Below, piece after piece: positions 1-64,000 of a DNA stretch of 64,000 nucleotides. Made by a program: the position numbers and the translations under genes. The notes beneath the pieces were generated by a model. That model was given only the letters and a program-made list of their open reading frames with translations, was not told where the DNA came from and made no database searches. The DNA lies in NCBI RefSeq assembly GCF_964204865.1, contig NC_135250.1, positions 8,122,001 to 8,186,000 of the forward strand, read 5' to 3'. Every line of letters starts with the position of its first letter. The stretch's first letter is position 1. The DNA comes from Styela clava (lineage: Eukaryota; Chordata; Ascidiacea; Stolidobranchia; Styelidae).

Positions 1-18
1 TTTATATCTTTCCATCAG

Positions 19-940
19 GCACTTGAAGGAGAATTAGAATATTATAATTTATTGGACGAAAAAACCATAACTTCACAAGTTCTTCATGAATGGATCAATC
101 AACAACCTTCCATTGTTGCTGAATTGGGAACAATAAGAAAGTAAGAGCTTTTGTCAGCTAATAATCAAGTTTTCATTTATTTCGAATGACTGTTGGAGAG
201 ATATACTTTTGATTCTCGTATTTAATCGTTATTTATAAATTATTAAACATTCTGGGAATTAGATAAACTTTCTAGTCCACAGGCTTCACATCTATTATTC
301 TGATCCTATTGTGTTGAGCTGCTACAAGTCTCACAACAATCTGTATTTGCATTACCTTAGTTCATTTGGGTCTTCTTTACTTCTGAGTGAGTGTACATAA
401 TTTGAAAGATTTTCATGAGAAATTGTCTATGAACAGTGTCAACTTGCTGTATGGAAGGCTGCTAATTACTTGTTCATTCACAATTTCGTTATCAAATTCT
501 TATTCCAATTTACATTCAGAATGTCAAAAATACGAAGAAAGCCTGCCGAGCAAGCATTTAGTAATATACCTGAGGACAATGATTCTGAAGACATTGAACA
601 AGGGTCGTCATCTGGAAATAGTGAAGCTGTGTCATCACAACCTGTCGAAGACTCCCCTAACATAGGAAACGAAACTGTTGGTGAAAATACTATTCCAGTA
701 CCAGTCAAAAGACGCTCTAAAGCCCTGGAAAAAAATGAAAATACTCCTATTGAACAAAATAATCCTTTAAATTTAGAAGTAAATTTACCAACGACTCGGC
801 CAAGGTCGTGTGCTATGTCTAATACTGATTATGATAGAATGAAACCCAGAGCAAAAACAACTGCATCGCCAACGAAGGACCCTGTCACACCCCGACAATC
901 TTTGACCTCGCGTACTTCATATTTAGAAACAGATTTGTAG
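19..940 (+). CDS. 3' end of an unidentified gene (last two coding exons)
   Basis: Two exons can be read, 19-140 and 520-940, joined by a GT-AG intron (donor gtaaga, acceptor tacattcag). The phases agree: 122 nt leaves two bases, and the next exon supplies the third. The first exon encodes ALEGELEYYNLLDE and onward, a helical-looking segment of about 40 residues. The second encodes a polar, Ser/Pro/Glu-rich, probably disordered tail of about 140 residues ending in SRTSYLETDL. The last four residues, ETDL, fit the class I PDZ-ligand pattern (S/T-x-hydrophobic), so the protein may dock to a PDZ scaffold; that is inference. The 5' part lies outside the window. I do not recognise the family. The final ~60 bases of coding sequence and the stop are part of an imperfect ~91-bp tandem duplication. 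Confidence 0.7.
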
Positions 941-1059
941 CAACGCTGAGTATTGATCATTCCACTGGGACCCTGGCACACCCCGTCAACCTTTGATCTC
1001 GCATGCTTCATATTTTGGAAACAGATTTGTAGCAACGCTGAAACTTGATTACTCCATCC
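878..1059. repeat. ~91-bp imperfect tandem duplication across a stop codon
   Basis: Bases from about 878 to 968 are repeated from about 969 to 1059 at roughly 85-90% identity by eye. Both copies contain the string aaacagatttgtagcaacgctga. The first copy holds the real end of the upstream gene (ETDL, then TAG). The second lies in the 3' UTR and has a 1-base insertion that takes it out of the original frame. Confidence 0.75.
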
Positions 1060-2340
1060 AGAAGCCATGGTCAATTCAGGAAATGCTAAAATAAGTCATG
1101 AATGTTGTTGAACATGATGTCATGAACAGATACTTGTATGGTATCCAGTTCAAGCGGGGTTTTGCACTTACCTGCCCGTTACTGGCACATGTAAAATTTT
1201 CGGTTCATTTACGAACAATGGTATCTACTGTTAATATGTGAAAGGTTTCCCAGTGGCTTACTGTTGTCGTTAGGTGGTGTTGCAATTCACAAAAATGGGA
1301 TTATAAATTTGGATGTATAAGCGTTTTTTTGTAATTTTGAATAATTTTCCATCGGGTGGTGAGTTTCAATTGACAAGAAAAAGTATTTTTCATTTTTCTA
1401 GGGTAGATTATTCCAAAAAGTTATATAATTTGATAAGAAACATTTTCTTTCGACTTTTGAGTATCCCTTGTTTAGTAATAATTTCTATTTAGTTGAGTAT
1501 TTTTCTGAGTGGTTTTGGCTCACGTTGTATTATGAAGAAAATATTTGTTTTTCTACTTTTTTAACCTTCTATGCAAGTTCAAATGCTCTGCACAGTAAAA
1601 ATGAATTAAATCAATGATATGCGTATGGTACTGATTGGTACATTTTTATCTTTAACCAATAAGGTACCTTCAATTAATGAAGTACAATGTTGGAGAATGG
1701 AACTGTAAGTAAGGATTTTATTCTGTGTTATATATAATGTCCATCAGTAAGCGAGTCGTTTTTCTGGCCTGAATATGTGGCAATGTGGGTACCATGATTT
1801 TGAATACTAGCATTTTGAAAACTGCCAGAATCTCCGACTTTGATTGTACAAGCGTTAGGGATACTTGTTACTTCAATTGATGAGCTAATATTTTTATCTG
1901 GTCCTGTAGGAGAGGCTGATCGCCATTGACCTTTTCCAATGACAGTAACGTCTCGATTCTATTATTTTCGACGCACTTTTGTAGATTACAACTACAAAGA
2001 CAACTCCACCACTCACACTTTTTGAAGGTTATGACTATCTATGTTGATTGTCATGAATTTTTTATTGAGAAGATCAGTTTCGGCTAAAAAGCACTTCATG
2101 TAACGCATCAGCCGGAATAAGGTTTAAATCGAACGCTACGATTACACAAAACAAATCTAACATTCAGCAAGAAATGAGCTCGACTGTTTGCAAGGCAGTT
2201 TCGTTAGTTAAACCAAAAATGCGACGCCTCGTGAACACATTACAGCTCAAGCAATCAATAACGGACTGAAATTAGTAAAAATCTGCATATATAACCAAAG
2301 GAACAATGCTCAAATATGTTGACAACTAAAGTAAAAAATG
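1060..2340. other. Intergenic / 3' UTR, nothing recognised
   Basis: This AT-rich stretch has no convincing coding exon on either strand. It presumably begins with the 3' UTR of the gene ending at 940. I see no clear AATAAA signal before the duplicated block that starts at 2341. Confidence 0.5.
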
Positions 2341-2978
2341 TTAATAAAAATAGGGGTACTCCTGAATATGCGCACCAAGATGTCACACAACCTGAACCGT
2401 AACCTGGTATACACAACCTGAGTTCAGGTTGTGCGCCTTCTTGGTGCGCATACTTCAGGAGGTCTAAAATTGGACAGCAAAATAAAATTTGTGAAGATCG
2501 TAGGTCCCGGTAAAATGTAAAAATAAAAGTTATAACCCTTTATTTTATTGTGTCGTCTTCTTGCGTCCTCGACTACTGAAAATTTGAAATCTATTAATCA
2601 TGGAGAAAGCCAAGGAATCACTAAAAGACTGACAACAACAATATTCTAGCAAAAAAATGTTAATAAAAATAGGGGTACTCCTGAATATGCGCACCAAGAT
2701 GTCATACAACCTGAACCGTAACCTGGTATACACAACCTGAGTTCAGGTTGTGCGCCTTCTTGGTGCGCATACTTCAGGAGGTCTAAAATTGGACAGCAAA
2801 ATAAAATTTGTGAAGATCGTAGGTCCCGGTAAAATGTAAAAATAAAAGTTATAACCCTTTATTTTATTGTGTCGTCTTCTTGCGTCCTCGACTACTGAAA
2901 ATTTGAAATCTATTAATCATGGAGAAAGCCAAGGAATCACTAAAAGACTGACAACAACAATATTCTAGCAAAACAATG
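2341..2978. repeat. 319-bp tandem duplication with an internal foldback
   Basis: A 319-bp unit (2341-2659) is repeated almost perfectly at 2660-2978; the clearest difference is gtcacacaac versus gtcatacaac. Each unit has a long inverted repeat near its start. In the first copy the left arm 2355-2397 pairs with the right arm 2422-2464 across a ~24-nt loop, with about 37 of 43 bases complementary by eye. The near-identity points to a recent duplication. The foldback resembles a MITE or foldback element, but no terminal inverted repeat with a target duplication was identified. Confidence 0.85.
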
Positions 2979-3641
2979 TGCTTATATTTAGCGACCAATG
3001 CTCAAATATATATGTACGAACGTGAACTAGGCCTGTTTGGTGCCTAATAATTCAGTTCAAAAATCACGTTCACCATCGCAACAGTTCTTGACGGTACCGG
3101 CATAGTTAGTAAAACTATGGGACCGGCAAAGACTTGTCGAAGTTGATTGTGATTTATCGAGCTCTATAGAATTTAGAGGGAATTTGATAAAAATAACGTA
3201 ACAACTTTCTATCGACTTCGTACATCTTGAAGTAAGGAAAGTTAACAATTAATTGGTCCATTGGTTGCAAAGTAAGGCGATTTTTCTTTCATGCCAACAA
3301 TTTAGCAAAACGTATCGTATGTATATACTTCTGTTCAAGAAGGTATGTGCATCACTTGCGACTCGAAGTTGTGAAATCAGAATTTACAAACGTAATGACA
3401 TCACCAAAAACAAGTGCTCCAGCTATAGAAAAGCAGCAGTTACTTTAGTGCCGACTGTTAGCAACGGTACCGCCAAATAGAGAATATAATAAGATTGAAC
3501 AAAAATGAAAGTAATGCGTACATTAGTAAGCTAACAAAGTTAAAATGGAATGTTTACATTGAAGGCAGCCCTGTGGTAAGAATATACATTATTATTGTAT
3601 TTTTATGACGAAGACCAGTCTGCTAAAGTGACATATCCGGA
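2979..3641. other. Intergenic, nothing recognised
   Basis: I see no exon with matched splice signals and no recognisable repeat between the 319-bp duplication and the end of the small minus-strand gene. Confidence 0.4.
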
Positions 3642-4531
3642 TTATTTTTTTCGCTTTCTTCTTCGAGGGTTGTTTGGTTTTTTAGACTTCCAGGCAGCAT
3701 GAGGCAATGCTAGTGGTCGAGTTGTAGTTGAAGGACTAATTGAAGTTGGTCGCTGTATTGTGATTTCCCCAACTTCCAGTAAGGATCCACATGGACGAAC
3801 AAGGCCATAACCGTCGCGATTGTAAATGTCGTGTTGGGCGACAACGACCATACCGTTTCGAGTTGGAAATCCTGCGGCTGTGGTTCTCACTAAAATCTGC
3901 TCTCTCTCTGGCCCTGTATAATAATAAAAATAATATCGCAATTAATAGAAAGATTGTCTCATGCGCGATTGTCGTGAGCTTGACATAGGGACAGCTCGTA
4001 AAGCCGCAACCCACGCAAACAACCGACATATTTTCAAACTGGTGCGATATATTCCGTTTTTATCAAAATTAACAGAAAAATTAATATTTCGAAAAACGCG
4101 AAAATTCCATCACGTGATCACTTTGGACCTAATCGTAGAACATATTCCAGCATTACCTACTTGGGTCATATCAAATGAATCCTTAAAAGTAGTATTTCAA
4201 CTAAATTTTGAATATATATATATATTAGGTGTAGTTTGCTTTAAAGGCAGAAAGACCATGGCAACTGATGATTGTCTGCTGTTTGTACCTTTTCCGAAAG
4301 AATTCCCAATTTTTTATTTTCATACCTAAAAATCAATGGGCAATACCATTTGAGAAATATATGATTAACATATATACTTGCAGGCTCATTATAAAGAGGA
4401 GAGATTATTCTTCCAGTTGGTACCAGGTTGTTTTCAGTTGTTTCGTTCTCCTGATTTTTTGGAGCAAAAAACAAGAATGCGAGTACAAATATAATCATGA
4501 CAACGCCGATAAGAATGAAAGTGTCTTCCAT
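3642..4531 (-). CDS. Small single-pass membrane protein, two coding exons
   Basis: Exon 1 runs 4531 down to 4378 and exon 2 runs 3913 down to 3642 (stop TAA). The donor reads CAA|gtatat and the acceptor tttattattatacag. Exon 1 ends in phase 1 and exon 2 supplies two bases, giving codon AGG, so the frame holds. The product is about 142 aa. It begins MEDTFILIGVVMIIFVLAFL, an N-terminal hydrophobic segment (about residues 5-22) with almost no residues before it. An acidic/polar linker follows, then a domain around EREQILVRTTAAGFPTRNG, then a very basic C-terminus (RRRKRKK). This looks like a small signal-anchored protein. I do not recognise the family. The shared phase and the composition argue against two chance ORFs. 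Confidence 0.55.
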
Positions 4532-4779
4532 TTTGACGGGTTTAGTAATGTGTAATTTCTACAGTAATATAAATATATTTTATGAAATAGTAACCGCTAC
4601 AAACGCTGTCTTGTAAACACTGGCAGGCAGGCTTGTCCATGGGACATATCTTTTCTGTCTCATCCCATCCCATTGGAAAACAATTCAATAAAAATTGTTA
4701 AATTTAGGTTTAGCGTGTACTAAATAGGACTACATGTTCAAAGAGACATGCAAAACAACAAAAACTAGAGCTGCGTGCA

Positions 4780-6195
4780 GCTTTAACAGGCTTCCCGCGT
4801 AAAAAAAACTGAAGACGCGTTTTGCTCACTGAAGCGTGAAAGCGTGGTCAGTCATGCATAAAATTTGCAATTTTTGATGGGGGACTTATTATCTGCATGT
4901 GATGTAAATTTCAAGTCTCTAGGTAGTGTCGTTCTCGAGAAGAAGATGAAAATGTAAATTCCTATATTGCTCACTGGAGCGTATCGCCGAGGTCACTCAT
5001 GCGTATCCTTGACATATCGTATCCGGAACATGTCCATTAATCATTGTTATGAATTTCAACCCAATAGCATGTATCAATTTTGAGAAATCGCAAAAAAACT
5101 GAAGACGCGTTTTGCTCACTGGAGCGTGAAAGCGTAGTCAGTCATGCATAAAATTTGCAATTTATGATGGGGGACTCATTATCTGCATGTGATGTAAATT
5201 TCAAGTCTCTAAGTAGTGTCGTTCTCGAGAAGAAGATGAAAATGTTAAATCCTATATTGCTCACTGGAGCGTATCGCCGAGGTCACTCATGCGTATCCTT
5301 GACATATCGTATCCGGAACATGTCCATTAATCATTGTTATGAATTTCAACCCAATAGCATGTATCAATTTTGAGAATCGCAAAAAAACTGAAGACGCGTT
5401 TTGCTCACTGGAGCGTGAAAACGTAGTCAGTCATGCATAAAATTTGCAATTTATGATGGGGGACTCATTATCTGCATGTGATGTAAATTTCAAGTCTCTA
5501 AGTAGTGTCGTTCTCGAGAAGAAGATGAAAATGTTAAATCCTATATTGCTCACTGGAGCGTATCGCCGAGGTCACTCATGCGTATCCTTGACATATCGTA
5601 TCCAGAACATGTCCATTAATCATTGGTATGAATTTCAACCCAATAGCATGTATCAATTTTGAGAAATCGCAAAAAAACTGAAAACGCGTTTTGCTCACTG
5701 GAGCGTGAAAGCGTGGTCAGTCATGCATAAAATTTGCAATTTATGATGGGGGACTTATTATCTGCATGTGATGTAAATTTCAAGTCTCTAAGTAGTGTCG
5801 TTCTCGAGAAGAAGATGAAAATGTTAAATTCTATATTGCTCACTGGAGCGTATCGCCGAGGTCACTCATGCGTATCCTTGACATGTCGTATCCGGAACAT
5901 GTCCATTAATCATTGTTATGAATTTCAACCCAATACCATGTATCAATTTTGAGAAATCGCAAAAAAACTGAAAACGCGTTTTGCTCACTGGAGCGTGAAA
6001 GCGTGGTCACTCATGCATAAAATTTGCATTTTATTGCTAGCTGAGAACTTCTGCACATTTGAGGTGAATTTCAAGTTTGTAGGACCAATTTGAAAAAAAA
6101 ATAATAAAAATAAATAAATAAATAAATAAATAATAATAATAAAACACAGGAATACAATAGGTTCCCTGCTGACAAGCAGCGGGAAGCCTAATTAC
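4780..6195. mobile_element. Helentron-like non-autonomous element carrying a satellite array (candidate)
   Basis: The order along the element is: a short perfect hairpin (agctgcgtgcagct, near 4770-4783), the motif aggcttcccgc (near 4790), a ~290-bp tandem array, an (AAAT)n microsatellite (about 6110-6136), then a hairpin ctgctgacaagcag followed by gcgggaagcctaa (near 6168-6192). The motif aggcttcccgc is inverted at the other end as gcgggaagcct. Subterminal inverted repeats, a central tandem array, a microsatellite and a 3' hairpin before CTRR are the layout of Helentron/HINE elements. Exact ends and an AT target cannot be fixed from one copy. Confidence 0.4.
4811..6034. repeat. ~290-bp satellite array, four full copies plus a partial fifth
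   Basis: The string gaagacgcg (or gaaaacgcg) recurs at 4811, 5101, 5390, 5680 and 5970, so the period is 289-290 bp. Copies are more than 95% identical by eye. Each unit itself looks like an old dimer of ~145 bp: gctcactggagcgt occurs twice per unit, each time followed by a related tcactcatgc or tcagtcatgc string. The 72-residue open frames that recur in the array are simply the repeat read through and are not taken as genes. Confidence 0.95.
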
Positions 6196-9100
6196 TGACT
6201 TTGTTAACAGCCCCTTCACAAAGTATATTGTTAATGCTGAATATATTTTGCTCTTTGTAACTAACAGGAGAGCTATGCTCAAATATATGGACACGAAATC
6301 CATAACGAAATGTTCCATTCCCACGGACAAGCCTGCTGACACGAGAGTGATTTTTGTTGCAAAAGCTGAAACATAAGAATGAATTCTAGTGATAATATAG
6401 GATTATTTCTGTAATGTTGTGCACTTTGATCTGGTCTTCTAAATCTATTCTATTTTCTGCTTGCTACTGGAGTCACCGTGCAAATAGGAATAAAAGCAGT
6501 TCTTTATTGCCAATATTTCATATCATGTATTATGGGTATATATAGCCTAAATTGTATTTTCATCATCTGTTACTTGGAAAATTTCAATTTAATCGTAAAC
6601 TTTACAATGTATGAATATTTTGTAACATAATATTGCACGTTATATATATATATACTTCTGGCAGGATCATATTGGAGAGATACCGCCATGTTCAAGATGT
6701 ACGTTCTATTTTTATGGTGATCCCGACCGGGTCAATTTTCTCACGTCGGTCAATTCCAAAATTTTGTCAAATCTTCGAAAAGTTGGAGCAATAATTCCGA
6801 TACAGCATACCCGGAGAATATATTGCGTAGCCATTTTGATGAGGCTGGTTTATATTACCCGTAGTAGCTAATGTTGAAGAACCCACCTTCTAATAAGTAC
6901 CCCTGCTTATTACACTCGGCGACGAGAGGCTTTTTAAACGTATCTTCTAAAAACGTCCTACTGGTTCTAATGGAAATGTACTAAAATAAACATCTGATAT
7001 ATATTCTCACCAACATTACTAAATAAAACAACAACTTCTGTGACTTCACTTGTAAACAGACAGTAGGCTACAGATGAATGCCAAGCGTAAGATAAGAGAC
7101 TCACTAAGCCTTATGCGTGTATTTCAACAATAATCATGACTCTGACTGGCGATACCATACACTCTATTGCCACTCTACCCTATTGTGCGGGTAAATTGAT
7201 AGTTTGATCACATATCTGGGGCATTCCCTAACGGGTGGCTACACTCTGACGCTGTCGAAAACGTATTCTCATTCATGCACCAAATTGCAAATATGTTCCG
7301 CTGCATCGTGTATGTTAAATTTGAAAAATACAAGGTCAACATGACTTGTTAATTCCTACCTACTACACTTTTAAAACTAGAATACCAAATCTATTCGTAT
7401 ATTGAGGGTGTCCTATGCTAAACATCTCCAAACTGACATAACCCCATCTGTTGGCTCTTCGACGTTATTTATTTGGCTAATAAGATTGGATACATTTCAA
7501 TATATATAACGATAAAGAAATTATAAAACATATCTGGTACTTGGCACAAAGTGTTTTTTCTCCTTACTGAGGCAGTTTTGGAGCGACAATATATACATTG
7601 TTCTGTCTATTTTGTTGTGCTATAGCACAGATGAATTTATTCAACGAATGAAGTTTATCCCCAATTTATAATTTTTTGATTTGTCAATCAAGATAACATT
7701 ACATTATCTACAATATCCAATATCATTTGATTTCAATATGACATAAGAACAATTCTGATGAATCGATTGTTGCGGACGTCCGAATTTGTGTGAGTATGAC
7801 TTTACTTTACGAACGCAAATATATTTTGTCCTGTTGCGGAAATATATTTTCTCAAAATAGTTTTTCTCAGTCAAATTTATAGTATGCTTGATAAAATATA
7901 TAAAACAGTGAACGCTCGCATCCATCGCCATTCTACTGTCGGAACTTATAAGACACCAGCTGACAACATATTATACGTGTATCGACAGTGCGCTTATGTA
8001 CTGCTATGAGATTGTAGCAAGTTTATATTTACTGCACAACATTAAGTTACAATCCAAAACTGTGACGCCCGTTATTTGCACTATACAAATAAATGAGAAC
8101 AGATATATATTAAATATATGCGGGCTATGAATAAGTACATCCAATCACGCGATATATTTTCCTCTCATATAACCAAATGATGACCCATACCGCATGTATA
8201 TATGCAAGATTTCGCCAGCTGCAAAAACTACAACAAAGCATCAAACTGCTGTAACTGTTTTCTCGTCGAGTTTTACACAGTTGTTTTCAAGAGAACGCCG
8301 ACCTGTAGGCTTATCAAAATCTGGTCAAATGGTAATTAAGCTACTTGCCCACCTCCTGCTGAGTAATTTAGTACGTTTTTTATAGCTGTACTTAATATTC
8401 AAGTTTGAATACTTGTTTACAACCATGGTTATTGATGAATGATTAATTCAACCCACACCACCTACTTTACTTAAACATGTCAATATACTTGTCTCACTTG
8501 GCGACTGATTTACAGGCTTTAAGCCTCTCGTTTAGACGGTTTATTGAATCATGCGAACCGATACCAAGTGGTTTGTTAAAACTGACTTTTGGCTTAAAAA
8601 TTGCTCACACAGACGTTACGCGTCTTCATTTGTAAAATTCTTCTCCTCCAAATGTCGACTAAAGGTATTCAACTTCTCCTGTATTGACATCCCATATAGA
8701 ACCTATAAATCGCAGATCATGGCCAATCAACAATAGCTAGCCGTTCATCAACAGGCATGCTCTCTAGAAGAGCGTGGTTTATCTAGTTTTAAGTGACAAA
8801 ACGTTTTTTGGAAACAAGGTAGAAAGGAGGGCGTAAATGAAAACCCAAGCCAAGGCTTTAATTTCGGGAAAATCGTTTGGAATAGAACAGCGATGTAAGG
8901 GCCTATCTAAGCAGAACTAAATTATGACAATCATCGGCGTTCACTGTCAGAAAAAAAAGACAAATTTGAAAAGTCGTTCGTTGTCTTTGTGGTATAGTGT
9001 TATATGCTCATCTTTGCACTTAACGTATCGTTTCAATTTCATATTTTGCAAAAAAACGTACCGACCGTTCCGTAAATTTAGAAACGTCAAACCAAATTAG

Positions 9101-10449
9101 TTATTTAAAATAAATTTCCCTGATTTTAAACTCCGCGTGCTTGGTGACATGTCATTAGCCATTTCTTGCATTACCGAACATAAAGTTGATTAAAATTAAA
9201 TGTTAAAATGACTTTTCGGCGTTTCATTGTGAAAAAAGCGATTTTAGGTCGTTAGAAAACTCTAGTTATATAAATAGCACGGATTTTTAAAAATGACCAA
9301 AAGTTTTTACAAAAGTAGGTATGAGTTATTTGTATGAAAAACACTCATTAAGTTGTAACCAGATAAGAAATGTCATGTCCTATTCCCTAAACACTTTGTA
9401 TTAGCTCTTTAGTGATCCCTTCCATCCTTGGCCAATAATGTTTTGAATATGTAAACATTTTACTCGACCATGCATGGCCGTTGAGCCAAGAGTAGAACGT
9501 AAAATCAATTGTGAATTTCGTTGTAACAATGCACATTGATTCGTTCACGAATTGTTGCGTATATTATCATCGAAAATGATTGCAATTGTTGAATTTTGAA
9601 GCATTTAGGCATAATATTTAAGCCTTACGGCATGACATAATCATAATTATTAAGTGAAGTGCTGAATTTGCAAATTCCGTAAAGAAAATTGAGCATTACT
9701 CATATCAGTAAGTATTTCAGCTATAATGACCATCGGGGTGTTGTTTTGTTGAAAAAAAAAAAAAAAACGTTAAAACTTGAAGGAATTAGTTATAATTAGC
9801 GTCTGACCCCTTATTAGACACAAAGGCCTAGAAATGCATAATTGACAATTTATTTAATCGCTATTTTAAATCAACATTCAGGAATCACGCAATCGTAAAT
9901 TTGCTAGGTTTATCTATCTAATACTACATTAACACGAACACCACAGAAAAGCATGAGAAACTCACTTACCGGCCTCGGTTACTGTTCACTTTAAACAGGC
10001 ACAGTTAATTTACAAGAGGGGATAAGGAAGATCAAATCCAAGGCAGAGAATAAAACTCAGAATAAAATTAATTTGGTTTTGAAATCAGCCCTCAATGTAT
10101 TCAACAGTTGTCGCTGATGTGAACGCCAGAGTATACTAGAAATATGAAACTTCGATATCCGGCGACCCATTATTCTTGCAAAAAAGGTCGGGAATATAGA
10201 ATACCAAATTTAGGATATCGCCGCAGAAACGATCGCGGTGACAAAGACAATCAGCGATTATGAAGAAATTAACCATTAACCAGTAAAAAACGCTTTATTG
10301 CCGAATTTCAAGTTTTCTATTATTTTCCAAATGGAGTATCGACCTCCGACGTTTTGGATCCCTGTTATGTATAAAAATATTCATTATTCGACTATTCGGT
10401 ATTCGTTAAAAATTATTCGATTCGAAAAAAGATTCGATTTTGCACACCC
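6196..10449. other. Long intergenic stretch without a supported gene
   Basis: The DNA is AT-rich with scattered short (TA)n runs and a poly(A) run near 9757-9770. No ORF here has matched splice signals or recognisable protein content. I see no RNA gene. Confidence 0.5.
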
Positions 10450-11725
10450 TGGACCAGAGGTGACAAACCTGCGGCCCGCCAAAGAATTTTGTGCGGCCCG
10501 CGAAGCATTCAGACGATTTAGTGTATGTTTGGCTTGAAGTCATAAACCTTTAGAGACTGTACATATAAAATGGGAGCGCCAGTATTACCTATATTACTGA
10601 CAACGCTATTTGCAATACATCTTGTTTTGTTGGATCAACAATGAATCAAAATAACTGATGTCTTAGCCTAGTTACGTTGGCTTATTAACAAACGCATAAG
10701 GATTAGGGGAAAAGGGGTAACCTCACTTTGCGAAAATCTAATGTTTTGGCGCACGATACACGGGACATCTAAAAGTAATAGAAAGTTTATAACTTCAGCT
10801 CAATGATTAAAATAATGGGAGATCTTGAATAAATACCTACATTTTGAAAATCAGTTAATCGTTACAGGATGGATTCGTTTATTTAACTTCTGTATCCGGA
10901 GGCTTTCAAAATACGGCTCTTTTGTACGAAGCCCTCGCCACTAATGTGAAATTTGTTGACGACAAATCTGAGTCTATTTAAAATGTTTTGTTTTATATTA
11001 ATTCAATTGTGTGTTAATGTAACCTGCGGTTGCGTCGACAAAATATAAACATTACTATGAAATATCACGACCATACAAAGTGTTTCAGACAGCCCGATTA
11101 TATTTAGTTTTGATTCGTATTTCAGCGATGTTGAGAATTTTAAAAATTTGATGTGTTCTTGCAACACTGACTCCGCTTTATCATAATACTACCACCCAAG
11201 ATTATTTTCGAGATATCAACGTTAGAAAAATCCCTAGGTCTGCGATGAAATATTAAACTCTATAATTTAGTAGTACAATATAAATTGATTGTACAGTGAT
11301 ACCTCGGTAGTCGACAAAAACATTCGAGTCAAGAATGCTTCATTTTTCGAACGGAAATTCGGATCTCCAACAGCCGAGCGGACCGCGCGGATGAGTGAGA
11401 TGACAGGTCAAGACTGACGGACGAAAATCTTGGTATGTAGTTTAGAGATTCCAAATCGTCATTTCGAACTAATATGAAGCGCTCAGTAAAGCAAAAAACT
11501 TTCCAAAAATTTCACCAAGCAAAACCTGAATTGAATGTTTTATTTTTATTTTATACTGCAATATATCATTAGATAACTTTATCTTTATGGATGCTGTTGT
11601 TCGTTTTTGTTGATGAAAATTAATAGGCATCATACTATATATGACTAAAAAGTTGTGCGGCCCGCTTACTCAGCGGTGACTGATAAAATGGCCCGCGAGA
11701 GCAAATGGGTTCGTCACAGCCATTT
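10450..11725. mobile_element. Possible hAT-like remnant
   Basis: The left edge reads cagaggtgacaaacctgcgg followed by cccgc motifs. The right edge, read in reverse complement, gives tgtgacgaaccc followed by a gcgggcc motif. Short inverted ends of the form TGACRAACC next to GCGGCCCGC are common on animal hAT elements. No clean 8-bp target duplication was found and no transposase is visible, so the limits are approximate. Confidence 0.3.
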
Positions 11726-12139
11726 AATTTAGCTTTGATTTCTAATAAGTTTGTCAAAGCGGGTCGTAATCGTGGAGAATGCAAGGTGCAGTAGCTTGTA
11801 GATGATCACCAGATTCGGGACTATTTTCGATTGCTGGAACAAAATCAAAATGCTCTAAAAATTAAAATAATCATTGAGTTATTTGATTTATACAGATACA
11901 TAATATTCGGGAATGCGACAAAAACTGAAAATCCACGAAAGCAAGCCAATGGTTACTTGTCTAAAATCTTTGCAAGTGAAGAGTGTCCGAGTGGCCGCGA
12001 AAACGCTTACTGTTGCGTCACTATTGCATCTTGTAGATTAGTCAACGCTACGCTAATAAACACAGGGGAATTCATTCGACTTACAAATTGACTTCCGAGT
12101 TTTAATTTCAGGCCAATAATTAGTTTTCAATGAAAAATT

Positions 12140-12192
12140 TTTAAAGCATCGCCGCATGCGGCTCTCAAACCCTAGTTTGAAAATCACTGATT
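12140..12192 (-). mobile_element. Solo hAT/Charlie-type terminus
   Basis: Read on the minus strand from about 12192, the sequence begins cagtgattttcaaactaggg. This resembles the CAGTGGTTCTCAAACT-type inverted terminus of Charlie-like hAT elements. No matching opposite end was located. Confidence 0.3.
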
Positions 12193-13085
12193 TATAGAGA
12201 CATCGATATTTATAAAGACCAATAAAACAATATAAAAATATCTCAAGTTAAAATGATATTCAAAACTGCTACAACAACGATCATATTTATTTACGGTTCC
12301 ACTGCGAAACACATAGTGTCGGAAATTTTTTTTTTGTTTTGAGTATATTTGAACCCATACTAACCCTAACCCATGGGTTTTAGCACCTGCATATAGATTG
12401 AACCCGCGGATATACACATGGGTTCAAATGTACGCGGGTTCAAATATACGGTCACCCATAGTGTCGACGGTGAAATCTGGCATGATATGCCAAACGACAA
12501 CATTGAAAAAATATATATATTATGATAAAACAATGGAAAATTTCACGCATGAGTTACACGAATCATTATTTATGGAACAGAACTCCGCTCATTGCTTTAT
12601 CTTCTCTGATTGCGAGGCTTATTCCTGTGGTAACTTTTAGTTGGGTAGTTTTCCATGGTATAGATATCATTAGAAGTGATCATATAATGAGGTAAAAAAT
12701 TATATTAGATTAGACCCAATGAAACCATCTTTTTTGGGCAACAATGCGAGCTATAAGTTAACTATATAGTCTATGAGCTACAAACTATACGGCATTTGAT
12801 ATTGAGTAGTCTATCCTAATTGATTTGGTATCGTGGAGAGATACATCAATGATGAGGGGAAATAACGACTATTGAATTCTGAAAATTACTTCATAATAAC
12901 ATCAGGATAATCTAACTGTACCATATTACCATAGCTGCGCAAACTTGTAAGATCGCACGTCGCCACAACAAAGCGTTCATAAGATTAATTTTTCAATAAC
13001 GTTTTATAAAACCATGACATTCACGTCGCCAATTTGAATTCAATTTAGCCAGACAAACAACTTTCCATTTAGAACCTCTAAACAT

Positions 13086-13300
13086 GGTACTCTCGTAGTG
13101 TGTGTACGTGGTTAGGGTTGGGCCATAATTTCATTCCGATTTTCCTTATTTTAGTTCTATTACGAGTTCGGGACTGTCTGTGTTAGCCAAGTGAATATAC
13201 CCCCTGTCCATAGTTTTCAGTCTTTTTACACAACTTGATTTAAAGTAGTCAAACAAAATTAGTTACTTCCATACTGGTACACAGACTTCTGTAGCGCCTT
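13086..13300 (+). repeat. ~220-bp MITE-like repeat, copy 1
   Basis: The block begins ggtactctcgtagtgtgtgt and ends near ggtacacagacttctgtagc. It matches 26492-26710 over its full length and the reverse complement of 36307-36517. Shared internal strings include gggactgtctgtgttagcc and aacaaaattagttac. The two ends are imperfect inverted repeats of each other, as in a MITE. Confidence 0.7.
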
Positions 13301-13709
13301 AAACATTTTATTACATTAACATGTGGTACACTCCAGCGAATTTTGTCAAAAACAACACGGCCGTGTTTTTACCGAGTTTCTCATTTACAATCATGTCGTA
13401 GACATGCTTTTAATTTACTGAGGTAAATTGAGAGAAATATGTGCGAAAATCTTATCGGGCTGTTAAGATCTTGTGGCATTAATAAAAAGGGATAACAATT
13501 ATTAATTTTGAATTATCTGGTAGAGATTCCCCGACTGTTCGATGGAATAGGAACAAAACTGTTTTGTTGGAAATTTCATCCTAACTATCTTATTCTTGTT
13601 TTTATTTCTAGACCAAAGTGACCACTTTCGTTGAGATATCCGTATCTAATATTTTTTTTGAGGAAATAGTTTTCAATTCCATAGTTTAATTATAAAATAA
13701 CCCAATAAT

Positions 13710-16700
13710 ATGGGAAAGAAAAAGGGCAAAAAGAAGCAAGAGGAGAAGGAACCTCCAGATCCAAGAATGTTCGTCATGAAAGAAATAATATTAAACAAAG
13801 AAGATTTGAGAAAAACAGAGGAAAAGACACTCAAGAAAGCTCTTCTTCCACTCAAAAGTGAGAGCATAATATTTTTATATAAAAGACAGGAAATAGTTGT
13901 GTCTACACAGCAGAGAAACTCGACACATAGATTTCGTTGCTAATTGAGTAGTTATTCACTTTTAACGCATGTAGATCTATATTTTCTAAGGTGGTATAAT
14001 ATAGAGGTGAAGTGTTCCTTAATTACTTATCGATTTTAATCAGTAAGTATGTTGATAGGTATTTGGCTGTCTGTATGTATGTCTGTCTGTTAGATGCACG
14101 CGATATCTCACGAAAGCGAAATTGAATCTGCTCCAGATTTTGCACGTGCATTCATCATATCTCGGACCAGAAGGCTATTGATTTTGGGCGAATTATGTCG
14201 TATGATCAGCGAGTTATTAATTAATTAGTGATGGGACAAAAGGTGTCACTATGGAGTAAGAGCGCAGTTTTGGGGGATCACCTAACTTTCGATCGATAAG
14301 TCTTCGGTCTCTGACCGATATTCTCGTTTGTTATTTGTTGCTAATAATATAAATATAGAGCTCAAATTTTATAGCTGTTACGTAGAAAATGAATAGTAGG
14401 TTTCAAACAAAATCAAACTTAAATTGCTTCCAAATTATTGTGTCTCAAAAATATTGAAATATTTCAGGAGTGAACAGCAATCCTTTGATCTACGAATGGG
14501 TACCAATTTCAAAAAATATTTTTCCCGATTCGAAGAGTGTCGATTATGGATTCGAAGGAGTTGTTGATATTCCTAATCAAGTTTATTATAAAGAAGAAAT
14601 GGATGATGAAGATTTTAATTTGAACGAGCAAACAATATCTGGTATGTAGCATGATTCTGAATAGAAAATAGAAAAATGACAAAACCGTGCGGAAAAATTT
14701 TGCTTCGTATTCTATGTAGTTTTGTTATTATCTTCTTGGTCTTGATTACAACTGTAATACTTATGTATGCTAGAGATGTACCGATGTATCGGTATCGGGT
14801 ATCGGTATCGGCAATATCGGCCATTTTTTCGGTATCGGCCATGTATCGGTATCGGTTAGATTAAGGCCGATATTTCCGATATATTTACCTTTTTGATATG
14901 GTCCAGAATGTTTTAAAAGATAAGTTGGAATACTACTTTTTGATTTATTTTTTGTCTGGAGAGATCGTGAGCTATGAGCCATACATGTCCCTACCCCCGC
15001 GAGAGAATATGATTCACGTATTTTTAGCTATTTTCGCTGTCAAATTTTTATATTGACATTTTTAATATTACATAGTAATTATGAAGAAATATATCAACAC
15101 GGCACATAACAAAAAGCAATTAGGAGCCCAGTTTTAAATCATACAGTGGAATTGGGGTCCTTATTAACGGCACATGGACTTTTGGCACGGGTATAAATTC
15201 TGACTATTTGTCGTCAAGTACGAGTGTCATTTAGTCCGACGACATCGATAAACTAAATTCCGACACAATTATCCCTCTACGCAGATATTAATTTTTGTTT
15301 AACAACACAATTTCTTTATAGATATATTGACATGACCGCCTAGCCCTAGAGGGCCTAGAGTCCTAGACTGTCTCAAATATATGATAGCAATTGTATAATA
15401 ATATAAAATAGTAAAGTAAAAAAACATCCTCGACGGTTATAGGTAGGCCTTCTTTTGGTCGGTGCTGATTGATATTCTTTCATGTTGGCTTTGACTTATT
15501 GCGTCGACGATTACGATTAGCCACGAAATAAAATATTTGAAAAATGCTTTTAATTTGAACGTAGGACGGCGGCTCTAGAATGTGTGGGTGATATTCGATA
15601 TTCTTTTAAACACGAATAACGATATTCGAAGGTCGCGATATTAACATTAAATTCAAATTGGACATCCCGGCTTATGGGTTTTCTAATTGAACACCGAGAT
15701 TACTAGCGTTACTGTACAGTGTATCTTAATCAGTTGAAGCTAACACCAAACATTAATTTCATATTATGTGATATATCATTTTTCGATCTGAAATAATGTG
15801 TACTATGAACAACGCTCAAAGACCATTGTTTTAACCCGTCTGCCCTACAAAGCACACCTAATTAAGTAATATTTACATAGTATCGGTATCGGAATATCGG
15901 TAATATCGGCCTTTTTGTAGTATCGGCGTATCGGTATCGGTATCGGCTTTTTTAGCTGGTATCGGATCGGTATCGGTATCGGCGACAAAAGTGGTATCGG
16001 TACATCTCTAATGCATGCACACAATATTACACTAACTAAACCCTACAAAAGCGCAAGTGGGACTTGCACATAACACTGAATAAAAATCCGTAAAAGATTG
16101 ATCGAATAAAGTGGTTTTAGTGCATAGGTAAAGGAAGGTCCAAAATAGACGAAGTGAATAATTTAACGAAAAGGGTGGGAATCATAGAACTACTGCAATA
16201 CGGATTGCCAAACTTTGTGCATTTAAAATCACATTTTTTAAATTTCGAATCACTGTGCATCGTTGTGTGTGTTAACTTTATTATATATTCAGAAATATTT
16301 GAAAACGGCGTTGGTCTAACTACTTCACTCTCCTTTATGAAAACTAATGAAATTGACGACCGGGATCTTGACGACCTAAATAACGTTGAATCTCATGATG
16401 CACTAGATTTCTTGAAGGTGAGCCGATGTAGGCCTACTTATGAACTCTTACCATATTTTTTCTCTCTAGTAAAATCTTAACTCGTAATAATTTTTTCAGA
16501 CGAGAGTTGGTAAAGATAATATGAAAAATATAGTTGAAACAGTAAAATCACCACTTTTGGATTTGCCAAGACGAGACGATGATGATGATGATGGTGCTGG
16601 TAACTATGGCGACGAGGAAAGTGACCATTTAGAGAAAACAAAACAGACTGGTTTGTGTGCTTACTCTTTTTTCTTACATAGAAGTTAAAAGAAAGGGTAT

Positions 16701-19700
16701 AGGTAGATGGCTTGTCAACTTGTATTTTCATTATATATACAGTAAGACAGGGGTCGGCAAACTACACCATGCGGGCAATATTCGTCTCGCGAAATGGATT
16801 ATTACAATTTACCAATATTGAATAGTTAAATTTAATTTTAGGTCACAATGATAAAATAACATTCATGCTTGACATTTCTGTATGATTCTCTTTTACAATG
16901 TATGTTTGGAAACTGTTTATGTCACATATTATTGCCAATAAATCATGCAAATCGATCAATTTTTGAACGGTATGCTGAATTGCTCTTTTTTCATTCGGTT
17001 TGTCTTAAGTTTATTGGCCGTTTCGAATAAAGTAAAATCAACTTAGTTAGAGCTATGCTAATGTGGTTTTTCATATTGAGTCGAAGTTCCATTTACAAGA
17101 ACGACTTTGAAACAATCGTTCAGTGGTCGTTTTTCAGGGCAATTTAGGTCCACGGAGTTCTGCAGCAGGCTGCGGTAGGTATTCCATTTTTATTTTAAAA
17201 TAATGCATACATCGTTTTGTAGCATGAATTACAGATTTGATTTTATGAATTTGATAATTCTTTCGATGCCCGCCGTCTTTGCAATTACTCTTTTCCTTCT
17301 GGGATCACTAGTCCTAATTGGTATCGGTTTACTATAATGAAAAAGGAGTTTGAAAAACCAAAGAATCAACCGAACAACTCCCCTTTTGTTTACAGACAAT
17401 AATGGAATTGACAGCCATGATATGCGGAGGAAACTTCATAATATTTTGCAATTTTTGGTAAGTTGATATATATATATATATATATTGCCATTTTTCTATT
17501 TTTGAATTATTCTTTTTTTTAAATTGAGATATTCAGTTTAGAGTTGGTAAAAAAGGCGACGATGAAAAAAATTCCTACAGATCGGAAGCAGGACAGAATG
17601 AAGCGGGTTCGTGGTTTTATGCTTATGTTATAGTTATAGAACAATATTTTTTCATTGAAAATGATAATTTGAACTATAACGGTTTCACAGCATTACGTCA
17701 GAGTAGTCTGTTAGTAAATGCCTAGACTCGACAGAGGAGAATCTTCTATATACCCCGAAGTGTCTTGCATTTCAGCTTACCGAGCTTTTATACCAGTTGT
17801 CTAACTCTTACGTGTGTGTTCATGTATTCCCTTTACTGCCTAAAACACTGTTTACTTCATTAGTCATCCGACGCCCATCACATCTCCCCTTTTTAAAAAA
17901 TCAGCAAATTATTCTGAAACAATTGAATCCTGCTCCTGTGAAACAAGTATCTCTATATCCTAAACTTTTTGGACCGTATCCTTCTTCTCGTTCTCTCTCC
18001 AATGCAAGCTTTAAAAACACACCTCCATAGATCAGCGTTGGCGCCACGTAAAAATCATATGATATGAGACTGCAATTTGGCACCCTGTGACGATGAATGC
18101 ATTCTACTTTCTCGCTGGCTATCCTATACATATGCATTATGTGCATGGAATTTGGCATATGTCCTACTTTCACTTTTGATATATGTAACGCCTGCGGTTT
18201 TTACGCCATTTGATATTCGGAAGAAGCAAAAAAAATGACGCCAGTCGGACATTTTCTCACTCTTTTTATAGATACTGATGACACAGATACAATTGACAAT
18301 CACGACGGACGTATTAAAGTTAAATCTCACAATATGAAGCATTTTTTGAAAGTAAGTTATTGAATATATGGTAATTCTTTATCGTTCATTTCGCCTCGTT
18401 TTTATTGAATAAGCATTCGTAAGAATTTATTTAGATGAAAAAACGAAACAATATGGCGAAGTCACCTTTGAATTTACCAAAAAGTGAGGATGATGATACT
18501 AGTAGTATTGAATGTAATGACGATGAAAGTTTCAACAAACCGAAAGAAGATCAAAAAGAAATGGGTATGAGTTTTTACTGCATTCGTCGTACTGCCAAAA
18601 TTTTCTAAAAATGCCACACTTTGAATTGTGCCATCTACTTTATAATCAAACTTATGCGATATACACATGAATAGAATTTAGTAAAGTCAAACGAATTATC
18701 TTTATAACATTTCAAACAACATACTTTTTCGTGGCTCGAACCCGAGCTGACTGAGTTTTTTTTTATGTCAGTTGTCCCTGAATTTCCGAAACTCGAATTC
18801 ACTGAATTTGAGCTGAAGGGGTGTAATGAATATTCACACCTAATAGATCAGGTATAAAACATTTTGGCATTGTTCAAAATAACTGTGGAGAATGGTGGTG
18901 GACTTAAATGTACTTCGGGAAATAAAAGTAATTTTATACACAACACGCTTTGCGGTCCTCTTGCTTGAGATATCACAACCAACATATTTTTATTCATATG
19001 GCCTGCTTTTTTTGATTTGCAGAAAACCCGAACGATGGTCCGACTACCTCTTCAGCATTTATAGATACGAATGAAATTTATAGCGAAAAACGCAGTAAAA
19101 AGTCACATAATATGAAGCATTTTTTAAAGGTAAGTTAAGAAATATATGAATTTTGTTTCATTACTAAATTATCCCTAACATATTCATAAAAAAATTTAAG
19201 ATGAAAAAGAGAAACGAAGGAGATAACTTACCTACTTCAGATTTGCCAAAATGTGTCGATGATAATGATGTGAATTATAGTAATGATAGATATGATGGTG
19301 GAGAAGATGACAGAGCAGGTAACTGTTTCTCTTTTTTACTGCTTTAGTTGTACGGCAAAAAATCCCTGAAGCAATTCATTGATCTGTTATAATTCTAAGT
19401 GGATTCACTTCTTCAAGTTTTAACCAAAAATTTTTTCACATGCTAATCATATGATTCCATGTGTAACATATAATTACATTAAATATCGCACAATGACACA
19501 TAAATTCACAATTAAGAAATCACATGTTATACACAATGTGTGCTTTGAATTTGCCATTTCACATATTTAAAATTGTTTTTCATACGGCCTTCACTTTATT
19601 TGATTTGTAGGAGAACTGACCGATGACGCTCGTACAACTACCTCTTCAGCGTTTGTAGATTCGAATGAAATTGGTAGCGAAAAGCGCAGTAAAAAGTCAC

Positions 19701-22700
19701 ATAATATGAAGCATTTTTTAAAGGTAAGTTAAGAAATATATGAATTTTGTTTCATTACTAAATTATCCCCAACATATTCATAAAAAAATTTAAGATGAAA
19801 AAGAGGAACGAGAGAGATAACTTACCTACTTCAGATTTGCCAAAAAGTGTCGACGATAATGATGTGGATTATAGTAATGATAGATATGATGGTGGAGAAG
19901 ATGACAGAGCAGGTAACTGTTTCTCTTTTTTACTGCTGTAGTTGTACGGCAAAAAATCCCTGAAGCAATTCATTGATCTGTCATAATTCTAAGTGGATTC
20001 TCTTCTTTAAGTTTTCACCAAAATGTTTTTCACATGCTATTTATATGATTCCATGTGTAACATATAATTACATTGAATATCACACAATGGCACATAAATT
20101 CACATTTAGTAAATCACATGTTACACGCAATGTGTGCTTTGAATTTGACATTTCACACATTTAAAATTGTTTTTCATATGGCCTTCACTTTATTTGATTT
20201 GCAGGAGAACTGACCGATGACGCTGGTACAACTACCTCTTCAGCGTTTGTAGATTCGAATGAAATTGGCGAAAAGCGCAGTAAAAAGTCACATAATATGA
20301 AGCATTTTTTAAAGGTAAGTTAAGAAATATATGAATTTTGTTTCATTACTAAATCATCCCTAACATATTCATGAAAAAATTTAAGATGAAAAAGAGGAAC
20401 GAAAGAGATGACTCAAATACTTCAGATTTGCCAAAAAGTGTCGATGATAATGATGTGAAATATAGTAATAATGGATATGATGATAAAGAAGATGACGAAA
20501 TTCCCCCAAAACCGAATGGAATGTCAAAAAGAGCGGGTGTGTGTTTTTCTTCTTTACCGTTGTAGTTGTACGACAAAAAAATCCCTGGAGCAATTCACTG
20601 ATCTGTTATAATTCTAAGTGGACTCACTTTTCAAGTTCTAACCAAGTTTTTTTTTTCACATGATATTCACATGATTCCATGTGTAGCATATAATTGCGTT
20701 GAATATCGCACAACACTACATAAACTTCACATGTAACACACAATGTGTGCTACAACACTACATGAACTTCACATGTAACACACAATGTGTGCTTTAAATT
20801 TGCCATTTCACATATTTAAAATCGTTGTTTTTATGGACTTTATTTAATTTGCAGAAGAACCGAACGATGGCGCCGATCCATCTACCTCTTCAGCGTTTAT
20901 AAATACGAATGAAATTGATAGCGAAGGTAGCGACAAACGCAGTAAAAAGTCTCATAATATGAAGCATTTTCTGAAGGTAAAACTCAAGAATGGAATTTCT
21001 GTTTACTACTAAATTATACATCTTTCATTAAATATATAATAATGAAAAATGTTCAGATGAAAAAGAGGAACGAAACAGATAACTCATACATCTTGGATTC
21101 GCCAAAATATGTCGATGATAATGATGTGAATGGTATTAATAATAGATATGATAATAAAGAAGATGACCAAATTCCCCACAAACCGAAGGAAATGCTAAAA
21201 GGAGCGGGTGCGTGTTTCTCTTCTTTACTGTAGTAGTAGTGGTAGTAGTACGACAAAAAAATCCCCGAAGCAATTCACTTATCTGTTATAATTCTAAGTC
21301 GGTGGTCGGCAAACTTTATGTACTTGCGGGCCGAACATCCACTTTTCCGGTAGCGTGCGGGCCGCATTATATTTTGCCGATGAACAGTCGCCACATTTAC
21401 CTCCAAATTATGGCGCACTCGAACCTTCTATTGCTGTGCTAAAAGCCTGCCACAATGAGACGTGTAGATGGCCTTTTTATACTGTATATATATTATCAAA
21501 CAATACTTTGCTTTTATTTATATACTTTGATTTTATTCACCATGTGAAGGATGATGTTGTTTCTGTGTCCTGCTGGCCAAAGCTGTTGCCTCGCAGTACG
21601 TCGTCCATATGGCGATCTGACGAGCGAGTACGAAATTTATTTTTAGTGTACTTTAGACGAAGCTGCTCAATACATGTTCGAAGTGCAGATTACCCGTTTT
21701 GCACTGTCGCACAGATGAGCAGTGGCGCATCCAGGAGTTGAATTCCGTATTTGCAATGACACGTTTAACATTAAATTCCTTAATAATCGCGATGCTGACT
21801 TGGCCTATCAAGCTAACTGGTTTTGAAATGCGCAAGAAAAAACAATAGGTCGCGAGACGAGGCCGTTTATCTTTCAGTTTCGCAGCGCACATAAGGGTAC
21901 TACTCGGAAATGATGTTAAAATGTTCCCTCAAAATTTAGTAACAAACAATACCTTGTTCCCATTTTCAAAAGTCGCACGTTTTACAAGGAGACGCTTTTA
22001 CTACAAGATATATGTGCTACGATCTGTCCTATATTCTCTGCGTTTCCGGCAACATTGGACAATGATCGCAGACTCCTGCATGACGTAACAATTAAAATTT
22101 GATCAGCTGTTGGGGTGGGCAGATGAATCTCAGTTTGTACTGTCCGCTTTTGCTTTGAGTTGGGTAGTCTTTCCTTAGTCTAATTTAGTTATTATCAGTT
22201 AAGTTATGCTAAGACGGTGTTAAAAAGTATGAGTAAGGTATTAAACAGTAGTAAATCCTTACCATGTATAGCAATTTTAGTTGAGCGCTAGCTCATATAA
22301 CGTTGTTAAATAGGTACGGTGCGGTAACTCCAAGGAAGGCTAGACCTAGAAAGAAATGCCACAAACAACGATACGGTGCTTTCATGCTTGTATGGGAGGT
22401 TCATGAATAAATAAATGACGATTCTTGAATATTCAGCCGACTTATACTACTATATAGGCTACGCTACAGCATATTTGATTCAGAAAATAATGACCGATTT
22501 TTGATGCACATTTGTAAGGAAGAGGGGGAAATAACCAATTTTACGGATGTCAGTTGCTCCAAACTCATAAAATCGACAAGAATGTGGGCAGCAATGATAA
22601 GTCATGCAGGAGTTGAAAGAAATGAAGCGATTGAGAGGTGAGAAATCATGTATCAAGTTGTAGGCTGACAGTTGATGTTCTAAAAAATACAGGGCATTCC

Positions 22701-25700
22701 AGACTGTGTGATTTATCTAGATAAGTGTAGATATAGTCTAGTATGCAAACACTGCAGCACTGTAGTACATCAGATAAAATGCATTTTGTATAAGAAGTAT
22801 TAGTCAGTACTTAATGGAATTTTTATTTGTCGAAAAACACTCATGTTGTTTCGTATATGATTTTATTCCTCATTTTAGATACTGAATTCATCCCTGTTGC
22901 CTGGAACCAAATCCCATTATTCACCCACCTATTGGCCATGGATGGGTTTTTGATGATCGTGTTTTGCGGGTTATATTGTTGGATCCACTTCCAGCTCTCA
23001 TATCAGTTCTTGAGTTGGCAAACTGCAAGTGTAAGAAAAATAGGTGTCAAATAATTTCTGCGTGTGTGCCAAAAACATCCTAAATTGCACAGAATTTTTT
23101 TTGTCGACTGCAAAAACCACAGTACACTTATAGAGGAAAAGTCGATTTTTGAGAATTCATAGGAAAGTGAAATAGATATTGGAGTTAATTTATTGAATAT
23201 TATTTTTTTTCAGACATCTGTTATTGTCGGAAGTCCTGTTTCTAAAATAATATTGCCTTTGATTCAAATACACAACCACATAAACTGAAAAAAGACTAAT
23301 TGTAATATTTCTGTTCACTGTGTTATGAACATACTGTATTCAAATTAGTTTTATTGACGTTTTCGGTAAATTTCTCACTGAGAAATAACCGATTAATTTG
23401 TGTTTTTGTGCTCACTACGTTAATCTGTGACTTTATTGTCTAAAAATAAATGCGTTTGATGGCTCCTATTAAATAAATTCAACTTCTTATGCTGTTCTTT
23501 GTTGTAAACTGCTTGTCTGGGGAAGTCTGATTTTGGTCAGACGAAACGTTACAGAAATACATTTGTGTTAGTGTGCAGCAGGGCTTTTGAATTGCATAGT
23601 TCTTATGTTGTGTTGTTGTGAACCTATGGTTATTGATTTTCCGGGGAATCCCCAATTTTGCATCAAGATTTTAACCGATTTACTTGTGTTTTTATGCTCA
23701 CGGTGTTAATTTGTGACTTCAACGCATAAAATTGATGCGTTTGATGGCTTCTATAAAATGAAAGCAATTTTTCATGCTGTATCGTTGTACACCTATGATT
23801 ATTGATTTTCGTGGAATCCCCTAATATTCAATTTTTGCATCGGGATTCTTGAAGCATGTTTTACAGAAAATGTGCAGCTTTCGATAGTGAACAAGCTATG
23901 ATGCGTTCAGTATGTTCATTTTCATACAAAACTAAAGAATTTATATATATAAATTATAGTCCCCACTCCCAGATGTGCACTACGAAACTCACTTTCCAGG
24001 CGTTTTTCAGGGCCTCGTCTCACGGACTACAAGATTTTTTCTTTTAAGCATTTTGGAATGGTCGACCCTCGTCGCAAACTTCCCTCCATTTTCCAGACAT
24101 TTCTAAATTTTGAAAATCATAAATAAACTTAACTTACAATTACAACCATCGATGGGACGTTCATCAAGTACACGATTTACAACTAACGCTACTTGCTACA
24201 AAACAAGCACATGTACAGCAGAACTCGTTACCACATAAAGGATAGGATAGGATTTACATATTTATCCCGGGGGAGAGGAAAGCCGATAAGACGGCTTATC
24301 CATATGGCGAACCACGGCCTCTCGTCCGGTTACCATTCCAAGTCGGGTATGGGATTAGATTTACTGTATTGTTTGTTTTCGGAAGCATGGACTTGGTGGT
24401 GGAGGAAGCCGTAACCGACCAGCGGTTACGTGAACCACCCAACGACGGCGAGGAGTCCAGCAATCCTTTCGCACATAACCATCTCTGCATGGGATTCGAA
24501 CCTGCGAACCCACGTAGAGTAGTTGGAGGTGCGGTGGCGAGCGTATTCCTAACGCTTAGCCCGTTGAGCCACATCGCCGCGCCATGTGGAGACGATACAT
24601 ATAGGATAAGTTTTTGTTTTATGCATTGAAGTCGTTCGGGGGCTGCAAAAAATTAGTTTGCGGGCGCAGTTTGCCGACCCTTGTTCTAAGTAGACTCACT
24701 TCTTTAAGTTTTAACCAAAAAAATTTTCACATGCTATTCCAATGATTCCATGTGTAACATATATTTACATTAAATATCACACAATGACACATAAATTAAC
24801 ATTTAATAAATCACATGTTATACGCAATGTGTGCTTTGACTTTGCCATTTCACACATTTAAAATTGTTGTTTACATGGACTTTAATTGATTTGCAGAAGA
24901 ACCGAACGATGACGCCGATCAGTCTACCTCTTCAGCGTTTATAAATACGAATGAAATTGATAGCGAAGGTAGCGACAAACGCATTAAAAAATCTCATAAT
25001 ATGAAGCATTTTTTGAAGGTAAAACTCAAGAATGGAATTTTTGCTCACTACTAAATTATACATCTTTCATTAAATATATGTTCATAAAAAATTTTAAGAT
25101 GAAAAAGTGGAACGAAAGAGATGATTCACCTATCTTGGATTTGCCGCCAAAAAATCTCGATGATGGTGATGTAAATGATGAACCGAAAGTTGGTGCCGAT
25201 CCAACTACCTCTTCAGCATTTATGGATACGAATAAAATTGATAGCAGCGGTATCGACAAGCGCAGTAAAAAGTCTCATAATATGAAGCATTTTTTGAAGG
25301 TTAAACTCAAAATGGAGTTTTTGTTCACTATTAAATTATTCTATTTTTATTGAATATATATTTATAAAACTTTTCAAGATGGAAAAGAGGAGCAAAAGGG
25401 CTGATTCAGAGGAAACAAAGAATGGCACCAGTTCTGCATTTCCCGACTCGATTATGACTACCAATGAAATTGATAGTGATGGCATTGACAAGCGAAAAAA
25501 AGTCAAATCTCATAATATGAAGCATTTTTTGAAAGTGCGTTGAGAAATATAGAGAAAAGTTTTTATCGCTTACATACATATCCTTGTCGGTATTAAATTT
25601 ATACTCGAAATTCTTGTTTAGATGAAAAATAGAAATAAAATGGTCAAACCACCAAATATTTATGATGAAGACGACGATAGTTTACACAAACCGAAATCAA

Positions 25701-28700
25701 AGCTTAAAAAATCTGGTGTGTGTTTATTTTGTATTGCTCACGAAGTGCACGAAATGTATGGTTTTGCTGTATTGCCGTTATTGGTATGATTGTTGTTGTT
25801 TAGATGCATTTGCACTTTCCTTAGCAGCTAATAACCAATCGATTTCAAATTTTCAGTACAATAAATGAAAGAAAGTTTTCAAATTGAGTCCTGAGAGGAC
25901 CTGATATTTTACCAAAAATGTGCCGTTTCATTTAATTTAAAGGTGAATACGCCTACAAAATTGCATATGAAATATACAATATGCAGTATAAAATAACTAA
26001 AATAGGCATATATTACCAGATTACTATATGTTAAAATAGGAAAGCATATATTTATCCCTCACTCTGGCATTTGATATTCAGTACGACAAAAATCCGATGT
26101 CAGTTCAACAACTTTTCTCTCTTTTACGGATATTAATGAAATTGACAACAGCCACAAAGTCGGCAAAAATCTTATCAAAGTTAAAAAGCACAAGATGATT
26201 CATTTCCTAAAGGTAAGTTAATGGAGTCAGTCTGCATTTGCAAATATTTGTTCGAATAAAATAGACAGAAGAACATGACCTCGGAGGTGCAACAAGTTGA
26301 AAATGCTTAATCTGGACATCCACACACTTATAACTTCGCTTTACATCAGTCTGCTATTAATGGACTTTTTACACGAACGTTCAATTGTTGGGCAAGCTTA
26401 TATTAATGTGTACAAGTACATTGTGTATGGAATTTTGGGCATCTTGAATGATGTATCTATAGTCCATTATAGACTCTTACACTCTTCAAAAGGTACTCCC
26501 GTAGTATGCGTACCAGGTTAGGTTTGAGCATTATTTTATTCCGATTTCCTTTTTTTTTTGTTCTATTACGAGTTGCTGGGACTGTCTGTGTTAGCCAAGT
26601 GAATACAACTCATGCCCATAGTAATCAGTCTCCGTACACAACTTGATGTAAAGTATAGGCGAACAAAATTAGTTACCTCCATATTGGTACACACACTTCT
26701 GGAGCGTCCCTCAAAACACTGCGCGTTTATTTATATATTTCCATATATCAAATAGATAGCTAATCAACTTCGTTGCCAAAATGACTAAGGTAGATAGTCT
26801 TTCTTTCAGAATTTACCAAAAAGAATGGATGATAATGATGATGCAGATGACAGTAGTGGTTCTGACGATATCTATTACAGTGAATATGGCGATTCTAGCG
26901 ATGACGAGGAAAGTTTACGCAAAAAGAAAACAAAGCAAGAAATAGCACGTGCGAATTTATCCTTTTCTAGTATTAGGCTCAATTCGATTGGTTGGAAGAA
27001 GTTGCTAAAAGGATATTTATTACTTTTATTAAAGTCCGATATTTCACACCAAATTTAGCTTATATGCCAGTTCATGGACATTCGGTACAATTATTTTATA
27101 ATTCCATTGACATTCTTGACATAGTCTGATCGTATGTGCCAAGACTGTGAAACATGGTAGTAATATGTACAATATACACAGTTTTTTCCCCTTTTTGTTC
27201 CTATCCTTTGCTCTCTAATTCTGTTTATTTATCTTTGAAATTTTGTTTTTTTTTTATTTTATTTTTTCAATTTTCTTCTAGGTTATTAATGATCCATATC
27301 CAGCCCACATAGGATGAAGTTTGCCGACCCCTGATTTATTTTCATTTAGTAGTTAGATTTTTTAGTGCTATTATATCACTGTATTTCATTATTTGATCAT
27401 ACTTTCACAGTTCGTCGCTGTCGGATTTGTACACTTATTATATTCATGTTACTGATTCTACTCATTGGAACTCTCGTTGGTTTAGTATTTGCAGGTACGT
27501 GTACGTTGATAAGTCCAGCCCAGGCTCATATAAAGGGTGGCCTAGTGGAAGATTATCTTCTATAGACTACGAGCAAGACATCGGATGGTAAAGCTGTGGA
27601 ATCGGAATTTTATCAATATTGGAGTCGGGGATTTTCCTTCAATTAAATTTCCGAAGTCGGAGTCGCAGAAGCAGTTTTGAATTTGTCAAAATTTCAGACT
27701 TAATAATGATCAAAGTCCAAATTTTCGTCGATAAATGATAAAAATTAAATTGACTAAGCTTTTATCACGGCTAATTAGAGAGGACTTACACACGCTAAAT
27801 ATTTTGTGCTCAGATTTGTTTTCCTGTGGGGGGCTATGAGTTGAAATTTTAATCCATTGACAGGCCTCTTTATGTCATTTGTCCTATATATATATATACA
27901 TATATAAGCAATGCTCTCTTCTTCTAGGTATTCAAATTCCTTTCCTGACTGACCTTATATTCCCACCCACAGCTGAAGTTTCGAATATCCGTAACTTTAC
28001 AACCTCGATAGTAAGTAAACTATTGGTTTATAATAAAATTGTATTTATATACAGTTTGTATTTTGACTTCAACTCATTATACAAACATTTCGCAGCTTAA
28101 ATACGAGTTCAAACTTGTGGAAAATAAAATTCATTTCCCGGACCAATTCGCGTTAGCACTGAATCATTTTCTACAACGGCATCACATAATACAACGTTCT
28201 AATCTATTGTATTGACAGGGAAATGTCACCACGATTGCAGGCTTCACCACAGCCAGTGCGTCCGATAATACGACTTTTACATTACCTAGTGCCTTGACAA
28301 GTACTAGTACGACTACAACCTTGTCTAGTACGACTAGTACCTCGACAAGTGCTAATACAACTAGCACGACTACAATCTTGCCTAGTACCTCGACAAGCGC
28401 TAGTACAACTAGCACGACAACAGCCTTGCCTAGTAAGACTAGTACCTCTACGAAGGCTGGTACAGCAAGTACGACTACAACCATGGCTAGTACTACTACC
28501 ACAACTGAAAGCTTTGTCGGTGCTGGATCGGGAATAAATTCTGGGCAGGCTGTCCCCTCCGGAGAAGCGGAAATTGCTATAATTCATGCAGACATGTACA
28601 AAATTAACGATAAACCTGTCAATACTTCATGGGAATATGTTTGGCCTCCGAATCACCGAAGGGGAAAGATGGTTGAAAACATGGTAACTCAATTTTTTTT

Positions 28701-30404
28701 TCTGTTATTCGGTATTGAGTCCATGGACATGTTGATGGTGGACGCCGTAACCGGTAAGCGGTTACGTGAACCACCACACGACGACGAAGAGTCTAACAAT
28801 CTTCTTTGTACAGAACTATCCTCAAAAATGTCGACAAAAATTTCATCAAGTTGGCTAAGCTTTCTGAACAGACAATTAAAAAAGGCTTTTACAAGCTAAA
28901 GTTATTGTCTTTAGAATTTGGTTTGCCGGATTTGGATTTTCTTCGAAATGGGATTCGGAGTCTTTTTTCCCACTCAACCAGGATTCGGGAAACAGAGAAG
29001 GACTCATTTTTAAATGGTCTGGAGTCGAAGTTGAGTGTAAATTTTCAATGACTCCACAACCCCGTGTCGTTAAGCTCATAGTAATGCAAATGGTTATACA
29101 TAAAAATTACCACCAATCCGCGTGTGACTCGCATATCTACAGTGTGCCAGGACTTGATACAAACAAGTTATGATTTGGCACAATTTTATGAATTGGTTTA
29201 TAACCGTGGACAAAAATTTTCTATTCTGTATCTGATGAATTCTCTCGTTAGATCAGAATCTATAAATGTTTTTCATATGTTTTTTTTAGTTTTTTGCTGC
29301 TTACACATATCTTGGATTCACACTTGACGTGGTTATATGTGATATTTTACGTCCGGAGGAACGCGGTGCTTGGCGGGTAGGTAGTAGAGAAATTTACATT
29401 TATTGGTTATATTTAATATATTTTCAGCAGCAACTGTATAAAAACGTGATTAACGTAAAATTTCACATGATTCACCGAAAAAATTAGTTTGCTCCGAGGG
29501 TAGACTTGGGGTTGGAGTCAAAAATTTGCCAACCCGAATCTGGTGTTCGTTTTTGTATCACGTGGAAATTACAATTTAACTGATTTTTTTTTAATTAATC
29601 ACTTTTATTAAGTAGGTTGTTATGAATATTTAATATGTATAGAGACTTGAAACTGTTTTACCATTTTTTATGTTTGAGAAGTAACTGTTTCCTTGTTATT
29701 ATATTTTATACAGATTCTGGTACGAGTGTTTGGAAAACCGAGATATAATTTAGATATTATGAAATGGTACGGTTTCGATCGTAAGTTATCTATAGAGTTG
29801 TACTCAAAATATATAAGAAGAATGGAGAGATATGCTGAAAATGTATTACTTTCTCAACAAAACGCAAAAGTCAAATATCTTTTCAGTCACGGTAGGTTAT
29901 ATTATTCTGCTTGTATTTTAGATTTTGTGCTTCATGACAATGAATCAATGTCTTGCTGTTGGTTTTAATAGCCATTGCCACTCTTAAAGTAAAAAAGTTA
30001 TTGCTTTAAGGAGCGCTGGCCTTGCATTGAGCGTTTAATATAAATTACCACTGCTTGGCTTTCACGAGGGAAAATAATCCATAGGTAATGCAATGATTTT
30101 GTATGATACTTTATATGGCAGTGGTTCCTAAGTTTTTTCGATTCGTTCCTTCATTCACCTATTTTTAAGCTCTTTATCTACCAGTCCTTCGTTCTATGCA
30201 TGAAAATTCGGTGTACGTTAACTGTTAAATAATTAATGCTAGTGACACACGCCACTGTTACTTTGTTATATTACTATTTCAGTCGGTCATACTTTTGCTG
30301 TGGAAGTTCCAAAGTACTTCGACAAGGTTGGGATTCGTCGTCCACCTTCCCATATACCAGCTGCATGGAGCGATTGTTTTGAATCTCCCGTTTGTGATTA
30401 CTAG
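13710..30404 (+). CDS. Gene A: repeat-expanded type II membrane protein (28 coding exons)
   Basis: Coding exons: 13710-13857, 14468-14641, 16293-16417, 16500-16650, 17396-17457, 17537-17606, 18272-18351, 18435-18564, 19023-19129, 19201-19318, 19611-19723, 19795-19912, 20205-20314, 20386-20536, 20855-20976, 21057-21207, 24897-25018, 25099-25299, 25379-25534, 25622-25715, 26082-26212, 26810-26948, 27411-27494, 27928-28010, 28219-28683, 29290-29376, 29714-29891, 30283-30404. The sum is 3792 nt, or 1263 aa; every junction keeps phase. Layout: Lys-rich N-terminus (MGKKKGKKK), ~11 cytoplasmic repeats (about 108-924) ending KSHNMKHFLK, one TM segment (about 930-950) preceded by RRCR, a Ser/Thr-rich stalk (about 985-1060), then a conserved ectodomain with WEYVWPP, NLDIMKWYGFD and terminal WSDCFESPVCDY. 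Basic residues before the TM and sequons after it imply type II topology. The family is not recognised. The donor at 26948 is uncertain (26970 also fits phase). Confidence 0.8.
14771..16010. mobile_element. Non-autonomous hAT element in gene A intron 2
   Basis: The ends are perfect inverted repeats of tagagatgtaccgat. The flanking 8-mers are atgtatgc (14763-14770) and atgcatgc (16011-16018), a 7/8 target duplication typical of hAT elements. Both subterminal regions are packed with tatcgg/ccgata repeats, likely transposase-binding arrays. No transposase ORF is visible, so it would need an enzyme from elsewhere. Confidence 0.85.
16747..16790 (+). mobile_element. Solo hAT terminus
   Basis: The sequence caggggtcggcaaactacac matches the terminal repeat type of the larger element at 21300-24683. 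No partner end was found nearby, so this is probably a truncated copy inside a gene A intron. Confidence 0.4.
18772..18851 (+). pseudogene. Possible relic or mutually exclusive gene A exon
   Basis: An acceptor (tttatgtcag) and a donor (cag|gtataa) bracket an open stretch encoding VPEFPKLEFTEFELKGC and onward in phase 1->0. Its phases match those of exon 19023-19129, so the two could substitute for each other but could not both be used without a frameshift. The protein lacks the SHNMKHFLK signature of the other units. Confidence 0.3.
22470..23250 (+). pseudogene. Decayed exons of a mobile-element-associated Cys-rich ORF
   Basis: Segment 22470-22637 has an acceptor (gctacag) and donor (ag|gtgaga) and reads FDSENNDRFLMHICKEEGEI, then TNFTDVSCSKL. 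Further on, after frame breaks, come WPWMGF (near 22935) and DPLPALISVLELANCKCKKN (near 22980-23040). The remnant ends near 23217 with CYCRKSCF and a stop. The order W-x-W, a DPxPA stretch, then CxCKK and CxCRK clusters is one I associate with a repetitive family of uncharacterised metazoan proteins often found in mobile DNA. The assignment is from memory of the pattern only. Stops and frame shifts make it non-functional. Confidence 0.35.
24237..24587 (-). repeat. tRNA-derived SINE, full-length copy 1
   Basis: On the minus strand the head contains an A-box-like tggctcaacggg (24560-24571) and a perfect B box ggttcgaatcc (24492-24502), the RNA polymerase III promoter of tRNA genes. A unique body follows, ending at a short (aggat)n-type tail near 24240. 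Related copies at 28693-28812 and 35908-36214 share the body strings gccgtaaccg and ggttacgtgaaccacc. It sits inside the hAT insertion, so it is younger than that insertion or was carried by it. Confidence 0.8.
26492..26710 (+). repeat. ~220-bp MITE-like repeat, copy 2
   Basis: This is the same family as 13086-13300 and in the same orientation, lying in the intron between gene A exons 26082-26212 and 26810-26948. The ends ggtactcccgtagtatgcgt and ggtacacacacttctggagc are imperfect inverted repeats. Confidence 0.7.
27300..27336 (-). mobile_element. Solo hAT terminus
   Basis: The reverse complement begins caggggtcggcaaacttcat, the same terminal type as the 21300-24683 element. It lies just upstream of the transmembrane exon of gene A. 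No opposite end was found. Confidence 0.4.
28290..28500 (+). repeat. 48-bp coding minisatellite (mucin-like stalk of gene A)
   Basis: Within exon 28219-28683 a 16-codon unit repeats imperfectly, as in STSTSANTTSTTTILP followed by STSTSASTTSTTTALP. The encoded segment is nearly all Ser and Thr with some N-glycosylation sequons, as in a heavily O-glycosylated stalk. The matching exon of gene B (35612-35821) has only a nine-residue linker here. Confidence 0.85.
28693..28812 (-). repeat. SINE fragment, copy 2
   Basis: This is a body fragment of the SINE family (gacgccgtaaccggtaagcg and following) without the tRNA-like head. It lies in the gene A intron after exon 28219-28683. Gene B carries a SINE of the same orientation in the homologous intron. 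Confidence 0.65.
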
Positions 30405-31440
30405 AATATACGTGTCAATGTGTATATTCTATGGGCGTATCTGTACTTATAAGTAATGGAATCGGGCCGGATAGGAAGGATGCACACATATGCACACACA
30501 TCAAACCATAAGAATCCATTTAATGAAAAAATTCCAGTAAAATCAGTAATGGTATAGAGTCCGTGTAGCCCTGAAAAAATCTTTTTTTTTTTTGACTGTT
30601 TCTGAGACCAGTTACAATAGGAGGAACGAGTATTCAGAATACCAAACTGTGCCAGAACTGTCTGATTGCTAAAAAGACCTGCGCTGACCCGAATAAATAC
30701 ACAAGGTATATAAAATAATAAAACCCAGCCAAATAAAAAAATGATTGTTCTCATTTACTGTCACTGTTTACTTTCAATCCGCAATTATTTCCGAACTTTC
30801 TGCTTGGTTCAAAATTTTTTATCCATTTATTTAACCAGAATTCCACTTTGGTAGTTCATATTGTTTATATATATATATGGTTTGTACGGTATGTCTAAAT
30901 AGATAATCAATAATAATAATAAAAAGGGTGCAGTTAGAGTAGTTTATATTTGAAGAAAGGATCAGCAAACTTCGTTGCCTCATTGATTTTGAATATTTTC
31001 TGTGCGGATTTACGACACGGGGAGGCAATAGGAAGAAGTATACCTTGAATTTACCAAATTGCTAATAGAACAGAAGCAGATCCCGGTTAACAAACTTTAC
31101 AGTTTTACAAACAATATCAAATGAATTTGAGAAGTAATGAGGATTTACTTTTGCTAACTGATGACTGTCATACACCATGTTGTACAAACCAACAGTGTAC
31201 GACCGCAGTATCTATTTACGGTACAACTACGTACTGTTTAATAATACTGTATATCTATAATAAAAAAAAACGATGGATTTTATTTGCAAAGAACTTTTTG
31301 ACAAGTTACTCTAAAATTCTCAGAAATATATGCAAGATGTGAGAAAATCAATTTGAACGATTTGATAAAATAAAGTTGAAAAATATAATCTTATTGTTAG
31401 GAAATGAAGATACATTAAAAAGAAACGACCCATATTAATA
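30405..31440. other. 3' flank of gene A; intergenic
   Basis: An AATAAA at 30692-30697 and AATAAA-like strings up to 30735 are candidate polyadenylation signals for gene A. No further gene is supported. A minus-strand 117-residue ORF here is considered and rejected elsewhere. Confidence 0.4.
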
Positions 31441-31448
31441 CGCTGATC

Positions 31449-32045
31449 CAGGGTTTCCCAAACTGGGGTACGTTGACGTGACGACTACATAGGGGGTCCG
31501 CAGCGATGTTGAGTTTGAAATATATACATTTAACGCATATCCACTGTTACAAGGACATTTATAATCGTAAATGGTAGTTGTTACGAGACCTCAATAATGG
31601 GAGGGGAAAAAATTGTTGTAGGTGGACAATCGTTGCTTTCAGGGTCTGTGAGGTAGATCTCGGCCACAGAGCTACATTTTGGGTAATAATTGGTTGAATG
31701 CGTTATTGAGTTATCACCAGTCGAGAATTTGTGCGATTTTGCCAAGGTCATTTGAGCCCCGTTGATGCAGGAAAGATGCGTGAAACCCAGTTAGGTTAAT
31801 TGAGAGAGACTATCCAAGTATACATTATTATTAGTTCGTTGTTGTAGAGTTGGGCATACGAGTTTGCTTGTCAGAAATTGATCCGACACATTAATGTCGT
31901 TTGTGTTGATGTATTTTAAATCCAAAATGAAACATTATCCCTCTCCCTTGGTTACGCACATAAATTGGTATATATAGGATGGGGGTCCGTAAAAAATAAT
32001 ATCCACAAATAGGTTTCCGCGGCAGAAAAAGTTTGGGTTACACGA
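31449..32045. mobile_element. hAT-type MITE remnant upstream of gene B
   Basis: The left end reads cagggtttcccaaactgggg, a common hAT terminus. The right side has an inverted aaaagtttgggttacac near 32028-32044. A ggggtccg motif follows the left end and recurs near the right end. No transposase and no clean target duplication are visible. The remaining 32046-32670 up to gene B shows nothing recognisable. Confidence 0.45.
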
Positions 32046-32670
32046 TTACATTTTTAGGTGCCTCTCTTTTACAATTTTAAACTTGTCCAATACATTAGTC
32101 TTCAAATTGCCAGGCCTAAAAAATTGATTGATCTTCTAGACTAGAAATTCACGCTGAAGAAGTCCACGATTTGTAAGGGAACAAATTGTACATAATATCC
32201 CAGTAGTAGGGTGATAAAAAAATCTGGCATCGTTGTTTATACTTCAAATTCTGGAATATTATGATAAAACAATGCATATTTATGCGAATGCGTAACCTGG
32301 CGAGTGGAGGACTACTGGTCACATCTCAATAATTTTATCATACAAGGAATTTCTACAAAAGGATTATCCACATTACCCTTTAATTACTGCATTTCGCTAT
32401 TGTAGTTGGAAATACATGGATTTTGCTTCCATCAAACAAGGAAAAGATTTCACTGACGCGAATCAACATTACGATAACGTTAAGTTATAGGCTTACGGCA
32501 TCCTACAAACTGTAGCCTAACTGCTTCTATAAGCTTGCCAGGTCAGTTATGTTTTATTAATTTTAGATAAATAAAAAGTCAGTCTCGACAGACTGAGGCT
32601 TCGTCATTTTTTTTTCAAACATCTTTCGTTCTTGCTCAGGTAGAATCGCGCTTCTATACCTAGACTAATT

Positions 32671-35600
32671 ATGGCCAAGAAAAAGGGGAAAAAGCAGAAA
32701 GGCGAAGAAGAACCACCAGATCCGAGATTATCAGCAATGAAAACAATAATATCGAAGGAAACGAACACCAGAAAGGAAGGAGAAATCACGCGCAATAAGG
32801 CCATGATGCCACTCAAAAGTAACAAAATTACCACTTCCATCGTAACTGGGTGTTCGGGGTGGACTGATAGGATAGCTGTATAAAAGAATTATAAGTTACA
32901 GGGTTATCTTGTAATCGAAATTGGGTTTGTCGTAAATAATCGTTTCAACAGTATGCTGCTAATCAATGGTTACACGAATTTTCAAATTTTCTTGGCTAGG
33001 ACTATAGTAACCTTTAATAAATACTGCCATTGTTTCCATGCTAAAAGGCGAATGTTTAAAAATTAAAAAAATTAAAAAATAATAAATGCTTTTTAAACTG
33101 GTTTTCATGTAAAATTTTGATGCAATTTTCACCAAAGTATTTCAATGAAACATTAAAGATATTTGAAAAAATCCCTCATTTTTTAAGCAGTTTGTTCTAG
33201 TTTCGTCTTTTTTGGTTAAAGCCCCGAATAGTATTCGCAATATTACAATTATGGACTGATATCATTTCAATATTCAATTAAAAACACCTCGTCAAATTTT
33301 CGTTATTTTTTTGTAAGTGTGGCTGTTGTAAAAAAAAACTTAGAAACAGACAGGTTTCCGATATAAAAATATATATCAATTAAATCGTAATTTATTGCCT
33401 TCTTTAGGAGTTAACAGCAATCCTTTGATCTAATTTATTGCCTTCTTTAGGAGTTAACAGCAATCCTTTGATCTACGAAATGATACCAATTGCAAAAAGT
33501 CTTTTTCCGAATTCAAAGAGTGTCGATTTTGGATTTGAAGGTGTACTAGACATTCCAAATCAAGTTTATTATAAAGAGGAAATGGATGATGTGACTATCA
33601 GCGTTGGAGACCTACCACCACTTAGTAAGTACAGTATATATATTAAATCGAAAATTACCGGTAAATAAAGAAAATGCGTCTTCAGTATTGGAGGTATTAC
33701 AATTCTTTTGAATAGAATTTTCTTTCCTGACATTAGGGTGGCCATGTTAGTTAACCTTCGTGTCTGAATATTTGAGCAATATTCTCTTGTTATATCTAGA
33801 ATATTTTACTTTTGCACGCTACGTAATTATTTTGTTTCACATTTTTTAATTTCAGACATGAAAAAAGGAGCCAATTTAAAAACTTCTCTCTCTTTTTTGA
33901 ATAGTACTGAAATTGACAGCCGTGACCTTGACCAGCTTGATAAAGTTGAATCTCATGATTCGATGCATTTCTTGAAGGCAAGTTACAGCTAGGGGAGTGT
34001 AAACTTTTTCCCTTTTTTTCATTCTCTCGTTTTATACTTTTTAGCGCGGTTTCTCTCATTCTCCTCTTCCTGCTTCTTTCTCATATTTCAGTTCTTTTAT
34101 TTTTTTATTGAATTTTTTTTGTACACCTATTCATTTAGACCAGAGTTGGTAAAGAAAATTTTGAAAATATACTTGAAACTTACAAGTCACCTCTTGTGGA
34201 TATACAAAAAAGGGCATCTGACGACGGCGGTTTTGGAAACACCGAAACTTTTAAAAGAACGGGTATGTAATAAATACACAAGACTCGACTGCGTTTTTTA
34301 GTTTATTTCTATTATTTCGGAACCAACTACGCTAAGCAGCAGCATTTGGCATTCGAAAAATAATATTGTCAAATATTTTTCATAAAGTTTATCATTTCAC
34401 AATGAAATGTTACAATTCCAGGCAAAATTTATTTCTCCCATTTTCAGGCTTGTCCATGGAACAAGCCTGTAAATGAGAGAATTGAGTTTCAAAGTTACAA
34501 TCCGTTTAATACATATCTGCTTTATATTTTGTGAATTTTTTTTCAGCCCGTTGCTGTCGATTGTTGATTCTTATTGTTTTCTTATTACTTATACTAATTT
34601 GTGGAACTTTGATTGGTTTGGTATTTGCAGGTAAGTAGATTTCCTTCATTTATCATAGCATTTAACTGGGTAATTGTTGAATATTTTTGCGAATCGTCTC
34701 GAACCTTCGTTTCGAAATGGGTTCTCACTAAAAAGTTATTCAAACATATGAAACCCTATATATATATATATACAAGAACCCGAATCTTTTGTTATCCAAT
34801 ATATTACATCACTGGTATGATGTTTAGACCTGTGCTAATATAGTCGGGTTTTTTGCACATACCGCAAAAGACTTTTGGGGCGCTCATAATTAAATTGGAT
34901 GAGTGTGTGATGTAAATTACGATAAGCGTATAATTTATCGAAAAGTTTCATCTCAGCTTCAAATAAATTTCAGGTATTCCGATTCCCTATTTAAGCGACC
35001 TCGTATTTCCTCCAGAACCAGTATCCAATATTACCGACACAACTACAATAGTAAGTACGATTATTCTCTTGACTGCTACATTACAACTGCAATTCTTTTA
35101 TATAATAACACTACACTGAGTGTCCATTTTTCGTTTTATCTTTAAATTATCTTGTACGATTAAAAAATGATGTCTATGATCCGCTGAAAAATTCATTTTT
35201 TTTTTTATATATTTTATCCTTAGCTCATATCATGAACCCCTCATATGCAGTATTTCATAGTTGTTTTCAAAAGTTTAATCCGAAAAAGGCTATGTAGGCT
35301 AATTTTTTTCCTTTTCTTGGATGCTGCTTTTCAAATTGGGGAGAAAATGCATAATATTCATATATATATCTTGACGAAAAATAGATAATCACAATGAAAG
35401 TTCAAACTCTATGTAAAATGGTTTCATACTAATGAAAACTTGGGCTGGTAGTGCGATGAAAATATTTTTCAAATTTTTTTTTTTTTGATGCAGTTTGCGT
35501 AGTTCTCGTATATGACTGATTTGGTCGATCGAAAATTTTAAAGGTTTTGAAAAGTTTTTTCTGTATAACGCTACACGTTACACACACTACTTCCTGATTA

Positions 35601-37695
35601 AATATATACAGGCGAATGTTGTCGAAAGCACAACTCCACTACCCGAAAGCTATATTGGTGTTGGTTCAGGTATTAATTCGGGTCAGCTGTTTTTCGTGGC
35701 TGAAACAGAACTTTTCGTAATACAAGCAAATGTTTTCAAAATTAACAATAAAGCAGTCGATCTATCTTGGGAATATGTTTGGCCGCCCGAACATTCAAAG
35801 TCGAAGTTGCTAGAAAATGTGGTAAGCAAGAATTTACGCACTCGATGAAAAATGGAATAGTTCATGTTTATTCATTGTAGCATTTAGATTCGAGTATGCT
35901 CTCGTTAGGATAGGAGAAGGATTTACATATTTATTCCTTGGAATGAAAAGCCGATAAATCGACTCAATATGGCGAACCACTGCTTCTGTCTGGTTACCTG
36001 TTCACGTCGGGTATGGGAGTCGTGAACCAGTTATTTGTTTGGGATGCGTGGAATAAGCCGTAAACGACCATCGTTAAATCACCCAATGACTGTCATCTAT
36101 TATTACACCCAATGGAATTCAAACCTGTAAAGCCGCACAATCAGAGGCTGCATGGCTGATGGCTTGCATGTTCCTGATCCTTAGCAAGATATGCCAACCG
36201 GCGAGCCGAGTCTCAGGAAGTCGGTTGCTAATAAATTGTCGACACGTGTTTAATTCCAGAATTTAGTGTCTTGCCGTTCATATCGATTAGAATATAGTCA
36301 TACCTTGGGCGCTCTAGAAGTGTGTATACCACTATGGAGGTGACTAACTAAGTAGTCTTGTTCGTCTACTTTACATTAAGTTGAGAAACCTATGGGCAGG
36401 GGGTATATTCACTTGGCTAACACAGACAATCGTAATAGAACTCGTAATGGAACTAAATTAAGGAAAATCGGATTGGCCTAACTCTAACCTGGTACACACA
36501 CTATATACGGGAGTATCCATTCCTTGTACTATAAATAGTCCTTAGGCGCAAATTGCGTGTTCATACTCAATTATTATTCTCGTACATTTTCAGTTTATTG
36601 ATGTTTACGACTATCTTGGATATAAAATCGACATTGTCACAGTTGATGACATAAATCCAGGTGGCAGCTCTTGGAAAGTAAGTAACCTAGTTTTCTTTGT
36701 TCTCGTCAATTAACATAGTCATTCTCTCTTTTCATCAAACCAAGGAAAAACGCGTGGATAGCCAAGGTTGACTAAGATTTTGACACTCGACTCAAGGGTT
36801 CAATCTAATTTCATCATCAAGACTTGTGTGATTGTGTTTACGTAAATGGGGAACAGAAACATATAGTTCGTTTCGCGTAAACCTAAAGCATAGTTCGCAC
36901 AATGCAAGAGAGTAAATATGATTCCCATGATTTAAAACAATGTAGATAAATGTTGGTTGAAATATCGGGTCCCGCAGGACACATGGAAACTAAAAGTAAA
37001 ATTGATAGCGACTTCTTCTGTCATTACTATTTTTTTTTCTCAAAATTAAAAACCCTATGTGACTAATTTACTGTCTAACTGTAACTAAATACTGATATAT
37101 TTGTATTATGTTAAAGTATTTAATTGTGCAGTTGAATACTATTTTGAACTATTTTCCTCGTGATAAATAGGTTCAGGTGCGGCCGTTTGGACGACCAAAA
37201 TATAATTTAGACATTATGAAATGGTACGGATTTGACTACAAAGGGCCGGAAACGCAAGACGAAGACTATCTAGAAAAAACTACAAAATATGTTGAACAAG
37301 TATTTCTTTCTCAACAAAATGCAAAAGTTGAATATAATGCGGTTCACAGTGAGTTTTTTGTCTTCCACACGATAAAAACGTAGCAGGTTTCTCTTTAATC
37401 ATTAAAAAAATCAAGGCGAAATATACAACATTGGTTCGTTCGAATATTTTGCTGATAATAAATTGAAAGTCAAAAGAAACACAAGATAGTTTTTACTACG
37501 TTGTCATTATTGAGATAGTATATCTTTTATATAACTAACTTCTGACATGACATGGAAAAAAATTCAATTTTAGTCGGACGTAGTTTTATCGAGAATGTGC
37601 CAAAGTACATCAATAAAGTTGGGATTCGTCGTCCACCTTCTCATATACCAGCTGAATGGAGCGATTGTTCAGAATCTCCAACTTGTGACAAGTGA
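32671..37695 (+). CDS. Gene B: type II membrane protein paralog of gene A (10 coding exons)
   Basis: Coding exons: 32671-32818, 33451-33624, 33856-33977, 34139-34262, 34547-34630, 34974-35050, 35612-35821, 36594-36677, 37171-37348, 37574-37695. The total is 1323 nt, or 440 aa. Each exon aligns with one in gene A with identical intron phases. Residues 1-49 are Lys-rich (MAKKKGKKQK), and 50-107 carry VNSNPLIYE and DIPNQVYYKEEMDD, shared with A. Residues 108-189 hold a single copy of the unit that is repeated in A. A TM segment spans about 194-216 after RCCR. The ectodomain (about 217-440) has an NIT sequon, WEYVWPP, NLDIMKWYGFD, GIRRPPSHIPA and WSDCSESPTCDK. Intron 3 uses a GC donor (aag|gcaagt). 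Exon 2 has a duplicated acceptor. B probably represents the ancestral architecture. The function is not known; a cell-surface role is inferred from topology only. Confidence 0.85.
33389..33474 (+). repeat. 43-bp tandem duplication of an acceptor and exon start in gene B
   Basis: The 43-bp block 33389-33431, which holds the acceptor ttctttag and the first 24 bases of exon 2, is repeated exactly at 33432-33474. The downstream acceptor gives the full exon aligned to gene A. Using the upstream one reads VNSNPLI and then TAA, so it would truncate the protein. Confidence 0.95.
35908..36214 (-). repeat. tRNA-derived SINE, copy 3
   Basis: This is a diverged but near full-length relative of the 24237-24587 SINE, in intron 7 of gene B. 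It shares the tail (aggataggagaaggatttac), the body (ggcgaaccactgcttctgtc) and a degraded B box (ggtttgaattcc on the minus strand, near 36116-36127). Confidence 0.7.
36307..36517 (-). repeat. ~220-bp MITE-like repeat, copy 3 (inverted)
   Basis: This is the reverse complement of the family at 13086-13300 and 26492-26710, lying right after the SINE in gene B intron 7. It contains ggctaacacagacaatcg and taactaagtagtcttgttcg, which match the other copies in reverse. Confidence 0.7.
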
Positions 37696-38061
37696 ACTTT
37701 CTTAACCATGAAAAAGGGTTAAATTGGATTGCTTTCATCTTTAGGTGATAATATGTACCGACGACTAAGAATCGAATAGATTAAAATATCAATGCTTTCC
37801 ACGATACTACATTACGATCATAAATTATTAATTTTTCAGCAGGAGTCATATGGAGTTTCAACATTTCTGCTTTCTTGCATCGTTTTTTTTTTTGTAATTA
37901 ACCTGCTAGTTTTAGTCTTGTCTTTTTCATATTGAAATATATATATAAATATATGAATCCTGCAATGACTGAAACAGCCTTGGACGAGAGAAATTTGGTG
38001 TAAAATTTGAGGACGAAGATGCCTAAAATTAATTGTGGGTTCATCTAACCACAGTCAAAGC

Positions 38062-38067
38062 AATAAA
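38062..38067 (+). promoter_or_regulatory. Candidate polyadenylation signal of gene B
   Basis: An AATAAA hexamer lies about 370 bases after the gene B stop. I saw no other perfect copy between the stop and this point. The 37696-38450 stretch otherwise holds nothing recognised. Confidence 0.35.
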
Positions 38068-38458
38068 ACACTCACAGTGACATTTTTATTAACTAACTAA
38101 CAAATAGACAGTCTGGCTGTAATGGGAGTCAAATAACTTAAATTGCAAAATAGAGGACTTTGCATTCTGTTATGTGGTCAAAAGTCGCATTTGGCCATGA
38201 CTTGAAACCGGTAGCCTATTTGTGTAGAAGGGAAAGTGTGAATTTCTTGCTTAAAAAAATTAACCTCCAAAGCAGGTCAAATTTACGCCAGGAGCTTTCT
38301 TAAAATATATATTGCAAAATTCGAAACAATCTATCTAAGCATAACAGCGGACAATAAGTTAAGTGGTTGCAAGAAATTATAACTGGATTTTAATTGCTCA
38401 AGCTTATATTTTCTTTTCATCGTCAGTGTTAATTATAAATACAATCTATAAATTCTCA

Positions 38459-38464
38459 TTTATT
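38459..38464 (-). promoter_or_regulatory. Candidate polyadenylation signal of the methyltransferase gene
   Basis: TTTATT on the plus strand is AATAAA on the minus strand, about 120 bases downstream of the methyltransferase stop codon. Confidence 0.45.
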
Positions 38465-38582
38465 GCAGTCTATTTCGAGTAAATGTTTAATACACAGCAT
38501 TCAAAGAGCGTAACGTAGCAAGTAATGAGGAAATATGAGAAAAAAAGTTATAATAATTTAAATTATATTCAGTAAGGGATCA

Positions 38583-39425
38583 TTACAACTGAGTCAAAAT
38601 GATGGTAAAAATGGAAACTTTCATCTGCATTTTGATGTCTGCATCATCTACATTTTTCATCCCCCATGTTGTTTTGATTTCATCTCCAAGTTCCTGTAGT
38701 GTGTCTCTGTTTTTGTTTTCTTTCATCCAGTTAACATACATGCCGTGACCAGGAACAGCTAGAATAATTGCTTTCAAATCTGCCAAAGAAATGAACATGT
38801 CCGCTTCCAAATCGTTTTCCCGGGATTTAGAAATTCCTGAAACTTTCTGGAAGACATTTTCATAGCGACAAAAATATTCAAAATCTGGCGGATAGTGATC
38901 TTTGGACCAGTGTTTCATCTCATTTATAAATGATATAAGAGCTGGCATGGCAGAAATTGATTTACCGACTGGTAGAATATCCGATGTTTCGAATGCATAA
39001 ATAACAACACATCCAGTTGGCTTAAGCACTCGCTTACATTCTTGCACAAATTTCACCACGTCCATATATTGAATAGCAAATCCACAGGTTATGAGATCGA
39101 CCGTACTATCTAAAGCAGGCATATGACTTTCTTTTGCTTCTACAAATTCAATGTTTTCGGAAATATTCTTCGCTTTTGCGATACGTATTTGTTCAGAGCT
39201 GATATCGAACCCAATTATTTTTTTAAAATCTTTAGAAAACATTGTGGTCGAGCGACCGCTTCCACATCCTGCATCCAACATAAGATCATATTTCTGAACA
39301 TCTTCAGAATCTTTATTTTGCTTTATAACAAATTCCATAATTGACTTGTGAATAATATCAGGATATTCATCAATATCGTTGTCGTATTTTTCAACGACAT
39401 CGCGTTTATCGTAAAACTGTGCCAT
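38583..39425 (-). CDS. SAM-dependent methyltransferase (Methyltransf_11-like), single exon
   Basis: This is a complete intronless ORF of 280 aa. It has a class I Rossmann-fold methyltransferase core. Motif I is DAGCGSGRST (51-60), the SAM-binding glycine loop. The acidic residue after beta-2 is in IGFDIS (71-76). A post-motif stretch STVDLITCGFAIQY covers 107-120, and RVLKPTGCVVIY covers 132-143. The length and motif order fit small-molecule methyltransferases of the UbiE/Methyltransf_11 group, such as the family named after Dictyostelium DDB_G0268948. The C-terminal half should shape the substrate site; the substrate cannot be deduced. No signal peptide or membrane segment is seen, so a cytosolic enzyme is likely. 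Lack of introns next to intron-rich genes could mean a retrocopy or a naturally intronless gene. The class is confident, the reaction is not. Confidence 0.9.
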   Translation of the reverse strand: MAQFYDKRDVVEKYDNDIDEYPDIIHKSIMEFVIKQNKDSEDVQKYDLMLDAGCGSGRSTTMFSKDFKKIIGFDISSEQIRIAKAKNISENIEFVEAKESHMPALDSTVDLITCGFAIQYMDVVKFVQECKRVLKPTGCVVIYAFETSDILPVGKSISAMPALISFINEMKHWSKDHYPPDFEYFCRYENVFQKVSGISKSRENDLEADMFISLADLKAIILAVPGHGMYVNWMKENKNRDTLQELGDEIKTTWGMKNVDDADIKMQMKVSIFTIILTQL

Positions 39426-39512
39426 ATTGTTACTCGACTATAATAGCAATACCACACTGTAAATCAAATAGATTTAAAAAGATACCATCTCCTCTTTATC
39501 TTTACTACTGCG

Positions 39513-39522
39513 AATATATAAA
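39513..39522 (-). promoter_or_regulatory. TATA-like element upstream of the methyltransferase gene
   Basis: The minus-strand string tttatatatt lies about 90 bases upstream of the ATG at 39425. The spacing suits a TATA box with a short 5' UTR, but AT-rich DNA makes chance matches common. Confidence 0.3.
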
Positions 39523-39525
39523 CTT

Positions 39526-40697
39526 TCAAATTCTAAGCGAAATTATGCATGATTGCACCAAAGATTATGTGACATCGATGAAAACATTTATCATTGGCGC
39601 TAAAAGGTAACCGTTTAAAATAGGTAATCAACAGAAGTTAAATGCTGTATATGGAGTGGCCATCCTTCCCATGAACGCCGTACTTTGTCAGGATATTTTT
39701 CAGTCAAAAAAAATTTAAATAGTAACTTGCTAGACTTCTGAAAACGCTATTGTTATCAGTTTGTTTTACACCACAAGCAAGAACGGTGTCTAGTTTAATT
39801 CTGTACTTAATCTAATGCGTAGGAATAACCGTAGATCCAATTTTTAATTTAAACTTTGTTAATATTGGACTGATTGATATAAAATAATAATAAATTAATC
39901 TCTGTGCGATAACCACTATGTACGAGTCCACCAACACTTTCAAACAGTAACTAAGAACATAGCTTAAATTGCTTGTTATTAAAATTGTATAATGAAGCAC
40001 AGGTAGTCTTCAATACTACAGAGCCAGAAAGACTGGACTATCACCAATGTCTTCTACCCAATAGAGCACGCTATATTTAAAATTGGTATTTGATAGTAAA
40101 CAAACAAACTATATTTGTTCAACTGGAACTTATGAATGAATATCCGTTAAATCAAATGACGAAAACGATCGAATGGCGCCTATACCTAACTCATATTATT
40201 CCAAAATTTAAAAGCAAACACTTGAAGTCGCAATCTTGAATTGTTCTCATGGTGATAAATTGACCATCATATTAGTTGTGAACTTGTGAGCATGGATAGG
40301 AAATTAATGGGCTGATGAGTGTTTATTTATTGATATTGAGGTCTAGTCGGGAAAATTCCAATTTCTTATTTTCTCAAACATATACGACCTGAACAAAAAC
40401 TAGAATTATAATAAAAAACGAACTATATAAGCAAAACCACTAACTTTTCAAGATCTGAAATACCGAGGGAAAAATCAATCTTTTCGTAAGCAGACCTTTT
40501 CACATTTGATTCAACAAAAACGATTGAACAAAAACCTAATTTATTTGCTCATCTCGAACAGGAAGTACCAGATACAGGTCCCACTCTAATTTATAGCCAT
40601 CCCTTACCTGGGTCAATTGATTGAATATTAATACATGCGTATTCTGAGATTTGGTAAATGACCAGTATTTATTATGTATGGTATAAATCCAATTGCA

Positions 40698-40755
<58 letters not shown>

Positions 40756-43700
40756 CCGTCGCTCTTGCAGACTAATTTATAATTTTATTCAACATTCATT
40801 AGCAAATTAAATGTAGTAGTCCTTATGTCTATGATCATCCTTTTAATTTTTCAAAAACCCAATTCAAAAAACTTTTTTGATGTAATATTTCATTTTTGAA
40901 TATTTCATTTTAGACGAGCATCTTTTACCACGAGAGAGCAGAGTGGAGTCATATAGGGATCGCTCTGGAATTTCGCCATATTTGAGAAATTTTTATTGGT
41001 TGAAAAATGCCGAAAACACCGTTTTTTTATCATTGTAATCAGAAGACAGTTGCTACGTGTTGTGGAACTGCAACTGTAAGAACAGCGACTCAATTTTATC
41101 AAAGTTTTGTATCCAATTTATAGTTAAATATTCTGTTGATAAAGACAAGCGTAGGAGGTAAAGCATGTCAAGATCCACATAAATAGAACAGCAAAATCTT
41201 TTCTATTGGAGAACGAGAAATTGCGTTTGCAAAGATCTGTATAACTAAAAATGGAAATATACTTTTTCCCTTTAAAGATACATTTTTTTATTGTCCTTAG
41301 CATTTTTATGTCAATTTAATGTACTTCCAATTTTAAAGTTTATATGTTAGTTTTTAGTTTATGTGTATTAGTCTTCGGTTTTTGCGTTATATTTGAGTAA
41401 TATTTATCCGAAAGTTCAGGACAAAATGCTATTTTGCAAAGTCCTTAATAACTTTTTTTTATAATATTAACAAAGAAAAATGTTATTTTTCCGATGAATT
41501 TTTGAAAGCCGTAACGTGAAATTATGTTAAATTTATGACAAATAGGATAATCTCAAATATACCACATCTATAACTTTTCAATCAGAGAGATAGACAATTT
41601 TTATATTATTTATTGGATTGAAATTTGGATAAAAGTTTTATCCGGTAATTGGCTTGGGTTCCTCCAACGTATCATGTCTTGGCATTGCGTGTCAGCTTTC
41701 CGTGCTTTATATTAGCTAAATCATAATATCTCAATCGAAGCGGAAGGGTTTAATGGTTTCTCGCGATAAAACATTACGTAGGTCACCTATGATTTGTAAC
41801 CAAAAGTTGATTGTCGGAAGTACATTTAAAAAAATCGGAAAATCAACTTTTACTTTTACTGTTATGATTGAGACTTTTATTAAATAGTGAGACTATATAT
41901 TAATAATCGTAGGCGCAGTATAACGTACTCCATTTAACAAATCCCCTTAGAGTGAAAATTTCTCGAACATCGAAATAGTTATACTCCACATTACATGTGA
42001 AAATCACCCGCCTTTTAAATAGCATTGAATATCTCAAGAATAGAAGCGGAAAAACAAACAGCCTTAACAAAACGCTCACATTGAGGTTGCAAATCCCAAT
42101 TGTTGAAGGCAAACATTCAGTCGGTTTGTTGTCTTAGGTTGGTATAACACCTTCTTCAGCGAAACGTACTCTCGAGCAGGGACAGTTATTTGAGAGCGCC
42201 GTCATAGGGATGGTTTTATCTATTGGTAAAGCAATGAAAACGTATTCAATCTTAACTTGACAACGTTCGCAGTAAAGCATAACGTTACATTGGTGGTAAT
42301 ATCAGTATATATGAGGCAATATTTCTTAGTATTACTTAGACAACTTCGATTCGAGAATCACAGAAAACTTAGTTGGTCAGTTTTTTTTAGATTTTACCCT
42401 CGCCTTACTATTGTCAAATAAATCAGCTAGAGGTGTCGCCGAAACGTTCTGGCTAAAACGGAAATATTCTAGCAGTTGGTATTTTCATTTCCCAAGCGAG
42501 TGTATGGGATTATTAGAGAATCGTGCTGGCTACAGTTAGCATTCAAAATTTCGTATTAGATAATTACTAGCTTTCAGGTGTACTAACCCAAATTCCTACG
42601 TTACCTTTGTATTTTTGTTCTATTCATTATTATATTACTTCTCTGTTGTAAAAGTTCAAAGAAATAAAAAGTAATAGGACAGAAACGCTCCTAATATGAT
42701 CAAATTTAGTAAATCCCTGAATTAACCAACTATTCTGAGATTTTGGCGAGTAATTTTGCTTTTATAAACATATACAAAATATCACCACAAAAATAGTATG
42801 AAAATTAGGATAACAAACGATAACATCGGTGTAATTTTGGGCAGTGTTTCGTCACTATTAACTACAAATTCCTATGAAGAGTACTTGAGTAAAGGCCAGG
42901 TACTTTCCAGACTGCTTTATGCCATGTATATAGTAATAATGTATTACCCTATACAAGCAAATTGGCGCTTGGTAAAAAATCAAGAATCATGTTTTGCCTC
43001 TCTTTGAATCATCCCGATAATTCGATATATGGCTAATTAGGTAATATCGATTTTTGGAGCCTTTTATTTTGAAAGATGATGTAACGTATTTTGTTTGCGT
43101 AAAAATTTGTTTTATTTCCACCCAGTTATTTCAGGTAAATAATTGTGCCATTTAGTCAGCAAAATTTTGATTTAATGCGATGTTTTAGATTGTCACAAGG
43201 TTGGATCAATTACCGAGTTCTAGGTGGTTCCCATTTTTAGGTATTTTGTACCTACCGGAAACCTTTAGTTATTCAATTTGTTACACCCTGTGTAAGTTGA
43301 TAGGTTTGCCTCGGTTGTAGAATAAGAAGGAATTGACCCACTCTTTTTAGGCACTACTTGATCATTGCGCTGAGTTTTATGCTGAAATGTTCGGCGCGAC
43401 TTCAAATCGAAATATTTCAGACGCCAACGTATCGGACGTCGATGTGAAAAAATGTCCGTTGAAGACGGCGCCCCATGTTGTACACAAGGTTTATTTATTC
43501 AGGCTGTGTTAGGGCATTCATATCAATATACCTAGCTCTTAGTATGAATAGACGACATAGTAATATGGTTGATTTGTTAGGAATTTTTACATCGGACTTT
43601 ACTACGTCTTTCGCGGGATTGAGTCTCATGGATGGGTCGAGAATGTTTCGCAAATGGAAGCGACAGGATAAAGCCACGAATGACCATTAATCAATTAATG

Positions 43701-44124
43701 ACGAGTCTACATGACGGTTCCAATTTTCGATGTTGATTTTCGTAATTTAGTTGTCTACATACCAGTATTGTTTCGTATGGTATCGTATTCCCAACTTATG
43801 TGTTTTATTGAATACCAACGTAACTTAAGATCTTTAAAGGTAAATACACCTGTAGCGTCAGTGCTCGCTCGATGACTTGTCGTATGGTATTTCTACGGTA
43901 TATATATATGTAAAACAGATGGAAGAATTTTGAATTTTTAGTAATATTTTCTCTGCCTGTCAGAAACGTCATTTGTTTAAGAATATTGATTATTTTGTAT
44001 GATTTTTTGCTTAACAAGGTGTTTTATTGATTTTTCCGGCTAGATTATTCGACACAAGCCCAATATGTTTCATAGATGATGTCATTCATTAGGGTTAATT
44101 GTCGATGAATTGCGCAAAACATTC
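39526..44124. other. Intergenic stretch between the methyltransferase and GLIS
   Basis: No supported gene. A long (TA)n microsatellite occupies about 40706-40752. The rest is AT-rich unique-looking DNA with only short chance ORFs. It may contain distal regulatory DNA of GLIS, but nothing specific was recognised. Confidence 0.5.
40706..40752. repeat. (TA)n microsatellite
   Basis: This is an uninterrupted TA dinucleotide run of about 47 bases. Confidence 0.95.
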
Positions 44125-44132
44125 TGACGTCA
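44125..44132. promoter_or_regulatory. Perfect CRE palindrome upstream of GLIS
   Basis: TGACGTCA, the full CREB/ATF site, lies 63 bases before the GLIS ATG, within the presumed 5' UTR or core promoter. Confidence 0.45.
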
Positions 44133-44194
44133 CAAAGCATATTCTCCATTAAGTGCTGATAGTGGTTTCAGAAAAGATTAGATATACCGATGAA

Positions 44195-47100
44195 ATGAAT
44201 CGTGATAATAACAACAACAACAACGATTTACGAGAATACGGTACAAACAAACCGATTGCCGGACTTCGGGAGTTTTCCGGTTATGGAACAGATTCGGACG
44301 ACCATCACCGGATGTCTGCGGATTCAGGAATCAATTCTTCTTATGATTTTAGCGGCCAACAAGGATATTCAGAACCGAGTACTGCAGGCGAACAGGGCAC
44401 ACAAAATATGAACTTTCACTCCCAACAGCATCCAAACGGACAAATGATGAATATGTATAATGACGTGGCGCAACATCATCCGGAAATGCAACACTTTCGT
44501 CCCGGAAGTATTGCTAGGTATGTAATAAAATAATAATCTGTGTTGTCATGACATTTTGATTTCTGCTGTTTTTTAATACAATACATCAGATTCACGCGTA
44601 GACTAACAATGTAGGGGAGGCCAATTATTTTCGCGTGGAAATTTCATGTGACGTAAAAGATTGTGACGTCATGACTTTCAAAACTTTCCACAGGTTACGC
44701 TTTTCACCGTTCAGCTCAGATAGTATATAAAATTCAACGTGGCAATACGCGTGACGTACTTTCTCAGTTGGTGCATTGTGTCATCTTTAATATTCAACGC
44801 CTCTAATAAGTGAACTTTTGTGCCAACCTGGGATCAAATTGAAAAGCTATAACACAGTCATTGTCAAATCTTCTAATCTATGCAAAGAACAAAATTTAAA
44901 ATTTTAATAAAGTGCGAAGAACGTTTATTTAAAAATGTCAGTAAATTTAGCACGAAATATGTGTAAACACCTAAATTTACCAGGGCGAATCAGTGGTCAG
45001 TTATGCCTTGTCAAATTCACACTTGTAGCCTCTTTTTACAAGAAAGATACCAAACAATGAAACCCATAACAGCAATGTGATTACATAGCGACGAATTGCA
45101 AATACGATGGGTTCAAATATAAAATGAGTTCAATAATTTTATATCTATTCCATAATTAACCCATTAAAGCAAATCCGTCTGCTGAAAATAAAACAATACA
45201 GCTTCGATTACACAGCTGTTCAAAATAGATAATTTTTTTTTTTATCTTTTCGCGTCGCATAATAATTTTATTATTTTATGAAATTTCGGTTGGGTATCGA
45301 GGTGGAAATATGCGAGAATCTTCCATTTTTAATCATGAAACTTGAATATTGTTTCATAATTAAACTTATACTCAAATCAAAAAGCAAATTCAAAGCAATA
45401 ACCAAGTTAAGCTATGCAAAAAATACAATTTTATTGATCTTCTATTCATATATTCAATATTAAAAAATAGAATAGTTTTTTTTATTTTAAATTTTTTTTC
45501 CACAAAAATGTTTATTAAAATATACTTGCCCGAACACTCTTCTTTGAATGTGACTTTTATTCACGAAACATTTTAGTATAGGCAACCGGGTATTAGGCTC
45601 AGCTTTGATTCGAAGACTATTAGCATTGGAAATCTTTTATATTATTGTAATGTGGCTCGAACAAAAAAACTGTCCGTGGCCATTTTTCACCAAGTTTTTT
45701 CCTTCATGTTGATAGCATATGAATAAATATTCAATTACAGGTCTATGGCAATGAGTCCGGCTCATTCCATTTGTTCGAGTACTATGAGTCCCTTAGCTTC
45801 GGAGCAGATGCAACAACAACGGAATGGATGTCCAAGGATAAGAGTACAACCGGAAACGCCGTGCCCTCCATCGCAAACCGGAACTCCGGTTCCACCAGCT
45901 AACGCTAAATCTCCTTTTGGACCGGTGAGTGATTGCGTTAAAATTTTTTGAAGTGCAAAAAAGAAATAATTGTTTGAAAAGTTCTCTGTGTGATTCCGAG
46001 TGAAGTTTCTGAATTAATGGGGTTAGGATGAAACTGACCAGTAATCAAATTCAGAAAATAACATGTAATAATGTATTTTATGTGTTTATAATAAATATCA
46101 ATGTCGCAGTTTTTAGAATACTTAAAAATAGACTCGTTTTTTTTGCTATAAGTTGGATTACTAGCCTTGTTTGTTCCTATATATATATATATATTGGTAT
46201 ATTCCATATGGGTACATTTAAGAATTAGGATCGAAAAAGCAATAGCAAATATGGTTGGTTTATTTGAGTTCGTGCTTTTTCTACTTGAGTTTGTTGCTTT
46301 GGTTTTGCTGCTTTCCAGAATTCACCATTTTATATTTGTGCGACATATCCTGTGATATCCATTTAAACTTTGTACCATTAAGCTATGTAAGATCTTTATT
46401 ACTGAAATGAAAAAATTATGTGAAAAAAAGTTGTGCAATATAACAGAGTCAATATGAGTGACTTTTAATACAAGCTGTCACCTAAGTCCATTTAGTACTG
46501 AATGACAAGTTGCCAACGACAATTGGCACGCTCACAGCCAATTCAATATATCCCAGCGCAACCTACCCCTGATGCAAATCGAAACTTAGGTTTATATTGC
46601 TATACAGTTTGAAATTTCGATTTGTTCTGCAGATTGCAGCCATGTCGCCGAGGAACCAATTACAAGAACATTTTTCCCAACTAAGAGTCAGGCAAAGTAC
46701 AACTCCGATGACACATTTTCAGGCACAGGTAAAAGCTCACCATATTTATAAAATAAATATCACGACATAATCGGTCTCAAACTTTATTTTGGTATTTGGA
46801 CACGAATTATGAATATGGGACGCGTTTCTAAATTGTTGTTGTTGTTAGTCTTGATGAGATAGATGCTAGAGGTTATTATTGTGGAGCATCGCTTTTCTCT
46901 GCTACCACTGGGCATATTGATTTCGATTTTTTAGTACTCGAAGTTGGAAGAAGACCTTCGAAGGTTAAGCTTACACGTCATAAGAGGCTCGATATTTCAC
47001 ACAAAATTTGATTTATTTTATGACGATTTATTTTAATTTATGGGAGACTTATTTTGACATTCGACTTTGTATCCGTAAAAAATTTCAGCATTGTTTTTAA

Positions 47101-50100
47101 GCGTCGCTCAATCATGTTCATATCACATCAGCATGTATACGTGATTGGCGCTGAGTCAGTATAGCGAATGTGTCTCTGCTAGCGTGAGGAGTTTTATGGC
47201 GTCGTAACATACGGTAGAAGGTCTTCAGACTTTGTGGTGATGTGCAGTAAATTTTAACACCACACTTTGACGTCATTTGACCACAGGTTTCCATTGTCTG
47301 ATAAGCAATTAAAATTGGTAGATTTTCCAATAATGATGACTTTGGAGTATTTTGGTTCAATTTCATAGATCAGTATCCTTTTAAAAGCATATATATTAAT
47401 ATTTGGCTTTATATATCTATATAAATTACTAGAAATACAGTTAAATACGTTTGTTTTTCGTATTGACAATATTGGATTTTTGTCTTGGTAGATATAATAA
47501 TCGCGCGTTTACGACTTTCGCTTTAGTTTCCAAGGCTAAGTCGGTTACGCAACACTGTTCAAAAACTTCTCCATCAATACGTTATTCCAAGTAATAATTC
47601 TACTTACGTTCTATCATTAACTTACCCAAAAATGAGCATTAGCATGTATCTTCGTAAGGCTCACAATAAGTAAAATAATTTTTATTAGCAAAAAAGTACT
47701 ATTGCTATTTACTAAATGATGAACAAATGCTTCTAATTTTACTGAAATATATACAAGTGTTTTAATTATTAACTTAGGCATGTTGTAAGTATACTGGCTA
47801 TACAAATATTTCTAGCCTAACGTATGTGCTTTCGATATTTAAAATTGTTTGCTTCGTTTTCCTTAGGAACGTCTGAGATACATTTGTTCAACATAAGATT
47901 ATAGTGTGACTGTCTATAGAGGTCACAAGTTTGCTTATTGACCTGACTATTTTGGCATCGCATCTTAGACAAATCGGGCACACTTGTGACAATCCAGGGG
48001 TCAACACCATTCTGCTATTCCATCCAAACTGTAAGATGCTGTGTAGGCTATGCGGATTCTAGAAAGACACAAATCTTCAAAATTCAGAGAATCCCTTTCC
48101 CCCACGTCGTTCGTTAGGCACACCAAAGACTTTTAGTAATTGCGCTACTTTTTCAACAAGTAATTCCTAATTTACATAAATAAACCGATTTCAATGATCT
48201 TACACTTTCTCTCGAATATGTAGAGTCCTGAATAATAATTTACATCATTTCATCGTTTCAGGCAAGTGAATTGCCATTCATCAATGTCTATCTGCCTCTG
48301 CACTAAGGCTTCATTGTTGTGAAAAAATTGATTCTCTCGCGACTGGATTTTCCCGCCAAACCGTATACAATATCAGTATTTTCATACTTATAACATGGCC
48401 AAATCCCGTCTACTTTATAAGAGAGTCTCTGATTCAGTAACACGAATAACTGCATTGTAAGTGACCATATGTAGGCTGTAGCATTACGTAATCTGATGAT
48501 CAAAATTGCCCATGACTTAAAAAATATATATATATATATATATATGGCGTAATTCAAAATTCTTACGTTTCTGATCTTTTTAATGATACAATATGGAATT
48601 CAATTTTCTCGTAGCCTGTTCCTATGTTTAATTTTAATTAGGAAGATTTAAAATAGAATTTCGATAAATCGTTGAGTGGGAATAATCTATGACACAACAA
48701 TACACACTGTACAAACAACGGCGCGCACAATAGAGAAGAATAACTAAACTATACGTGTAGAGAAAGTACACACTGTTCAAAAACACTTGGAAAATTTCAA
48801 CTCCCAATATATGTCATGCTGGCAATAGTTTTGAGAGAAAGTATGGGACATACATTAAATGATCATTAAAGATATATTCCATTTATGGAGCCAGTTAGAT
48901 CAATTTAAATCTCGTTATTTCAATATAAAAACTGTCTTTAAGTGTAAAATTACAATAATTTCACATGTTGTTTTTCTCATTTCGATTTTCGTCAAAGTAC
49001 TCGAGATAGCACAATCGGAAAAAATCATAACGGATAAGTTTTGTGTTAGCAACAAGCGAAACAGAAGCGGACGCCGAAAACTAATGAGGCTGAATAATGT
49101 CGGATTAGGTCCGGTTATCCCATAAAATTTATTTGTGTGGCACAAAAAGGCCACAATAGATGTTTCTTTTTTTGTACTTCAGTTTTAATAACGTATTCGT
49201 TTATTTCTAGCCGACAGAGCCTAATCTACAAGGAGAATCAGCTGCGTTTGGAACAACACACGTTTCATCACACGAAGGTGCCTTTAAATTTTTTCCATAT
49301 AATATTCCATACGTTTTTCCTTTTTTATATGAAAAATATGTCGATACACTGTGCGTTACATGAAACTGCCAATTTATTGAATATAGGATAACAAAAAACG
49401 TAAATTTTTTTACTGAACGGCTGAAAAAGTGTCTGGGTATGAACGAAAAGGCTTAAAATTAACCCACACTCAAAAATCATGGCGGTCGGTGGCGTATGTA
49501 AATGGATACTGTTTTCAATAATTGTTTTAACTTTTATTATATTTTTGCTTTTCGGTAAGTTGAAATGTTTACATAATTCATTTAAACTAAAATTAAAATC
49601 GATCAGATAATATGGATAACTGAGGTCAATTTTTTGTTATTTGTACGTGTTATTGCTTTGTTAGAATAATTTTGCCATTAAAAGAAAGCAAAAAAAAATC
49701 CAATAATGAATTGAAAGCTCTAAACTAAATTTTATCAACGCAAGATTATCAGAAAGGGAATCTTATGAACATTTTGGAGAACAGTTTATAACGTTATTGT
49801 CAATTGAGATTTTAGTTGTTACTTATTTTTGATTCGTCTGTGGTACTGAAAAACAATCACATCCTAATCGCTTAATTCAGCAGATGAAACAAAAGATATA
49901 AAAATGAAACATGATATATTGACAATGTTGAGATTCTTGTATAGTAGATACCTGAATAGAGCTAACACACGCGAATGGGAAGCTCGCATAAGGCCAATCA
50001 TACAATCGACAAATGTTTCTTTTTTAGAACAATAGTCACGAATTCAATATTCCCCATTGTTTTTTGTTTGCCACTTTTGGAGAATTATGTGAACATGGTA

Positions 50101-53100
50101 AGATAATGTGTAGCTTATATGTCAATATAACAAAACAAAAAATGGTCCTATCAGTGACCCCTGCGGTAGACGGTGCATGGGAAAATTGATTTAAAATATA
50201 TGATATCATTTTTTCGCGTTACCACATTTCTGAAACAAACAAAAATTTCATTAAATGCAACTACACCTGAGCAATGGCAGTTAAGTCACCGATTATTTTT
50301 TTTTTTTTCAATAATTGCAGAGACTCTGATTATGTCATAACATATTTTACTTTATTGAAGTATTTCTGGTTTACTACTAAAATTGAGATGAATCTACAGC
50401 ATCTAACAGCTTCCCAAATCGTCTAAAAAAGGAGGGCTTGTGGTATGATTTGTCTGTCTAGTCTCTAACACCATGGTGTTGTAGCAAAATCAGCTAGCTA
50501 CGCGTAAATTGAAATGTATCTAATTAACGTTCCTCTTAAAAGTTTCTGATATGTTCGTATAAACATAATTCAGTTGTCAGAAATGTACAAGCCTATAAAT
50601 CGCTCAAAACGAAGCAAACTTTTTGATATAGTGCGTTTCATTTATTATTTTCCTAAATAGTTGTTGTTATTAGTGTTGTTGTCACGCTAGGGGTTTGTGC
50701 TGCTATTGTAAGTTCGCTTCTGTCCACAACTATTGAACCAATCAATCTAATCGCTAGAAGAACATTATTTCATAAAAAAGGACATAAAGTTTTGGGGAGC
50801 CTACAGAATCCGATATTCTCCAAAATTTTGCTTTTTTATTTTAGTTCATAGGAACACTAATTTTTTAACACAGGGCGTTTGTGTCCATATATTCGAGCAT
50901 TTCTATCTTGTTTCCAGACGCATTTTTCTCTCATGACCATAGGCATTTATTTTCCAACTTTTCTTTTATAAAATCGTGCAAATTGTATTAATTAAAGTGA
51001 ATTTCTCACAGCTCGAATATTTTTCTAACAAATTCCAGAGTAACTTGTCAAAAAGTAATTCGCAAACAAAATTCCGTTCAGAATTGTGGCTAATACTGTG
51101 GCTTCTTTTTATAGGAAACATAGTAATTGCATACTCTTGCCTTGTACAACACGATGTATGTCAGTCATCAGGTAGTAAAAGTAAAATCGTTACTCCTTAC
51201 ATTCATTTCATATGACTGCTATTATACACTGCATAAAGTTATCCTTTTATTAACTGGAATTTTACGGTGGTGTATTGTTGTACTTTCCAGTTGGTCATAC
51301 ACGTTAATACGAAAATAATTAAAATGGTGGGTTACAGATACAAAACCCTTCATATATATTGCTTTAAAGCTAAATGATATAAATTATTAGGATTGACATG
51401 ACATTGGATATTTATAGGAGTGAATTGAACTTTGCGTTAGCAGTATGCCTCCAGTTGCATACCATGAAAACAAAAATCAAGCCATTTCCATGACGTCATA
51501 TCACGTGCTGAGTGTTTACGTAAACTCAAATATGTTTTAAGCGTAAGGACAAAGCTTAATGCTGTATAAAAACTATTGTGCCCTAATGGCGCTTGAGTCG
51601 TAAATTTAGAACGAGCGTATTAACGACGACCCTCTTCCTTTTGGATATTTTAATGATCGATCCTGTAAAGTCTGGTAGTCATAGCAACGCTTACTCTGGT
51701 AAGTGAAGGAGATACTTCTCCCGTAGTTGAGAGGTACTTTAATTAAATGCGTTCGACGCTCAAGCAATGCTAACGTGTACTCAACGTTCGCCATATTCAT
51801 AAAAGTCTGGCAGATTGTCGTCACGTTAATCTCTCTTTATCTTCTTGAAATTCGAATAAGCTCTGCTCAGGATTGTGAATAAATTCGAAATGACAAAGGA
51901 TTCGAGATTTCGCAATCACATAAAATGATTAAAATAGGTATTCTTTCTCAAGAGTAAGTTTACTTCAATACACCATCATAATAGGATGAACGATTTCTCA
52001 CAAAGTACTTTCTTTGGAAGAAATTTGTCATCCTCAAATTTAATTACACTATTTAAATTTGTTATACAGCTTCCGCGCTGCAACCTAGTTAGTGTTATTC
52101 AAAAATTATATAAAATAACAGTGCCGATTTTTTCAATTCAATAAAGATTCGAAAAGCGATAGGACGAGAATTGTTCCAAACATTTACCACAAAGTTATGA
52201 ACACCAATTCAGAATTGTATTATTTGGATATGTGCAAAATTTGAGTTTTTGAGTAATCGTTTTCAAATATACCATAAATTGCAAAAGGAAAATTGGGTAT
52301 ATTTCAACTTGACACGGATTTCATACATGATCAATTGTAAAGAAAAGAAAATCCAAAACAGCAGAATTCCCGCCTAAAGTAAAAATAATCAGAAGTCAAA
52401 CAAAACTTTTTTTGCACAAAAAGATATATCGCGATAAGTGAAGAATAGTCAAATTCAAATGATGGCTAGGATTAGTTGGTTTTGTTCCGGCCACACGACC
52501 TAAAGAAACAATGTTACGGTGATGTTTGAAAGATATCATTTATCAAAGCCGAGCCCTCGTTATCACAGGAAACCGATTAAATCAAATATTTGCAGATGTA
52601 ACAAACCATCATAAATCTGTCGCGTGCGAGTGTATTGAGTGTTAGAGGGCATGCAGGTTTCTCAATCACAAAAGACCCCGCTGACCGGTAAATGCTTACT
52701 AGCTAATTATTCATACTGTCGCCCTACTATAATCAATATTTTTTTGCAATTTGAGGCATGATTTTTAGGCTTTTGACAATATATTACAATCATCAAGTTG
52801 ATATACCGGTTTAGTTTCTTTGTATAGTATTCAAATATTCCGCTCAACCTAATACTGGACTTCAGCAAAGGATTAGTAAATTAATCATTCCATGGGGCGT
52901 CATCCACGTTTGTTAACGAGCTAGCTACCTTTATGTCGAATCAAATAACATCGTCATTAAAATCCGCTATTCATTTGTATATGCCAAACAGGGTAACTCG
53001 AAACATCTTGTTCTAAACGTCTTGTGATATATTTAACACACAATCCAATACGTGACAGATGTGTTTGTGCAGTCAGTATCACGTCAAATATAAATGCTTT

Positions 53101-56100
53101 TATGTGCAATAAGAAAGAGGTTGATCTCGAACGAAGCGTTAACAATTATATTTGAATAGCTCATATAAGTATACTGTGTTCGAGATCAATGACCCGGTAC
53201 TAGTTCACAATTATCGCCATAAAAATTACATTTATGTGCCACCTTCGTCTTATGGAAGAGTCGTACCAAACACATAGCTACGCATCTTATTCTTCCTTTT
53301 CAATGCCGAACGTCATTCGTTGAGAAGCATTTCATTTTCTCCGTTTGCTAATATTGGTAATGTAATAACAAATAGGTGTTTGACCTTCAGATTTTGTGTC
53401 GTCCCTAATATTTGCCCGACACCTGCATTTAATGTATAGACAAGCTGATACATGCCTCGCGACTCCGTGAAGTGTGTTGTGTTACGAATTCCAGAATGCC
53501 TGATAAAGATTCGAGTGGCCAACACCTCTTCAAGTGCTGTTTGTATTTATTCACCCAGCTCCACCCCGTCAATTGTCGCTTTAGTTCGTTGAAATAAGTT
53601 TAGCCATATTTTAATAAAACAAGTATGATGTTCGGCAAAATAAACGTTACAATACATATACAATGTCCGCTGGAATTAATCAACTTATCACCATGCAATG
53701 TGGTCCAAGAAAAAGTTAATTTTCGATTCGTTTGGGTAATATTTATGATATATGGCGGTAGGGAGTTGGACCTAGTGAAATATTCCCATGCTTAATTTGA
53801 AATCATCATTTCATGTTAACTGTTGTCCAAGTATGCCTTCAATCATGGCTCTGTCTCCGTTCTGCAAGCTTCTTCGGAAACAAGCACTATCTCTGTCGAA
53901 AAGATGGTTACATGCAATTCCATCTATAGTAATCCATTGATACAACATTGTAATATTTTTTAAAGTTTGAGGAAATAACACTTTGATACGAATATCTTTC
54001 TTCGCTGGATTCAGGCAATTATCAATAATAAATCTACCAACTCTTGACATCTTTTTATACATAATTACTTTGAAACATTTGGCTATTTGTACAATATCAT
54101 TTATCATACGACAATAATTTGAGTTAGGAATAGGAAACGGCAAAGGCATAATATGTAAGTCAACACTCAAAAAGTAAAACATTAACAGAGACATCTTATG
54201 TCATGATTTCAACAATCATGAATAGGATTCATAGCTGAACGCAACGAAAACATTTTTCCAATTTCGTTTTCAGTAAATCTTAAAGTCAAATCTGATCATG
54301 TATCATATTTTTGAGATTATTTAGCGGAAATTGGGAATAACACCTTCGAAATGAATGCTGATCTGAATATTGTATTTGCGAATTGGATTATTCATTTGCC
54401 TCAATGATCCAGTTCGTAACTATCTTGCGAAAAGTAAATAGCAGAGGCTTTTCGATACTTAAAACAGTTTTATTTTTTTTCTAATTAATTTTAGTTGCCC
54501 AACGTCGTTCAGCCACAACCCTTCAAATTGTTATTGGGGGGAGTTTATATACTGATAATCTCTATTAGTCATCAGAAATGAAAATGGTATATCGTGAAAT
54601 TATCTCACTCTTTGATTTTCAGGGACAGACAAGATATTTCGAAACAACTTACTTCAGACTAGCGAAGATAATCACGCGTACTCTCCCCGCCAATCGTATC
54701 AAAGTCAATCAAATATGGACCCGGGAACTGTCTCCGTAAAAATTGAAAATATGGACCCATATAACAACAGCGTGTACAGTCCATCTTCCGTCTCACATAC
54801 AAATGCGGGATTCGTGCATTCGAAGCATGAAAGCTCCCAAGCTACGATAAATTCAAACAGGACTCCAGCACAGACATCTCGAACAAACTCTTTGAACAGT
54901 TTGTTCAATAACGCGACTTCAAATGGTATGCTAACTATACCATCCAATTATCCACATCCACCCTCAGCAAGTTCAAGTTCTTTAAACCCGTTTAAAGTTC
55001 TTCCGCCAGTAACTCCACATGATGAACATATGCGTCCTCCGGGCAGTGCGTTGTCCACATTCAGCGGGCTGAGTGGACTATCGCCATTTTGGGGTCCTTC
55101 CCCTTCAGGAGGATCAGAAGTTGCCTCGAGCCCTAGGCACTCCGCAAGATTAGTGTCCAGAGCAAGAAAACGAACACTATCAGTTTCACCTTTCTCTCTC
55201 GATGGCATTGAAATAGCGACATTGATCCGTAGTTCTCCGAATTCTCTTATGTTGACATCAAGAGGATCTTCTCCTATGATAGGACTAAATAACATTCATG
55301 GTATGGGCGGGACGTATGGCCATCTCTCAGCTGGTAAAAGTATCAGTCCTACGTCAACGGGTTCCTTTTCACGACAACTACTTCTTGCCACACCTGTCAG
55401 TATGATCGTACCAAATTCTCACGAAACAGCTCATCATCAACACGGCTATCACGAAATACGGCACAACCAGGCAATGTATGCGGGATGCACGGATGAGTAT
55501 TTATCAAATGCTTATCCCAATATCCCGGAAAATTCATCGCACCATTTGATAAAAAATGAACATCACCAAACAAACGGATTGGCTTCCTACAACCATGGTG
55601 ATGTACCTCAGCACGTTGTAGGAACAGGAACGCAGAGTTTGGCATCACAGTCCATGTTAATGGTAACTACACATGATCACAACATGGAAAACCTATACAC
55701 GGATATCTATCCACAAGGAAGTATTAAATCAGAATTTGAATCTCATACTTCAAATGACTTTCCAAAGCATTCATACGCGGTTCCGCCCTCATATTTACCT
55801 CATCACCACAGTCACCAATATTGTACAGAAGCCCAAAGTCACGAGCATCAACACTCAAGGTTAAGCTATTCTGGTTTTAGAGGCAATGCCAAACCCCACG
55901 AACATGCTCATTATTTTCCTAACGCCACACTATCAACGGACCATCGGAAAGTAGGCCAAGTCAATTTTCCACCCAGAGAAAATGAAGTCATTGCCACGAG
56001 AATTGGTGATAAAGACATAAGGGCATCTGCACATCCGGTAGAGGGTGGGCGATGGATATGCAAGTGGATCGACTGCAATCACATGTTTAAGGTGGGAAAA

Positions 56101-59100
56101 GAAATACTGTAGTTAAACCTGTACAACCTGTTCTTTAACTGTAATGATGTAATAATCGGCACAGTAAAGCTGAATGCCCCCACACCGAAAGTAAATTATG
56201 TTCGAGTATCGAGTAACTAACTACATATTTGATATTTCACACATCAGAGAAATTAAAGCCGCCAAGAAACATACATATCGCACCATCCCTATTTTCATTT
56301 CCTATATTCATTTAGCATATTATGGTTTTTTTATGTACTATATCCGAGTGGCGTGTTTTTATTTGGTGGGCATAATCAATAAACTTTATTGCTTTAATTT
56401 TAGTCTCAGGAAGATTTAGTGAAGCATATTGAAAAGATGCATATCGATCAAAGAAAAGGTGACGAATTCACATGTCATTGGATCTTCTGTCCTCGAAAGT
56501 TTAAACCTTTCAACGCCAGATACAAATTGTTAATTCACATGCGCGTTCATTCTGGTGAAAGACCAAACAAGTGCGACGTAAGTGTTTAGTATTCAAATCT
56601 ATAAATGTTGCTATTTTGATAGACTTGTCTTTCTACGGAAAGTAATTTCATTATCTTGTTTTGTGACGTATTCAACGTACAAGTTTCCATTACAACATAT
56701 TTTCTGTGAAGCATACTCCCTAACACCATACTAACAACTCTTAACATTAGATCAAGGTCGCCTTTCTACCAGATTATTTTGTGACGATTTAATTCAAGAT
56801 TTGTTTATCACTGAACAATATAACATCCACGGCCATCCATTGCTATTTGGGGTGTGCAATTTGTCATCTATAGCATTTGTCCACACTATATTAGAACAGA
56901 TTAATACCGGATATTAGAACAGCTAACCCGTTTCATTTACCTCTTTAAATCATTACAAATGCTAATATTGTCTTTTCGATCACGCCACAAATATGCCAGA
57001 ATTGTAGCGCGCCTTGGAGTAACGCCGATAAATGACCCCGGATCGGAATTTAAAGAACTTCAAATATTCTTGTCCGTTTCAACAAATTCACAATGAATCA
57101 ATATATACACGGAAAAACACAGCTCTCAAAATTTCGGACTGTTGAAAATAAATTGTAACGCAGATTTGCGATGCAAACATGTCCTAGTGTAACAGACTGT
57201 TTTGTACCGAGTTTTTATACATGTGCAATATGTATATATTGCACATGGCAATATGAAGTTTAGTAATAATGAGTCAAATTAATCATATTATTGTAATATA
57301 TAATAGGGATCAAATACAATTACTCATCTCATTAAATCTTCAGTTTGAAGGCTGCAACAAAGCATTTTCAAGATTGGAAAATCTGAAAATTCATCAAAGA
57401 TCACATACTGGCGAACGACCGTATGTTTGTCAGCATCCATCTTGCAATAAAGCCTTCAGCAATTCCTCTGATCGAGCGAAACACCAACGCACACATTTGG
57501 ATACAGTAAGATATATATTTGCGGCGTTTCTATGTTGTGCCTTTATTAATCATAAAACTCCATTTTATATCCATTCCAGAAGCCATATGCTTGTCAGATT
57601 CCGGGTTGCAACAAGCGATACACAGATCCGTCGTCACTTCGCAAACACGTTAAAGCCCACGCCGCAAAGGACCAGCAAGCGAGTAAAAAAGTAAGTGTTT
57701 CATATATACATCTGTGACTATCAGTTACGGTATAGTATTTTGTGCTGTATATTAATAACTTGGGATTGAATTTGCTTTCGTAGATGAGATCAATGGAACC
57801 AGAATTGGGTGATTGTCTAACAATTCAACCGTTGGCTCTACAAACTGCGGGCGATCCGTATATTTTTCAATCAAATGCTGGTATGTATTGTATTAGTGTG
57901 AAAGTCTAAGGACAATGCAGCATAACATATTCTAAGTATTTGCATTACTTTCAGGTCCATTTGATTCTCAAGTTCCACAACGACATCCCGGTGCAATATT
58001 GCCTCATCCACCGCAGATGAATCATCTAACCCAGCATCTTGGTAGAACAAGTTCAACAGTTCCAGCTAGTACACACGCAACCATGCTTCCACCCATCCAT
58101 GACACGTCTTCAAACGTACGGGCAAGCGAACACTACGGTACACAATCTCAGATGAGTATCGCTTCACATTCCCACAAGCAGCATCGATTTGGTAATCCAA
58201 TTGCCACTAGTTCTTCGCAAACTCTATCCCATGGACATACTAGCGCAACGCAGCCTGGTGCTGCACCACCTTTGACACACAAAGTTAATCCATTTTCTGA
58301 AGCCAATCATATCCCCACCGCACAGCAGCTTATGCCACCTCCGCCGACGCCACCCGTTTTGGCCCGTCGACATCATCCGGCACACTCGATGCAGCCTGTT
58401 CACTCTGAAGGATCCTTTCATCACCAAAACTCAAGAAGTCAGCCTATACCAAACGTTGTGGAACCGCCAGCTTCTCCAATGCACGTTGATCACAGCCAAA
58501 GTAGGAATTCTTACCACGCACGAGCTCCCAGTTTCACAACAGACCCCAGGATAGCGCAGCACCGTACACAAATGCGAGGTAAGTTGCCATTCTGTGTTGC
58601 CAGGTTTATATAGAGAAGTTAAGCGTGTACATTTAACATTTTAAAAGCGAAGATTAAAATACTGATTGGTAATAATTTGTCACCCTTTTTAATGACAACA
58701 ACTTTTGCAGGGACCTATCCACCATTCTCGGAAAGTTTTCAACCGCAACCACCAGATCGACCACCTTCGAACGGGAGCAGAAGATCTCTCCTGTCTGCCA
58801 GAATGCACTCTGTAACTCCTAATCGTTTGCAACAAATGTACTTTGGAGATTCGCAAGCTGGTACTATAGGAATGTCATATGAAGCCGTACAAAGAGCAAT
58901 TTCTGCTACAAGCAACTTGAGCGTCGAAAGAGGTAAAAACGATTTATCAGTGAAACTTTAGGTAAATAAGATATCATACAAAAAAACATAGAGCAAAATA
59001 CCTTATAAATACGTTCTATTTTGTTTTGATAGTGTTTAGGTCTAATCGCGTGTTTACTGATTTATTAAGTCGGAGATTAGTTTATCAAATTTTAAATTTC

Positions 59101-60561
59101 ATTTCTAAAGCACCGATGATGCAGGACATCAACGGCTTGTAACAACATCTATATATAAGAAGGTACATAAGAATTGTGGATGCGACATTGGTCATGTGTT
59201 TATCATTATTATCATATAATTGTTTTCAGCACTACTGTTAAAACAAATTTGAACCTAAATGTTAATTATAAATATATGACCAATAAAAATTCTGGCACGT
59301 TTAGTTTGAAATTCACGTCATTTGTACACATCACAATATTAATCTTGTTTGTGTACTAACGTTATGTGTATCGTATTGAAATATCACACCAATTTACCTC
59401 ACTTGTTTTTGATGTATTTTTGTGCAAATTGATGTCTGAAACAATACACCCATCCCAATTGAAAAAAAAAAAAACGTTGCACTGTACGTTGTTCTGCCTT
59501 GCCTCATTTCTTAGTAAGTTATGCCTGTGTTGACAGAAATGCCTTATTTTCATTATCCGATACATATTATACATACTATACTATTTTTCCATTCACCAAC
59601 TGTCACATTGACACAAGTTTTCCATGAGTTATATCTTTGAAAATTTGAATTATTGCCACAGAGAGTCAGAAATCTAGCTGTGATGTACAAATTATGAATT
59701 ATACAAGAGTGATGTCCGAATTTTACGTAGTCGATTTTGTCTTAAAAAAATGATTGTGTTATTGTGGCATGCTGATTATAAATATGCGCACCCGAGTTTC
59801 TGTATGCAAGTTTGTATTCTGTAGATTCACCTCTAAATATGCAACGCGTTGGTGTGTTTCATTATTTGCACATTTGTATTTATGGTAATGTCATTTTATA
59901 AATAGCCATCGGTACATGGGAAAGTTGTGATCCAATTTATCGTGATGTTCATTTCACATAAAATTCCATTAGTAACTTCAAGTAGCTCATGTCAAGGAAG
60001 CTTGACAAATAATCGTGACTCAGGAAAAATCTTGTCGCAAATACTTAATATGCGGTTTCCAGTTTCAACTTAGTTCGCAGTGTGTGTTTATTTGCTTTAT
60101 TTCGCAACATTTCGTTTCTACTACCTATGAAGTGGCACCAGCAAAACATCGACGCAATATCAATGAAGTATAGCAAACTATGTGGAAAAATTCAGACAAG
60201 AGTATCCATGATATTTCACAATTATAGTGAAAAATAGAACGTGGAATACCCTAGAGATCGCATTTTCGAAGATTTCCCTCTCTCTGTAGAGATGAGAACG
60301 AATGCAGTCTTTGTGGTTTTGTTATTTGTTTCTATCAAGTACATGCTAATCAGAATTATTTTCGAAAATACCGAGACACAAAACTTATCAATTCTTTGAA
60401 ATACTATTGCAGGTTTCGAGTTGCCACCTGGAACTCCATACAGCATGATTACAACTCAAGAATCTCTCCGAAGCCACGATTCAACGGGACGTCTTCAACT
60501 ATCAGCCGTTGATCGATGTCCAAGTCAAATGTCGATGGTCTACGCAGATGGACCTTCTTAA
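44195..60561 (+). CDS. GLIS3-like: GLIS-family Kruppel-like zinc-finger transcription factor (GLIS1/3 type), 12 coding exons
   Basis: Exons: 44195-44517, 45741-45924, 46633-46728, 49211-49277, 54623-56091, 56404-56577, 57344-57505, 57580-57690, 57784-57880, 57955-58578, 58711-58932, 60413-60561. The total is 3678 nt, or 1225 aa; all phases agree. Five C2H2 fingers span about residues 703-852. They include [71 protein letters not shown] and [16 protein letters not shown], the GLIS signature rather than GLI. Upstream, [10 protein letters not shown] (about 405) and TYGHLSAG (454 on) match the conserved N-terminal region; YGH is a known SUFU-contact motif in GLI proteins. The end, [17 protein letters not shown], matches the GLIS3 C-terminal motif. 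The start is the first ATG after an in-frame TAA (44150-44152). It is a nuclear DNA-binding regulator. Small exon 4 rests on phase and splice sites only. I cannot separate GLIS1 from GLIS3 ancestry. Confidence 0.93.
49479..51215 (+). CDS. Candidate nested small membrane-protein gene in GLIS intron 4
   Basis: Three phase-compatible exons are proposed: 49479-49554 (donor g|gtaagt), 50661-50707 (acceptor tcctaaatag, donor att|gtaagt) and 51012-51215 (acceptor tttctcacag, stop TGA). Together they give 327 nt, or 108 aa. The start reads [20 protein letters not shown]. Exons 1 and 2 together form a long hydrophobic stretch, and exon 3 adds a second membrane segment, [20 protein letters not shown]. 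An alternative ending splices at 51171 to 51290-51307 and gives a short VGHTR tail. The Gly-Cys-Lys-hydrophobic start recalls four-span membrane proteins, but no family signature is visible. Same strand as GLIS, so alternative first exons of one transcript cannot be excluded; the product would be in a different protein. Confidence 0.4.
53811..54194 (-). CDS. Uncharacterised 127-residue ORF in GLIS intron 4
   Basis: This is a single open frame with ATG at 54194 and TAA at 53811, antisense to GLIS. It encodes a basic protein with a hydrophobic start ([20 protein letters not shown]) and stretches such as [16 protein letters not shown] and [18 protein letters not shown] that look more protein-like than random AT-rich translation. 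There are no introns and no recognised domain. It could be a small gene, an exon of a larger one, or a decayed retrocopy. Confidence 0.25.
   Translation of the reverse strand: MSLLMFYFLSVDLHIMPLPFPIPNSNYCRMINDIVQIAKCFKVIMYKKMSRVGRFIIDNCLNPAKKDIRIKVLFPQTLKNITMLYQWITIDGIACNHLFDRDSACFRRSLQNGDRAMIEGILGQQLT
58933..60412 (+). other. GLIS last intron
   Basis: This 1.5-kb intron has donor gtaaaa and acceptor atactattgcag. It holds a poly(A) run near 59461-59474 and nothing else recognised. Confidence 0.6.
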
Positions 60562-62840
60562 TTTGTCCAATCAAGAGTACGTAAAATGAAGATAAATATC
60601 TTTTGAGGATTTCTAATTACCTATTGGAAAAAAATCAGTCACCGAGGAGAGTGCGCATCAATATGCAAAACAATTTATATTGATCAAATATGATTCAATT
60701 CACACTAAACTAGTGAAGAGCAGAATTGAATCAAAAACTCGGAAAACATAGAAATAAAAAAAAATTACCTTAATTTTAAAACGACTGTCGTCTAAGAATA
60801 GTTCCAATTTCATGAGTGTTCTTTTGGTTATCTCAGGCGAATGATTACATCTAATTTTAGTCTACATCATGCTATTTATTCCTTTGGAATAATTATAATC
60901 CTATTTGTTTTGACTTGTCTCTGGTCAACACCTTTATATACATCTGTTCTAGTACATGCATAATTATAATTATAACACCGTTGCATGACACAATATGCGA
61001 TAATGTTGAATAAAAAAGTATATAAGTTTTTTTCACTGTTCAATCTTGATCTTAATCATGTTAATCTTTTATAATATGATTTGTCAGCTTATTTCATGAG
61101 TTTAAGATTCACTGCAAGTTTCTTTTAATATTCCACTGTTCTGTTTACCATTTTGTCTTGCAGTGTCTTTGCATATTATTTGGATTTGGAAACACTTTTT
61201 TGAAAAGTACAGACTTGTATCGTAAATGGTTGAAGCAAAAGCTATTTTGGAAAATGTATCCTACTTTAAATTAAGTATAAATTATATATGCTGACTTGGT
61301 AGTTTTTACCGATATGTGGTGCGATCTAGAAATGTTTTTTAATATCTTTGACACATTGTTTCTAATGCACTGCCATTTATGGAGATATGTTCTATATAAC
61401 GATAAATGATAAGGTGCCATTGAATATTTCAAATCCCACTTCATTGGAAGTACATGACATCCATTTTATTAAATAAAGTGAATATATTTTTTGGTCAACA
61501 GAGTTAGTTTCGTTTTTCTCGATGTTCTAATCGTGAAAAAATTGAGATTTTTACTGGATTTTTACACTGTTGTTTAGTATACAATACAAAATATTTAGCA
61601 GCCAAATTTACTCAAAAATTTTTTAGTTATTTCTTCAGAGATTTTCTGTGAAAATCAAGTTCATTCGTAAATTAGCCTTTGTTAACCCGCGTTGTAAATA
61701 AATGGAAGAGTTTTCGTCACTGAGGTAAATTTTACACTTTCTCTAGCACAGTTCACTTTTCTTGCACATTTAAACACAACACTCTGTAGATGTTTATTTA
61801 CCTTTCCCTTTTGTAAATTGATATTGTTGTTCTTATTGTTGTTAATTTTTTTTAAAGAGAATTAAATGAATTTTGTATTGTACAGAGATTGCTGTTTTTC
61901 TAAAAAGATGTGAAACAGCTGTCCAGTTTCACCATGATTTACGTTGAATTGGAATATTGATTCCAATTAATCATTATTATTCTTGAAATTCTACATTATC
62001 AAATAAAACAAATTTGTTAAAGAATAGACAATTCCTAATTTGCCTCCATTATTCAATAATCAAATATAATCAGAAAAATTAGCAAATCTAAGGTTGAGTT
62101 TGAAATAAGTCGGGCAAATAAATGATTTCAATTACTACGGATCGTCTCAATAGGTATGCCTAAAAGAGTGGGGTGGCACACTGGGTAGAGGGATTTAAAC
62201 CTAGATCCTAATCAAACATTCCTTTTATAGTTATTGATTTACTACAAAATATTTATTCATTTATCTTTTTGTCTGAAGTTATCCTGATTCTGTAAAACCT
62301 CTAAGTTTGTCAGTAAACACTCTCAATTCCACAATAACCAAAATTAGATTAAGATATGCATATATAAATAACTGTATATGTTGAACAGTATTCGTGATAT
62401 CTTCATAACTTCGCTCGCAACAGAGATTTTAATTGCAACATATAGGAGAGAAGACAAAGAATCGGAAAAAAACTTTTAACAAAGAGCAAAAATATTTGAA
62501 GCATGCAAGTACTGGGGTACGGCATAACTTACTGTTTTTGCGTTCATAAATATTTTGGCCTTTGTTGATGGGGTGTACTTTAAAATGGAATGAATAAGAG
62601 CTCCGCAGTTATCATGACACCTGAGTGTTAGAGACAATGCGAAAAGTTACTCAGAAGTTTCGCTTCTGAATATAACTCATATATATATTTATTGATATTT
62701 CGTCTGATTTTAGTATTTTACAAAATATGATACAAACGAACGATGTGTATATGTAATCTATCTCTCTTCAAAAATAAAATGTTGAGCAAAAACAAAAAAC
62801 CAACGTTTGAGTACACGTATCTTGATGAATAATTTTTCAA
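60562..62840. other. GLIS 3' UTR and intergenic DNA
   Basis: AATAAA hexamers at 60753-60758, 61009-61014 and around 61473 are candidate GLIS polyadenylation signals. The region is very AT-rich, so the choice among them is open. No further gene is supported up to 62840. Confidence 0.45.
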
Positions 62841-63858
62841 TTAGCCTTTTCCTGCTCTATAGCGATGAATTTCCTTCCTAGTGACGACGCCAGCAAGTCT
62901 TTCGTCACCAATAAAATATTGCCGACGCTTTTTAATTGGGAGTTGCGTACCATAGCGTTGTTTCAGTCTTACGACCATGATATAATGATCTTCGTTGTCG
63001 TAAACAACAGCAGTGTCAACAGAAGGCGTCGGCAGACATTCTTCATCGTCATCACTAAAGAAAACAGACAAAAATACAGAAATATTTTTTTATCATAACC
63101 TGTTAATGAAATGTAGTCGACATACATTTTTTTTTATTTTATTCTTCTAATTCTATAATTTTTTTGAATTTTTTAAATTTTTGCTATGGCGTTTATCATT
63201 AAATTGAAAATATGTTTTTAAGAGCAATGTTTTTGTTTGTATTTTAACGTTTAAAATATTCTAAACACAGTCATGATTTGTGCAGTCACCACGTCGTTTG
63301 GTTGTTTTTGTGAATCAGTAATTAAACATTTATTATTATTTTAACATTATATGTCATTTGTATTAAGACTAGACGACGTAATATAGAAATCGTGATTTTT
63401 CGAATAGTCTTAAACATGACCTATATACACGCGACGTCGACTGACCTACAGCTGAGTAAAATTTGTCTACAAAACGTTACACGCTATAAAATTCAGAATA
63501 TTCGAGTGTTTTAGAAAATCAGAAATAAAGTGTTATGCCAGATATTTTAAAAACACTTACAAAATCAAAATTTGATTTGTAATATTTAAAAAATATTGCG
63601 AAATCCTACGGAAGTATAGTTTTGTAGCCCCGAAACTGCGAATACTTGCATCGGCGCAGAGTTAACGATTCCCCAAGTAGCCAGTATAGTTCCAGGAGCA
63701 TTACCTTGTGTTACCCTTATTTTTGTTTTCTTTTTCGAGTTTGTAAAGTCGAAAAACTAGCGTTCCATCCTCTATACATGACGTTGCTGGTTGGATAACG
63801 CATTCTTCTTTCGGATTGAAGTTTTCAGGTGGAGGTAAAACTGGATTTTTTGCGTTTG
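62841..63858 (-). CDS. 3' end of an unidentified minus-strand gene (last two exons)
   Basis: The exons run 63858 down to 63705 and 63054 down to 62841, with donor CACAAG|gtaatg and acceptor gttttctttag. The first ends in phase 2 and the second supplies one base, so the frame holds. A second donor at 63714 does not fit the phase. The encoded C-terminus is about 122 aa. It has a Pro-rich start (NPVLPPPENFNPKEEC), a segment TLVFRLYKLEKENKNK, an acidic patch SDDDEECLPTPS, then DHYIMVVRLKQRYGTQLPIK and a basic end, RKEIHRYRAGKG. No family is recognised. The 5' part lies beyond the right edge. Confidence 0.6.
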
Positions 63859-63875
63859 CTGTAATTGTAAATATC

Positions 63876-64000
63876 CCATTTTTAGACTTCAAACATACAC
63901 AAATAAAAAAAAAACGGGATAATTGAGCACACTACTCTAACGACTGTCATGTATATTTATCGAAACTAGTGAAATTACCCTCTCCGACGCAAACTTATCG
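63876..64000. other. Right edge; upstream intron of the minus-strand gene
   Basis: This is probably intron of the gene ending at 62841. A possible donor on the minus strand near 63979 (gagagg|gtaatt) could mark the previous exon, but its frame contains a stop close by, so it is not called. Confidence 0.25.

What the first reader, a model, noticed from the sequence alone, without database searches (positions are those of the whole stretch)
13710..37695. Tandem paralogs of an unrecognised type II membrane protein family, one with an 11-fold cytoplasmic exon-pair expansion
Genes A and B share every exon boundary and phase outside the repeat zone. B carries one copy of a (1->0)+(0->1) exon pair, while A carries about 11. 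The result is a 440-aa and a 1263-aa protein with the same N-terminus, TM segment and ectodomain. I recognise no known family in the ectodomain motifs (WEYVWPP, NLDIMKWYGFD, WSDCxESPxCD).
Basis: partly seen in the sequence, partly recalled or inferred. Interest (0 to 1): 0.8.

Follow-up and report, generated by a model that had tools for sequence, protein, structure and literature searches.

The report
Sea squirt membrane-protein pair, expanded tail
Two neighbouring sea-squirt genes encode related membrane proteins of no recognised family, and in one of them the inner tail is about five times longer because a two-exon block, present once in its neighbour, occurs eleven times.

Summary
Gene A (28 exons, 13710-30404, 1263 aa) and gene B (10 exons, 32671-37695, 440 aa) read as described, with matching phases outside the repeat zone. 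The first repeat exon occurs 11 times in A and once in B; two later exons are fusions, so the zone has 20 exons. A/B dN/dS is 0.20-0.45 in six regions, supporting coding. In the host genome all matches to four query pieces lie in these two genes (capped candidate lists). Cellulose-synthase and GH6 exons side by side point to a tunicate (hallmark recalled). Pfam and PDB sequence searches gave nothing credible. My SEA-domain guess failed; TNF is not matched. In copies 2-11 the exon junction lies in a basic core (net +5 to +7) with mostly acidic flanks; copy 1 and B's copy lack this. Inferred, not shown: a type II surface receptor whose tail makes multivalent electrostatic contacts, tunable by unit number; near-neutral expansion is about as likely. 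Gene B has a duplicated splice acceptor; the upstream one would truncate it. No transcripts, relatives from other species or structure were obtained. Modestly interesting.

The parts
13710..30404 (+). Gene A: 28 coding exons, 1263 aa, type II membrane protein by its features
   Evidence: exon chain, phases; dN/dS against B; topology features
13710..14641 (+). Gene A exons 1-2: Lys-rich N-terminus and conserved cytoplasmic region (69% identical to B over 96 aa)
   Evidence: exon 2 matches one place each in A and B in the genome
16293..26948 (+). Gene A repeat zone: 11 copies of the exon pair (1->0)+(0->1) in 20 exons (3-22), residues 108-925
21290..24690 (+). Most of intron 16 of gene A: dispersed repetitive DNA inside the array
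   Evidence: 179 matches over many contigs (5036 first-look candidates, 40 scored)
27411..27494 (+). Gene A exon 23: transmembrane segment with juxtamembrane RRCRIC
28219..28509 (+). Gene A: 97-aa Thr/Ser-rich (mucin-like) stalk at the start of exon 25, absent from B
28510..30404 (+). Gene A exons 25 (end) to 28: ectodomain (WEYVWPP, NLDIMKWYGFD, WSDCFESPVCD)
32671..37695 (+). Gene B: 10 coding exons, 440 aa, same architecture with one exon pair
33388..33475 (+). Perfect 43-bp tandem duplication holding gene B's exon 2 splice acceptor twice; the upstream one gives a stop after 57 aa
33856..34262 (+). Gene B exons 3-4: the single exon pair; its first exon groups with A's copy 1
34547..34630 (+). 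Gene B exon 5: transmembrane segment with juxtamembrane RCC
35645..37695 (+). Gene B exons 7 (end) to 10: ectodomain

Best explanation
SHOWN: two tandem paralogous genes encode single-pass proteins with type II features, belonging to no family found here, with a conserved small ectodomain and a conserved cytoplasmic start. In A the short region between these was multiplied by tandem duplication of a frame-neutral two-exon unit with its introns. The result is a tail of about 925 aa (B: about 190) in which 10 of 11 copies carry a basic core (KKSHNMKHFLKMKKRN or a relative of it, net +5 to +7) next to mostly acidic flanks. A also has a 97-aa Thr/Ser stalk that B lacks. INFERRED: the protein sits in the plasma membrane. 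The ectodomain binds something outside the cell. In A the repeated basic cores act as similar, weak docking sites for an acidic partner (another A tail, acidic lipids or a scaffold), so that unit number sets the strength of clustering or anchoring. B is the short form with a related ectodomain but little of this activity. Because the units are frame-neutral and some neighbours are nearly identical, unit number could differ between individuals (unequal crossing-over) or between transcripts (skipping of pairs).
For: Exon chain and phases. dN/dS below 1 between A and B in six of six regions, and low dN/dS in exon a (0.16-0.64 in 8 of 8 copy pairs computed) against looser exon b (0.20-1.27 in 8 pairs); the basic core begins in exon a. 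Core net charge +5 to +7 in 10 of 11 A copies, -1 in A copy 1, +1 in B; head acidic in 10 of 11, b-tail acidic in 9 of 11. Charge segregation of the array exceeds 2000 of 2000 residue shuffles at three window sizes and 1000 of 1000 unit-wise shuffles. The middle of the array arose by duplication with introns: introns 9/11/13 are 96-99% identical, introns 10/12 are 93%, and copies 4-6 have a period of 594 and 591 bp. Within a pair introns are 71-87 nt in 10 of 11 cases; between pairs they are 292-3689 nt in 8 of 8. Precedent for repeated charge blocks driving condensation: Ki-67 repeat domains (PMC9106583, abstract and outline seen).
Against: No transcript, protein, structure or relative from another species was available. 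The five single units tested on their own (1, 4, 5, 7, 8) are not significantly charge-segregated (127-338 of 2000 shuffles reach the value), so part of the array's signal is one weak pattern repeated. The pattern is absent from copy 1 and from B (B's tail: 111, 400 and 946 of 2000 shuffles). Cell-surface location, disorder of the tail and ligand binding are assumed. No known docking motif stood out in the simple scan.
Confidence: 0.35

Rival explanations
1. The long tail is a near-neutral by-product: slippage and unequal crossing-over multiplied a frame-neutral region that tolerates length change, and the extra copies do nothing beyond adding length.
For: Copies differ in length, two have fused exons, and some b-tails are lost (b9 keeps ten residues). 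dN/dS of exon b is 0.66-1.27 in 6 of 8 pairs. B does without the array.
Against: Exon a stays under constraint (0.16-0.64 in 8 pairs), and FLK at its end is kept in 11 of 12 first exons (copy 2 ends in QFL). The array keeps the frame throughout.
Confidence: 0.35
2. The exon pairs are cassettes: alternative splicing skips whole pairs so that gene A makes a ladder of tail lengths.
For: A whole pair is a 1->1 unit of length divisible by three, while its single exons are not. Introns inside pairs are 71-87 nt in 10 of 11 pairs, and introns between pairs are 292-3689 nt in 8 of 8.
Against: No RNA data. The geometry follows from duplication of one unit and need not mean skipping. Pair 11 has a 597-nt inner intron, and pairs 8-10 share fused exons.
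Confidence: 0.15
3. The ectodomain is a very diverged SEA domain (my own guess from the pattern of strands and helices I imagined, the stalk and the type II topology).
For: A stalk followed by a small domain after a type II TM is the layout of some SEA proteins (recalled). The only hhalign segment lies in the register I had guessed.
Against: hhalign probability 0.2. HMM scores lie inside shuffles (187 of 617 reported A shuffles and 413 of 734 reported B shuffles score as high); hhalign local 25 of 200 and global 185 of 200 column shuffles as high. Pfam silent while its SEA model scores 100.4 bits on a control. A lacks the GS of the GSVVV cleavage motif.
Confidence: 0.1
4. The ectodomain is a diverged TNF-like ligand domain (TNF ligands are type II, recalled; tunicates have many).
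For: Topology and size. The tunicate TNF superfamily is large, with many tandem duplicates (PMC12843592; start of abstract and passages seen).
Against: Pfam silent up to E 10, although the same model finds 4 matches elsewhere in this genome and none here.
Confidence: 0.04
5. Gene A's array is an assembly artefact, or B is becoming a pseudogene.
For: Near-identical neighbouring units (copies 5 and 6 share 98% of exon a). A perfect 43-bp duplication gives B a decoy acceptor leading to a stop after 57 aa.
Against: Most copies differ at many sites, repetitive DNA sits between copies 7 and 8, and the contig is 32.7 Mb long. B's frame is otherwise open, and dN/dS against A is below 1.
Confidence: 0.06

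Closest known systems
Ki-67 disordered repeat domains
   Same: Repeated units with alternating charge blocks; there blockiness drives condensation (PMC9106583, abstract and outline seen).
   Different: Nucleolar/chromosome-periphery protein, blocks created by mitotic phosphorylation; no sequence relation tested or implied.
Ascidian sperm Tast proteases (Ciona)
   Same: Tunicate single-pass type II membrane proteins, four of the five in contiguous genes (PMC9265791, one passage seen).
   Different: Astacin-like proteases with thrombospondin repeats; no such Pfam family is found in A or B.
Abalone VERL
   Same: 22 tandem repeats, partly homogenised by concerted evolution (PMC9265791, one passage seen).
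   Different: Egg-coat repeats of 153 aa related to ZP-N domains; here the repeats lie on the presumed cytoplasmic side and are highly charged.
Type II SEA proteins (TMPRSS11 group) and SEA mucins
   Same: Stalk and small membrane-near ectodomain (layout only, recalled).
   Different: No SEA sequence signal.
TNF superfamily ligands
   Same: Type II topology (recalled); expanded by tandem duplication in tunicates (PMC12843592, passages).
   Different: No TNF-domain signal although the model finds other loci in this genome.

Membership tests
Single-pass type II membrane proteins | One TM segment, no N-terminal signal sequence, cytoplasmic N-terminus | tested here: met
   sequence features only: one hydrophobic peak (A from residue 933, mean 3.11; B from 197, 3.23; next distant peaks 1.53 and 1.34). 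Arg and Cys on the N side; sequons and (A) Thr/Ser stalk on the C side. Topology itself is not measured.
SEA domain (PF01390) | Match to the SEA profile | tested here: not met
   (a control SEA domain scores 100.4 bits).
SEA domain (PF01390) | GSVVV-type autoproteolysis site | tested here: not met
   Alignment: B has GGSSWK, A has RGAWR at the guessed place. Not every SEA domain cleaves (recalled).
SEA domain (PF01390) | Ferredoxin-like alpha/beta sandwich | not testable with these tools
   Structure prediction accepted no jobs, and spliced proteins fall outside its stated rule.
TNF superfamily | C-terminal TNF homology domain | tested here: not met
   silent; one search finds the family elsewhere in the genome, 4 matches, none at this locus.
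Ascidian Tast-type sperm proteins | Astacin protease and TSP1 domains | tested here: not met
   no such Pfam family.
Tandem internal exon-repeat expansion (general kind) | In-frame head-to-tail duplication of exons with their introns | tested here: met

The most novel reading that the evidence does not exclude
Gene A is a length-tunable receptor: frame-neutral exon pairs, skippable or copy-number variable, set the number of basic docking sites in the cytoplasmic tail of an unrecognised tunicate surface protein, so that clustering strength is encoded as a repeat count, while its tandem partner B is the fixed single-unit form.
Probability: 0.12. Interest if true: 0.6.

Novelty: new member of a known kind. 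Interest (0 to 1): 0.33.

Why it matters
It appears to be a membrane-protein family with no recognised domain, seen in two forms that differ mainly in a repeated, charged cytoplasmic tail and a stalk. That is a ready-made natural comparison of one unit against eleven for asking whether tail valency changes what a membrane protein does. Otherwise it is an example of a familiar process, tandem duplication of frame-neutral exons.

Tried and rejected
SEA-domain idea: profile-profile, HMM with shuffles and Pfam with a control were all negative. Three SEA exons of the same genome (C9) were read and added to the profile without a positive result. Read by eye, the intron in the L008 SEA domain is phase 2, after GSVIV and two bases of the next codon; in A and B the intron near the guessed site is phase 0, so it does not coincide.

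TNF idea: negative, while the model finds other loci in the genome. Pfam hits of A's first 466 residues to polyomavirus T antigen C-terminus (E 0.0017, residues 47-210), Peptidase_M43, SNaCT13 and SPT2_N, of B to Betaherpes_U91, and of A's remaining repeat zone to Fervidolysin_SD2 (E 0.18) all lie below the curated cut-offs; the first 107 residues alone gave none. NCBIfam gave B one hit far below its cut-off. PDB hits for the ectodomain (E 1.2), the N-terminus (E 0.11) and the repeat exon (E 2 and worse) were discarded as chance.

Relatives: viral contigs and prokaryote genome contigs gave none (74 and 104 pattern matches, 0 confirmed), as expected for an animal gene. A phage tblastn gave none. 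FFAT-like reading of the SSAF[IV]DTNE motif: 7 loose matches in A's tail, 1 in B; the fourth position varies among D, N and K, so I did not adopt it. Ciona spliced leader 16-mer (recalled): 2 genome matches against 1 for the control, so no help in naming the host. Papers: nine searches; none of the listings that I saw points to this gene pair, and the peptide WEYVWPP is in no held paper. The bacterial promoter/terminator scan is not informative here.
Full report
WHAT IS THERE. Gene A runs from 13710 to 30404 in 28 coding exons and gives 1263 aa; gene B runs from 32671 to 37695 in 10 exons and gives 440 aa. Of 36 introns, 35 are GT-AG and one (B intron 3) is GC-AG. The eight exons outside the repeat zone correspond one to one in phase and nearly in length, except the stalk exon (465 against 210 nt). 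AATAAA or ATTAAA motifs follow both stop codons. The two proteins are 69% identical over the first 96 residues and 55% over the ectodomain.

INDEPENDENT SUPPORT FOR CODING. Nei-Gojobori dN/dS between A and B is 0.22 for the N-terminus, 0.42 for exon pair 1, 0.20 for the TM region, 0.40 for the ectodomain, 0.38 for its core and 0.45 for the C-tail. These are short segments and the values are rough, but all six lie below 1.

THE ARRAY. A profile of the first exon of the pair, built from the 12 copies, finds those 12 in the six-frame window, 11 in A and 1 in B, and no more above threshold. Exon 18 joins b8 to a9 and exon 19 joins b9 to a10, so the zone has 20 exons. The middle copies arose by duplication of exons with their introns: introns 9, 11 and 13 are 96-99% identical, introns 10 and 12 are 93%, and copies 4-6 repeat at 594 and 591 bp. 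A 3.4-kb stretch of dispersed repetitive DNA sits between copies 7 and 8 (intron 16, 179 matches from 40 scored of 5036 candidates). Pairs 1-7, exons 17-20 together and pair 11 each keep the frame.

AGE. Neighbouring copies 4-9 differ by dS 0.05-0.28 in exon a. The same measure between A and B is 0.36-1.12 over six regions, with 0.87 for the N-terminus and 0.83 for the whole ectodomain, so the core of the array looks younger than the A/B split, although the gap to the lowest region (C-tail, 0.36) is small and gene conversion could lower the values. The tree places B's copy with A's copy 1 (support 0.86). A copy 1 shares 73% of exon-a DNA with B but only 54-58% with the other A copies, and B's copy is slightly closer to the others (59-64%) than A copy 1 is. 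So the first divergence of units may predate the A/B split with loss in B, or the new copies evolved fast. With a single B copy the tree cannot be rooted to decide this.

HOST AND GENOME-WIDE COPY NUMBER. The host assembly has 376.6 Mb in 379 contigs. It holds a glycosyl hydrolase 6 exon about 2 kb from an exon with cellulose-synthase and family-2 glycosyltransferase matches on the same strand. A fused cellulose synthase/GH6 gene in an animal is a tunicate hallmark (recalled); that the two lie in one gene was not tested. In that genome the last 127 aa of B match 5 places at E up to 1e-3, the exon-2 region 2 places at E up to 10, the repeat unit 13 places at E up to 1 and the first part of the ectodomain 3 places at E up to 10. 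All 23 lie in A and B. The tool scores only its best candidates, and remote relatives could be missed.

TOPOLOGY. Each protein has one strong hydrophobic segment (A from residue 933, B from 197), no hydrophobic N-terminus, Arg and Cys residues on the N side of the TM, and N-glycosylation sequons (five in A, one in B) and, in A, a 97-aa stalk of 43% Thr and 22% Ser on the C side. This favours a type II orientation; it was not measured.

FAMILY. Pfam up to E 10 gives no match for the ectodomain or for the first 107 residues alone and only matches below curated cut-offs for the rest, with both proteins covered in pieces. NCBIfam, searched with B only, gives one match far below its cut-off. PDB by sequence gives nothing credible. 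My SEA guess was tested and failed: hhalign probability 0.2; HMM scores within shuffles (187 of 617 and 413 of 734 reported shuffles as high) and hhalign local and global scores within column shuffles (25 and 185 of 200 as high); the Pfam SEA model recognises a control domain at 100.4 bits. TNF is also not matched, although that model finds four places elsewhere in the genome. A diverged member of a known fold is not excluded, because profile power with two sequences is low and no structure could be predicted.

HOW IT MIGHT WORK. In copies 2-11 the exon-pair junction lies in a basic core of 18 residues with net charge +5 to +7, whereas copy 1 has -1 and B's copy +1. The preceding segment is acidic in 10 of 11 copies and the following one in 9 of 11. 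The whole array is more charge-segregated than 2000 of 2000 residue shuffles and 1000 of 1000 unit-wise shuffles; B's tail is not (111 to 946 of 2000 shuffles as high). Five single units tested alone are not significant (127-338 of 2000). Repeated charge blocks are reported to drive condensation in Ki-67 (PMC9106583, abstract and outline). I therefore favour A's tail as a multivalent electrostatic docking or clustering device on a surface receptor, and B as its short counterpart. This is inference; a near-neutral expansion is about as likely. The frame-neutral pairs, with introns of 71-87 nt inside 10 of 11 pairs and 292-3689 nt between pairs, would also permit skipping of whole pairs, but nothing here shows that it happens.

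CAVEAT ON GENE B. The acceptor of B exon 2 lies in a perfect 43-bp tandem duplication (33388-33475). Splicing to the upstream copy would meet a stop after 57 aa; splicing to the downstream copy gives the full frame. Which is used is unknown.

VERDICT. The thing is an orphan gene pair, by the libraries searched here, with a vivid but ordinary-in-kind internal exon expansion. Interest is modest until expression, relatives or a structure are known.

Noticed in passing
33388-33475: Perfect 43-bp tandem duplication doubling gene B's exon 2 acceptor; the upstream acceptor leads to an in-frame stop after 57 aa.
   Followed up: yes
21290-24690: Dispersed repetitive DNA in intron 16 of gene A; 179 genome matches from 40 scored of 5036 candidates.
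   Followed up: partly
2333-2979 and 4802-6034: Tandem arrays of 319 bp (2 copies, 99%) and 290 bp (4.3 copies, 97%) upstream of gene A.
   Followed up: no
13170-13247 and 26578-26655: A 78-nt element shared at 86% between the region upstream of A and an intron of A; similar letters, apparently inverted, lie near 36340-36530 (by eye).
   Followed up: no
38583-39437 (-): Methyltransferase-domain reading frame, apparently in a single exon (Methyltransf_11, E 8.8e-21), downstream of gene B.
   Followed up: partly
44153-58613 (+): Reading frames around a C2H2 zinc-finger exon (57257-57694), perhaps one gene; the finger sequence looks like GLI (recalled).
   Followed up: no
G000 C9:105207-114250 (L008-L010): Three SEA-domain exons with GS(V/I)I-type cleavage motifs and a Thr/Ser-rich stretch nearby, perhaps a mucin-like gene with SEA repeats.
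   Followed up: partly
L013 (G000 C9:16170500-16180400): A cellulose-synthase-like exon followed by a glycosyl hydrolase 6 exon on the same strand, pointing to a tunicate host.
   Followed up: yes
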